Shown here piece by piece: positions 1-64,000 of a stretch of 64,000 nucleotides of DNA. The DNA lies in NCBI RefSeq assembly GCF_037975245.1, contig NC_092576.1, positions 28,945,111 to 29,009,110 on the forward strand, written 5' to 3'. The notes beneath the pieces are model-generated. The model was not told the DNA's origin. It saw only the letters and a program-made list of their open reading frames with translations, and did not search any database. The position numbers and the translations under genes were made by a program. The DNA is from Apostichopus japonicus. Taxonomy: Eukaryota; Echinodermata; Holothuroidea; Aspidochirotida; Stichopodidae. Every line of letters starts with the position of its first letter. Position 1 is the stretch's first letter.

Positions 1-44
1 TGGAATAGGTTTAAGGTCTTTGTTTAGTAACAAATAGCTATAAC

Positions 45-510
45 ACCTGCATTTCAATGTAGACAAAGAAATTGCTGAAACACAAATGTGACACCAAAGT
101 AGAAATCAGCAACGTCGAGAACCACTATAGTTCCTGATGCGTTTTTCTTTTGTTATTATATCTATCGGCTACTTTTCAATATCGGTTACGAGACTTTCAG
201 CAATGTTTGTTCTTGATAAACTGAAAGTGACCAAACGATTGCGATTTCTTCTATACTTCATTTTTTTTTCGTTTTAAATGATGATCAGTTTCAACATGTG
301 TTCTTGACGAAGTTTACATTAAGATCGAAAGTGTCCTCAAATCATTCGGATCAGTAACTGTTTATTGGCAAAATATGGATCCCACTTCAATAATATAGTC
401 GCTTTTCAATTAAAGATGATACGAGACTTACAGAGATTTCAGAGCTTGTAACCCTTGGAAAAGTCTATGCGGTAGTTGACGTATTAAATTTGATGAAATT
501 GTTCTGTAAA
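45..510. repeat. Left-edge block duplicated at 17395-17765
   Basis: This block, which contains the leftmost LRR exon, aligns by eye with 17395-17765 in the same orientation. Shared landmarks include aatgtaga followed by an acacaaatgtgaca-like stretch, gatcatcagtttcaacatgtgt-like sequence, and the exon itself. The copy at 17.4 kb is decayed. It looks like a segmental duplication of one intron-exon unit of the LRR gene. Confidence 0.6.
432..503 (-). CDS. LRR gene 1, LRR exon 10 (72 nt, phase 2-2)
   Basis: Acceptor tttacag precedes 503 and donor gtaagtctc follows 432. The exon encodes one repeat, TISSNLIRQLPHRLFQGLQ followed by ALKSL. It fits the 24-residue pattern of the other exons. It is separated from the previous exon (5141-5212) by about 4.6 kb filled with retroelement insertions, so assignment to gene 1 is likely but not certain. 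Confidence 0.7.
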
Positions 511-532
511 AGTAGAAGCAGAAGCAACAGGA

Positions 533-802
533 TTAAAGGAACGGGGTAGGGAATAAACTGGAGAAGGACAAAGGCAGAAAGTTGTGGCGGAAAAAGGGGG
601 GGTGGAAGATAGCTGTGAGAAGAGGAGTGATGGGGGAACAAGAGGAGAAGGAGGGGGGACAGAAGAAAAGATAGTCATGTCTTTCCTGAATGTAGAGCCC
701 ATGAGGTTCAATCGTGGGAAGGCGTTGTATCCACTGTCTCTCTCTGCTGATTCGTACTAGGTCAGGACGGCTACCTAACGATTTAATCTCCTTCAGGGAC
801 AT
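533..802 (-). mobile_element. Penelope-like element 3'-terminal coding fragment
   Basis: Read on the minus strand this gives LGSRPDLVRISRERQWIQRL followed by PTIEPHGL. The RE..WI..L.T..P.GL signature is what I associate with the end of GIY-YIG-bearing Penelope-like proteins. The rest of the frame is low-complexity Phe/Ser/Pro and probably untranslated. A related, more decayed tail lies at about 15360-15560. It is a fragment with no upstream reverse transcriptase attached. Confidence 0.4.
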
Positions 803-1890
803 GTCGTTAATACTATGGTTGGGAAGGTTAAACGTTTGAATTCTTCAAGTGAATCAATTTCCCGCAGATGGACTAGCAACGAATTCCATGAGTGCGGGGC
901 GGAATCGCAGAAACTGCGATTACCAAATGTTCTCGTGCGTGTCACAGGAACAGTAAGTTGATAGCTCTTGGATAAGGTCGTGAAGATATTCGGGCATACC
1001 ATACTTCAATGCCCTGTACACCGATATCAAATAATTATGCAGCGATATATTATTGATAAAGTTCTGGTTGCACTTTGAAATCAACAGATCAAGGGTATGC
1101 CTTCGATCGTGTGTAGGGCCAGTAATCTAATGTTTCAAATCAAAATCACTAAGATCACTAAGTAGTTCAATACAACTGGTAGCAGAAATATCACGTGGGT
1201 TATCCACGTGAAAGCTCAAGTCTCCACAAAGGAGAAATGTGAAATTCATGAAATAGAGTTACGGTTAAACCATTTTTGGCAGAAAAGTAGGAGTCGATAG
1301 ATAGATTACAACCTGAGACAATACTTTAGGCAGATGAAACAGAACACACAGTAGTTCAAACGACTTAAACCCATCTAGAGTTTGAACAGTTGCCTCCAGA
1401 ACTGTATTAAATATTACATCTATGTCCCTTCCACGTGGCTTTCTGCAAGTTCGGAAAAAGTTTGAAACCAATAGGGGTTATCTCATTTTCGATGACCGTG
1501 TCATTTTCATTAAGCCATGTCTCAGTTAAGACTGTAATATCAAACGCATGATCAGTGATAAAGTCAAGTACTACACCGGTCTTATTCCTGACAGATTTAC
1601 AGTTAAGTTATAGCAGTTTAACACAATCATGAAGAATAACATAGTTGGTTTGCCGATTATGCGATCGAAATCCCGATCGTTGTCCACCATAATGTAGCAA
1701 TCCATTTCCCTTTAGAATGGAGAGTAAGTTCTCATTAAGCTTATTTATGGTTCCCCTGGAACGGAAGCTCAGCAGCTCAGATCTATTATACATAAAGCGA
1801 TCACTAGAAATCGCTATTGAAATCAGGTAGAGAAGAAAGGATGTGACTAGCCAAGTGTGCATCCAGGCAAGTACCTCCATAACCACTGGC
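800..1890 (-). mobile_element. Decayed L2/CR1-like LINE (endonuclease plus RT tail)
   Basis: On the minus strand the 1610-1470 part reads NCKSVRNKTGVVLDFITDHA and then DITVLTETWLNE, the typical start of a LINE apurinic-like endonuclease. Around 1250-1060 come HVDNPRDISATSCIELLSDL and PTHDRRHTLDLLI, the endonuclease C-terminal part. Around 1000-800 come GNRSFCDSAPHSWNSLL and a FK tail, the usual end of L2/CR1/jockey-type RT proteins. The main RT palm region is missing, and stops and frameshifts separate the blocks. It is a dead, internally deleted copy, with the clade assigned by motif memory only. Confidence 0.7.
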
Positions 1891-2654
1891 CCGGATCCTT
1901 TTCCAATAACCGGCCAAAGGCGACACGCCCTTCTGGGGTCTATACTCAGATTGGTGACTCTCTTCGTAGAATCAAAGAAGAGGGTGGGCCACAGGTTCTG
2001 CTGAACGTGGCCCCCTCTGTGTTATACCCACCATTGTTTCGCTCAATGCTCGCGCCTGTGTGCCCGTCGGCTTGCCGGACCGCCATCTCTCCAGATGTGT
2101 GGCGGTCTGTGTGTTGCAAGTCACTAGATAGCCGTCTCAGGGACTTGGCGTGGAGGATTGCACATGGGGTCCTCATCACTAACCATTTTCGCCTAGTCAG
2201 GTGGCGATTAGGTGATGGGATTTGTCCCCGTGTGGGCTGTAAAGCCATCGAGACAATGCAACACCTTTTGCTGGAGTGTCCCTTTGTCCGGTTGGTGTGG
2301 GATTGGTTTCACGCCTTCGTGATTGGTGTTATTGGTTGCACACAGTGGGCCATTAGTAGTGATTTTGTTTTGTATGGTTTGTTGCCCCCTGTGTGCCCAA
2401 CCTGGGTTAGGGATCTGCTGTTGTTGTTTGCCGCTGTCATCAGGAGACACATCTGGAACAGCAGATGCCGCCTAGTCTTCGATGGGGACGTCTGGAGGGC
2501 AGAGGATGTTGTCCCCCTCGTGCAAAGTGACATCAGGTTGCGCATGGAGGCGGACCATGCACGGCTTCCCGACACTGCATTCCGTAGACGCTGGCGCAAG
2601 CCCGTCGTCTACTATCGGGACGGCGTTCCCCGGATGAAATTTGGAGTGAGTTAG
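1857..2654 (+). mobile_element. Tx1/L1-like LINE ORF2 C-terminal fragment (zf-RVT)
   Basis: An open frame of 265 codons whose middle shows a zf-RVT type zinc-binding module: LRDLAWRIAHGVL, then CPRVGCKAIETMQHLLLECP with C-x4-C-x7-H-x4-C spacing, then VW. This module closes the ORF2 protein of L1/Tx1-type non-LTR elements. The polymerase and endonuclease are absent, so the copy is 5' truncated. Base composition is clearly more GC-rich than the surroundings. It probably continues as 3' UTR to about 2900, where gttgacctttggtccgtgtc-like sequence occurs twice. Confidence 0.75.
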
Positions 2655-2899
2655 TTGGTAGGTGTGGGGGCGGTGTGGTCGTTACATAATATAGGTTGGT
2701 TTATTTTTTCTCTTTGTGGTTTGGGGTTGGCTTTTTGGGGCTTGTTTGTTTTGCTTCTGTTGGCCTTTGGGTCCGTGTCCTTTTCGCGTCACGTTAAACG
2801 CTGCGTTAGTGAGAGATTGATGCGTTTCAGTTGTTGCTTTACAGACTGGGTTTGTTTTTGATTTTGTTGACCTTTGGTCCGTGTCCGTTTCTTAGCACG

Positions 2900-3540
2900 T
2901 AAAAAGCACACCTCCATAACCATACAGTTGGAAACGGCGATTGGTAAACACAACACAAATCGCAGAACGGGTACTGCCCTAACAATTACTGACTCACAAA
3001 TACGATGATCGAATATAACCAGTAAATGTAAGTTAAAATGGAACCAAGGTCGATATTCAAGAAACGAAGAAAGAAGAAGGTAACATTAATGAAAGACAAA
3101 CAATATCTGGTAAGTAGACAGACAAATTTCCAAAACCAGGAGCGAAAAATAGACGAAGAATGGAGAGATACACAACATTCGTGCGGCAGCTGAAAACAGC
3201 GCCTATATATTCAGCGCCCATAAAATATTTTAAATTTTGTGGTAAATGTTTCTACTGTTTGTCGGTGAGGTATTTCAAATGGGTTTAAACGCGTTTATCT
3301 AGTGAGGTTTAACTTAACTTGTATACTTTAAAGGAATATGCAGTTTACCATAAAACCTCTTCGTTTTAGCCTTTTTAGAATCGATAGCTGCATTTCGCGT
3401 GTAATTTAACAAACAACGGTCATATTATACTCTATTCTTCATTGAACTGATAGTTAAATAAACGCACAATGCACTAAGATCACTTGATGAATATGGAAGG
3501 AGAAACATTACAATGAGCTTGTACGACGAAAACATTTATA
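2900..3540. other. No gene seen
   Basis: AT-rich sequence between two retroelement pieces. I see no exon with consensus splice sites, no RNA gene and no clear repeat other than a short TA run at 3536-3552. It would lie within the last visible gene 1 intron. Confidence 0.4.
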
Positions 3541-3550
3541 TATATATATA

Positions 3551-3708
3551 TAAATAGGTAACAAGATATTTCGAGCGTTTACACGGCTCTTCTTCAGTTG
3601 TACTAATGAAATGGAAGAAACTAGACCTTATTGGTATTTAGCTTAGCATGTATGCTCATAAAAGAGAGATCCCTGTTGAGCCCATTGTTGTGTGTGTTGA
3701 GGCGTAAG
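3551..3708. repeat. Inverted repeat arm, left (Penelope-like element)
   Basis: Reverse complement of 4714-4871, with one difference seen (acca-a-taagg versus acca-g-taagg). Contains the stop codon and last codons of the GIY-YIG ORF plus about 65 bp of 3' untranslated sequence. Confidence 0.9.
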
Positions 3709-4702
3709 ATGGTTTTTAGTTCCCGGTTGCTTCTTTCATGAGCGGTTTTGAAGAAGCCGTATAGAATGACAAATTTGAGGTCAGATAAGTTGTGATTGGG
3801 GAGCTTAAAATGTTCGGCAACAGGGAAACCTGGGTTATTATTGCGGATACTTAGTTTGTGATTATTGAAGCGGAGTCTGAACTTTGTGCTGGTTTCGCCA
3901 ATATAGGTGACCTGGGGGCACTTGCAACAATACAGCAGGTAGATGACATTGGCTGAGTCGCAACCAAATCTACCAGGTCTCAGAGTAGTGCCTGAGGCCC
4001 GGTGGAGGAAAGCGGGGGAGGGGTCGAGGTGTGTGCACACCAAGCATCTAGGTTTGTTACAGGGGATGCTACCACTGTCAGGTTCATTACTGGGTGGGGC
4101 GAGATTAGTGCGAAGCAGCACTGAGCGGATGTTACGGGGTTGTCTATATGCTATGACTGGGGGGCTTTGAAGAGTTCAGCTATTGTGGGGTCCGAACCTA
4201 GAGTGCCCCAAGATTGTTTGATTTCATTGAAAAGGGGGCGAAGGGAGGGGTGGTAGGTGACAACAAGGGGTAATCTATCAGAAACAGATTTTTTACGATA
4301 GGTAAGGAGACTAGATCGTTGTAGGGACAGAACCCGTGTGAGGTGGAAGTTAAGTATTCGGTATGGCTATCCCCTTTGAAGGAAAAAATCAAACAGTTCA
4401 ATGGCCTTATTAAGAAAAGTTTGGTCATGTGAGCAGATACGCCGGTATCTGAGTAACTGGCTGTAGACAATGGAATTTTTGGTGTGGCGGGGATGAAAAC
4501 CATTAAAGTGGAGATAAGAGTGCCTATCAGTGGGTTTGGCATACACCGATGTCTCTATTTTGTGATCATCGATCATGACGAGTACATCGAGGAAGGGGAT
4601 TTGCTTAGTGGACCGTTCTGTGGTAAACTTTATGGAATCGTGAAAATCATTGGCAAACGTGAAAAAGTTGTCAAGTTCTTGTTCGCCCTTATCCCATAGC
4701 AT
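3621..4702 (-). pseudogene. Penelope-like RT / GIY-YIG protein remnant
   Basis: The upstream part carries LDNFFTFANDFHDSIKFT, IPFLDVLV, YAKPTDRHSYLHFNGFHP and RRICSHDQTFLNKA, which are conserved landmarks downstream of the RT palm in Penelope-like proteins. After a TAG replacing the usual Tyr of the RGYP-like motif, the frame continues with RLPLVVTYHPSLRPLF. A one-base change in a C-homopolymer then shifts frame before VIAYRQPRNIRSVLLRTNL. The last 165 codons contain IYLLYC, then TYIGET, then R and H residues spaced as in GIY-YIG nucleases, preceded by a Cys-rich CNKPRCLVC. The catalytic YADD box is upstream of the truncation and absent. Confidence 0.85.
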
Positions 4703-4713
4703 ACAAATATCAA

Positions 4714-4871
4714 CTTACGCCTCAACACACACAACAATGGGCTCAACAGGGATCTCTCTTTTATGAGCATACATGCTAAGCTAAATACCAGTAAGGTCTA
4801 GTTTCTTCCATTTCATTAGTACAACTGAAGAAGAGCCGTGTAAACGCTCGAAATATCTTGTTACCTATTTA
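4714..4871. repeat. Inverted repeat arm, right (Penelope-like element)
   Basis: Matches the left arm in reverse orientation and abuts the 5' truncation point of the element at about 4702. The two arms could form a long hairpin in DNA or RNA. Confidence 0.9.
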
Positions 4872-4961
4872 ACGTTCTAAGTAATCAAGTTGGAAATGAA
4901 AGTATCGTTTTTTTCCATTTTTTTCTTGTGGATATTCTTAACTTTCCAACACACGCCATCA

Positions 4962-5028
4962 GACATATATATATATATACATATATATATATATGCATAT
5001 ATACATATATATATATACATACATATAG

Positions 5029-5064
<36 letters not shown>
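4962..5064. repeat. TA/CATATA microsatellite
   Basis: Alternating tatata with cata and gata interruptions. It creates an artefactual Tyr/Ile-rich open frame. Confidence 0.9.
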
Positions 5065-5067
<3 letters not shown>

Positions 5068-5140
5068 ATCACACAACGCTACAGCGTATAGGACAGTCAG
5101 TACTAGAAGTAATAATAATTAAGTAATTTAGCTTTATTAC

Positions 5141-5212
5141 AATGTTTTCAATGCCGGTGTGTTGCTGAAGAGACCGTCTGGTATTTCTGATAGCTTGTTA
5201 CCTTGAAAATCT
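5141..5212 (-). CDS. LRR gene 1, LRR exon 9
   Basis: 72 nt between acceptor attcacag and donor gtaataaag. Encodes DFQGNKLSEIPDGLFSNTPA followed by LKTL, a near-canonical repeat. Phase 2 at both ends. Confidence 0.85.
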
Positions 5213-5635
5213 CTGTGAATGGAAAAAAATGATATAATGTGCTACATGAAATGTAAATGAACTTTTGTTTTGAGGAACAACATGTCGAAGTAAAGGAAAA
5301 GTTACAGACATGCAATCATTAAAAAATGAAAATTATCTGTTAATGAATATTATATATATATTAGTATTAAAACTTCTAATTAAACTTTACAATCGGAATA
5401 ACAATAAGTTTTGCAATTCTTATTTTGGACGAACGGGAAGAAATCGTGTCTACCATACATTTTTACTTCTTAATATTATATCGTTAATTAAAATCAAGTT
5501 TGAATATCGAGACTAATTGATACTACATTGCCAAATATTTGGATATATAACCCCTTTGACATCAAACGTAGCCCCATTGAACGATAAACTCTTTTAACTT
5601 TAAAAAACAATTGTTCGAGTGAAGGATAAGCTTAC

Positions 5636-5707
5636 ACATGTTTAAGATGTGGTGTATTCGCAAACAAATCCTTTGGTATTTCTGTGATAAAATTTTGAGA
5701 TAATTCT
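5636..5707 (-). CDS. LRR gene 1, LRR exon 8
   Basis: 72 nt between acceptor tctgtcag and donor gtaagctt. Encodes ELSQNFITEIPKDLFANTPH followed by LKHV. Phase 2 at both ends. Confidence 0.85.
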
Positions 5708-5809
5708 CTGACAGAAGAAAAGACAAAAGAAACAAATGTAAGTTCCAGCATAACTGATTATCAAACATGTTTAAATGAAAATATTTAGTAGATAAAAGCG
5801 TTTACTTAC

Positions 5810-5881
5810 AGACTTTCAATTTGCGTTGTATTTAGCAATAGCCCTTCAGCTATCTCTTTGAGACGATTATTTCTTAAATGT
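5810..5881 (-). CDS. LRR gene 1, LRR exon 7
   Basis: 72 nt between acceptor ctcgacag and donor gtaagtaa. Encodes HLRNNRLKEIAEGLLLNTTQ followed by IESL. Only about 100 bp of intron separates it from the next exon, unlike the 1-2 kb introns elsewhere. Confidence 0.85.
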
Positions 5882-7036
5882 CTGTCGAGAGAGAAATGTT
5901 CCCATGGATTATGTTAATAAATCCATCTTTTGGATATCAATGAACATTGAAATATTATCAACGGTAATGTACAATCTAGACAACATACAAATCCGGTGTT
6001 ACGAGAATACTATTGACGTACATTCTCCATAAGAATCATCTTCAAGATACGTGATATTAATCGTTCATTTATTATGATATTTTCGCCATTTTTATAAAAC
6101 CTATTACTAACATAAAGTGCACCTCATCATTGTAATCATCGTCATATGTTGTTTTTTTTCGTTTATGGTAAAACAACGTGCGTTACAGCCGATGTAATCA
6201 TTCAATCAAATTCATTACTAATATATAATGATGAGGCAACTGGGTTTGTAACCCGTCAACAATTTTTGTTTTATACTTAATATACTCTGTGCGAAGGTAT
6301 TGAATATTCTAAAGAGAGTTTTTATTTGCACAACTTTTGATCAAGGAGCTTTTGTCCAAACGAATGAACGTTCATATCAAAAACAGATTACCATAATCTT
6401 TGAGGGTACCTGTAACTTTCTTTCACCATTCAAGTGGGTACAATTTGCAGTATGTTTAATCGTATTGGGTTGCCATGTCAGATAAAATCAAAAATAATAT
6501 CTTGGCTTCGTTCAAATGATTCGGAGCTATCAGAAACAGCTAATAGAACAACTAATATAACACAAAAATCGTAACAATAATTTTGCTGATCGTGTCATTT
6601 AAATTCATATCAGGCCAAAGGTGCAGTCTTGACAGAGAACGTACAAAATTCAACCGTAAAAGGCCATCAATTACCATTATGCATTAAAGATATATTTCAT
6701 AAACTAATAGGACCAGAGGAAGTATTTGTATTATGATCATGTACATTATGTAGAAATGGAAGAAATAAAAGAACCAAGAGATAATTACTGTGAGAGATAA
6801 ACCTTCAAGCCAACAGATTTTACATGTTCTAACTACCTTACTTCCTACTACGTGATGATGTGTAATGAACACAATTAAAAAACTTCCAAATAGTTCCAAA
6901 TCAATTCGCTGAATAAACGGCAAATATTTACTCTCATGGTCTCTGTTAATATGGATTCTCGTGTTTTTAAATTAAATATATGCTTTCATTTACTTCTTGA
7001 TGTGTAGAATAATTCACAAACGGTTCAAATGCTTAC

Positions 7037-7108
7037 AACTTAATTAGACTTGGATTCCCGTCAAATATTCCGCTGTCCAGGTTTGTAATGTAATTATCCT
7101 CAAAGAAC
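7037..7108 (-). CDS. LRR gene 1, LRR exon 6
   Basis: 72 nt between acceptor atctttcag and donor gtaagc. Encodes FFEDNYITNLDSGIFDGNPS followed by LIKL. Phase 2 at both ends; the IP position is replaced by LD. Confidence 0.85.
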
Positions 7109-8504
7109 CTGAAAGATATTAAACAAACCGGTTGAAATCTTTCTCAAGAAATGCTTTAGTTATCAAGAGCTGTATTCGACTCAACTTATTATGAGTGCAA
7201 ACAGATTATAATAGTTCCAAATTTGACCGAGTCAAATACCATTTCCATACATTGGAATTTCTTGGCATTCCTAGTATCATCTTATGTTGGTCAAGTACAA
7301 CTGATTACTTGACCACATATATACCAACCAGTGTTCAGTACCATAAACACTATATGGTGGTTACTTTCTGTGCTACGTGGTTTATGCTTAATCAGATACT
7401 GACATAAAGCAACAATATATTTTGTTTGGATTACTATAACTGTAAACTGAAATATGCTGTACATTAAACTTCAGTTCATACAATTTAGGGGGTTTATGGG
7501 AGACACGATGTGTGTTATATTATTTAATATGGTCTGCAATGCTCAATGAAAATATTAAACTATAACAAAATATAACAATGTGTTATACATGTGAGTTATA
7601 TTCTAAGTTAAAACCAGAGAGAAAACAGAACTTTGGGGTAAGATGTTTAATCTTTAGTATTGCTATTTCAACTGACGCCACCTATACTAATGTATATTAT
7701 GCAGTTCCAGCTATACAGTATAACAAATATTATACAAACTCATTACTGTACACAGAACAGTACTCCTTATCCATTGGCTTAATTATATGCATATTTAACA
7801 ATCATTCTAACGGGAATTATTAAGGGGAAATTGTGACATAACAGTTGTGTTGGTGTCACTAAAAAAGACTATCACATACAATGTGTGTATAGGTTTATGC
7901 CATTGTACCAACTAATGACAGATCCCCCCACCCCCAATAAAAAAAATCAAATCTATATAGTTATAGTAACATAGCTACTATTGGCAGAACTATGCCAAAA
8001 CTATATCCAGCGAACCCAAGTCTAGGGAAATACTGAAATAGAGCCCGACAGGCTATATTTATTAAGGGTATTTTTAGCTTGAAGCTATCAAGCTGTAATA
8101 TTACATACTAAATATTACATACTTTACTTGCATTATAAATATGGAAGCAAAACAATAGGTTTCAATGTAATTTGTTACAAACGGTCACCTAAATTTAATT
8201 GATCCGTAGATGCCGCATAGTAATATCTTTTCGTCAAATGTAGTAAGCTATACATCAGATGGAACAACATCTGTCAAGGAGACGTTAGTCATCTAAGAAA
8301 TAATTTGGCAGCAGAATAGTCTTCTGTTTGAACTCAACCATGTGATGATATTTGTGCATTCATACACTATTTAACGGTAGTTTACATGCTTACACTATGT
8401 TTATTTAAAATACTATACAACCCTACGCAAATGACCTACCTGGTAATAGCTGTAACGTCCCTTAATATTTGTTAATAATATTTATCGTCATCAATGATAC
8501 TTAC

Positions 8505-8576
8505 AAATTCTCAAGATTAGTCTTGTTTTCAGTCAGATCAGAGGGAATGTGAGATATTTTGTTTCTTGAAAAATAT
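8505..8576 (-). CDS. LRR gene 1, LRR exon 5
   Basis: 72 nt between acceptor ctccacag and donor gtaagtatc. Encodes YFSRNKISHIPSDLTENKTN followed by LENL. Phase 2 at both ends. Confidence 0.85.
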
Positions 8577-8967
8577 CTGTGGAGAAGGGAATATAATCTT
8601 TGAATCATTTGTGACGTGGGGTTGAATTTATCAATTGAGTCAAATTAAATCCAAAAGCTGACCGTAATCGATAGTATCCTATATAAAAAATAATAATACT
8701 GTAGCAATAGCAACAATAATGTTCAATAGTTTTCTAAGTACTATAAGACAACAATTAAGAAGTCTTAATATCTCATTCCGAGAACATTTCAGTTCCATAA
8801 AAAACGTGATAAGGGTTATATCGAACAAATTTATGTTATGATAAATATTCCCACACTTTTCTCTATTCATTTATGGATACTGAAATATTAATAAATATTC
8901 AAACAAAACCCTTTGACGGACTAAGAAGTTAGTCCTGTTATAACGAGTGCTACGTCCAAATAAGTGT

Positions 8968-9205
8968 TAACTAGGATTGTTAGCTCGGTGGATAACGCCA
9001 CTGCCTTCCAATCATAAGGTCAACAGTTCGAGTCTCCAAGATTAATGTATGTCGTCTAGATTCAGAGTTGTTGACAATTCATAATCATGGATGTTAAATT
9101 TGAATCTAAGAGACTGACTTCGGTCAGCTTCCGGCTTGGATAAGCCAATGAGGCTTCTTTGGAGTTCCTGCTTGCAGGAAGATCTAAAATACATACGTAC
9201 ATATA
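8968..9205 (+). mobile_element. tRNA-derived SINE
   Basis: Starts with a tRNA-like region: an A-box-like tagctcggtgg at about 8980 and a B-box-like agttcgagtc about 45 bp downstream. A non-tRNA body containing gacttcggtcagcttccgg and ttcctgcttgcaggaag follows, ending in an acatac tail. It lies inside the left copy of the duplicated block and is absent from the right copy, so it probably inserted after the duplication. Confidence 0.65.
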
Positions 9206-9629
9206 TACATACAATATGCTAATTTTAATCTCGCTTTAATAAAGAATAATAAGGAATTCGATGAATTTCAAAAGTCTTTATATACTTGCAACTTGTATAG
9301 ATGTATAGATGGTAGGTCATTGTGAAAGACAAGTGTGTAAGAGTTAACATCATACATATCGGCGTATTACATAAATAAACTCATAACTACTTACCACTTA
9401 TGTATAGGTATCAACATATTAGCATGCTTTGTAGGAACTAAGTTGGAGATACTTTAAAGATAGTAAATTGATATTAGATGACATCTATCGTACTTTTCGT
9501 AAGTCAAGAAAGAATTAACAGACAAAGTGTTATCATTTACATGTGGCCTTCGTAACATAATTATCATGTTTTGAAACTGAGTTCCTATTGAAATGACAAA
9601 AATAAAGCAATGCAATATGTGGTACTTGC

Positions 9630-9701
9630 ATGGCTTTTATATCTAATGCAGACGAGAGACACCCCGTTGGAATTTCTTCAATGAAGTTTCTTGAAAAGTC
9701 A
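9630..9701 (-). CDS. LRR gene 1, LRR exon 4 (GC donor)
   Basis: 72 nt after acceptor tttacag. Encodes DFSRNFIEEIPTGCLSSALD followed by IKAM or I across the junction. The intron begins gcaagtacc, a well-formed GC-AG donor instead of GT. The exon is a duplicate of 11411-11482. Confidence 0.8.
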
Positions 9702-11410
9702 CTGTAAATTAACAAAAGTAGGTAGGTGTCAATGTCTGGCGTCTGTTTATCGTTACTGCGAATTTAATGTCAACAACTTGAATTATTTTAGCTGTATTTG
9801 CTTTGTTAATAGGCAACAAATATGCTCATAAATTGTAAGTACACAAAAATGGCTTATCTATTCGTATTACAATGATAAAATGTATAAAAACTAGAATTTT
9901 TCTGGCATCAAAGTTTCCAGGTAATGTGTGTAATTTCAAACAGCAGATAATCTAGGTAAAAAATAACGTCTAAAAATGTTATGTTTACAGTTTTTAGCAA
10001 GCATTATAAATGCCATTATCCGTAAAATAACTCTATGACGACCGTGACTCTTTACTATATATGTTATTTATACAGTTTTTTCCTTGCAATTTGTCTTTTT
10101 TCCTGTAAATAACAATATGGTGACTGTTATGTTGCTCTATCTTTTAAGTGAAATATACAGTCTTTAATGATACATTTACAGTTTCTTCCTTACAATAAAT
10201 GGGTTCTTTGTCTGTAAAATTACTTGATTTTGACGATTATTTAACACAATATTCTAAGCAGATATACAATCTATAAATTTAAGAGCAGATATAAAGGCTA
10301 TTCATTTAATTGAAACATTTTCTCCTTGCAATATTAGTGTATATTCTTTTGTAAAACTACTGTATGGGTCGCTGTGATTATAGTGTATGTTAAATAGAAA
10401 GACATATGAACAAGGTCAACAAGGGTCACAGTAATCTTCAGATAAGAGATCTTTCATTTAAATTTTCTGTTATATTCACAATAAAAGTCACAGAAGTTTA
10501 CCTGAAGTCATACTATTAATTACAAATTTGACATTATATTTAATATTTACGCAACTGACAATTTACCGCCTGCATATCCAACATGTGTCAATTACAGTTG
10601 TTATCACTCCTGTTTGTCTGATGGAATTACTAAAACTCTGAAACCTTTATTAAACAATTTCAAAACTTGTTCAAACATACATTTGAATGCCAAAAGCTTT
10701 ATTCAAAAGTAATACAGAGAGTGTTAAGGCAGGCGCTGATTATGGGGTTGGGGTTTGCTGGGTGATCCAGCTTTTTTTTTTGAGAAACAAAAACAATTTG
10801 AAATTACATACCATACTTTTATTGTATGGAAATGCACTGATAATTCCGAATGTGGCCATATTTGTCTCTTTGGCCACTTCAGGAAATCCTTGATGAGTCA
10901 GTGAAAGTGTTCACAATTAAGTCATAATAAGCACTAGCTTTAAAACTTTAAACTTGATCCACTCCTGCTAGTTCCTAACCTTTCCTTGTCTATTGCTCTA
11001 CAACAAGTGTTCTTTCTCTAAGTTACAGATGTACTTGATGTATGCGAAGTTCACTCAAGTTCACTGCATTGTGTGACTACAGGCATTCTTCATTGTTCAA
11101 TGGTTTTATAAATACTATAAGCCAACAATTAAGAAGTCTTTCTATCCCATTCCGAGAACATTTCAGTTCCATATAAAAAATACATATGTATAGATACCAT
11201 CATATTAACATGCTGCATAAGAACAAAGTTCGAGATTCTTGCAAAATAGTAAATCGATGTCAGATGGCATCCATCATACTTCTCGTAAGTAGTAAAGAAT
11301 GAACGGACAAAATGTTAATAATGTGAGAAAGTTACAAATTTATCATGTTTTCAAAACTTAGTTCATATTGAAATGAAATAAAATGTATGATTGCAATATG
11401 TGGTACTTGC

Positions 11411-11482
11411 ATGGTTCTTATATATAATGCAGACGACAGACACCCAGTTGGAATTTCGTTGATGTGGTTTCTTGAAAAGTCG
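11411..11482 (-). CDS. LRR gene 1, LRR exon 3 (GC donor)
   Basis: 72 nt after acceptor ttacag. Encodes DFSRNHINEIPTGCLSSALY followed by IRTM or I. Same gcaagtacc donor as its duplicate at 9630-9701, so the GC donor predates the duplication or both copies share it by conversion. Confidence 0.8.
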
Positions 11483-12005
11483 CTGTAAATTAACCCCCCA
11501 AAAATGCAGGTTTTAATGTATGACGTGTGTTATGAGTGCCATTCACGGGCTTTTTCGTTAAAGCAAATTGAAATTGAAACAACATCAATGATTATTTCTG
11601 TATTTGCTTTGTTTATAAGGCAATAAATGTGCTCAAACATTGATGTACACAAAAATGGCATGACATACATGCATACTACAACCGATTCTATGATCTGATA
11701 AACACATATTTACTGGGTATCACCTCATAATTCAAACCAAAACTTTACATGGAATGTTTTTAAAATGCTTTGACATTTAATTAACAACTTTGAAACAGTT
11801 CGCCTGAGCAGGAGATAATTATCATTAGTTCATATGTACGCTAAGCTCCGGAAATATATTACAAAAAAAGAGGAATTCTAGAGAAACATATTTCTAAAAT
11901 AATAAGTAACGATTATTAACGACATCTGGAGATAATAACGGTGAACTTTTCATATAGAAAAGCTTTAAGGATTGTTCACAAAACTGAGTAAATAAGAAAA
12001 CATAC

Positions 12006-12077
12006 ACTGTCTGCAGGTTTACTTTAGATTCGAGTAAATCAACCGGGATGGTAGCAATACCATTCTTAGAAAATGCT
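12006..12077 (-). CDS. LRR gene 1, LRR exon 2
   Basis: 72 nt between acceptor attaacag and donor gtatgtttt. Encodes AFSKNGIATIPVDLLESKVN followed by LQTV. Phase 2 at both ends. Confidence 0.8.
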
Positions 12078-12874
12078 CTGTTAATAAAAGAATGGTAAAA
12101 GAAATGTATGAATCAATTCAGTGATTACACAGAAACAATGATATTGGATCACAGCTTGTGATATTGTGTGTGATGATGTGGGACATAGGCAGGCGTCCCA
12201 TGCATGTTCTTGGCTTTATTGTTTACGTGGGTGGTAGTTCTTTAGGGTTTCGTTTTTTTTTAACTCTTTCAGTATTGCTTTACTTACATTAAACATTTAT
12301 GTTTTCGTGTATGTTGCATTACGACTTGCTGACTAAACGATTTAGCTTTTGCTGAAGTGTACAAACAATAACTGAGAAGACGGACATAGCAAATGTTGGG
12401 ACTACATATGGGCTGCTAACATTATCCTTGTACGTAATCTATGAATTTATTACAGCACGGTGCAGAACAGGGGGCTCCCATGGGCTTGCGTGAACATGCG
12501 AGGTCATATCTGATGGTTACTACACCGTGCAACATTACCTCGGCTAAATCAAACGTAAAATCGCAAACGAAAAACGGCCGGATTAAGTCAAATGTGCCAG
12601 GCGGGGAGGAATATTGTGCAGACGGCGAATATAATATAGCTAGACCCCGATGACAGGAACATCTTTTTTCTATTCCTAGCGTACAAATTGTTACAAATTA
12701 AATTTTTGTTAAAACAATATATACACGGATAAGTTACAACAGAATGTTGCTAGAAATAGACACTTCATTTTAAGTGCAGCCAAACTTATACTTTTATGTT
12801 TATTTTGACTTTTAAAATGTTGTCTCTGATTTTAAACAAAGATTTACAAGGGAATTAAAATTTAAAAAACTTAC

Positions 12875-12946
12875 ACGTTTTCAATATTGTTCAGACTTGA
12901 AAATAATCCACTTGGAATCGCTTTTATTCGGTTCTTTGTGAAAATT
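12875..12946 (-). CDS. LRR gene 1, LRR exon 1
   Basis: 72 nt between acceptor ctttcag and donor gtaagttt. Encodes IFTKNRIKAIPSGLFSSLNN followed by IENV. First full repeat after the N-cap exon. Confidence 0.85.
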
Positions 12947-13650
12947 CTGAAAGTAAACAGAACAAAAGATTCAACGGTTTCATTATCTTCATTGACTTCA
13001 AGTAGCTAAAGGAACTTCGAAAGAAGTAAAAATGAATGACATTTCGAGTTTGTATTCTTATATCTTGAAGTCATGTTTAATATCCTTCATATTAAAGATA
13101 ATTGTAATTTATAGTAAAAATCAAAATGATATGAAGCAATTTAATGCGTGGTTTACTGTGTGATTGCGTACATAGATGTCATGTTGACTGTCCATTGAAA
13201 CGTTTCAGGTGGTATGCCAGTGATCGTGTTTCGCGACATATTTCTGTCAGTAATAAAATATCACAAAAGCAAAAATTAATTCCCAACGAATGTGAGCAAT
13301 TTCTGTTCATGTCATTACTTTTTGAAATATCGGGTGCAACAACTGGTATTATGTGATATATTCGTATATCAGTCTGGGGTTTTAAAAAAAAATCAAAATA
13401 GTACTAACAAAAAACCACCATTTAACGTATATTTTAATTTGAGGAAGAAGCCATCTCCTTTAAATGCATGCCCACGTGAATAACTGTCACTGCTCTTTAT
13501 AAACATCACCAAAACGAAAACAGATGGGTTAAACATTCATGTAGATAAACGGAAATTGACATTGCAATATTTGTGACCTAATATTACTCTAAATTTCTAT
13601 AAAATACCTAGTTACCAATAGGGCCCGTGCATAACCGTTCTTATTCTTAC

Positions 13651-13777
13651 ATTTCCGTTGCATTGTGAGGTAACGTTGGTATTACACTCAAACCTTTCTT
13701 AGTACAATCAACGAGGTAAAATGTCTTCTTCGTTTGATGGCAGTCACACGTATGATTGGCACCGCAAGCATTTGGTT
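13651..13777 (-). CDS. LRR gene 1, LRR N-cap exon (127 nt)
   Basis: Phase 1 start and phase 2 end, flanked by acceptor tgttcaacag and donor gtaagaat. Encodes PNACGANHTCDCHQTKKTFY and then LVDCTKKGLSVIPTLPHNAT. The Cys pattern C-x5-C-x-C followed by DC and a VIPxLPxNxT tail is the standard LRRNT cap of secreted or membrane LRR proteins. Its gene 2 counterpart is 34075-34201. Confidence 0.85.
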
Positions 13778-14296
13778 CTGTTGAACACAAAACATTAAAA
13801 CAAACAAGAAATGTTTCCCAGCACAGTATGTAAGTAGTGCAGGAAAGCTAGTTAACTACGGTGAATCTTGCTTACTGCAACAATATGGTTTTTAACATTT
13901 TCATACATAGTTTGCTCAGTTAAATGAAAAGGAAAAAATTATATTCACTAGTCTTGGGGCATTTTCATAATTACAATTTCAATTATAATACGATGAACAA
14001 TGTATCATTATTGTACAATAACTAGCGGGCATACGCATAATCTACATTCGTGTGCCTTGTTCGATAGTGTCATGAAACCTGAAAATTATATAAAAGAATA
14101 TTTGAGTTTGTTCCCTCAAATATATGATATAACTTTAAGTTATTGGTTATTCTTCGCAAATTAACATCATTTGCTGATGTAGACAATTAATATTATAGTA
14201 AATACATGTATTATTTTAAGATAACAAACCAATTGTGTTTCAAATATATCTGTAGTAACCTGTCAATGGTTACAGAGTGGATATTGAATAACTTAC

Positions 14297-14402
14297 TTGT
14301 TGCTTTTCTTATGTCTAGTTGATTATACTGCAGGGCGTCATCGATTGTCGCTGTCATTCCATGAACGTACCAAAAGGACATCACCATGAGCCAGAACCAC
14401 AT
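14297..14402 (-). CDS. LRR gene 1, signal-peptide exon
   Basis: 106 nt, ATG at 14402, donor gtaagtt after 14297, phase 1. Encodes MWFWLMVMSFWYVHGMTATI and then DDALQYNQLDIRKAT. The first 15 residues form a compact hydrophobic signal peptide. This ATG was chosen because the paralogous exon at 34842 starts at the same place; the frame is open further upstream but runs into a SINE. A good acceptor (ttctcttctgtaaatggttcag) lies about 20 bp upstream, consistent with splicing from a 5' non-coding exon near 15958. Confidence 0.8.
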
Positions 14403-14481
14403 TGTGCCAAACAATATGACTTTGCCACTGAACCATTTACAGAAGAGAAAACGCTGTTCTGTAAACAAGGTTTTTTTATTT

Positions 14482-14762
14482 AGAGCGTTGTGGTCCATTG
14501 GTTAAGGCGGTGGACTTCTAAGGATCGCCTGTTCGAATTCTGGTCAGATCATTTGTTTGTGTCTTTGGGCAAGGCACTTTATCTCTATAACCTCTCTCCA
14601 CCCAGGTGTATAAATGGGGACTTGCGACGTAACTTGTAAATACAGTCCCAGAAGAGATTGATCGAATTTTGCACACCAATTACCAGTGGTTAAGTGGTAA
14701 AGCCGTGTGAGGAGGCCTTTCAGTCAAACATGACTGTAAACCTTTAACTTGAACTTTTTTAA
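14482..14762 (+). mobile_element. tRNA-derived SINE with conserved core, next to gene 1 first coding exon
   Basis: The tRNA-like head has A-box-like ggtccattggttaaggcgg and B-box-like gttcgaattct. The core is gtgtctttgggcaaggcactttatct and caggtgtataaatggggac (given here as key pieces), and the tail ends ggcctttcagtcaaacatgactgt then an AACTT-rich end. A second copy of the family is at 61750-62092. The equivalent place upstream of gene 2 (about 34915-34950) has no SINE, so this is an insertion younger than the gene duplication. Confidence 0.8.
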
Positions 14763-15359
14763 TAAGAAGTGAAATATGTAAGAGTCGTAGGTATAGGTAG
14801 GTCGTAGGATAGGTAGTGCATTATATTGTTCCTTTCTCTTTCGAAACTTTTTAAGTCTTACTTGTTTTAATTTTTTCTAGGAATTTGGATAACTAGATAT
14901 GCTTTTAGTGTTCTTTGGTTCCACTTAGATCTTCGTTATCCCTAATTGAAAACTTCAAATGTAGGTCAATACATATACGTGCGAAATGCTCATAGAAACA
15001 AGTTAAGTTGTTGTGTAATTCTTTACTGAAATTCACCATGTTATAAATATTAAAAAACTAAACTATTTCAATTCCCAACTTTTCCTTTAGGGCTAATGAG
15101 GTTCGATCCTATCATGTTGGTGTATAAACTTTTTTGTGAGCGCAAATAATTATGTAAACAAATTAGCACAAATATTTATTCCGTTTTAAGTTTCGTTTCA
15201 GTTTAATATCTTTAATGATATATTTTCTGTGCAGACATGCCTATCTTTAAACGACAGTGGAAACTATTATATAGAATCATACTTTATTGGATCAATTCCT
15301 TTTAAAATAGATAGACAGAAAAGATAAGATTACGTAGCTTGTAAATGTGTATAGAAAGG

Positions 15360-15570
15360 ATAAGAGAGAGGCTGTAGGAAGGAGGGGAGGAGAGGTCGAA
15401 GGTGAAAATATACAGGCAGAGGTGGTTTAGTCATTATCTTCTAAGATAATGAGACCACGTGGTTAAATTGTGCCTTCAAAATCGTTACTGCAGAGCTCAA
15501 TTCTATCGGGGCGGTTGCCTAGAAATCCAATGCCTTGAAGGATCGTATCCGATGTAGTGTTGTTCGGAAG
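15360..15570 (-). mobile_element. Decayed Penelope-like 3' tail
   Basis: Minus-strand reading gives FLGNRPDRIEL, then an in-frame stop, then PRGLIILEDND, which parallels LGSRPDLVRIS and PHGLYIQERHD of the fragment at 533-802. It is too decayed to name more closely. It begins where the gene 1/gene 2 duplicated block ends. Confidence 0.35.
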
Positions 15571-15834
15571 GAAAAAACATTTTGAAAACAACTCAGTAAC
15601 GGTCCATCCGTATGAACGTATTTGCTAAAACGGGGTTTTTTTCCTTCATATTTGATTGCGTACTAGACAATAATTCTAAAAAGTTGCCCTAAATTTCGCT
15701 GGATATACATTTCATTACTACAGGTATGTCTTTCAAATGGAAATACATTGACCTTATTCATCATATTTACTCCCGTTTGTATAATTCAATCTTTCGTTAG
15801 TAATATGTACAACAGATCTGTAATAACCCTAACA

Positions 15835-16165
15835 AGAGGAAAAATCCCTATCAGGTGATACAATCTAGTTTTATGTTGACATGATCATACCAGCAAGAGG
15901 ACGATTGATAAATAATAATTTATTAAGATTAGTTTAAGTTTGCAACATTTAACTCACCTAACGACCAGTAACGAAAACTTGAATCTTCACCGATAATAGT
16001 CAGTTTTTTCAAAGACAAAATCGTTAATCAGTACGTATTAGTGTCATCCACATCAACGAACGAAGAGGCAAACGACTGGTACGTTGCCAACGAGTTTTTA
16101 CGGACAGCAATTAAGTGCATATTTATCAGATACGTAAAGGAAATAATACAGCATATATTTTGTCG
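15835..16165 (-). promoter_or_regulatory. Putative promoter/5' non-coding exon of gene 1
   Basis: On the minus strand the stretch ends in ctggtcgttag followed by a strong donor gtgagtt (exon end about 15958). The whole block has an inverted copy at 63405-63760 with the same donor. Conservation of a block around a donor, upstream of the signal-peptide exon and with no coding potential, suggests a 5' untranslated exon and promoter. No transcript evidence is available, so this is inference. Confidence 0.45.
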
Positions 16166-16329
16166 TTATATATTATGGTTTAATAACGTTAGTTATGAAG
16201 TTACAGACACAGTTCCACTTTCGTCTGAATTTGCTTTCAACTTCGTTTCTTCAATAATGAAACCAGATAGCTGCTTTTGTTAATTCAAACAAATCAATGT
16301 TAGAACAAAGAATGTCATTTGCGTTTGAA

Positions 16330-16458
16330 ACTAATATATCTATATCTATATCTCTCTCTCTCTCTCTATATATATATATAAATATATATATATATAGATA
16401 TAGATATATATATATATATAAATATATATATAGATATATATATATATAGATATAGATG
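16330..16458. repeat. TA/TC microsatellite
   Basis: Runs of tatatc, tctctc and tatata with aaatat interruptions. It produces a spurious Ile/Tyr-rich frame on the minus strand. Confidence 0.9.
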
Positions 16459-16633
16459 GTCAAGCGAAGGGTTGCTGAGCAATATATGTTGAACTGTTGT
16501 GTTTCATGCATGAAGCTTCAAATAAACGTTCAATACAAGTGATAGAAACCAAAAGGACGAGAAGTCTTTTACAGCAGATACTCACAGTGCTTCCAGTGCT
16601 TGTGTTTTCTACAAGAGGTTCTCTGGTCAAACT

Positions 16634-16896
16634 CCCAGCAAACATAAAAACGTTTTGAAAACGTTATTAAAACGTTTCGTCTTTTGTTTTGATAACGTTA
16701 TTTGTGGTGTAACAAATATGTCACGAAAACGTTTTCGGGCTATTATTTCAAAACTTTTTTCGTTAAAACATTAATATAACATTAATATCTCATTAAAACG
16801 TTATACTGACGTTTTTATAACACCATATTTAACGTTATAAATACATACTTTAGAGGCTTTTTAAAAATGTTATGATAACGTTTTGTGTTTGCTGGG
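16634..16896. mobile_element. MITE with CCCAGCAAACA termini and internal AACGTT repeats
   Basis: 263 bp bounded by inverted termini cccagcaaaca and tgtttgctggg. The interior is rich in aacgtt/aaaacgtt units in both orientations. No coding capacity. I do not see a convincing target duplication. Confidence 0.75.
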
Positions 16897-16899
16897 CTG

Positions 16900-17390
16900 T
16901 TGTATCGTTTCTCGCCAATTGTCTAAATATGTATATGTTGCATGGACATGGCTGTTGCCAATCATTTCACAAGATTTCTGCTTACTGAACAGAGCTGGTT
17001 ATAAAGTATATTTACTGAAAAGAGAAATAAAAGCAACTCCTGTGTACTAGAGTTCTGTGTTTAACTTTGTGTTTTTTCACAACAAAATATGTCTGTATTA
17101 GCGAAGCTCATCGCAGGCGAGGGCACTTCTGATATGGGGCAAGGTAATTAACCAGAAGGAACACTATCTATAATTATTTGGTTAGTGTATGTTTGCTTGC
17201 AAGAGTCTGTCAAACGTTCAGGTTAAGTCAACATATGATGTAACTATCTGAAGTAGAGTACTCAAGGCAAAACTGATGTCATCGTCGTCATCATTATTGT
17301 TGTGTTATATAATCAGATGGGTTGGTATAAAGGCTAGTTTATCAAGTAGATGACATTGAAAGTTTGTGGAAATGAATGTCCATAGTTACT
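16900..17390. other. No gene seen
   Basis: AT-rich, no exon-like signal apart from ordinary AG/GT dinucleotides, and no repeat recognised. It lies between the MITE and the orphan LRR block. Confidence 0.4.
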
Positions 17391-17682
17391 TTTATTTGCT
17401 TGAACTAAATGTAGAAAAGGGAAACGCTCAAACACAGATTTGACAATGAAATGGGAGGGGGAACTGTACGGATGTTTTGAAACGATACAAGTGATGAACG
17501 ATGTACTTCGACCTTTCTGTTTAACAGGATCATCAGTTTCAACATGTGTACTTTACGAACTTTAAATTTAGATTTAAACTTTCCTGAAATCATTTCGAAT
17601 CAGCAGTTGTTTAATGGTAAAGTATGGATGACACTCTTATTGATGTAAACTTTGTTCAATAACAAGGTAATATGAGATTTAC

Positions 17683-17753
17683 AGTGTTTGCTGAGCGTGT
17701 AATCCTTGAAAAGCCTTTGCGGTAGTTCACGGATTAGGTTTCATGAAAGCATT
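17683..17753 (-). pseudogene. Orphan dead LRR exon
   Basis: Homologous to the exon at 432-503. The acceptor reads AA instead of AG, the third codon after the junction is followed by TGA (M-L-S-stop), and one base of a CC is missing, giving 71 nt. The remaining frame reads NLIRELPQRLFK. It sits between the end of gene 2 and the start of gene 1 and belongs to neither. A relic of a duplicated or deleted copy. Confidence 0.75.
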
Positions 17754-17799
17754 TTGTGAAAGTAGAAGCAACATACTGTGAAGGCAGAAAGTAAAAGTA

Positions 17800-20700
17800 G
17801 CATACTGAGTAATATTTTCTATATAACTACTTAAGCACAAATAGGAAAGTAAAATTAGATGTTAAGGTAAAAAGGGTCAATAAACTGGAATGCTAAAGAA
17901 GTTTTAGCGACAAAAGGATGATATAGAACCATACTAAATATATGTCACACTGTAAAGTTATTGCTACAAAATTATTGCTCTAACGGTATTGTTATTTTTG
18001 TCCTGCTTCACAAATGTAATTTAATTTTTAATTATCACAGCCTTTATTTCAAGAAGAATTGCAAGAAGACAGAGGAAATGCTCGGTTTATATAAGTTCAC
18101 AGGAGATATAAACCCAACCATCATTATTGGTCTATGCTGATAGAGATAATTGTCATAAATAACTTCCACAAAGATATCACAGGTTTAATGTGTCTTAGCA
18201 CATTGTGCTGAAAACATTATGGGTCAGAGGAAAGGTTTACAGGGGTAAAAACTGTGAATTAGATATCCTTTCTAGAAAACATTCCGACCTCCTCAGAAAT
18301 CCATATTTTTTTGAAAACTCATTTCAATGCAATTTTTTTCGATAATCTTGGTGGTTGCAAATCGTATTTGTTTACACATATATACCGCTTTAAATGATTT
18401 GCGATCAATTTATGGTAACAAACAAAGTTAACCGGAGACCAATGTTTTTTCAGCTCTTGTATCTTGTCCGAAGACCTATTGTTTCATATACTTGATGTAT
18501 ATATACATGTACTATATGTATTTGACTCACTTTTTTAAGACCTATATCACTCCCCTTCTCTCGAACCGATACCTCATTCCGTAGGTATCAGCTTTATTAA
18601 AACCAGGAAGCCTTATTTCTTTCTTCAAACTAACTTCTCGAGCGTTTGATTTCAACTTTAGGAAAACAAATTTGTGTAAAGTGAGATACCCCAGAGTTTG
18701 CGTGTCCAAGCATATACCAGCATTTCACTCGATTGTAATTAACTGATCGATAGATGACTATTAACTTGAATTATTAATTGCCATTCCATTAGCTGGAACC
18801 GCTAAATGATTTTGTTCCAGAATCTTTAGACAAAAACTAATACGTCCAAGCCATTAATATGTGGTCGACTGCAGTTGTTTTTTGTGCAATGTTAAGTAAA
18901 GGTAAACAGAAGTGATATGTAGTACGCATATACAACGCCAAGTGCTTGCATGTAGATGTAAGATCGAGATCCCCTTGTGAAAATTGGTGAATGTGGTTTT
19001 TAGGGAAACAGCAATATCATGGAGTATGCTTGAAAAGGCAAACCTATGGCTAATTTCAATTGATTCCTTTATTTTCTATCTCATAAAGTTTCAGTCCAGT
19101 TCACCCAGAGGACACAACATATGATGATTCCTGTATTAAATTAAAAGAGAACAGTGTTTTGCTGGATATTTTTAAGGATGCTTTTCCGTGTATTTAATTT
19201 TCATTTAATTTGTTTACATTCGAGTTTTGTCATGCATTTTTGCATCGTCTTTATATTCTTGTATGGTAAGCGTATCGAAATATGATTAATATTAAAAAAC
19301 AAATTGGTTTGTTAATGTTTTCTTGTTGATCATATGGTTACATTAATAGGTTTCTACTCTTCAAAGTTACAGCGACTATTGTTTACATATCGATCTTTAC
19401 CATTCACCATTCCATTGAATTTATCGATGATGTCCATTTAATAATCGGCATGTAAACATAGTAAGTTCATAAGTGCAAAGTATTGTCTCTTCTGTCATGT
19501 CAATTGCGATCTAAGAGGGAGCATTCTGTTCGATTGCTGGTTTGATGAGCTTTGCTAGTTACCATTCCCCAAAGATCTAGCAAAAATGTCTAGAAAGGTT
19601 CAAGTACGACTAATTTCTTTAATCTCTTAGTCTAAATTGTGTGTGTATTCCAATCATGGTACTTTTATTTAGTTTGAACCCTTCTTCGTAGAATATATTC
19701 TGAAGGTTTAGTTAACAACACTTTTCAAGAACCATAGAACAATGAACATGGGAACCTGTTGTTTCTTAGAAAATCACACACATACGATACTTTTGCCTTC
19801 TGAGATTCTTTTATCTAACAAGTCACCAGCTCTTCGGTGTTATTACTAGTCATATACTTATACATTTTAATTAATCATGTCCTCATTTATACACGTCTTG
19901 CATTGCAAATTGATGATCTATGTGTTGCGAGTTCGAGTAATAGTAATAGTCAGCTTGTATCCTTGAACATGACACTTCATCTGAAGTGTCTCTTCTGTAT
20001 CAACCGGTGAGGTAATTTGTACATATAATTACGGTACAGTGGATTATTACGTTATTGTGGCATAATGAAACTGATTATATTTTGCACACTTCTCTTTCTG
20101 GATGTGACATGTTATCTATGACAAGATGTTACCAATACAAAGTCATGTCAGGTCTTGTACTGATGTAATTATCTAACATTAAACAACTTTAAATTCCGAA
20201 GAAGTTGAAAGTTGTCAGATGTGACTAGTTATTCGAAGAATGTGCTCGATGAATCAAATGATTGAGAACTCATTGGAAGCCCCTGTAATTAAGATTTTTT
20301 TTTTCATTTGCTTGTAGTTAGTTCATCCACGTTGCATATCACATAGTGCAATGATTGTTGTACTGTTGCTTCATCATCATGTTGAACATGCTCATATCTT
20401 TGAAATATAGGATGGTGATGGTGATGGGGTTAGGTTTGGAACTGTGTTGTCGTTTGTTTCTTGCACATATTAAACATATCACTAAGTTACAAATATTTAT
20501 ATGTTTTACTGTGAAGGTGAAAAACTATTATTTGCTTGTACTTTCATTTGAAAAACATAAGAAAAGATTTTCTCAATGACTTTTGTCAATAAAGTAAAGT
20601 TGCATATTAAAAACAATCATCTTGCATTAATTTAGCGGTAGTACTTACTTATTGTGGTTGAAACAGAAAGTAATTGAAACGAATGTGTAAGCAAGTAGGG

Positions 20701-22270
20701 GTGAAGGTGCAATCTGCTACTCAAATAGCAACACGATTTTATTAGTAAATGACCATCTGAATAAATGTATGGAAGTGAATTGAATTTTCATTGCATGTAA
20801 GTATGTTATTCCAAACTAGTTTCGCAATCACGTGCCCCTATTTGCCGACTCGATTCCAGGCTGATTTATACTTTAATGCAAGTCGTTGTGCGTCATTGCT
20901 GAATTGCAACCCAGAACTAAAGCACCCTCATCATCAATACTTTAAATAATATAATGACAATCGATTGCAATGTCATCAATCAGCAGCGAAATACAAGTAT
21001 ACTACACAAAGAAAATTTGCATAAGTCTGAATTAGAGTTAAGACGATGTTGGAAATCGACCTAACAAAAGCTTAGTTTTAAAAAAAAAACGGTCACAGTA
21101 AGTTCGTTGAGTGAAATTATTGATTGTATGTACGATAAGACAAAATAGATTAAAGAAAACTGTGTATAGTGGTGACGAATTCAATAGTTTTTCATTACAC
21201 AGGATAACTCGAAAACACTCACTTATATCTCTGCTATACTATTCTTTAGAACGAGAAGAACAGACTGTTTGGTTTAATACATTAGTTAAACATACCAATT
21301 ACGATATAGGATTACACGTTAAACATGAAAACAGTGACATTTGTCATGTGGTTAATATATGTTATACTCTACTGCAAGTCAGAGCAGGCATATATTTCTT
21401 TAAAGTTCTTCATTAGTCTGGTTAATCCTTTAGCTTAGTACAGAAGGTAATCACACCATATATTGTTAAATCTGTAGCTTTATAGAAGTGTCTCTTTGTA
21501 CTTTATAATACAGCGTATCACGAAACTAGGTAATTACTACAGAAAGACATATTATAGCTATTTTTTGGGTATTACTTTTTACAATATAATGACTTAACAC
21601 GAAAGACATGCAAATGTAACATACCATAACGTAGCGATAATTTTTCATTAACATTTCTTAACAGAGTAACTCCTACATAGTTGCACATTAAACAGTCTTA
21701 ACAGCAAAAGGTATTTAGATGATTCAGATGGTGAACCAAGAGCATACGTTGATTTTCCAGAACACACAATCCTGAGACCATTTTGCTACATATTCCTTAT
21801 GTCATTCATCGAGATGAAACGTTTATTTAAAATTAGTGTTTTTTAAATAAATATTTAATGTACAGGATTCTAAATGTTCTCCTTTGGAAAAAAATTAGTA
21901 CAATAACTTTCAAAAACAGATAGAAACAACCGACGACAATGGAACTCCCGTGATACTATAAAAAAAAAAGTAGTAACTACTGTCAAAATGGTTTCTTACC
22001 AATGTAATTGAGTTCAACAATCATGTTAGAAACAAGACAAGTTGATCAATACTGTAATATATATTAGCAGACTACGTTTCAGATTTTTTACAAATATACA
22101 CAGTGAACTATTTAAAAAAAGCTCAAAAAATTCCGATTGTGTAAGATATGCTGACTCACAATAAAACTTTGTCAGGTCAACTCCTTTGTCAGGTCAATAT
22201 TCCGAGACTTCAAATTAAGAAAAACTAATATCGCTTTTAGATCCGACATTATAGATGTAAAACCAGTTAA
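17800..22270. other. Intergenic region between gene 2 end and gene 1 start
   Basis: About 4.5 kb of AT-rich sequence. I found no exon with LRR or membrane-protein character, no RNA gene and no clear mobile element. A candidate poly(A) signal for gene 2 (AATAAA on the minus strand, tttatt at 21822-21827) lies about 450 bp past its stop. Short open frames here look like chance. Confidence 0.4.
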
Positions 22271-22273
22271 GAA

Positions 22274-22350
22274 TTACATGGAAAGGTAGTCGATGTATTT
22301 TCTTTGACAGCGTCTTTTGATGTAACGGTACGCGGGAAGTATTGCCTCAC
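22274..22350 (-). CDS. LRR gene 2, last exon (stop codon)
   Basis: 77 nt after acceptor ttcgaattacag. Completes a Gly codon and encodes EAILPAYRYIKRRCQRKYID followed by YLSM and TAA. A short basic tail following a membrane segment, probably cytoplasmic. Confidence 0.8.
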
Positions 22351-24098
22351 CTGTAATTCGAATGAGAGAAATATACCAAAATACAAATAAACCTGAAAAG
22401 TCATCAATTTCAAGCAACTTGCGAAGCTATCAACATACATAACTGCATGGTTTATTAAACATCATTTGTTTAACGGAAGTTGAGTAGACGGTCTAAAAGG
22501 TTCAAATTCATAAAATAAGCAGGTCAGTTCTACATATATATATATAAACGATACCTACGCCTCGCCCCATTTCACTATCTGGGTCATTTCGGTTTCGGGT
22601 TTTGTTTAACATTGACAGTAAACAAAATTAACCACTTTACGATCACTGAGAAATTGTCATCGTAGACAATAATAAACGTTCCTTCGTCTGATCATTTTTC
22701 GATTCAAACATATTGAAACTGGGGTCAGTATTTTATGATAACTACTTGCAGTGACACACATTTAAGTACCCAAGAACATTTTTCATTTACCAGTCTTCAA
22801 GTTGAGCAGATTTTCCCCAATGTTGATCAAGTAACATGCAGCAACAATATATCATATTAAGAAGATTTTCTCAAAAGAAGCACTTGATATAAACTATTAA
22901 CTTGTATTTTCCTCGTTGATATTATTAATATTACTTCATGCAAAACAAAATTTCGTGGTTAGCATTCTTATCTAAATTACTGCAATTTCAAGTGTATTCT
23001 CGAAAATGAAGACTTGTTAGTGAATTGTTTGTCTAACTTCACTAATAATTTTTCCATATGGCACTATTTAGGTGATGCAAGTTAATATTGTCTAAAACTG
23101 TATGTACATCGATATTCGTTCAAAGTTCGCTGTGTGTTCTACCTGTTACACCAACGACAAACATCCACTCACCGTTAACATAATATCGGCTCCATAATGT
23201 ACAATGTTTTAACTAAAATTCATAAATGCCTAAACCAACTTTCTGTAAACTAGAATGCGATTCGAGACTGGTCGAGTGTATAGAGAGGAGAATTGCTTCA
23301 GGATCGAAATGTTAGACAAACACTGGTTTGTTGCCATGGCAATCATGAAGTCATAATTAAAAGAAATGAAGACATGGTGTAATGTTGCCATGAGTATATG
23401 CAAATGTGTTCATGGGCAAAGAAATGTTCCAAATTGCAAAAGAATACTGTACAGTATATATAGCCTATTAGTTACAGCAGTAGTACTGTATATGTTTTCA
23501 CACACACTGAGTCTCAATACACACTGTACGTACTTCTTAAATCATCCAGATAGATACTTCGAGTAACATGAATGACTTAGGGATTAATTTTGAGCTAAAT
23601 TTTGAGCTAGAGTCAATAAGATGAAGATAGTCCTACTCCTAGACAGCACAAAAAAAAGTCAATGTCAGCAACCTTATCGAGGTGCAAGCACCGAAGCGTA
23701 AAGCTTGTCGCTAAGCCTAACAATAACGTTTGCACTACTTCTACTACTACTAGTGCGCTGTAACGACATGACTGACCAGGGACTAGGCCTAGCGATCTTT
23801 CAGACTCGCAATAACACTGCGGTTACTACAAGTACAAAACCTGTCAAACAATGGGGCTCGGAACCTCTTCAAAAACTGCTCATTCTCAGGCCCAGTAAAC
23901 GTTTATTTGAACGGTTCATCTACCGACCAGAGATAGACGAGTTCTACTCAAAAGAATGTTAGCAACAGGCTAACAAGAGGTGACTATTACGTCATTCAGG
24001 AAAAAGATCAAGGGAGTCATAATGAGAATTAAATACAGATCAGCAAAAATTAGCGAAAAAATGCCGTTTTCTAACATTTGTGAGGGTCATTTATGAAT

Positions 24099-24239
24099 GG
24101 GGATAAAAACGAGGGTACCCGATCTTAAATTTGATTTGAGACCTCTGATGACGGTCCGCTCGGTCCGCTCAGCCTCCTCGATGACGTCATCATCGGTCTC
24201 AAATCAAATTTAAGACCGTTTCTCCTCGTATTTATCCCC
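24099..24239. mobile_element. 141-bp hairpin element in last intron of gene 2
   Basis: Outer termini ggggataaa and tttatcccc; perfect 20-bp inner arms cttaaatttgatttgagacc at 24124-24143 and its reverse complement at 24195-24214. A GC-rich loop holds tandem ggtccgctc. Looks like a small foldback or MITE. Confidence 0.75.
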
Positions 24240-24505
24240 TAATTGAACACTAATTTAAGTTAGCTAATAATAACTACGTAATTAATTGAGAGCTATTAAA
24301 CTAGTTATGGTTTCCATGGTTAAGTATATTGATATACAAATATGAATTTGCGTTTTCATTCTTTAACTTGTACACAAATTGAATTACTGTTAATGATAAT
24401 GTGCCTTGAATTACTTTAAAGAAACATACGATACCAAGAATATTGATAACGGTATAAACAAAGATCTAGAATACTATTTCCACTTTGTACTGAGAACAGC
24501 CTTAC

Positions 24506-24632
24506 CTGAAACAATAACTATAATGGCCGCGTCTAAAGTTATAATACCAATTGATATGTAATTTCCGTAGTCACTGGACATAGGAACAGCAGCGAACAGA
24601 ACCTTGACAAAAATCACAGCGAGGGAAAAGAG
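24506..24632 (-). CDS. LRR gene 2, penultimate exon (membrane segments)
   Basis: 127 nt between acceptor cctcctttcag and donor gtaaggc, phase 0 start and phase 1 end. Encodes LFSLAVIFVKVLFAAVPMSS, then DYGNYISIGIITLDAAIIVI followed by VS. Two hydrophobic stretches consistent with membrane segments following the EQRLQ end of the previous exon. Confidence 0.85.
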
Positions 24633-25255
24633 CTGAAAGGAGGAAATATGTGGAAATATAAAAAAAATCAGTGACTTTGTATGTGCGCACTTGCCACCGT
24701 TTGTATTCTATTCATTGCTTACGATAAGCAAGAATCCGTTTTACTATGCCGCTTTTCGTGATCATTAGCTTTGAACTCATGCTGTACCTGAAATTCCGAA
24801 ATGGTTAAAACCGTCACAGCACAAGCGGTCACGTGATCACTCAAAAATGGTTATGGTATGATAACTGGGGGTATTCCAAATTAGACTTTTCGTTTACGAT
24901 TACTACTAACTATATCACCAACATTAATGGCTCATCCTACGTCGCGATACTAAACACTGATACGAGAGTCACCGGAGCAATTCTAAACTTGAAAATAAAT
25001 CGCATGCATTAATAGTTAGTTGCAGCTACTGTTTCATTAATTAAAAAAACTTTTTTTTTGCAAACAGGACGAAACCGGTGTATTAGCAAACTACAATTTT
25101 CATTCACAAGTATAGGCCTTACACGTTCTGAAAATAATATCGTTCTTTCTGTCAAAATCCATTCAACGATGCAAACATTTAATTAATTCCTGGTTTAAAT
25201 AGCTTACATGACCGTTACAACAAGTACATCGCTTAATATTATGGACAAAACTTAC

Positions 25256-26862
25256 CTGTAATCGTTGTTCAAAAGGGCTCTTCATTGGTGAAAACTTCAC
25301 GTGGAGTGTGAGGAACAACACAGACACACCGATAGTAATTAACTTGGTCAGTGGATCATCCCATCCTAGTAATGTAATCAACATTGTCTGCGTGACCTTC
25401 CTGGCAAGTTCCAGAATTTCCCAAAACCAAAATCCGGGTTTGAAATTCTCACAGAGAAAGTTCAGCCAGACGGGAATGTCATGAGTTTCTTCGTTACTCT
25501 CACTTCTGTTCAATGCGATAGGCTCGCTCGTTAAGTTATCTTCACTGTTGAGTTGGTGGTTTGTGTCTGGTTCTGAAACATGTTCGTTATCACGCTGTCT
25601 CTTGATATATTTACTCAAAAAAAGGAAGAGCAATACAGGAAAAGATATAACATAGAGAAGAGTAGCAAGAAAAGCAAATATCTGGTAATAGAGGAGATCA
25701 CTACATACAATGTCATAATCAGCGCGAAGCAGAGTGATTGAAATATCATTTTCTTTGTAAACCTCAAATGTATCACAGGCACCAGGGTACAAACTGAATA
25801 TGATGTCACAAGTTGATGGATATGTCACAAATATAATTAACAGGACATACGTTGATAGTGCAGATCTCGTTTCGGCAAGCCTAAATTTAAGATTATGCGC
25901 ATCGTAGCGTTTTCTGCACTTGAAGTAGACTCTAAACATTTGTTGACAAGCAAACGCAATTAAAATTACGACAATGGGAAACAAGAGAGCGATTTTAAAT
26001 TCGATCTTAGGATTCAATGATAGCTTCTCGTGTAAGCAATGTGGTTTCACAATCAACCTCAAAATGTTAAATTCAAGTACCGAAATCCATTCTCCAACAT
26101 AATGTAATACTCCAGCCCAACTGACACTGTGAAATGCCTCGAATAGCTCACCTACAACCTGATAAAAACCTAGAACAATTTTGACCCTAGATGATACAAT
26201 GTCTGCTATGGTTCTCCCTTCTTTTGAACGATTCTGCTTCTTGCTGTTCACAATCACAAACACTAGGAATATGATGAAAATACAAACAGTCATACTGATT
26301 TCAAAACAAACCCATACAATATTTGGACACGGAAGGCAAAATCCTAAGACAGAATAATATCCCTTCACACACTTACTACAAAGCCATCCTCTATAACCCA
26401 CCGCACATGAACCAGCTATTTCATTAACTTCATGACTGTTATTATTCTCACAGTTTTCAGGGCTCGAACAAGCAAATACTCTGGGAATCAATTGTTCATA
26501 TTCAACGGTGGATTGATCATAATGTACATTTTCAGTTTGTAGATTCAGTACAAAATTAGAATATTCCTTTAGACTTGCTTTGGGAAATGTCCAATTCCAG
26601 TAATAGCCTGGTAAAAGAGCCTTGTAATCTTGAGAACAATCCAGTCCTTCTTCTAGACATACTGAGCATTTCTCGAATCGATGTAAGCGAGTATAGTTCT
26701 CTTTGCAGGGACAGGCTCGGTATCCAGCGAAAGTACTTTGTTTAGTTCCTTCGGGACACAATATGCACTGCGATGATGACGTGCCAGTTCCATTTTTAAC
26801 GAAGCTACCATTAGGACAGTGCCTGCAAGAATTGTTACCGATATCATCTTGATAAAAACCAC
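25256..26862 (-). CDS. LRR gene 2, large exon: Cys-rich end and multi-pass membrane domain
   Basis: 1607 nt, phase 1 start after acceptor gctcatatag, phase 0 end before donor gtaagttt. It opens with GFYQDDIGNNSCRHCPNGSF and ILCPEGTKQSTFAGYRACPC, continuing the ephrin-receptor-like (GCC2/GCC3-type) repeats. A glycosylatable linker with ALLPGYYWNWTF and an EGF-like GYRGWLCSKCVKGYYSVLG follow. Hydrophobic segments then appear: VWVCFEISMTVCIFIIFLVF, ALLFPIVVILIAFACQQ, YVLLIIFVTYPS, YYQIFAFLATLLYVISFPVL, and KLITIGVSVLFLTLHVKFSP. A Glu/Asn-rich cytoplasmic loop (about 40 residues) lies before the last ones. The layout resembles invertebrate multi-pass proteins with extracellular Cys-rich ephrin-like repeats. 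I cannot name an orthologue. Confidence 0.9.
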
Positions 26863-27296
26863 CTATATGAGCAGAAGAAGGCCACCGATAAATATAAACA
26901 ATCTATTTAATTCCAATGGAGGTTTAAGCTATGACATAATATAGGGCAAAATTTTGATACGCTTTGATACTCGACATCATTTAAATTTTGTTTTCGTGGA
27001 AGTTGTTGACCTAAATGATTATTGACCTCATTTGTTGTTTCATTAAGACACAGTTTGCAGCATTTGATCTATAAACGTGGATTTTGTTCTGGCAAAAGAC
27101 CAAAATACCGCCCACTTGCCCATTTGTTTCAGTGGCCCCAGGTTACACCTCTCCTTTACGAAGTCCGTCATTCGCCTCTGCTGATTCCATTAGGTCCATG
27201 CCTATGGCCTTATCAGTCGGGGAGGTTCCCCTCCCACCTTTGAAAGCCTGTACAGACTACAGGTATACTTAAACAGTTCTTTAAGATTTCACTCAC

Positions 27297-27478
27297 CTGC
27301 AGGGCAAGGTGTACATTGACCACTTTTGTTGCCATAGCTACCAGGGGGGCACGGTTGACATATGGCTGTCCGAGATTCCAATGTACAGATAAAACCTTGG
27401 CGTCTTAGAACCTCATAAAAGACATCTCCAGATTGACTGAACGTCAGTGTAGGGACAATACCGCTTTTAACGCATTCA
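27297..27478 (-). CDS. LRR gene 2, ephrin-receptor-like Cys-rich exon
   Basis: 182 nt, phase 2 start after acceptor tttccaaag, phase 1 end before donor gtgagt. Encodes SECVKSGIVPTLTFSQSGDV, then EVLRRQGFICTLESRTAICQ, then PCPPGSYGNKSGQCTPCPAG. The CxPCPxGSYGNxxGQCxPCPAG motif joins directly to GGFYQDD of the next exon, a classic ephrin-receptor-like repeat split by an intron. Confidence 0.85.
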
Positions 27479-27799
27479 CTTTGGAAAAACAAGCAGACTA
27501 CAAATGTCCTTCTTTCCCTTCTTTTTATTTTCCTTTATTAGTAAATTGGGTGAATGAAAAGTTGATAACATATCTTCTTAAATGTTACGAAACGTTTGTT
27601 TGTTATATTTGTATTAGCTGGCTTTACTGTGTGTATATACACTGATATATTCGTATATCATGTAAATCTTGCTCTCTCGCAGCGATATTCATGAAAACAA
27701 ATATATAACTTAAAGAGGATTTGCAGTGATTTTATCACACATCATCGCAATCATATCTCGATTAACAGAAAACCAAATTTTTATTTTCAACGATATAAG

Positions 27800-28080
27800 A
27801 TTTTAATTTTTTTTACAATTATACCTTGTGATACATGATTGACATCTGCAGAGAATTTATATAACACAGCTAAGCGGAATGGGTGAAAAATCTGCCTTAC
27901 CCCTCCCCCTCCTCCGTATTTGCGTCGTTGATGGCAGTCATATGGTGATAAGTAGTACATCAAATGGCCAACTATTTTATCTAAACCGACATGAAGAGTT
28001 TTTTTTCAATACCTTGTGATATTTCTGTTTGGCATCGGTAAAGACTTCAGGTAACCACAGCTAAGCAGTCTGTAAGGAAT
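27800..28080. repeat. Local tandem similarity inside a gene 2 intron
   Basis: About 27824-27895 and 28008-28065 share taccttgtgatac/attt, gacatctg/ggcatcgg and aaccacagctaag-like pieces. The right copy could be read as an exon (LLSCGYLKSLP) with a good acceptor, but the left copy has a stop. More likely a short tandem duplication than coding exons. Confidence 0.35.
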
Positions 28081-28489
28081 AATAATGATGCAAACATATT
28101 TTCTGTGAGTTATTATCTGTTCCTTTTGAATCTTGAAGTAGCAACTGTTGTATCGACAGTTTTCTAAATATATATTGCCATATTTATTTATGTGGCATCC
28201 TAATCTGTTGTGGTATGATTTTATTTTGGTGTTTACATATTGATATTTTAAACACTAAATAAGTACCGTTCAAAGACACGAGGACATTAGACATGACATT
28301 TACAAGTGTTACAAAGCAACATTAAATCTACCGAACATACATTCCCATGTACAGGCTAACAGTAAATGGAGCTAAAATATGTAAATATATGACATGGTTT
28401 GGACCATGTCCAATCTTGTGTAAATAAACCATGGCTTACACAGAATGTAAAAGTTACAAGGTCTTAATTGTTGTCAGATTGTAACTTAC

Positions 28490-28561
28490 AGTTTCATCTG
28501 ATTGGGCATATCTTCGAGAGCTTTCGCTTAGATTTTTTCAAGAGGGTTCTTGTAAAGATGT
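28490..28561 (-). pseudogene. LRR gene 2, LRR exon with in-frame stop
   Basis: 72 nt between acceptor ccatcaaag and donor gtaagttac, phase 2-2. Reads HLYKNPLEKI, then TAA (28530-28528), then AKALEDMPNQMKL. Apart from the stop it is a regular repeat. Skipping it keeps frame. Confidence 0.8.
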
Positions 28562-29244
28562 CTTTGATGGACAAAAACACAGAAATAGAAATGACGCAGA
28601 GTAATCAATATAAACATATTTGTCATGGTAACTAACTATTCGGGGCAAAAGAGAGAGAAAACCAATTGAACATCAGTTTACAAACATGTGCATTATATCC
28701 ATTTACAAAATGACGTCACTGTTGTCATTATTATCAGTAAAGGAAGATGGTGGATAGATTAGTGGATGTGGCCATGCCCTCCCATCTTGAATCGAGGGAA
28801 ATATTTCAATCGGCGTCCAGAGATATTTATGTAGGCTTCATTATTACCCTTATATGACAGTCGGTTGCAGCTTGTGCTGTACCACGCCCTTCTATAAAGG
28901 CTTATGCCCCTCCCAAAAGCAGTCGCGGAATGTTGAATTTGCCTCTCTGTTTCATCCCGCTCCCACACCCGCCCTCCCCACTCACTTAACAACAACACTT
29001 TAATTTATTTGCTCGCCACTGCTGCCAACAAAATAAACAATGATTATCATTCGAGTGGTACTCACATAGTTGATTGTAATTCTGTCGTTGTGAATGGACT
29101 TTTATGGAGTTCTTTTATTTTGTTGTTAAAGAGGTAGCTTTGAAATCAAATGAAAGTTATTTAATGTTCTTATGAAGCGAAGAAAAAACAATGAACAAAA
29201 ACTTGTTTAGATGGATAAATTCATACGGCCAATTTATGACTTAC

Positions 29245-29313
29245 ATGTTTTTAATAGGCATGTCTGCAAAAGCATTTCCCTCCACTTCACTGATGTCGTT
29301 GTTGCTGAGAAAT
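29245..29313 (-). CDS. LRR gene 2, 69-nt LRR exon
   Basis: Between acceptor ggtttcag and donor gtaagtcat. Encodes FLSNNDISEVEGNAFADMPI followed by KNM: a 23-residue repeat with NAF in place of GLF, typical of a later repeat before the C-terminal region. Confidence 0.85.
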
Positions 29314-29449
29314 CTGAAACCGAAAGTAGGATACAAGTTTTAAACGGATTGATAGGTGACAATATGCTATTACGTTATAGTTAATACAAGACTATGGGTC
29401 AAAAAACATGAACCTGGCCAGTTTAGAAATAATCAGGTATGTTACTCAC

Positions 29450-29596
29450 ATATTGCCTAGTCTACTTAATCCATCGAATGATCCGTTCCGTACACGAGTG
29501 AGGTTATTCCGTTGCAATAGCAGGAACTGCGCGTCGTGTTTCGTATAATTAAACAGGCCGAACGGTATTTCCGTTAAACTGTTGTTTGAAAGGTCT
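29450..29596 (-). CDS. LRR gene 2, two-repeat exon with damaged acceptor
   Basis: 147 nt, donor gtgagtaac. Encodes DLSNNSLTEIPFGLFNYTKH, DAQFLLLQRNNLTRVRNGSF and DGLSRLGNM. Aligns with the 153-nt exon 37672-37824 of gene 3. At the aligned acceptor the sequence is gctgcat instead of cag; the nearest AG is two bases inside the exon and would shift the frame. Either the exon is skipped (frame-neutral) or an unrecognised upstream acceptor is used. Confidence 0.75.
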
Positions 29597-30030
29597 ATGC
29601 AGCGTTTGATCAAATAACAAGTAAAGAGACCAATAAGCTTAACGTGTGTTAAAGGAAAGGCGACTCAAAAATTAAATATATTAACAAGTAAAGATACCTC
29701 CAAATCTAACGGGTGTTAAAACAAGGAATGATAAATGTAAGGAAAGTAGGATTTGATCTACGATCTGATTTGGTTTCATTTAAAACAAAATCTTATTCGA
29801 CAATGAGAATATGCGACAATCCCGATGAATCAGTATAAAAATAAACAAACCTTTTTAAATGAACGTGAATGAATGTGCATTGAAATGTCTTCTTATTTAT
29901 CCTGAGAAGTAGGACTATGTCATATTAAACTCTCTTTTATAGTGTAACATATATCTGCATGAACTGCTCGTAATTTAACTACTTGGTACTTTCTTTATTA
30001 AAAAAAAGTAATAAAAGGAAAAGTATTTAC

Positions 30031-30102
30031 ATGCAATAACTGATTATGGTATTACTAAAGAGATTCGCCGGCAGTTGTCGAATGTTGTTCCCTGAAAGTG
30101 GC
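30031..30102 (-). CDS. LRR gene 2, LRR exon 5
   Basis: 72 nt between acceptor cttttgcag and donor gtaaatac, phase 2-2. Encodes PLSGNNIRQLPANLFSNTII followed by SYCM. Confidence 0.85.
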
Positions 30103-30554
30103 CTGCAAAAGATGTTTTTTTTTTTATATAAATGATACGGTAACTTTCGATACGATTACGATTAATTTGTGAAAAGATTTATGTCGTGACCCGGTTTACC
30201 CGGATATGACCCAGATTTATACACTACACGTTACGTTAATGACAAATCTTTGTAGAAAAGTAAAGTGAAATGAAATTATTTTCGTCAAATGTTAGCAATG
30301 ATTAAAGATGTGAATGAAATGAAGCAGTTTCTGAGTAATGGTCTATTTTCATTAAAATTTTCTTTTTCATCGGACACACTAAGAAACCAACGGTCATTGA
30401 CGTTCCATTATTTGACATAGATAAATGCATCACACGTCGTTACACCGCAATCATATTAAATCACTCATGTTATATACAAAATAAACAAGCTAGTCCAGCT
30501 ATACTATACATGAACAAGATTAACAGAGCTCTAGCTGAAAATATCTATACTCAC

Positions 30555-30626
30555 AAGTAAGAAAGGTTTTCTAGTCCGTTAAAGAAGCGTTGATGAACGT
30601 GATGTAATTTATTGTTAGCAAGAATG
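30555..30626 (-). CDS. LRR gene 2, LRR exon 4
   Basis: 72 nt between acceptor tctcttcag and donor gtgagta, phase 2-2. Encodes ILANNKLHHVHQRFFNGLEN followed by LSYL. Confidence 0.85.
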
Positions 30627-30747
30627 CTGAAGAGAATGAAATGACATTTAAAAGTAGTCATTAAGGGTGTAGATATTGTCCTGTAGCATTGCGTATTTGT
30701 TCATTCCAACTACAATGAAACAGTAACGACTACATCACAATACTTAC

Positions 30748-30819
30748 AGGTCGTATATGTTCGGTGTTGACATAAAAAATCCATGGGGAATGTCAGTTAG
30801 TAGATTATCTGATAAGTAT
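30748..30819 (-). CDS. LRR gene 2, LRR exon 3
   Basis: 72 nt between acceptor ccaatacag and donor gtaagtatt, phase 2-2. Encodes YLSDNLLTDIPHGFFMSTPN followed by IYDL. Confidence 0.85.
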
Positions 30820-31362
30820 CTGTATTGGAACAGAGAAAACCAATTTAAAGTCATAACATTACACGAGTTTAACAAGTAATGATAAATGGAATCCCTTATG
30901 TAACTGTAAGTATACGTATTATGACAGCACATACTATTACCAGGGCCTGACAGGTAATAATAAAAGGAAAAAGTACGTTAATGGAATATGATATAATAAA
31001 TACGGTAGGTGGAGTACAAGTGAACAAATGAAAGTAACGTTTCATACACCATTAAAAGCATAGGACATCTTAAGTGCAAGAGATATAATATTGTTAAGGA
31101 AACACTGCAATATAAAATTTATAAATGTTGAAAGCATTTTTTGGTATAAAATATCAAATACTAACTTCTATGTGAGTGCAATGTGTCCGCCTCATCATTT
31201 ATTTTATGCAATGTGATTGAAAAACTTTTACAAGGATGCATGTAAATTGTTTTGTTTTTTGTTTTTGTTTTTTCTTATTGTATCTAGCCTATGATTTACT
31301 TAACGATGTCTTACAGTGGCTATATAGTCTAAGTTAAAGAAGAATACTCTATAGCAACTTAC

Positions 31363-31434
31363 AGTCGTTCCATTTTGGTATTATTTGAAAGCAAGCCCGT
31401 TGGTAAGGCTTCGAGTCGGTTTCCTGAGAAGTCT
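31363..31434 (-). CDS. LRR gene 2, LRR exon 2
   Basis: 72 nt between acceptor attatttag and donor gtaagttgc, phase 2-2. Encodes DFSGNRLEALPTGLLSNNTK followed by MERL. Confidence 0.85.
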
Positions 31435-31704
31435 CTAAATAATATAAAGTAGACTGGAGTAATGTGTTTATTGGTGAAAGATGAACAACAATTTGTCAAA
31501 CAAACGTCGTTTAAAGCAGCATTTTCTTTCAGAGCTCCTCTTTCTCAATCGACATTTTGACTAAAAAAGCGTCACTCTATATGCGTACGGTGTTTTTAGA
31601 CGCCTTCTGTAGATGACAACTGCTTGCTCCTTACATTTTTATTTTCTTTTTTCTTCAGTAGTTTCATAACAAGATAGGTGAACGACTATTTATCATACAC
31701 TTAC

Positions 31705-31776
31705 ATATTTGTAATGTTCCAATTCCTGGAGAATAATCCAGCAGGGATTTCTCTGATCAAGTTGTATGACACATTT
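31705..31776 (-). CDS. LRR gene 2, LRR exon 1
   Basis: 72 nt between acceptor atatcgtag and donor gtaagtgta, phase 2-2. Encodes NVSYNLIREIPAGLFSRNWN followed by ITNM. Confidence 0.85.
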
Positions 31777-32340
31777 CTACGATATTTAATAAAAGCGTAA
31801 ACATGGGTGTTACTAATAGATAGCAAAGGTGTAAGAACAGGAACTTTCCCTCCACGGCAGTGTTTATCATTTAGCTGGAAAGCCAGGCAATTCAATGAAG
31901 CATGTTTCGTTTCATATACCTTATTAAAAGTCTACTTTTCAATTTTTCCCAACAAATATAAACATTTTGCGGGAGAATGTGGAAGAGTGCAATACGCACA
32001 ATTTAGAAACGTATCAGTTTCGACATAGAATCCTCAAAATCTTTCAAAGTTCCATTTGGCCATTGCAACATCTACAAATCATTCGCCTTGTACAGATCAA
32101 ATATCTCACCGTTAAGTTATGATACTTGTAAAAGGGAATAGGCAGAGACAGAAATAGCCACTTTGTATTAGTAGTCTGACAATTGATTCATCTTCGATAT
32201 ATGTTACTTAACACATTGGAAGGAAAATAAATAAATCGGTGAATAAATAGTAGAGCATTTCATCAAAAACTTATGTTGACATGCACATACCTAACATGGA
32301 GTAACATTTATAGATTATAGCCAGTGTTTCATTACACTCA

Positions 32341-32412
32341 ATTGCTTGCAACTTCATGATTCCTGGAAAATTGTCTTAGTGCAAGCTCCTCAACTGGTTA
32401 TGCGATAACTTC
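32341..32412 (-). pseudogene. Dead LRR exon in gene 2
   Basis: Exactly 72 nt after a good acceptor (ctgtgtccag). Reads KLSHNQLRSLH, then TAA, then DNFPGIMKLQA. The expected donor reads tgagtgt instead of gtgagtgt, as if one G was lost. Both lesions would keep it out of the mRNA. It would have been the first repeat after the N-cap. Confidence 0.75.
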
Positions 32413-32449
32413 CTGGACACAGAATAGTAACATGACATTCAACACTGAC

Positions 32450-33240
32450 AATATAAGTTATTGCTTTCGAAATCAATTGTCAATAATTTCGATTAGATGA
32501 TCAAGGCTTTGTAAGGACTGAACTTTATTACTTTACGTAGAAAACTTAGAGGACAGGAAGGATACCTAAATAATTTTTTGTTAAAACAGTTTGGCTCAAG
32601 TCGAGCGTAATATTTCGTAACATATTTGTTTTACTTTTTATTGTAGAGCTATCTATGTTAACATTTTTAACAATTAGTAAGAGGCTTTGTGCTATTTGTT
32701 ATGAAAAACATCTCCTATGTATTGATGTAAATCAATATGTACTTATAGGTGTTTCAAATTTGGTACATTTGCAAGTAATGCCTCCGGCAAAATATGATTG
32801 CCGGGAAAGATTTTACGTTAACAGAGCTTGCGAGTGGAACCGGGAACCGACTAAAAACTTCGTTTTACTCCCAATAGTAGTAGAATTGTTCACTAGTTTC
32901 ATAAGTTCAAAAAAAATTTAATACTAAAATTTTTCTTTGATTTAGTCTCCTTTGTAAAGCTGATACTTTGTAGAAAAGTCATACAGAGTATAACCTGTCA
33001 CAAAAAGCAACAATTTGATCCACTCTAAACCCTAGTTATTGAAATCGTAACCGTAAGATCATGATGCGGATATAAATTTTGTCCATCATTTTTTCTGACC
33101 TGGTTTTACAATGTAGTATTCTGTTTTAAAATACTGTAATTACTCTCTAAACTTTGCATCGATTTTCACTTCTCTTTGAAAGCTGTTATACCGTTTATTA
33201 ACATAAAATTTGACCAAAATGGAAAGTTGCTTCGGAATAA
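32450..33240. other. No gene seen (gene 2 intron)
   Basis: AT-rich intron sequence, no LRR-like exon found, no repeat recognised. Confidence 0.4.
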
Positions 33241-34074
33241 GTGTAAACGTATCATATTTCGAAATTGAATTATCATATTTTTGTGTCTCCTTCATATTAA
33301 AGATTATTGACATTGTATAAATCTATAAAGAAAAAATCTATAAAATAATATTAGGCAATGTAATACGTGGTTCACTTTTTGATTGCCTACATAGATTTCA
33401 GGTTGATTGTCCATTGGAACGTTCTTGGTGGTATGCCAGTGAGTCTGTTACGCGATAAATTTCTGTCAAACATATAAAACATCACAAAGCAAATATTAAT
33501 TCAAAATGAATGTGAGCAATATCTGATATTGTGATTGCTTCTTCAATATTGGATGCCACTACTGTACTTTGTGCATATATTCATATACCAACATCATTTG
33601 TTATCAGTGGAGTGCCAAGGGGGCCGGTGACAGAGCCCAACTCCAATCTTCAGTCTAGAAAGAAGTACACCACAACAATCAAGTGTCAGCCCATATTTTT
33701 CTATCTTAAATAAAATATTAGTTACCACAACCTTGCGTTGTGCTCTACCTATATAGACCTACCTTAAGTCTAAATATGCCTCAGAATGCACCACGTATAC
33801 TTTTATACCTCGGCAAGACAACCCTCCCCCAACCCCCCCCCCCCCCACATTACATTGGAGTCGGCACCAACGTCCCAGGGCAGAATACACTACTGTATAT
33901 ACTGTTTGTATTCCTTGATTTGCTTCTGTCCCTCCCATAAAGGATGAACCCCGTACTAAACATTCATGTAGAACAAAACTTTACATTTTAATATTTGTTA
34001 GATCATATGACTCGAAATGAGTATGTAATACATAGTTACCAATAGGACCAATGCATAATCGTTCTTAGTCTTAC

Positions 34075-34201
34075 ATTTCCGTGGCATTGTTAAGTAACGT
34101 TGGTGTTACACTCAAATTTCTTAACGAACAATCAACGAGGTAAAATGTATTCTTCGTTTGATGACAGTCACACGTATGATTAGTACCGCAAGTGGTTGGC
34201 C
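34075..34201 (-). CDS. LRR gene 2, LRR N-cap exon
   Basis: 127 nt between acceptor ttcaacag and donor gtaagac, phase 1 start and phase 2 end. Encodes PTTCGTNHTCDCHQTKNTFY then LVDCSLRNLSVTPTLLNNAT. Cys positions are identical to gene 1. Confidence 0.85.
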
Positions 34202-34736
34202 CTGTTGAACACAATACATTAAAACAAACAGGAAATATTTTACTGCAAATTATGTTAGTGGTGCAGGAAAGCTCGATGACTACGGTTAATCTTGCTTTCT
34301 CTAAACAAGAGAGTCTTAAATATTTTCATAAATAGATAGCTCAGTTAATAAAGAAGATAAAATTGCATTCCCTTTAAGGTATCCATTATTTTGGGGCCTT
34401 ATTATAATTTATATTCTATAATATGAGAAACATTAGACCTCAATGTATGATTAATGTATAAAACGATATTTAGCTGCCATATCCACAATCTACATCAGTG
34501 TACTTTGTAGGATAGTTCATGAAGCTTGCAAAATATATCAGAGATTTTTTCCCAAAAAATATGAAATCACTTTACGTTCTCGGTTATTCTTCGTCAGTTG
34601 ACGCAATTTGTTGATCTAGACAATTAATGATCTAGTACTCATATGTATTGTTCCAACATATCAAACCAAAACTGGTGTTTCAAAAATATATGTACTAAAC
34701 TATTCATGGTAACACAGTGAATATTGAATAACTTAC

Positions 34737-34842
34737 TATTTTCTTTTCTTATATCTAGTTGAGTATACTGCAGGGAGTCATCCATTGTCGTTGTCGTTCC
34801 ATGAACGCAGCAAAATGACATTACCAGGAGCCATAACCACAT
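34737..34842 (-). CDS. LRR gene 2, signal-peptide exon
   Basis: 106 nt, ATG at 34842, donor gtaagtt, phase 1. Encodes MWLWLLVMSFCCVHGTTTTM then DDSLQYTQLDIRKEN. Residues 1-15 form a signal peptide; the ATG aligns with that of gene 1. A candidate acceptor (aatggctcag) lies upstream as in gene 1. Confidence 0.85.
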
Positions 34843-35465
34843 TTTGCCATGCGCTATCACATAAAAACCAGGAAATGCTATCACTATGTCACTGAGCCAT
34901 TTACAATAACTAAAACACTTCTGTATGTAGAAGCCATTTAATATGAAACTGAATGTTTAAAGAGTGGTAGTTAATAATTTCCTGCAATAATTGTCCTATT
35001 CATTTTCGAAATGTTTACGTGGTACTTGTTTTCATTGTTGCTATAAATTTTGATGACTAGATGTGCTTTGTTGACTAGATGTGCTAGATGTGCTTCAATA
35101 AGGTCATAGAAACAAGTTAGATTGTTGCGAAATTCTTTGCTGTAATCAACATGAATTGAATATTAAAAACTAAACTATTCAAATCCCGGCTTTCCCTTTA
35201 GTTCTAATGAGGTTCAATACTATAATGTTGGGTGTATCAACCATTTTTGCGAGTGCAAATAATTATGTTGTTTGGGGCACAAATGAGATTTTTTTAAAAG
35301 TAGGTACGACATTTGGCTTGAGTTTAATCTGTTTAATGATATATTCTCTGTGCGGATACGCCTATCTTTAACCGACAGTGGAAACTATTATATAGCATCA
35401 ATACTTTATTTCATCGATTCGTTTGAAAAAAGTAAGCCGGAAAATAGAAGATGACGTAACATGTG

Positions 35466-35468
35466 AAT

Positions 35469-35507
<39 letters not shown>

Positions 35508-35522
35508 TATATACATATATTT
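35466..35522. repeat. TA microsatellite
   Basis: Tandem atatat with a few acatat units, at the point where gene 1/gene 2 upstream similarity stops. Confidence 0.9.
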
Positions 35523-35529
35523 ACAGTAT

Positions 35530-36370
35530 ACGTATCATTATCGAATTGCAGACATAGAAGCCTAGAGCAGGAACCGCTATAATTTACTTAATCGGCGAGT
35601 TGGGGATGGTGACTGATATATTTATAGATTTTACATTTCCAAACATATCACTATATCAATACAACACAGATGAATATGATAATTATCAGAACAATAAACT
35701 TATATATCACTATATCAATACAACACACATAAACGATCCAATGAGCTTCGAAAAGAGGAAACATTAAATCTATAAACTATAGATAAATCCTGAAACTTAA
35801 TAGAGTAAGGACAGTCGTAGTTTGACTGAATGAAGTAAGTATATGTTAATACAGACCTTAGCGATCCAAGTTGTACAAGGAACAATAAAGCAACAACTTT
35901 CGGCTGGAGGATTTTAAGTCAAATTTAAACTGCGACTTTTCCAGCTTACTGCACTTAACGCTCAGTGCAATTTTAATGTCAATATTCATTACTTTAGTTA
36001 TCTTACGTAAACATTTTGATCTGAATTAAATTCGCCAGATTTATTAACAAGTTCGTATATTCTACAAACTTCAATCAAACTCTGCACGCCGTGAACAACA
36101 GATCATGCGGCAATGAAATATCTATGTTTTTACGACCGTTAGGCCTAGGGCTAGAGCTAGCCTGTCTTAGGTTCCTTCTCTTGAATAGTATCTTTCTCTC
36201 GGTCTCACCGATGTAGCTTGCGAAATTGTGTCATTTACTTCCATTGCAATAACACAGGTGTTTCAAATGTTTCCTCCGTGAAATTTTGAAAAAAAGTAGA
36301 CGATACGAGTATAGGATTGCGTTAAAATCTTGATCGGGCTGCATGTGTATATCCTTAGGCAACACATCAC
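35530..36370. other. No gene seen; short tandem repeat
   Basis: Contains a short duplication (atatcactatatcaatacaacaca at about 35647 and 35703). No exon or RNA gene recognised. Confidence 0.4.
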
Positions 36371-36377
36371 GAAAAAT

Positions 36378-37195
36378 TACCAGACGACTACCATGGCATC
36401 TGTCAACCGAATCAACGCCGAAGCCATAGCCGAGAAACTAGAGATCGACAACCAATGGAATCCATGACCACCAAGCAAGCCTTCATCGCCGTGAAAGACC
36501 ACAAGGAAAACTTCGAGAACAACCTCCCATGCAGGCTCATAAATACGGCAAAGAGCGAAACGGGACTCATAAGCAAGGCCATCTTAGACAGGATAAACAA
36601 CGCCGTAAGGACCCCCACGAAGGTCAACCAATGGAGGAGCACCTTATCTGTCATAGAATGGTTCAGGAACATACAAAACAAAGACAAACACACCTTCATC
36701 AGCTTTGACATTGTTGAGTTCTACCCTTCCATAACAAGAAGCCTACTGGAAAAAGCCATAGCTATGGCTAAAGAGCACACCCACATCTCCAACCAAGACA
36801 TCCAGATCATCATGCACTCCAAAAAGTCAATCCTATTCGATAATGGCACACCTTGGAGGAAGAAAGGACACAACGACCTCTTTGATGTCACCACGGGTAG
36901 CTACGATGGGGCCGAGGTATGCGAGCTCGTAGGACTCTACATCCTAAACACCCTAGAAAAAAGAATATGGGAAGGAATGCATCGTCTATACAAGGACGAC
37001 GGCCTACAAGTCTTCAAACACCAGCGGAAGTAAAGCAGACCGGATAAAAAACACCTGATCAACTTATTCAAAGAACTGGGGCTCAACATCACCATCGACT
37101 GCAACCTGAAGATTACCAACTTCCTCGACGTAACCTTCAGCTTCAACACCGGAAAACACTACCCTTACATGAAGCCCGACGACCGCCCACTGTAT
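36378..37195 (+). mobile_element. Penelope-type reverse-transcriptase fragment
   Basis: Plus-strand frames carry AFIAVKDHKENFENNLPCRL, INTAKSETGLISKAILDRIN, then the palm motif FISFDIVEFYPSI, then FDVTTGSYDGAEVCELVGLY and the catalytic YKDDGL. After a frameshift near 37035 the sequence continues with HLINLFKELGLNI, NFLDVTFSF and MKPDDRPLYI. An earlier frameshift near 36458 joins EAIAEKLEID to the start. FxxxDIxxFYPSI and KDHKENF point to a Penelope-like or closely related RT lineage, distinct from the one at 3.5 kb. Base composition is clearly GC-richer than the flanks. Both ends are truncated and no endonuclease is attached. Confidence 0.8.
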
Positions 37196-37196
37196 A

Positions 37197-37262
37197 TATA
37201 TATAGTGGGAGGCTTGGGTTCGAATCCCGGTAGAGGCTAGAAGTTTTTGCACTGTTCTGGAT
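37197..37262 (+). mobile_element. tRNA-SINE fragment
   Basis: Contains the B-box gggttcgaatccc (37216-37228) followed by ggtagaggct and gcactgttctgg. Head missing. Same family as 37527-37630. Confidence 0.65.
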
Positions 37263-37526
37263 TTTCACACTCACCAAAATTGCAATTATATATATTCATT
37301 GCCTTCGTCGTTTACCTTCATTTCATTTAATAGTCTGTTCAAAGTATTTCTTTCGAGATCCAGCTTTGGGAATCACAAATTATTCGAGTTGGTTAGCATC
37401 ATGTTTGATCTCTACAGTAAAAAAAAATGTCACCAGAACAGAACTAGATTTGTTCGATACAGGTGACAAACGCCTTCAGTGGAATTACGACCTTCCTTAC
37501 CGGTTTCAAACCTCTGGACATACACT

Positions 37527-37630
37527 CAGCGTCCGTATTCTAGTAGTTAGGTTGTCCGCATATAAAGCGGGAGGCCCGGGTTCGAATCCCGGTAGAGGCT
37601 GGAAGTTTTTTCACTGTTCTGGATTTTCCA
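37527..37630 (+). mobile_element. tRNA-derived SINE (short)
   Basis: A-box-like tagtagttaggttgtcc and B-box gggttcgaatccc (37578-37590), then ggtagaggctggaag and tcactgttctgg. The tRNA-like fold lacks a proper 3' acceptor arm and the same tail appears at 37.2 kb, so it is a SINE, not a tRNA gene. It sits 40 bp past the broken last exon of gene 3. Confidence 0.65.
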
Positions 37631-37671
37631 ATTCACTGCAGTTTCAAAGATATATATATTTATACACTTAT

Positions 37672-37824
37672 ATCTCTGTTAGTTTTGGCAGTCCAGAAAA
37701 CGACGTGTTGCTTAGGAAGTTAAGATCATTCCTCTGTAACATCAAATATTGTAGTTGGTGAGAATTTGCATTTGAGTTCCACAAACCAGCTGGAATTTTT
37801 GACAGTAGATTTTGCGACAGGTCC
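37672..37824 (-). CDS. LRR gene 3, two-repeat exon with broken donor
   Basis: 153 nt after acceptor ttcaacag. Encodes DLSQNLLSKIPAGLWNSNAN, SHQLQYLMLQRNDLNFLSNT and SFSGLPKLTEI. Aligns with 29450-29596 of gene 2. The position where gtaagt is expected reads ataagt, i.e. +1 G to A, so normal splicing out of this exon is lost. If read through, a TAA follows at once, giving an LRR-only protein. Confidence 0.75.
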
Positions 37825-38335
37825 CTGTTGAAAAGCAATAACCAACTGAAGTGTTTTTTTTTTACTTTTATGGAACGAAATGCCTAGATTTTAAGGTGTG
37901 CTCTCAATGAGCAGTCCTTATTTAACTGAGGTACTTGTATAACTTACGAGTGCACATGATAGCGTTTGATCCACAATGCATGTAAGGATAACGAATATTA
38001 AAAACTATATCCTTAGAGAAAAAAAAAACAACTAAAACGTGCTGAAAAAACAAGCTAGAGAAAGTAGAAAGATATTGTACTAAGAGTAAACAAAAATTAT
38101 ATTCTCATATTTTTGAACAAATGCTACTACACTGTCCATGCTATATTTAAATACTTACACTTTGTAAAACATCCACTCAAAACATTTCAAGTAACTTAGA
38201 TGCTAATGTGCTGACATGTTTCTTTGCAATGATAGCTAAGGTTTAGATTACTAAAAATTTACCAAAAGTTGCATAAACAATACTACAAAAGAAAACTATC
38301 GTTAAAATGTGTGTGCGTATTTTGTATGGTCTTAC

Positions 38336-38407
38336 AAGTAACAGTTGAGCTGTAATTCACTAAAGACGTCTACTGGTAAGGATGTCATGCGATTACCCGA
38401 TAACGTC
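38336..38407 (-). CDS. LRR gene 3, LRR exon
   Basis: 72 nt between acceptor catttatag and donor gtaagacc, phase 2-2. Encodes TLSGNRMTSLPVDVFSELQL followed by NCYL. Confidence 0.8.
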
Positions 38408-38663
38408 CTATAAATGAAGAAACGGAATAACATTTGGCATTGTCGTTTAAAACAAATGTACCGTTTACTTACTTGACATATACCAGTGTGATCAAATAAT
38501 GTAAAAACAGTTATGTACAAGTATTTGGAATGAAAGAGAGTGGGGGATGGGAGTGGTGGTCGGATGGAACTGAAATTAAATAACTGGAGCAATTGCCATA
38601 GATATCGTAAGGAAATTAATTATTTTCTTCTACAAAGGAATCAAATACATCAGTAGTACTCAC

Positions 38664-38735
38664 AAATAGTGATTTGACGTTAGCCCATGGAAGTAAGCTT
38701 TGTTCAATACCTGAAATTTTTTATTCGACATAGTC
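38664..38735 (-). CDS. LRR gene 3, LRR exon
   Basis: 72 nt between acceptor ctaaaacag and donor gtgagtact, phase 2-2. Encodes TMSNKKFQVLNKAYFHGLTS followed by NHYL, a divergent repeat. Confidence 0.75.
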
Positions 38736-39393
38736 CTGTTTTAGAAAACAAATGTATGAGTGTATAAGATTTGTGTTAATGAGAAATTTTGAAGGGGTTT
38801 GTGATAAATTCCTGTAAGTTTTCTCCTTAATTTGGTACCTGTATGGTACACGTAAATGTATAGTACACATACGGAAAGAATGTACATCACTGCAATGAAT
38901 AATGGCTCTAAGTTTACGTTCTGTTCTCACTCATATCACGTGAATGAAATATATATTTTCACGATTAGTTGGTAAACCTCATTAGCTAAGGGATTTAATA
39001 GATACAATCATTCGGGCAAATGACTGACCTTCCAATACCCAAATGAACCACTATACAAAAAATAGCATGTAAGAATTTATGTCTCATTAATTATTTGAAG
39101 AAAAAAAATTGTATGTTTTATATATTTTCGTTCTTCATTGTTCCATTAACGCATTTAGCTATTTGAGTTTCCGTTCTCTTAGCTTGCTTCGAATCAGTAT
39201 GCATACAGAAATACAGCATAAGCGTTACCATTTATTAATATTTGATATTTCGTTTTCCTTTTTGCACATGAATCATATACTATATGGTACATATTTTCAC
39301 ATTATGCAGAAGTGCAGTGTAAAAATATCCTTACTGATTCCCAACACTTTTACTGAATAGAAATCTCTCAAAAAATCTACTTCGTATACTTAC

Positions 39394-39465
39394 AGAAATT
39401 CGATCTTTGGAGTTACTCGGAAGAATCCATTTGGTATTGTCGAAAGTTGATTGTTCCCTAGGTGT
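39394..39465 (-). CDS. LRR gene 3, LRR exon
   Basis: 72 nt between acceptor ctttccag and donor gtaagtata, phase 2-2. Encodes HLGNNQLSTIPNGFFRVTPK followed by IEFL. Confidence 0.85.
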
Positions 39466-39578
39466 CTGGAAAGAGAAATAACAACTAGTCCTAACACAGT
39501 AAGATAGCATGCTCAGAAATGATGAAAACTTGGATAGTTGCATCAGGTTTCATTTGCGTAATTCATGGCTATACTTAC

Positions 39579-39650
39579 AATGCTCTGAGATCAGAACAGT
39601 TGGATAATAAATCTTCGGGTAAGTACTTCAGTCCAATGTAAGAAATATAT
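39579..39650 (-). CDS. LRR gene 3, LRR exon
   Basis: 72 nt between acceptor tacatcag and donor gtaagtata, phase 2-2. Encodes YISYIGLKYLPEDLLSNCSD followed by LRAL. The conserved Asn is replaced. Confidence 0.8.
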
Positions 39651-40769
39651 CTGATGTAGTAAAATAAATGAAGTAAAAGTAGTGTAGCAAAAGCAAAATA
39701 GATCAATTTAAATTAATCAAATGTGAAATGTCTTCTTTTGGTGATAACATGAAATTGATCAAATCGTTTTCAAATGTTGTATAACAATACCTGAGACTAT
39801 GTTGTCAAATGGTTGGATTACGTTTGACAAGCTACAGAAGTGGACACCTTAAATGAATATTGGTTTGTTGTACAAGTATCATACTCCAAGGTTAAATTGA
39901 AACTCTGTATTGCTTACCAGGTAGTAAAAGCCGCATACTGTTTATACATGCAAATCGTAGACTTATGTGCGTCTTTTTGGAGCTGCTTTTCACTTGCATT
40001 TTAATACTGTCTAATCGAATGTAGTCTATTCTGTTACTTTATTTATTTGTATATATTAAATTGATCTCCCTATATATAGTTGATGTAGGGAGATAATACG
40101 ATGGGGTTTAAAATAAACAACTTTATTGAACTGCGGGCCTAATTAATTTCTAATTAATATTAGTGCATAGTTAATGGTATGTACATATTTTAAATTATGA
40201 CTTTAGTAGAATTGTAGCCTTGATTGTTTACAAAACAACGATATGCTTCTACAACTATTCCACAGAAAGGCTATTACAATTGCAAATATCTAAAATTCAC
40301 TTTTCAGGTTTTAGTGATGATAACGTCGGCACCTTGATAGGGATGTAGATGTTCATTATTATCAAATATAATAGCCAAAGTATTTCTTCAACTTCGTGTC
40401 AACAATAGAGCATCCACGTATCACATCCAACAACATTTGTCGTCGAAAATTGTGTAATACACTAAAACGTTATCTATTTCAGTCCAACGAAGAACTAAGT
40501 TTGTTTTTCTTTTTTGACTTCGGCGTTTTGTTTCAGAACAAGAATTCAAAAGCTTGTATTCAAAATTAAATAGCCTCACAAATGGAAGAACGGGATAAGT
40601 TTGAAGTGCAGAGCTCTTTAATTGATTACTGTTTTGCCTAAAATCCCCCTTTAATAAAACCAGTTCGTTGTTGTTTGTTTTCCTTAATATAAGTGGGGGG
40701 CCGTGCATGTGTAATTATCTCTTTTCATTTCAAATTGATGCTAAAGTTTCGTTTTAAGTACCAGTGTGT

Positions 40770-40815
40770 AGGTAAGGCTCTGTAGAACAATATTTTTTCG
40801 AGTGTCAAGCACTCA
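40770..40815. repeat. Left terminal inverted repeat of the large element
   Basis: Starts aggtaaggctctgtagaaca and ends tcgagtgtcaagcactca; partner is 50095-50140 in reverse. A G/T-rich run (about 40832-40850) lies just inside. Confidence 0.65.
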
Positions 40816-41198
40816 CATCAAAATTTGAGCTTTTGGGGGGGGGGTGGGGGTTCCCGACCCCCCACTGCGGCCTATGTAAAATATGAAAACTATTGTAACG
40901 TTTGATTGGAATATCCGATCTGAACATTTGAGGTATGTATGGATACAGGATCAAAAGTAGCAGATTTGACTTTAGGCATATTGCCCATAGAAGCAATAAT
41001 TTTACCAGTATAGGCGCATAACCAAAAAATAGACCAAGGTTCACAGGTCCAATAAGCTGTTCTACAATATGGTGGTGAGTAACTGCTGGATAATTTCTTG
41101 AATAACTTCTTGAACAATAGTTTTAATTAAAAAAAAGTGTCAAACAAATTGACCATATAGGCCTATACATGCCAGTATAGGAAATTATTCTGGTACAG

Positions 41199-41525
41199 CT
41201 ACTTCTCGCATTTGCACTTGCACATACGAGTGCACCTCAACTTTGTCCTCATGCATGTGCACCGGGAGCAGGTTCTTGTGCAAGTGCACTTCACATCCAG
41301 GTAGAACACATCCCTGGCGAGGGGCAGCGAGATCCAAATGGGAAGCAGCTTGCCATCCTCTTCTTTCCATCCATGATTAAAGGGGTTGTTGACCGGCATC
41401 ACGGACCTTTGGGCTGTTGTCCAGATACTCGCTTGGAAGACACTCCTTTTGAGGTGTTGATCCAAAGCATCACTTGTTTGAGGAATTCTCTCCACGTCTC
41501 TGGTCTTCTGTGTGAACAACCTCAT
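41199..41525 (-). pseudogene. C-terminal CXC part of the transposon-borne protein
   Basis: Minus-strand frame: MRLFTQKTRDVERIPQTSDA, LDQHLKRSVFQASIW, PFNHGWKEEDGKLLPIWISL, then a Cys cluster VKCTCTRTCSRCTCMRTKLR and CTRMCKCKC. The Cys spacing (CxC, x3, C, x2, CxC, x6, C, x3, CxCxC) resembles tesmin/CXC-type zinc-binding tails. The block is the natural continuation of the frame that stops making sense near 45900, but lies about 4.3 kb away. An in-frame TGA lies just upstream. It is either a last exon or a part separated by an insertion. Confidence 0.6.
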
Positions 41526-41719
41526 TCGCAGTCAGAAATCAGACTGCGACTTTTGACCGTTATTTCGCAATCATTAAACACTTCGCAAATGCGGTGAAAT
41601 GCATTGTGGGAGCTTAGTCCATCACTACATTTCAGTACACTGCAGCTTGGATATCGTCTGAAAATCCGTTTTAATACATATTCATAGAGCAGCAATCGAA
41701 TTGCTTGAACCAAAACCTT

Positions 41720-44700
41720 GAAGAAAAGAAGTTAAATATTCATTAAATATCTGTTTGCGACGATGTCGGACTGACGATGTGGATGAAATTCGGAAATTTC
41801 TTCGCCCCGGCTTGAAAAATAAAAACGAAACGTGAGTAAAAACCTTTCATCTTTCGAATTGCACATTTTCCATTTTCAAGAAGGTACTACCTCCATCGTT
41901 CGGTCAATGGTATAAAACAAATTGAACAATGATTTTGGGCTAAATTCGGAGTTGTTTCAGCATTCTGGGTTGAATTAAAGTGACATTTGTAAGGTTGCTC
42001 TTGATCACCGGCATCGACGTATCCTATCGTGGTTAATTGAATATGTACATGTGTGTGCACATTACCATAGTGTGTAGCCTAGGGTTATAGTTTTAAGTAT
42101 TCTACAGTACAGTGTATTCATAATACGGGACCTTGTGTTTATGAATGATGTTAGACATTGTTGACGAATACAATGTCGTTTCCTTGAATTTTAGGGTAGT
42201 GCTAGTACTGTAGTGACCGAGCAGTAGGACCCTACAGTACAACTACACAATACTAGGTCTATGCTGGTAATTTTAAGTTTACTACTGACTTCTGCCACTG
42301 GTGGTTGTCAGCAATGGCAATACCTTCATACCAGCCCAGCTACTACTACTAGTAGTATTAAATGTACTAGTACATATAAAAGTACTTGAAAATTAAAAAG
42401 CTTACATTTAAAAAAAAGGTACTGCCTTGGTCGGCTCTGGTTAGTACTAAGTAGTTTTACCCGTGTGTGATTTAATCCGGTGTACCTAGATACATAGGTT
42501 GGTCGAGTCAGTCACAGGTGAACATTGGTTCTGTACTGAATTTTTGTACATTGTTCGCAACACATTTTGGTAGTATTCTTTTGTGTGTGAATTCATATTG
42601 CACTTATTTTTTTTTTTTTGGTTGTGCATGTGCCCATTTCACTTTGTTTCAAAGTTCTTCAACTTGTACTGTTGTATGTCTCTGTCATTTTCAGAGAGAA
42701 AATGCATTTACAAGTTCCACTACAATGTTACGTAATATGGGCTTGTTGCAATGATCTCTGCCTGTTGCATTTAAAAGCAATGTGAAGTCATTCGTCATGT
42801 GACTTTATATATTGTCTCATATTATCCAATGTTCTGTTCATATTTATTTTTGCTTTCTTTTATTTTCAGGATTCTTTCTGCATCTGCAGGTTGGATTCTC
42901 CTATGTGGGCAGTTGGGATATAGTACATGCATCGATATTCGAGACAATTGTAGCCTGCAATTATTTCAAGTTGCTTCCTTAATGTGTTTTATTTTTACAT
43001 TATTCACAGTTTCAACAAATATGCATGTGTAAAATAAAAACCCCACCATATTATCTTCATTGTCATACATCATGTGGCCAAATATTGATGCAATTGCACG
43101 TGGTTGTTTTTGTAGGTCCAGGTTGAAATAATGTTGCGGTGGAATGGAAAGTCAATTGTGCATCTTTTGTTCCTTGCAGAAAGTACACGAACCTAAGCAT
43201 TTAATAAGGCTCAAGTTGATTTTTGTGTTTATGCATATGTGACACCTACCTTTGATAATTCACTCTGTAGACACAATCTAATGGGTAAAAGTGACCTGTT
43301 CTTGTTGCTTTGTCACAGGGTCAAACCTGACAAATTTCAAATAATGACAAGTCGTGGTACTCATCATGAATACTAATGAGGCCACAATTTCAAAGTTAAT
43401 GTTTCAAAAATATAGTCCCAGCAATTGGTCTAACAGCATTGAGACATTGTCGTTGTTGGCCGATGACAGGTAAATGATAATATTTGGTATATTGATTATG
43501 TATATTAATGAGGGGATGTGGCTTAATACTAAGATTGGGAGGCCCATTAACCCTATACAGTAATATGGCATTTGGTCACCAAGGTATAATAGATATTTTA
43601 ATTAAAGCTTCTTTCAACAAGCTACTAATCAAGTCATTTCCAGTCAAGAGTGTAAAGTAATGTGTTAGTTCACATACAATTTTTTCCAAGTCAGATCAAT
43701 TTGCTGGTCCTTGCAAAAACGCAAGTGGAGAAATTGTGAAAGTTTTGCTGTCGCACAGGTTGTTACACTGTTACTTCACCCTGAATTTTCTCGTTACATA
43801 TTTGCTGACACCTCATAAACATCTTAATGTGCTTGCTAAGAACAGAAGTAAAATGCTAAAGTCAGTTTTGTCAATCTCACTCACATTAACTTACCAAACA
43901 ATTATTTTGTCATGAGTGTTTGTTCATTGAGCATGAAACATTTCCTTTACTTTGGCCGTACCAAAATAGTTCATTGAAGACATCCAATTCTTTCAATTAA
44001 AATTTCATTTCACCTTTTAACTTACATTTATGGAAAAGCGTCTTTATACTGTATCTGTTGTGTTGCTTTGAAGTGTTTCGAATGATTTCTAAAGGTAGTC
44101 AGTATAGGCCCCAAATTATAGCACGCTATAATTGCTCGAAGTTTTCAAAAAGTACTTTCCTTGAGGTCTTTACTCTTCGAATTGTTCTCAGACATTTTGA
44201 GGAACAAACAAGGTGACAGAATGTCCCAGTGAGGAAAAATGCAAATAGTTTAAGAATTTTGACAAAGGTGACCATACTTGAATATGTAGCATATTTGTGG
44301 CAAATACAGCATGGTAACATTATTTTTTATGTGTTTCAAATCAATTTAAAATTGAGGTTTTCTAATGAGCAACTATCAAAAGTATAGTGTGTTCATATAT
44401 TAGATGAACAACACCTTAGTACAAACTACTAAGTATTGCTTAACCTCTTCTCTAATTTTAAACAAGTAATTCTTTTAAGGTTTCTTTTAAGGTTTCTTTT
44501 AACATTTTTTGAAGGCGATCAGTCTTTCAGGTAAAAGTAATTTTCCTCCAATAAAAGAGAAATTCCTTTACAATTGGTATTCTATTTGATTCTTTGTTTG
44601 TCAAAGGTGTCAGAAGTTGGATCTTGTACCTCATACCACATGTCCATAAGACTAATAATATTTACAGCTCCTTAAAGACAAACATGCTATTCTGCTCCTC

Positions 44701-45100
44701 TGTACCTTTAATTGCAGTCTCTTGCAAGAAAGTGATTACAGTTATGCAGTTGCACATACTTATCCATCACGATGCAAGTTATGCAACAGGCGGATACCTC
44801 CTGTGGGTGGGGATTGTTCCTATCAATAATTACTTTGACTTTACCTCTCATGGGATGCTAAGGAATATGCAGTGCAATGTTACTATGATAAGGTTAAGCA
44901 CATGCAGAGAAATTAATTCGCGAAAGTAACCACACCCCCACTCTTTGAATTGCATGCTCAAGGTTTCAGAAAGGGTGTGATGTAATATGCTAAGCACATC
45001 ACTTGTCTGAGATCACCCACCACCTCCCCCAGCACACACCATCGTTGAAACGTGCAATTGAAACCGAACCAGGTCATTGAGCATCGTCTGCTACGTATTG
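41720..45100. other. Interior of the large element, no gene recognised
   Basis: AT-rich sequence without a convincing exon, RNA gene or named repeat. A small run of tandem ggtttcttttaa occurs near 44480. It could be an intron of the transposon gene or nested inserted DNA. Confidence 0.4.
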
Positions 45101-45139
45101 CTTATGAATATCCCTGCGAACCGTGGAAACGAGTTGAAT

Positions 45140-45560
45140 GTAGAGCTGGATCATATGATGCTAACTTCTATACAAATTCAGTCATCACTGAATTTTTCTA
45201 ACATCACTCGATGCCGTGTGGACTGAATTTTGACCGGTTGTTTTCTAGCAACCTGAAATTTTACGAATGTTTTCATTTGTGGTATGGATTGATCCAAGCA
45301 AAAACCTATATAAACCTATTACATCTGCTAAAATCGATCGAAGTATGTACATTGGCTTCTGTGTTGTTGCATTCCAGCGCATACGCTGTGCAAAATGTAT
45401 AGCTGTATATAGGATGCTAACTTGTTAAAATTTCAAAGATGGCGGCCCAACATCACCCGCGAGCATTGGAGACATGTGAAATGAATTGTGATCGGCCGTT
45501 TTCAAGCAGACTGTGATAATTGACGGATGTTTCTGTGTTTAGAATGAAATTATCTAACTG
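45140..45560. repeat. Two diverged tandem copies, about 265-bp period
   Basis: The stretch from about 45140 (aggatgctaac-like, then gaattttgaccggttgttttct, gaatgttttc) recurs from about 45405 (aggatgctaacttgtt, then gaattgtgatcggccgttttca, gatgtttctg). Diverged but collinear. Function unknown; could be a subterminal repeat of the large element. Confidence 0.45.
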
Positions 45561-45800
45561 TTTGTGAACATTTGGCGTTTGTTCCGGTATTTTAAGTCTT
45601 TTATGAGTCGATTTCATGATCGGTCGCTACGGCTTTTGCAGCCGTGACCTAAATATCACCTGTAATTTAGCGGATTTCCTGTGAGCATTTCTGTTCGAAT
45701 TTATCGCTAGTGGTAAGTCAGAAACCTTTTTATCTTAGTTTTCAGGTTCAGTAGACATTTGAATGAGGTTTTAATGAAAACAACACATTTATTTCAACAT

Positions 45801-47816
45801 TTATTTCTCGTATCTCACTGAACGATTACCGCCGAAATTCAAATGTGTGACGTCACCAAAGCTTAATAAATTCCGGCGAACCTTGGGTCTGCTTCCCAAC
45901 TGTCGGACGAGGTCAACGTCACTTTCCTCGTTTGACTCATTGGAGTACAGTCTACAAACAAAGTTCCTTGTCACTTCTTTCAGCTTTGGCGATGTTTGGA
46001 ATGGAGTATGGACGATAGTTGCAAATTCCTCCATGAGGGTTGGAACTTTCCTGCATTAACTTGCAGCAATATCGCTTACCCTTAAACTTGAAGGAAGACG
46101 TGCTGTCTGATCCAGTGAATGCGTGAAAGAGGACCATTGCTTTGCAAGTTGTCGTGCCCAGGCTTGTAGCGATTGTATTCAGGGAGATAATTCTTGATGT
46201 CTTTCCCGCCTTGAAGGAGATCCAGACCTCTGCCGCCGGATTCATAGCCATGATGTGATGAAAATTACTCAGAAGAATTACGACAACATCTCCAGTATGA
46301 AACATCCCAAGTGACGATGTTTGGAGGGCGTGGAGAAGATGTACTAGGACATGAGTGTCCGCTTCCTCGTGGTTGCATTGATCCATCGGTAGACTGTTTC
46401 CAACATGGTGAACTTGATCACCTGCAGTAACGTAGACATTCTTGTCATCTGGGAACTGTCCTGTTATCTTCTTTGACAGGAATGAGAACAATTCCTTCTT
46501 GTTATCAGCGTTCGCCAGAAACTTCTGCCAATTTCCGGGGATTCTGGCAGTACCATTTACGCGTTTTCGGGTGCCTGTTCCTTGTTTTTCCCTTGTGCCT
46601 CCTTTGATTGTCAGTACCCGATACTGGTCCCAGACAATGTATACTCTTGTCGATCGTTTCAAGTCGTGGGAACTCTTGGGCAGAATACCTTGTCGAAATA
46701 TGTATCAAAGGCCTTGCCTTGGAAAGTTGTACCAGGAAGGGAGTGTATCAGTACTCCACCGTCAATAACAATGAAGTCGTAAAGATCTGGCGCAATCAGC
46801 TCCTTGTCGACAGAAATGGTGCTACTTACACTGGTTTCCATGATGTATACCAACAAATCTGATTTGGTACAATAATTGAGAGACCCTTCGGATGACAACG
46901 CAGGTGGGTATGGGGAAGATTCGTGACGAAAAAACTCCTCCAAATCACCCCCACGGCTGTCTAGCCCAACAAAGGCTTGCCCATATAGCTCTGCATGACG
47001 TTTGAAGTGCTGCATTCTTAGCTTAGTTGCTGTCCTCTTTGTTTTCTTCTCATGGAACAACAGTAACTTATTCCGCTTGATCGGTGCTGTCAGAAGTGTA
47101 ACATTTGAATCAAGCACACTCTCACTGAAGTTCTTGTACTGCCCTTGTCCCATAGATTCGAATTTATAATGCAAAAAATCTACGACCTCCAGCGACTTCT
47201 TCCTTAATGAATTGGAGCAATTCATTTTCTGTTGTAGCCTCAAGGTTTTCGCTAGTCATTTCTTGTTACAAATTGCATCGTAACGTCGGGTGAACCATGT
47301 GTAGCAATTCCGATGATACTTGGCTTCAATGGCGACCAGATCACCTTCTGCCATGAGTGCCTCGATACGCTCTTCTCCCCGTGCGACTGCCTTTTGGTGA
47401 ATTTGTCGGGTGAGTTCAACCTTCTGGAAAGAAGGGTCTGCTGCATTTGTTTCGTCACCACCGAAGAGACACAGATTACGATTAACAGCTGCACTAGTCC
47501 GCCGAGTTCTTTTTCTTGCAGGAGGCAATCCTTCATAATGACGTTTATTTGCATGATCTAGTGCTGATGCCCTGTACAGCTGACGGCATGATTTATGCCA
47601 GGATGCCTGATTCCTCAGCATGGATTCTGCATCTGGAATTTCAATGTCTGGGTGGGGAGCAGCACTAATCGCCCTGAACTGACGTACAAGGTTTGTGATT
47701 TGTGTGAAGGCTCCCTCTCTTCGACTGGCGACTGGATTTGAAAGAGGACATACAAGCTCTTCCTCCGTTTGTTTTTGGCAAAGAATGCACAGCTGCCATC
47801 TCCTTGTCCCAGCCAT
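45801..47816 (-). pseudogene. Transposon-borne PIN/XPG-like protein, broken
   Basis: ATG at 47816, preceded by a good acceptor (ttgctgtctgtccag). N-terminal part: WQLCILCQKQ (CxxC), ASWHKSCRQLYRAS (HxxxC), and EAKYHRNCYTWFTRRY, a probable zinc-binding region. The core has YDFIVIDGGVLIHSLPG, CNHEEADTHVLVHLLH, HTGDVVVILLSNF and LFHAFTGSDSTSSF. These acidic positions (D, E/D, D, D) are ordered as in PIN/XPG-type nucleases, where EAD and GCD motifs carry the metal ligands. Here TSDTD-like and GCD-like motifs look altered (TGD, GSD). Lesions: TGA at about 47258, a one-base frameshift near 46660 (before KRSTRVYIVWDQYR), and another near 46045 (before LMEEFATIVHTPF). Similar proteins are, to my memory, multi-copy and unnamed in many marine invertebrates. 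Confidence 0.65.
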
Positions 47817-48532
47817 CTCAGAAACGATCTGGACAGACAGCAAGGAAAAAAAAATATGAAATAACTGTCATCTATTGCATAAATTGATCTGCACTGCAGT
47901 GAAAAACTCCCATTTCAACTTCACAGCCATCCATGATATCTGAAAACTGTAAAAAGAAAGTGATCAACATAATAAAGGGTTTTCTTCGGTTTGATTTTGA
48001 AAAAAAGGCAGACTAACCCTAGCTCGTTGACACAGCCCAAATAAAAAAAAATTGGAAAAAGATGAACAGGAGAGAGATAAAATAATACCCGATTTGCGTC
48101 ATTACTTTTTGAATTTAACGTCTCATTGGTATAAATTATCATATAAAATATGCTCCAACCATATTTATTTAATTTCTTCAATTACGCTTGCATAAATACC
48201 TAGGTTAAGACACCAAGATCACCATTATATGTTGAGAAGGACAGAATTTAAGAGGAACAATGCGAAAAAAAACCGAAATTGCAGCCAGTTTTGATTTCCA
48301 GCATACTCAAAACATGTTTCAACTCCAATTTATTCCTTACACATAATTAGCTTAAACCCTTTATATTTACCCTGTGACGTATTTAGAGAGGGGCTAGGAC
48401 ACCATAGCCCCAACCCTCAATCTCCCAGTAATACATTCTAAAACATCAAAATTATATGCTATTTTTCTCGTGGACCCCACAGGATCTTTGCCTCAGTACC
48501 TCACCAGGGGCCCTGGACCACACACCTATAGG

Positions 48533-48847
48533 CAGTGGTGTTACTAGGATCTGGGTCCCAAATGGGTCTTTTGCGTGACAGGGGGCATGTTGGGTGACAG
48601 GGGGCCGGCGGTGGGTATTAATAATAGAATATTTGAAGAAAGGCAAGTTACGACCTCCTCCCACTATTTTCAAACAAAACATTACGCAAAGCAAAAAGAA
48701 AATAAAAGGTCTCCAGAATTCCAGAATATAAATTAGAATTAATTCGATGGAATATGCAAAAACTTTCTGACAAAAGTTTGACACTTTCACGAGGGGGCCG
48801 GTGACACTGACTGCACCAGAGCCCTTATGCTTCTTGCTACGCCACTG
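48533..48847. mobile_element. Small MITE, CAGTGG termini
   Basis: 315 bp with inverted ends cagtggtgttactagga and ttcttgctacgccactg. Flanking 8-mers cctatagg and ccaacagg agree at 6 of 8 positions, as for an old hAT-type insertion. Non-coding. Confidence 0.55.
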
Positions 48848-48929
48848 CCAACAGGAACAAAGCTATAATAGTTGCGGCGTCGTAAAGTTTTTCGGAATAT
48901 CTGACGTCAGACACTTGCATGACCTCCCT

Positions 48930-50090
48930 CCCCCTCATAAAAAAGTTCTGGCAACGCCATTGCAAATATATCTGCTTTGAAACTGTTGAAGCCTACTTCA
49001 AAAGAAGTGGTCGTGTTTTATTCCTATGGGACGTATTTCTGGTCCCATAATTCCACTACCGCGGAAGGATCGCCCTCAACAGGGCCTTTGCCAGACTTGA
49101 CTGACTGTGGGGAGGGGGGGGCAAACACGCAAAACTTTCGGAAGAGCAAAAAAAAGGTCACCATGTCAAATTTTCATACTTTTTCGGAAAATAATTTTCT
49201 GGAGAGCTAAAAAAAAGCCCACCGCATTTAACTGGGGGATCTTCATATTTTTCGGAAGCAGAAATTTCTGAAAAAAAAGAAAAAAGAAAAAAAGGGTCAC
49301 CGAATCAAACAGTTCCCTGTGGCGACGGCCTTGGCCCCCAGGATATCATGGGGTCATTCCAGGACTTTCTGGGGCGATTCTCTGTTCCCGTCATTCTGTT
49401 ACCGGTGGAGAAGCGCCCTATGGAGTCTACACACTTAAACAATTAGATTAGGCCTGTCCCTTAATTAGGCCATTAAATCCGGAAGTGGATTTAAACTTTC
49501 AAAGCAATTCTACGCTAACCCAAACCACTCTCACTGATTCAGCTAAAGGCCTATGATATTACTATTTCTAAACAATATCCGAGGCCTACACCAAATTTAA
49601 TCGTAAATTACTTACTTTTTCACCCGTTTTCTGTGTCAGGTTTTCAATGTGTAATTAGTGTGTAAATCAATGGCAGCTTGATATTGTCACCACTGACTTT
49701 TCGCGCCACTGACTTTACGCGCACTTCAGTCAGCTAAATTCGCAATCGAAAGGCGAACTAAAGGAAACTATAAAAGTTGACCTCGGATGGGGTTCGGTGT
49801 GCTGTAAGCTTGCAGGTGAATTACCAATTCCTGCCCATACACCCCTAATCCAGTTTTTTTCTAACCAAATTTGGGGGAGGGGGTGGGAAGTGGTTTCTTT
49901 TAAGGATGTTGACCTTTCCCCCCCCCCCTCCTATGGAGCCAATTTAATTTGAGTATTGGTCCATAGGCATACTTAAAAAGTCTATGGAGTATTATGGTCC
50001 AATTTTATTTTGGAATTATGAGCTTTTTCCAGGAAAAATTGTAATTCACGATTTTCGATGGCGGCCATTTTGGATAATGGGCAAAACAAA
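48930..50090. other. Repeat-like interior, no gene
   Basis: Contains A-rich tracts between tttcggaa units (about 49130-49270, three loose copies of ttcggaag/aaaa...gtcacc), G- and C-runs (49110, 49915) and a duplicated theme ggtcccataattc...cgccctcaacag and gttcccgtcattc...cgccctatggag. No coding exon seen. Confidence 0.4.
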
Positions 50091-50094
50091 AATC

Positions 50095-50140
50095 TGAGTG
50101 CTTGACACTCGAACCAAAATTGTTTTATAGACCCTGACCT
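50095..50140. repeat. Right terminal inverted repeat of the large element
   Basis: Reads tgagtgcttgacactcgaac inward to outward; partner of 40770-40815. Confidence 0.65.
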
Positions 50141-50223
50141 TCAAATTAGTAGTGAAAACGAAACTTTTGCATCAACTTGAAAATCGTTATGATACCATGA
50201 AATAAATATATGATTATACGAAC

Positions 50224-50295
50224 AGATATTGTGGTTTCTTGTTGTTCCGAACCAGTTTCTCCGGTAGTTTGACCAATTTGTTGTGACTAAGATTA
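50224..50295 (-). CDS. LRR gene 3, LRR exon (block A)
   Basis: 72 nt after acceptor acttgcag; donor gttcgtat, a GT donor with poor consensus. Encodes NLSHNKLVKLPEKLVRNNKK followed by PQYL. Duplicate of 51797-51868. Confidence 0.75.
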
Positions 50296-50945
50296 CTGCA
50301 AGTAACAACATTGAATCGTCAAAAGCAACAGGTAGGAATGCGTCAAATATACTTTTCACTGAAATACTTGACAGTTTAAAGTAAAGTAGATTAGTCAAAA
50401 TATGTGAAAATTACCTAAGACTACAATCCTTGTTTCAGAGTCTTTGAAACAAAGGTTGTAGAAAGCAAAAGAATAACATTTAAGAAAATTAGACATTCAG
50501 TGTTTTTACATCATCAATGTGCATAATTAGCTAATATGTATATATTAATCAGTATTACGAGAATTAAGAAAATACTTGTAAAATGGTCAATCTTTGATGG
50601 ATTTTCATGGGAGGTATGTGCATAATGTAGTATGCCTATTAGACTGATTAAGACAATATTGTTCATAGGTGTTCGTAAACTACAATTTTTTTAACCATTC
50701 TCACTAGCTGCAGTCAATACACCTGGTAATCGCTTCGTGTTAAAAGACAAAAAAAACTGTAGCTGAAATATATGCTTGGACCACAGAAAATGTGTTCATC
50801 TGTCACTATGACAACTGTAATACAAAATGGCACACGTGTACAAGCAGCTTACACTTCTTTGGTTGTTCTAGCAAAGTATAATATTGTTCCTTCCGTTTTA
50901 TTATTTTTTTTTTTAGATGTTTAATATAACTTTAATATAACTCAC

Positions 50946-51017
50946 ATGGTTTTCAATTTCGTTGCAGTGATGAAAGCATTCCAATCAATATAAGTCAAAT
51001 TGTTCATTGATAAATAT
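50946..51017 (-). CDS. LRR gene 3, LRR exon (block A)
   Basis: 72 nt between acceptor ctttctttag and donor gtgagtta, phase 2-2. Encodes YLSMNNLTYIDWNAFITATK followed by LKTM. Confidence 0.8.
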
Positions 51018-51796
51018 CTAAAGAAAGAAATTCAAAGAAATCTTTGACAGCATCACAGATGATAATGCATATCTGTTCATGAGTTATATTGTGTTACAAC
51101 CATAAAATACAAAAAAAGAAATTAAGTATCACTAGTAAACATAATAATAAAGTAACCGCTTATAACGCGCCATATCTGTCAACCTGAAGCTCCTGACACA
51201 GATAATGAGAAATATTTTATACTATACAGACTCGCTATGAAATGAAAGTAGCTAAATAGAGTTAATCAAGTATAGTTAAGGGTTCAGACAAAAAGGAAAG
51301 TGTTCAGTTGAGATTTGAATTGGGTGAGGTAGCTTTCCTGCCGAATGCTAGGAAGTAGCGAGTTCCAGAAGGTTGACCCACATGCGGAAAAAGATCGGTG
51401 TCTTCAATAGTGTTGTTTTCTAATCTAGTCTAGTCTTACTAAAACATGAATACGAAGATGAAAACAAAGACAAATGTTTGATCTGTTTCCTCAAAAATAT
51501 ACATCAGATGACAATGATTTAATCTTGTTTGAACGCAGTTTGAAGTATATTAATTTTTATTTTCGCATTTCAGTTTAATTTTATCATTATTATAAATATA
51601 GCATGATGATAATACCAACATCTACGTTACTTAAATATGCTTCCGTTATCAAACATTTCACCTCTTGCAGGACTATAATCATTTCATTGTGCGGAATAAT
51701 CAAGTATAATATGCTGTGTACTTTGAAATTGTTAAATTGGTGTCTTCAATTATGAAAATCTTGTACGGTACTATGAAATAAAATAATAATACGAAC

Positions 51797-51868
51797 ATCG
51801 ATTGTAAATTCTCGTTATTCCAAACCAATTTCTCCGGTAGTTCGACTAATTTGTTGTGACTAAGGTCA
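51797..51868 (-). CDS. LRR gene 3, LRR exon (block B)
   Basis: 72 nt after acceptor acttgcag; donor gttcgtat as in block A. Encodes DLSHNKLVELPEKLVWNNEN followed by LQSM. Confidence 0.75.
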
Positions 51869-52443
51869 CTGCAAGTAACAAAAATGTATAGTTAAAAGCA
51901 AAAGGCAGAAATGCGTCAACCTTGCCACATTATTTATTAAACAGTTTGAAGCAAAGTAGATTATTGCATTGTAACTACTAATTTCTTTGAAACAAAGGTT
52001 GTAGAATACAAAATAATTACATCTCGGAAAATTAAGCATTCACTGTTTTTACATCATCAATGTGCATAATTAGCTAATATGTATATATTAATAAATATAA
52101 CTAGAACTAAGTTTTGTGCATGATTTATAATATTGGGGTGATTGAGACAGTATTGTTCATAGGTGTGTACCAATAATATGGAACCTCCCTCACTAGCTGC
52201 AGTCAATACACCTGGTAATCGCATCGTATTAAACGACAAACAAGAACCAGGAGCTGAAATGTATGATTGGACCACATAGATTGTCTTCATCTGTCACCAT
52301 TACAACGGCAATAAAAATGTCACATATATCACGTGTACAATTCAACACACACTTCCTTGGCTGTTCTAGCAAAGTATATTCTTGTTCCCTGCGTTTATTT
52401 ATATTTGTATGCAGATATTTAATATAACTTTAATATATCTCAC

Positions 52444-52515
52444 ATAGCTTTCAATTGTGTTGCAGTATTGGAAGCATTCCAATGAATAGAAGTCAAATTG
52501 TTCATTGATAAATCT
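52444..52515 (-). pseudogene. LRR gene 3, LRR exon (block B) with damaged acceptor
   Basis: Duplicate of 50946-51017. Where block A has ctttctttag before the exon, this copy has ctttctataa, so the acceptor AG is lost; the next AG is two bases inside the exon and would shift frame. The repeat otherwise reads MNNLTSIHWNASNTATQLKA. Donor gtgagata is intact. Confidence 0.75.
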
Positions 52516-53406
52516 TTATAGAAAGAAATTGAAAGAGAAATATGACAGCATCACTGATGATAACGTTTATCTGTACGTGAGCAATATTGTGATACGACCA
52601 TAAAATATTCACATCATATTAACTATCACTAGTTTAACTAAACCAATGATATTCAAAAATAAATGACACATGTTTGATCTGTGTCCTCAAGATAGTAAGC
52701 AATCTTTGTTGAAGAAATTGTCTGGTTGATGATTTTGATACATTGTCTTCATAGTTCTTTATTCTAACCATGTAAAAAATATCCCCATTTGACATTTTCT
52801 TCTTGTAGAAATCTGGGTTTCAAATTCACCAGTTTCTCACCAAAAGCACCGTTTGTTCCAACGCATCAGTTTGGTGCATGGCGTTGGGCGAGCAAATAGG
52901 CAAACCGAGCGACTTGAAGTTAGCACACCCATTTACGCAGCAAATACACTCTCGCGTGTACACACACAGGTGATTGCCTATTATATATTAACGTACACAT
53001 CGCGAACGTACGTAGTCTTCCACGCCCAGTTGGTTGCACATAATACACAGTCACACTGAAACCACATTTCATAAACCGTGATTAGAAATCGCTGATATAA
53101 AATTCACAGAAAAATGTTACAGTAAAAGGAAGCTTGAAAGTGTTTGGAATATCGAAAGATGGAACTAAGCGGAATCAGAATATAGAGCAGAATTTAGTAC
53201 CGAGAAGCTTAGGCTTCGCAGGACTGTACGATTGTAAACGTAAGAGTATCCTAAATGTGAACATTCTTCACATTGGAGATGGACAACGCAATGCAAAAAC
53301 AACGAAGAGTCTGCTGTTCAAACATATATTGTGTTACACAACAATCACGAAATCACTGATACACTGCAAATTCATAGGCGTAGGAGCCTAATTTAATTTG
53401 GGGGGA

Positions 53407-53645
53407 CTGTAACGACTTGCCAGAAAAATATAACCAATATTTTTCGCGCGGTCCGAGCGTGTTCAACATGTTAATGTGCATTTCATATAGGCATTCATCG
53501 GTTATTACATCGCATGCCGATAACCGATGAATGCCTATATGACATGCACATTAAGATGTTGAACGCGCGCGAAAAATTTTGGTTACATTTTTCGTGTTAT
53601 TACCCTTCCATATTGTTTATAATTATTGGGGAAGTCGTTACAATA
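53407..53645. repeat. Large near-perfect palindrome
   Basis: Arms meet around 53510-53520: ataggcattcatcggttat on the left and ataaccgatgaatgcctat on the right, extended by aatgtgcat/atgcacatt and gttcaaca/tgttgaac. Outer parts share tgtaacgactt and aagtcgttaca. No ORF. Confidence 0.85.
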
Positions 53646-53669
53646 ATAACGATAATAATAATATCAGTT

Positions 53670-53935
53670 TAACCATGGAAAAACATATTGCAAATTATTC
53701 TTCTTTCGGTAGGTGCCCGAAAAAAATCTCAGCATATTGCCCGAATTTTCACCCCAAAATATTGAAAAACACATTGCAAATTATTTTTCTTTCAGTAGGT
53801 GACCGAAAAATGCTCAACATATTGCCCGAATTTTCAGCAAAAAAATTGAAAAAAAAAAACACTGCAAATTATTCTTCTTTCAGTAGGTGCCCGAAAAATT
53901 CTCAGCATATTGCCCGAATTTTCACCAAAAGTTTT
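53670..53935. repeat. Three-copy minisatellite, about 92-bp unit
   Basis: Each unit contains gcaaattattcttctttc, gtaggtgcccgaaaaa, and agcatattgcccgaattttc. A reading frame through it is a by-product of the repeat and not a gene. Confidence 0.85.
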
Positions 53936-54533
53936 GGATTTGGGGGGCTGCAGCCCCCCCCCCCCCCCCGCCTCCTACGCCTATGTGCAAATATAACAGA
54001 TTAACGGGTTTTTTTTGAGTATATATTATTTATAATAAATTTCACGAAAATTAATGGAGAAATTTATCTGTATTCAAACGCGGTTTTTTGTTGTGATTAC
54101 TGTAGGAACTGAATGGAACGTGGGTTATGTCGTAATCTGCATTTGCAAATATGACGTCACGTTCGCCACGGTATATTTGAAACATCCATCCTAAAAGATG
54201 AAAAAAAAATTGTTTCTCTGTCAAACGCATCATTAGCGTTCTCATATTTTGAATTTTTTTTTGGTAAAAGTATTAATCGTTTTTCAAGGTAACTTCTAAA
54301 GGCTACCAGACAATTCTCTTAAAAATTGTTATGATGATATGAAAGTATGACATCAATAATATACATCGGATGAAAATACATCATTTTTTTGGTGAACGCA
54401 GTATGAAATATGGTGATATTTTGTTTTTCAATTAATGATTATAAACAGTGGGAGGTATACTGGATTATTGCATATTAAAGTGACAGTACTTTTCACAAAA
54501 TTACAACCGAAAACGAAATAATATCAAACTTAC

Positions 54534-54663
54534 ATTTTAGTTACATTCGAAGGGATGTCAGTAGGGACATCGTGTAGGCTCCTATTAGAACAATCCATTG
54601 CGTAATAGTTGTATGTTTTATGACAAAGGCATTTTGCAATACCCCCGCATGCAGTTCCAGGAA
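54534..54663 (-). CDS. LRR gene 3, LRR N-cap exon
   Basis: 130 nt between acceptor ccctttaaag and donor gtaagtttg, phase 1 start and phase 2 end as in genes 1 and 2. Encodes PGTACGGIAKCLCHKTYNYY, then AMDCSNRSLHDVPTDIPSNV and TK. Cys pattern and DVPxDIPxN ending identify an LRRNT cap. An ATT/TTA repeat lies just upstream, and no signal-peptide exon was located with confidence. Confidence 0.85.
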
Positions 54664-54759
54664 CTTTAAAGGGAGTAATAATAATAATAATAATAATAAT
54701 ACAAATAATAATGATATGTACATACACACAGGCGATCCTTTCAATTTGTCATTGAAAGG

Positions 54760-57700
54760 ATTGTTCTTCGTTTTATTGATTAATATTCAATTTGGTTCAG
54801 AAACACAATATGTTTGTTGTGTCAATACCGCTTCAACTTCATCCTTGCTGTGATCACGTGTTTATGTTTTTGTTAGATATTTTTGGACCACAATCAGTAT
54901 AAACTCAATTACGACTGCAATTACTACAAATTATCTATCATGACATATACGCCTTGGGCTCAGTAAAGTACGATTGTATAATCACCTAACTTCGATAGTT
55001 AAGTATATACTTTAATTCAAGAGGACTGCAATAGGTTTCGCACCAATTAGCAAATAATACACTTAAACAAGATTTAATGAACGTAAAATGTATTTGATCG
55101 TTTAATTTTACCTTCATTTCCTTTCACAATTATATTAATGTGAATAGTGTAGAGGCAAAGCAATATTGTCAAACTCTTAGCATTCTGAAAGAAAAGGAAG
55201 CCACATTCACCTTTCGTTTTCAAACTAACGATGACTATAAAATAATTCACTTGATAAAATGAAACGGGAAGCTTCTTACAGCCTTTTTAAACTTGCGAAA
55301 GTATAAGAAAACCGAACATTTATGTCACGATGTAAATTGAGTTGTGATTCCCACGCAAAAGTAAGGAACATTTTCAGCCAAAATCAATATTCCATAGTCT
55401 CGGAATACGTTATTTGGGACGCGAATTCCTTGACATCGAGAGTGCCACTATTATTTTAATACGAGAAGGTCTATAATTGTCGTGTCGCCCTAGGCAGAAG
55501 CTGTACTGTGTCAAATAGGAAGGGTAAAAATAGTGGTGAAATATATGTAACTGACTTTCATGCAGAATAATAATATATGTTGCAATTTTTTGGCAAATTT
55601 TAATTAATATTTCAGAATTGTTTCTATGTAGGTTGTACCCACATACACGCTACGTATTTATAATTTGGAGCTGGAGCAACTGTAAGCAGCCCGTCTTGAT
55701 TCAGCAATGCTAATTCGAAAAATGCCAAAGAAAAAAACAGTAGGAAAGAAACAATCAAATCTAGATGAAGCGAAATATATAATGAAAGCAAAACAGGAAG
55801 AAAGCAAAAGCCTAGATCCAAACAATATAAAATAGAACCAAAGCAGGAAACTTAACATTTTTACATCCTGCATGATCACACTTGTTTACAGCTTTAATTA
55901 GTATATTGAGATATCTTGTAAAAGGAAGTACATTATCTTATAATTTAATATCTTTCTGTATTTAAAGTATTCAATATTTTCAGACATCATGGAAACATCG
56001 TGATACCATCAAATCTGTCTTGTTTGCTGAAACGTGTTTTTTCAAGTAAAATGTTCATACAGTCGGCGAACCGTACGTTAAAGAAAAATTGTACTATAGA
56101 CGCTGTTGAATATGTGTGCTCTCACCTGTACTCGAAGATTTTTTATTCGCACAAGAACAGATACTTGTCATTGCTTTGTTAAATGAGGATAACTTCCCAT
56201 TAAATTTTCAAAAACCTCTTCTACACAATTGTACATTAACACATCTTCATGTGCCAAGTGCATCGATAATTAAATGTTTGCATTTTCAAAATTGGCCCAC
56301 AGTGCTGTTATTATAATAATCGTGTCCTCGTATCTTATTTGGGACAATGTAGTCGTAACCGGGGCACTTTTGTCACGTTGCTAATTGCGTAGTCAGAGAA
56401 CAGTGATATAATCATGTAATAGAGCTAAATGACCTTTAAGCTGCGTTATTGTTGTTTTCTTTTGTAAATGTGTTTATTCGACAATGTTGACGTATCCTAA
56501 CATCGTTTGTACCCTTACTGCGTTACATTGTGTTAGGCTGCGTACACCCACCAGTCTTTGTAAACTACAAGGTGGTTCTTGTCCTGTGTATTATAGCATA
56601 GACTTATCGTAAATAAAGATAAAACATTAGCAACACAGTTATGAATGTTAATACAACATTATTTATTTGTAGTATGTTACAAAACCCAGTGAAAATACTC
56701 GTGTCAATCGCTTACTTATTACTACAAGGCTGTCCTACTATATCATGTCCTACTATAACTTATGAACTAAAATAAACATAAACAATACATATGACTTACT
56801 TTGTACTTTCTACGACAATCTAGCAACTATGTTATTGCCTACGTAGACTATTACTGCACCTAAAGTCGTACTTAACTAACACAACCTTCAGCATTTAATA
56901 TGTAGTCGCTTTATGTTCTAAAATCATATGTTCGTCATATATATTTGCCAACATCATTTAGTATCATCATTATATCATCATTGCTAACCGACATCATTTT
57001 TGTGATAAAAATGTTAACTTACGTCAAACGTATACCCCATCTTTAGACAGTCAGACAGCCACACTGTTAATGATGCCGAATTGATTGATGCTTGTATATG
57101 TTGCACGAGTAGCTATAGACAGTAGACTGGAGTTACGCTATTTACCTATACTGAATCGGTGAAACAGTGTTTAATTAGAGCTGTGTGTAAATGAGGAAAC
57201 ATATGGTGTACGTCACAGACGGAAAATGATGACAATGGGTGTAACTCGTATCATGAGGATAAATAAATCGCTCAAATTTTAATTGTGCCCGCAAAGACTA
57301 CAATACCTAGACTCAGGTTAATTAATTTAAGCCATTCTTAGTGTTAGTCTAACCATACCTTAGGATAAAGGAAAGGAATCCCAATCTATCATAATGAACC
57401 TATATCACACCGAGATCCTAGTGATGAACTTATCCCTAAAATTTATAAGTCCATTATCTTGCACGGTACGGGAGTAAATTGGTTTATAAAAGTCATGGAG
57501 CTTTTTGTTATGCCAATGTTTAATGTCATAGTGCCACCTGGGATGGTGGAGTGGGGTGCGATATACTGTAATTTTTCGGTTTCCTGTCTCCTTTTCAATG
57601 TGAATGTAAACAGTTCAATAAACAAATACCAGTATTATGACAAATTAAAACATGCAAACACCAGCTCATTTCAACTTAAGACTTCCTTCAGTCTTCAGTT

Positions 57701-58280
57701 TCATATATAAAGAAACGTTAAAAATGTAATATCTCCCTAAAGAAGTACGATTTCTCTTAGCTGTTGGCGGCTTTGCTCATCACAAGCATAACTCTAGCCT
57801 AACATATAATTACCTTCATATGGCTTAGTATTACCTAGTAACATTGTTGAAGGTCACATACTTTTACATGAAACTTTGGAAGGTACTAGTATAGTTTATT
57901 CTCAAGTAGTTACTTTGCTACAAAGGACTAGGAGGGGGAGAGGGTTGACCGAATTACTAGAAAATCTGCAAAGCAACCTTCAGATTTGACAGAACCTAAG
58001 AAGTTCAGGATCACAGGGGAAGTTATAACAGACCTATTGGAGAAATAAACCAAGTCAGAATATGGACTTACAAACCAAATGAACATCACCAAACAGATAC
58101 ACCCTCAGCCCTGGTTTCCATACATTGGGATTGTTAACCCATAAGGTGGCTGTACATAAGAAAGGAGAAGGCCTTACTGTTCCAGAACGGAAGTTGCAAG
58201 CCACTCGAAGAATCGATGTATTTTAGATATCAAACGTTTGATTAATCCATGATATTGTGTCTCATTTAGATTGTTAGGAA
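54760..58280. other. No gene confidently seen
   Basis: AT-rich. A minus-strand hydrophobic stretch near 55660-55850 could mimic a signal peptide for gene 3, but the best-placed frame lacks an ATG and its donor is weak. No other exon, RNA gene or named element was recognised. Confidence 0.4.
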
Positions 58281-58289
58281 AGAATTATA

Positions 58290-59200
58290 ACAAAGGGTCT
58301 TTTTATTGAATTTTCAAATTCGTTTCATACTGTCTTGCCAAATCAATTAACGAAGGATCTTTACGGATTTATCAAAGAAACATGGCTTATTCATTTGTTG
58401 GCACAATTTCTTCAAGGATAGTCTAGACACGTTAAGTTTGATAAAGGGTTATCGGCAATATCGGAAATAAAAGTTGGTGTTCCTTAGGGTAGGGGGGTCC
58501 ATATATACTTATAAAATTAAGTTAAATTCACACATTTCTGTTACACAATATGCCGATGATACTGCTGTATCATGCACAATTCCTAAGAGCTCTGTTGAAA
58601 CTGACCAATGAAATGATCAGTGTTCTGTTAATGACATAGTTTCAAAATGTGACCTCAAGACTTTTTTGCGTAACCCCCAAAAATAAAGGAAATTTGTTTG
58701 GAAAAGAAAACCATAAAACATGAAGGTCTCATTCTATCAAGATCGCAACGTATTATTATTATTGAGGGATCTGAGGTGGTTAGAACCTCAAAAAAACTGA
58801 GTACTGGGAGTATACAGCGAAGACAGTTTGATCTTTATTTTTGCAATGTATCAAGGTATTAAAAAACGTATATAGTATCTAGTGTGGCTTACGTTGTGTC
58901 TCTCTATAACCAAAATGCTTAGGCAAATGTTTCAATACTAGTATTCTACCCTGGCACATGTGTGATATAACAGTGCCTGTCTGGTACCATATTGCAAGAA
59001 AGCAAAGAAAGAAGAATGAAGTTTGTTAAATACAAATCAGCTATATTTAATTTAGATTACAATATACTTTTAGAAAAAGTAAATGATGCTGCAAGAACTG
59101 AGTTTACAATAATGGTTAATAAGATGTGTTCAGAATCACCCTTTGTATACTGTTCCAAAAAGTCTCCTGCACAAATCGAACAGATTTTCTAAGAAATCCC
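58290..59200 (+). mobile_element. Decayed jockey/CR1-like LINE RT remnant
   Basis: Plus-strand pieces across several frames: FHTVLPNQLTK, IKVGVP followed by a stop where QGS is expected, the catalytic QYADDTAVSC, and later FNLDYNILLEKVNDAARTEF, resembling the post-RT region before the C-terminus. Many stops and frameshifts. Clade uncertain. Confidence 0.65.
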
Positions 59201-59269
59201 CACAAAATACCGAACGTAAGTTTACAGAAACTCATTTATTTACCGCGCTGCTTTATACATTCCATCCGA

Positions 59270-59522
59270 GCACTTACCATGTTTGTTGTAGTCTGTTTGT
59301 TATATCGTTTTATTTATGAACTTTTGTATGTGTAGATGTATTGTATATGATATCCTATCATCTTAACACTTTTTCCACTTTTATATTAGTTATTCTTGGA
59401 CTGTTTGTTGAAGTCTGTTTGTAATATCGTTTAATGTATTAACTTGTGTATGTGTAAATGTATTTGATATGATATCCTATCATCTTATAACAAAATCACC
59501 TTGTATATTACTTATTCTTCTT
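59270..59522. repeat. Two tandem copies of a 3'-end unit, about 120 bp
   Basis: gtttgttgtagtctgtttgt...atgatatcctatcatctta at 59280-59368 recurs at 59400-59488. It lies directly after the LINE remnant and may be its 3' UTR duplicated. Ends near gaaaggaaataaaaacaagg. Confidence 0.7.
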
Positions 59523-59989
59523 ACTGAGGTATTATATGACTCTTCTCTATTGATGTGATATGTATACAGAAAGGAAATAAAAACAAGGAACAACATACTA
59601 TAGTACAACTTGGAAACACCTGAACAATAGCACAGTTGTTTCCTTCTTTAAATCTGAGGACTCACAAGAGGTTTGGTTGGACATTATGAATGTGCCTGTG
59701 AGCGTAAGAACAATTTCACATTCCGTTTAAGGGGATAGTATAGTGACAAATCTTCCAAAAAGTTTGAAGGATACTTAGAAACTATTGTCAGACACAATTC
59801 ACGTGATACACCAACTTAAAAATGAAGAATTGCACAAAATTTTCCGTAGTCTGTGTGCTTCATAAGAGTTCCGACCTAACAGATTGCGCCAATGGAACTA
59901 TTATTTTTGCAACTGCATGTGTTCACATTTCATCAAATCCCATGTCTATTCCATACAATGTAGAAAATAGTAGGGGTTCCTTAAAATTA

Positions 59990-60332
59990 ATAGGACCAAT
60001 ATGCCACCCTTTCAGCAGCCGGCTCTCCTTGCCCTCCCTACCTCAACATCCCTCCATCCGAAACCATCCATGTCACCCAAGAAATACATACTAAAACATT
60101 TATATCTGCCAATAACCCATACAAACTCCTTGTCTATTTGATTCATTGCATCAAATTGACCAATCAGACCATTACCACACACCTTTCAACAGCCGGCTGT
60201 CCTTGCCCTCTATACCACCGTCTCTCATCATATCCGACCCCATCCTTATCACTCAAGAAAAAAATACTAAAATACGTATGTTGATACTTGCGTATAACCC
60301 ATGCAAATTCCATGTCTATTATGAAATGTAGT
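59990..60332. repeat. Two tandem copies, about 165-bp unit
   Basis: Copies at about 59990-60150 and 60160-60325 share gaccaat, ccctttcagcagccggct/cctttcaacagccggct, ccttgccctc, tcacccaagaaa/tcactcaagaaa and ataacccat. No coding signal. Confidence 0.7.
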
Positions 60333-60349
60333 CATTACGCCAGAACGGG

Positions 60350-61310
60350 GACGAAGTGTTTGGGTGTATATTAGTGACGTCTAGAAGTCGTGCACTGACC
60401 TAAATGGAGTGTGAACACTCCTGATTTTGCAATTTCCCAAGATCAGGCCCCGAAAAATCACAAGAAATCCCAAGAACATTGTACTGTATGGATATCTAGC
60501 AATATCTAGCGACATCTACGGATGAAAATCCTAAGATCTTCCCTAAACTGGAGGCAGATAGAGAATCGAAGCCTTCAGTGTGTAATGAACTTCAAACTGT
60601 GCGTCTTTCGAAATGAAAAGAATGTGGGGCATTCCACAACAAACAGATAAAAGTTATTTATTTCAGTCTCATTTCAATATTTTCGAATTTGTAAAGCAAA
60701 CAGCAGATATCATATCGCATCAGTGAGCATAAAAATGGCGTTCCAAGATAAACAGCCTCCAATCTGTTTATGTGTGTAGTGTTTGGTTTCGGAAATATAT
60801 GGGTATTTTTCATTTCCTTCAACGAAATTTAGAGGCGCCGTAGTAAAAGGTTTTAATATTTCTACACCAATAAATTAACTTCTTACTTCCTTCTAATCGT
60901 GCAATTTTGACCGGTTCGTCAGTGGTTGAAAGAGGTTTTTCTATATTGGTTGTCCATAGATTTTGTGCAACATGATGGGTATGTTTTGAAGTGAATTTAC
61001 TCACGAGAAATGTGAATTTTCAAATTCTGAACAAATAATGGGCTTAAAACCTTTAAAGTGGGGCTGACGGATATTGTGGGCCGCGACGTAGAATCACCTA
61101 CAAAAGCAATGATCCACAGGAGATGCAATGAGGTCGAACATGATGTGTGATATGGTGACATCTTTAAAAATGCTATGGATGAAAAAAAAATATTGGGAAA
61201 AACTTGGTTCTCATTCAAAAGTGTACATCTGCTTGGTCATTATCAAGCCCGAGAAGTGCCATTTCCGGTGATCGGGGGGAGGGGTATCAAAACCAGAAAT
61301 TCTCTTGTAC
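60350..61310. other. No gene seen
   Basis: AT-rich, short frames only, no splice-supported exon, RNA gene or named repeat recognised. Confidence 0.4.
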
Positions 61311-61321
61311 TCTGCGCGCCA

Positions 61322-61325
<4 letters not shown>

Positions 61326-61370
<45 letters not shown>

Positions 61371-61390
61371 CGTGTGTGTGTGTGTGTGTA
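61326..61390. repeat. TA then TG microsatellite
   Basis: A tatata run followed by tgtgtg with one cg. Confidence 0.9.
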
Positions 61391-61749
61391 TTAGCAATTG
61401 AGTATTAGTTATCATATAAATATCTCTAAAAAGAAGCTGTATATAGCAAATTAATGAAATATTTCCTTGCTTATCTACCTTTACTAGTCTACCATTCCTA
61501 GTCTATCTTTCGACTTTACTTGAAAAAAAAACATGTTTCCATTGATGGTTACTATTCACAATCAGAGAACATCTGAACACCACCCGTTTGTTTTTCATTA
61601 CAGAAACTACATATTGTTCTGTCGTTCACTTCTCTCTTCTTGTATTTTATTTCATAGTTTTGAAGTTGAAGCTCAGAATTGATGTATGCAAACGAAATAT
61701 CTTCATGGAATACTGTGAAAGTATGTAACTAATTTGAATTCCATATCAT

Positions 61750-62092
61750 GAGAGCGATGTGGTGAAGTAGTTAACGCAGTGGACTTGTGATATAAGGTTT
61801 GCAGGTTCGATTGCTGGCCAGATCATTATTGTTGTGTCCTTGGGCAAGGCACTTTATCTCCATTGCCTATCTTCACACAGGTGTATAAATGGCTGACTTA
61901 CTAGATAACGTGTAAATACAGTTGCGTGCGCTTGTTTGTGGCTGCATCCCTATGGGAAGTCCCTTAGGGACGTAGATGTGGTGTAATGTAGTACCGGGAG
62001 GGATTGTTTTAATTAGCACACTTTGGCGAGTGGTGTGACAAGTTACCAATGACCAGTGGTTAATCAAGAGTGTAAATCTTCAGCTTTAACCT
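61750..62092 (+). mobile_element. tRNA-derived SINE, same family as 14482-14762
   Basis: Head with gtggtgaagtagttaacgca and B-box-like ggttcgattgc; core tgtccttgggcaaggcactt and caggtgtataaatggc; tail ccagtggttaa and cagctttaaccttg. It carries about 60 bp more in the body than the 14.5-kb copy. Confidence 0.8.
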
Positions 62093-62767
62093 TGTTTTGT
62101 TTTGTGACTCTAAATAGCTACGGATGTCGAGAGGATGGTCATGTCGTTTGGGCATGCGCATCTGACCCGCTAGGTGACTCAGACGTGGATATATTATTTA
62201 AATTTTGTGCTATGACTGAAAGCAAAGTAAATCTTTTAGTTGGCGTATCGTGATATACTCCCACTCTACAAGTGATGTAAATGTGTGGCTTAGAGACATT
62301 TCCTTGTTATTCTATATGCTAGTTCTTAATATGTTTCCTACATATATGGTATACATTGTAGGCTGAATGTAAACGAAACGTTTCCTGTTTTGAAATGCTA
62401 TCATGTATACTGCACTTCCTTCTATGCTAATGATATTACAACAGAAATTACTTTTATACAAACTGTAAATTCACGTATATTCACATCTTAACGATTTCTT
62501 GTTTGATCGACATTTTAAGTCCAAGGAAGCAGCAATTGCTCTAGTCATTGACAATAGCAATAAAAGGTACGTTATTAACATTTATTTTTGTTGCTATATT
62601 TGGCTTTAGTGTCAATTATATGACATGAAATATGAACAGCATGAAGAAACCAATTCAAGTTTAATCATTTTCTACGTAAAATACAGCGATAGTTGTTTGT
62701 CAGTATTGTAAAGTGGTACGTTGAAGTGAGCCAGCAGACATGTCGTAGGCCTAGATGTTATGTGACA

Positions 62768-62828
62768 TGTATATATATATATATATATATATCTATAAAT
62801 ATATATATATCTATATATATATATATAG
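62768..62828. repeat. TA microsatellite
   Basis: tatata with ctataa and ctatat interruptions. Confidence 0.9.
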
Positions 62829-62869
62829 TTGGTTGGCGTCTATCTTGGCGCAGAGTGCTCTATGTCCGG

Positions 62870-62952
62870 TGGACACTAGTGGAACACTAGTTGTTACTCA
62901 GTTTAACGCGTTGAGCGATCTTCAGACAACAACTAGTGTTCCACTAGTCTCA
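62870..62952. repeat. Hairpin between two TA tracts
   Basis: gacactagtggaacactagt followed by tgtt is matched by aacaactagtgttccactag followed by tctc, separated by about 30 bp containing gtttaacgcgttgagc. The stem holds two overlapping ctagtg units. Confidence 0.8.
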
Positions 62953-62955
62953 ACA

Positions 62956-63021
62956 ATGTATATATATATATGAATATATATATGTATATATATAGGTGTA
63001 TGTATATATATATATATATAT

Positions 63022-63055
<34 letters not shown>
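62956..63055. repeat. TA microsatellite
   Basis: Long tatata array with gtatat and gtgtat interruptions. Confidence 0.9.
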
Positions 63056-63056
<1 letters not shown>

Positions 63057-63404
63057 GGAATTATGAGTTAGTGACGGCTCATAATTGGACAAGGTTAAAT
63101 GCCAGTGACACTTAAAAATAAGATTATACCAAGATATATACATATATCTTCCACACTCAATCTGTTGTTTTGTCATCCAATTGCCCACTAAATAAATCCC
63201 ATAACCCATATGCCCCTTAAATTTGTTTATTGATATCAATAGTGCAATATGACATGCTCTGCTCTAACATGTAAATGCTAATGGTTTTGAATTTACAAAT
63301 GCAATATCTTGTTTCATTATTTAAGAAACAAAATTGAAAGAGAACTCAAAAGAAACAGGAACTCTGCGTCTTTTCCTTAATAACTTACGTTATACAAATA
63401 TGAT

Positions 63405-63760
63405 ATAAAGACAATCTACATGCTGTTTTCCTTTACAAACATTTATGATAAAGATACACTTACTTGTTGTCAGTATATTTTTGCTGGCTTCGTACCAGAC
63501 GTGTGCCCTTTCGTTCGCTGATGTGGATGACACTAACACGTACTGATTAACGGTTTTGTCTTTGAAAATACTGATTAATATTGATGAAGATTCAACTGGT
63601 TACCGTTACTGGTCGTTAGGTGAGTTCAAATGTTGCAAAGTTGAATTAAACTTAAAACGTCGATTATCATTTATCAATCGTCCTCGTGCTGGTATGAAAA
63701 TATCAACAGAAAACTGAACAGTTTTACCTGATAGTGATTCATCCGCTTGTTATTGTTATT
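63405..63760 (+). promoter_or_regulatory. Inverted copy of the gene 1 5' non-coding block
   Basis: Reverse complement of 15835-16165, by eye about 80 percent similar, with the same donor context: ggtcgttag followed by gtgagttc on the plus strand (donor at about 63625). Suggests the 5' untranslated exon of another family member transcribed rightward off the window. No coding exon is visible in the remaining 250 bp. Confidence 0.5.
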
Positions 63761-64000
63761 GTGGATGTTTTGTTTACATTACTAACAAAAGATTGAATAA
63801 TAGCAACTGGAAGTAAATACGAAAAAGGGTAATAGCTTTTGTTAAGAGCAGGAATACAGATATTATAAGATTAATCAACCTTCATTTAGAAGACAGACTT
63901 CTAGTGATGAATTGCACAGCCATCGAAAATGGAGCACCTATTTGAAGTTATTGTCTAGTAAGTTGTCAACAATAACAAATAATGACGCGCCCGATACAGT

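What the first reader, a model, noticed from the sequence alone, without database searches (positions are those of the whole stretch)
432..54663. Cluster of LRR genes built from single-repeat 72-nt, phase-2 exons
More than twenty exons on the minus strand each encode exactly one LRR, start and end in phase 2, and are separated by 0.1-2 kb introns. Three N-cap exons (13651, 34075, 54534) head three tandem loci. Identical phase makes each exon a cassette that can be added, lost, duplicated or skipped without changing frame. One-repeat-per-exon LRR genes are known (LGR/Slit types), but a tandem, actively remodelled cluster with a multi-pass C-terminus is unusual.
Basis: partly seen in the sequence, partly recalled or inferred. 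Interest (0 to 1): 0.75.

Follow-up and report, generated by a model that had tools for sequence, protein, structure and literature searches.

The report
Sea-cucumber receptor genes with shuffled repeats
In what looks like a sea cucumber genome, neighbouring copies of a large, apparently undescribed cell-surface receptor gene keep the same membrane part but gain and lose whole leucine-rich repeats, because nearly every repeat sits on its own interchangeable exon.

Summary
The window carries 23 single-LRR exons on the minus strand (22 of 72 nt, one of 69), phase 2-2; the plus strand gives none at the same threshold. Gene A (N-cap 13651) continues left of the window and splices in silico to 32 exons and an open 1,384-residue protein: signal peptide, LRR N-cap, 26 LRRs, Cys-rich region, about 7-9 membrane segments, short tail. 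No 7tm_1 or TIR match, so neither LGR nor Toll. At least 75 loci carry its membrane exon, 50 on this chromosome; ten form one 0.32-Mb cluster, each matched by order and strand to one N-cap. Five compared cluster genes have about 26, 22, 13, 11 and 8 usable LRRs, although their membrane exons are 91-98% identical. Exons are absent in blocks, decayed in place, or duplicated. All 79 usable exons checked end in T at codon position 2, so any join gives a hydrophobic residue. Corrections: locus 3 (54534) is a truncated orphan without a membrane part, one exon carries two LRRs, and gene B has a stop and a lost acceptor. Transcription, splicing and function are untested.

The parts
14297..14402 (-). 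gene A signal-peptide exon (phase 0 to 1)
   Evidence: found also in B, D and G6
13651..13777 (-). gene A LRR N-cap exon (phase 1 to 2)
13172..13243 (-). gene A LRR exon L1
12875..12946 (-). gene A LRR exon L2
12006..12077 (-). gene A LRR exon L3
8505..8576 (-). gene A LRR exon L4
7037..7108 (-). gene A LRR exon L5
5810..5881 (-). gene A LRR exon L6
5636..5707 (-). gene A LRR exon L7
5141..5212 (-). gene A LRR exon L8
432..503 (-). gene A LRR exon L9; L10-L26, cap, Cys-rich, membrane and tail exons lie left of the window (to -16262)
34737..34842 (-). gene B signal-peptide exon
34075..34201 (-). gene B LRR N-cap exon
33391..33462 (-). gene B LRR exon L1
33073..33230 (-). junction in gene B where about 15.5 kb of gene A (exons L2-L12) has no counterpart; shared with gene D
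32747..32815 (-). decayed relic of LRR exon L13 (both splice sites lost)
32342..32412 (-). decayed relic of LRR exon L16 (donor lost, frameshift, stop)
31705..31776 (-). gene B LRR exon L17
31363..31434 (-). gene B LRR exon L18
30748..30819 (-). gene B LRR exon L19
30555..30626 (-). gene B LRR exon L20
30031..30102 (-). gene B LRR exon L21
29450..29596 (-). gene B two-repeat exon L22+23, open but acceptor lost
29245..29313 (-). gene B LRR exon L24 (69 nt)
29066..29137 (-). gene B LRR exon L25
28490..28561 (-). gene B LRR exon L26, AG and GT present, in-frame stop
28013..28069 (-). gene B 57-nt cap exon after the LRRs (phase 2 to 2)
27297..27478 (-). gene B first Cys-rich (Ephrin_rec_like region) exon (phase 2 to 1)
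25256..26862 (-). gene B large exon: Cys-rich region and most membrane segments (phase 1 to 0)
24506..24632 (-). gene B exon with the last two hydrophobic segments (phase 0 to 1)
22274..22350 (-). gene B cytoplasmic tail exon with stop codon
54534..54663 (-). locus C N-cap exon (another subfamily)
51797..51868 (-). locus C LRR exon
50946..51017 (-). locus C LRR exon
50224..50295 (-). locus C LRR exon
50178..52633 (-). tandem copy of a 0.9-kb unit carrying two LRR exons (51753-52633 and 50178-51136, 74% identical); one exon of the upstream copy looks broken (two bases fewer)
39579..39650 (-). locus C LRR exon
39394..39465 (-). locus C LRR exon
38336..38407 (-). locus C LRR exon
37672..37824 (-). 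locus C two-repeat exon remnant (153 nt), donor lost here but GT at the 8 matching sites in L002-L008; no membrane exon follows

Best explanation
These are genes of a large expanded family of multi-pass cell-surface receptors. A constant module (Cys-rich region, about 7-9 membrane segments, a tail of about 25 residues) anchors and most likely signals; a variable LRR solenoid binds ligand. Nearly every repeat is a phase 2-2 exon whose last base is T at codon position 2, so an exon can be deleted, decay and be skipped, or be duplicated, and the joined codon still gives the hydrophobic residue of the repeat. Unequal recombination and decay therefore change the solenoid's length in whole repeats while the rest stays readable. 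Shown: gene anatomy in silico, family size (lower bound), differences in exon number between five paralogs, stronger constraint on the constant module. Inferred: receptor role, ligand recognition (innate immune or chemosensory), mode of signalling, the recombination mechanism, and that the predicted splice sites are used.
For: Gene A open over 32 exons and 1,384 codons. LRR_8 E 4.4e-96; ectodomain best PDB match LGR4, E 1.7e-47, followed by other LRR proteins. Membrane exon in 75 loci; 10 to 10 match of N-caps and membrane exons in the cluster by order and strand. Exon matrix of five genes; 11-exon absence shared by B and D; duplicated L1 and L18 in G6. 79 of 79 usable LRR and N-cap exons of the five genes end in T (the two G6 duplicates not counted); 351 of 351 forward joins in gene A give I, L, V, M or F. 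dN/dS over 10 pairs: Cys-rich 0.12-0.28, membrane part 0.25-0.54, LRR 0.43-0.61.
Against: No transcript or protein evidence. 17 of the 75 membrane-exon matches contain a stop in the aligned frame; for gene A and G6 the exon itself is open, so that stop lies outside it, but others may be pseudogenes. Gene B has a stop in L26 and a lost acceptor, so it may be dead. LRR dN/dS stays below 1 in all 10 pairs. Concave-face codons range from 0.33 to 1.19 in 9 pairs (undefined for B-D), above the other LRR codons in 8 of 9, but only two pairs were tested (p about 0.04 each, chosen after seeing the ratios, uncorrected, pairs not independent). No fold could be assigned to the membrane domain (pLDDT 40).
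Confidence: 0.72

Rival explanations
1. The exon differences are mainly decay: most copies, including B and C, are dying pseudogenes, and only a few long genes such as A or G3 work. Exon loss is then neutral debris, not useful remodelling.
For: Locus C is an orphan fragment; gene B carries a stop and a dead acceptor; relic exons in B, D and G3; 17 of 75 membrane-exon matches with a stop in the aligned frame.
Against: D and G6 have short ectodomains, and the signal-peptide, N-cap, cap, Cys-rich, large and membrane exons tested there are all intact; the Cys-rich part is under purifying selection in all 10 pairs, dN/dS 0.12-0.28; G6 has gained exons.
Confidence: 0.2
2. The length differences are fixed specialisations: each paralog recognises its own developmental or matrix partner (LGR or Slit like), and the cluster is not an immune or chemosensory repertoire.
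For: Best solved ectodomain match is LGR4; dN/dS of LRRs below 1 overall.
Against: 75 loci, mostly in clusters, and quick turnover are more typical of immune or chemosensory families (general knowledge); no 7tm_1 domain.
Confidence: 0.2
3. The window holds ordinary LGR-type or Toll-type receptors.
Against: No 7tm_1 or TIR match at E up to 1 in the 18 large-exon members scanned, nor at E up to 0.01 in full-length gene A; the membrane profile has no credible PDB relative; a Cys-rich region with weak Ephrin_rec_like and DUF7630 matches instead.
Confidence: 0.04

Closest known systems
LGR family (LGR4/5, glycoprotein-hormone and relaxin receptors)
   Different: no rhodopsin-type 7TM match, Cys-rich Ephrin_rec_like/DUF7630-like region, dozens of clustered copies, usable repeats vary from 8 to 26 between close paralogs
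Toll-like receptors, expanded in sea urchin (recalled)
   Same: large LRR receptor family with many paralogs
   Different: no TIR domain found, several membrane segments, LRRs on separate exons
Lamprey variable lymphocyte receptors (recalled)
   Same: diversity made by varying the number of LRR modules between constant caps
   Different: VLRs assemble somatically; here only germline differences between paralogs are seen
Sp185/333 (SpTransformer) genes of sea urchins (recalled)
   Same: clustered echinoderm genes that differ by presence or absence of sequence elements
   Different: those elements lie within one exon of a secreted protein; here each element is an exon of an LRR receptor

Membership tests
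LRR receptor ectodomain | LRR array with Cys-rich N-cap after a signal peptide | tested here: met
   LRR_8 E 4.4e-96; N-cap exon found in all four paralogs and signal-peptide exon in three of four (not fetched for G3); the LRRNT Pfam model itself was not reported at E 0.01 and the signal peptide was judged by eye
LGR family | rhodopsin-type seven-helix domain (7tm_1) | tested here: not met
   not among the 22 families at E up to 1 in 18 large-exon members nor at E up to 0.01 in full-length gene A
LGR family | one LRR per exon, phase 2 | tested here: met
   24 single-repeat exons and one double in gene A, all 2-2; that LGR genes share this is recalled
Toll-like receptor | cytoplasmic TIR domain | tested here: not met
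   tail is about 25 residues; no TIR match
TRP-like channel (PF06011) | TRP-like membrane domain | tested here: inconclusive
   1 of 18 members at E 0.094; no PDB relative by sequence; model too poor to compare
Ephrin_rec_like / DUF7630 Cys-rich proteins | matches above the Pfam gathering score | tested here: inconclusive
   16 and 17 of 18 members at E up to 1, best 7.7e-4 and 3.1e-6; below the cut-off for the window protein and for gene A

The most novel reading that the evidence does not exclude
The universal phase-2, T-ending exon ends act as a joining code that cells use: the LRR exons are spliced alternatively (perhaps also across neighbouring genes), so that a gene such as A makes many ectodomain lengths, a germline and splicing analogue of lamprey VLR or insect Dscam diversity attached to an undescribed multi-pass membrane domain. 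Stop-bearing or dead-acceptor exons, as in gene B, would be tolerated because they are skipped.
Probability: 0.15. Interest if true: 0.88.

Novelty: new variant of a known kind. Interest (0 to 1): 0.62.

Why it matters
It is a natural system in which the unit of exon evolution equals the unit of protein structure: relic exons, block absences and duplications can be read gene by gene next to intact homologs. It points to a receptor family of at least 75 membrane-exon loci whose membrane domain has no convincing Pfam or PDB relative by sequence in the searches made here. Whether a repeat-per-exon design is exploited by splicing to make receptor diversity is directly testable with long-read RNA data.

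Tried and rejected
LGR and Toll membership rejected for lack of 7tm_1 and TIR matches. Fold of the membrane domain: a single-sequence AlphaFold2 model of the window's large exon reached pLDDT 40 and was not used for any fold search. The PDB profile search gave six hits at E 0.45-0.89, antibody chains and a ribosomal protein; NCBIfam one hit at E 0.57. Other weak Pfam hits of the large exon, not believed: YtpI (2 of 18 members, best 5.2e-4), EmrE (3 of 18, best 0.0032), PMP1_2 (3 of 18, best 0.012), WLS-like_TM (1 of 18, 0.066). The simple LxxLxLxxN regex failed (1 useful hit of 3), because the exon boundary cuts the motif. Phage collection: no match.

Papers: ten searches. None of the listings showed a paper on an LRR plus Ephrin_rec_like plus multi-pass family in echinoderms; this covers only that open-access library, those terms and the rows listed. 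Passages seen, not whole papers: PMC11699755 (snail resistance, unrelated), PMC10344927 (genome size), PMC13228809 (0 occurrences of 'LRR', 'leucine-rich', 'ephrin' and 'DUF7630' in its main text), PMC6993872, PMC10445921, PMC6267866. Statements on VLR, Sp185/333, Dscam, sea-urchin Tolls and LGR exon structure are recalled.

Positive selection: only weak signals (p about 0.04 in the two pairs tested).
Full report
Setting. The window is G000:C16:28945111-29009110 of a 671,581,487-base eukaryotic genome in 35 contigs, C16 being 46,036,110 bases. Size and largest chromosome agree with the sea cucumber Apostichopus japonicus assembly of PMC10344927 (671.60 Mb, 34 scaffolds, 23 chromosomes of 18.21 to 46.02 Mb; passages seen); the contig number differs by one. 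The species is thus an inference, a strong one. Coordinates below are window coordinates; negative numbers lie left of the window.

Observation. The plain LRR regex fails because the intron cuts the codon of a conserved leucine. A splice-aware scan finds the exons: 41 hits (39 non-overlapping) on the minus strand against 0 on the plus strand over 83 kb; 23 single-repeat exons lie inside the window. The matrix was trained on 20 of them; of the stretches scanned (A, B, D, G3, G6: 25, 8, 10, 19 and 11 hits on the sense strand, 0 on the other), D, G3 and G6 were not used in training.

Gene model. Gene A was completed with 19 kb from the left. Its 32 exons are: signal peptide 106 nt (phase 0 to 1), N-cap 127 (1 to 2), 24 single-LRR exons of 69-75 nt and one double of 147 nt (all 2 to 2), a 57-nt cap (2 to 2), a 182-nt Cys-rich exon (2 to 1), a 1,604-nt exon (1 to 0), a 127-nt membrane exon (0 to 1) and a 77-nt tail with stop; 4,155 nt without internal stop, AG/GT at every internal border. 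The last two exons were found by conservation between A and B. The start codon is a guess from the frame; 5' exons were not sought. Hydropathy, family-averaged for the large exon and from gene B alone for the last exons, gives seven segments above 1.4 and two weaker ones (1.09, 1.27), so 7-9 membrane passes.

Family. The large exon of gene B matches 75 loci (79 rows, four of them second pieces): 50 on C16, 9 on C4, 7 on C14, 2 each on C9, C23, C2 and C5, and 1 on C12 (a lower bound, 75 of 114 candidates scored); 17 of the 75 show a stop in the aligned frame. Ten, gene B included, lie at C16:28.77-29.06 Mb with 85-100% identity to gene B, and the ten N-caps found there stand one before each, on the same strand. 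A second N-cap query, from locus C, finds 35 N-caps, 3 shared with the first 14, so 46 in all, on C16 and C9; short queries, so also a lower bound. Pfam sees LRRs, weak Ephrin_rec_like and DUF7630, and nothing convincing for the membrane part; PDB has no credible relative of the large exon, while the ectodomain is closest to LGR4.

Remodelling. A's 25 LRR exons were projected onto four cluster paralogs, none of them dropped. G3: 21 intact, 2 decayed (L3, L14), 2 absent (L5, L15). G6: 10 intact (one of them L25 at 84 nt), 1 with lost acceptor (L17), 14 absent, and L1 and L18 present twice; its L7 match is weak (69% in the exon) and may not be the orthologue. D: 10 intact, 2 decayed (L13, L16), 13 absent. 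B: 8 intact, 4 broken (L13, L16, L22+23, L26), 13 absent. Absent means no blastn match at E 1e-4. Usable repeats: A 26, G3 22, G6 13, D 11, B 8; the large exons of the five are 91.3-98.4% identical over all ten pairs. B and D share the same junction, where about 15.5 kb of A with L2-L12 is replaced by about 160 bp, and the same lesions in L13 and L16. Since G3, at least 100 kb away on the other strand, keeps most of the long form in the same order, loss in the B/D lineage is the simpler reading, though gain in A and G3 is not formally excluded. The signal peptide of G3 and the tails of G3, G6 and D lay outside the fetched stretches and were not tested; the 'D' tail hit lies at the neighbouring gene.

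Joining code. Every usable LRR or N-cap exon checked in the five genes ends in T at codon position 2 (A 26 of 26, B 9 of 9, D 11 of 11, G3 22 of 22, G6 11 of 11), so the split codon is always hydrophobic; all 351 possible forward joins in gene A give I, L, V, M or F. This follows from the conserved leucine of the repeat and needs no extra selection, but it makes every deletion or skip mild at the joint.

Selection. Over 10 gene pairs dN/dS is 0.12-0.28 in the Cys-rich part, 0.25-0.54 in the membrane part and 0.43-0.61 in the LRRs; the N-cap ranges from 0.21 to 1.98 on few changes. Concave-face LRR codons range from 0.33 (A-D) to 1.19 (G3-G6) in 9 pairs, undefined for B-D, and exceed the other LRR codons in 8 of 9; two pairs were tested, p about 0.04 each, uncorrected. 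Between B and D the large exon is 98% identical while the N-cap is 88% and the signal-peptide exon 79%, which would fit gene conversion of the constant module; this was not tested formally.

Locus C. Its N-cap and exons match a gene at C16:35.39 Mb (82-90% over the N-cap and first exons, 78-85% further on), in which 14 LRR exons were scanned, including the same tandem pair of two exons; six of these 14 lie in a stretch without a match in C. C ends in a two-repeat remnant whose donor is lost, while the 8 matching sites in L002-L008 keep GT. No membrane exon lies between it and gene B, and the 4.6 kb around the membrane exon of the 35.38-Mb gene have no match in window 34900-56000. C is an orphan fragment. 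Whether its N-cap could splice into gene B is open.

Function. A large clustered receptor family with a constant membrane module and a solenoid of changing length is best read as a recognition repertoire, immune or chemosensory. That step is inference from architecture; nothing here measures expression or ligands.

Noticed in passing
window 3551-4871: Penelope-like element remnant: GIY-YIG ORF at 3621-4175 (-) (Pfam E 1.5e-4, just below its cut-off) overlapping one arm of a 167-nt inverted repeat, 98% complementary. The element name is recalled.
   Followed up: partly
window 1851-2654 (+): Retrotransposon remnant with a zf-RVT match just below its cut-off.
   Followed up: no
window 37198-37295 and 37560-37673: Short repeat with a tRNA B-box-like GGTTCGAATCC; a 60-80-bp part recurs on many contigs at 81-92% identity: probably a tRNA-derived SINE, directly next to the lost donor of locus C.
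   Followed up: partly
window 45952-47867 (-): Three adjoining long ORFs without Pfam match inside the long gap of locus C, perhaps a mobile element.
   Followed up: no
large exons of genes B and D (window 25256-26862; 96801-98407): 98% identical while the N-caps are 88% and the signal-peptide exons 79% identical; possible gene conversion of the constant module.
   Followed up: partly
C16:28451956-28452084: Another N-cap of the locus C subfamily with no membrane exon listed downstream of it on its strand: possibly a second orphan copy.
   Followed up: no
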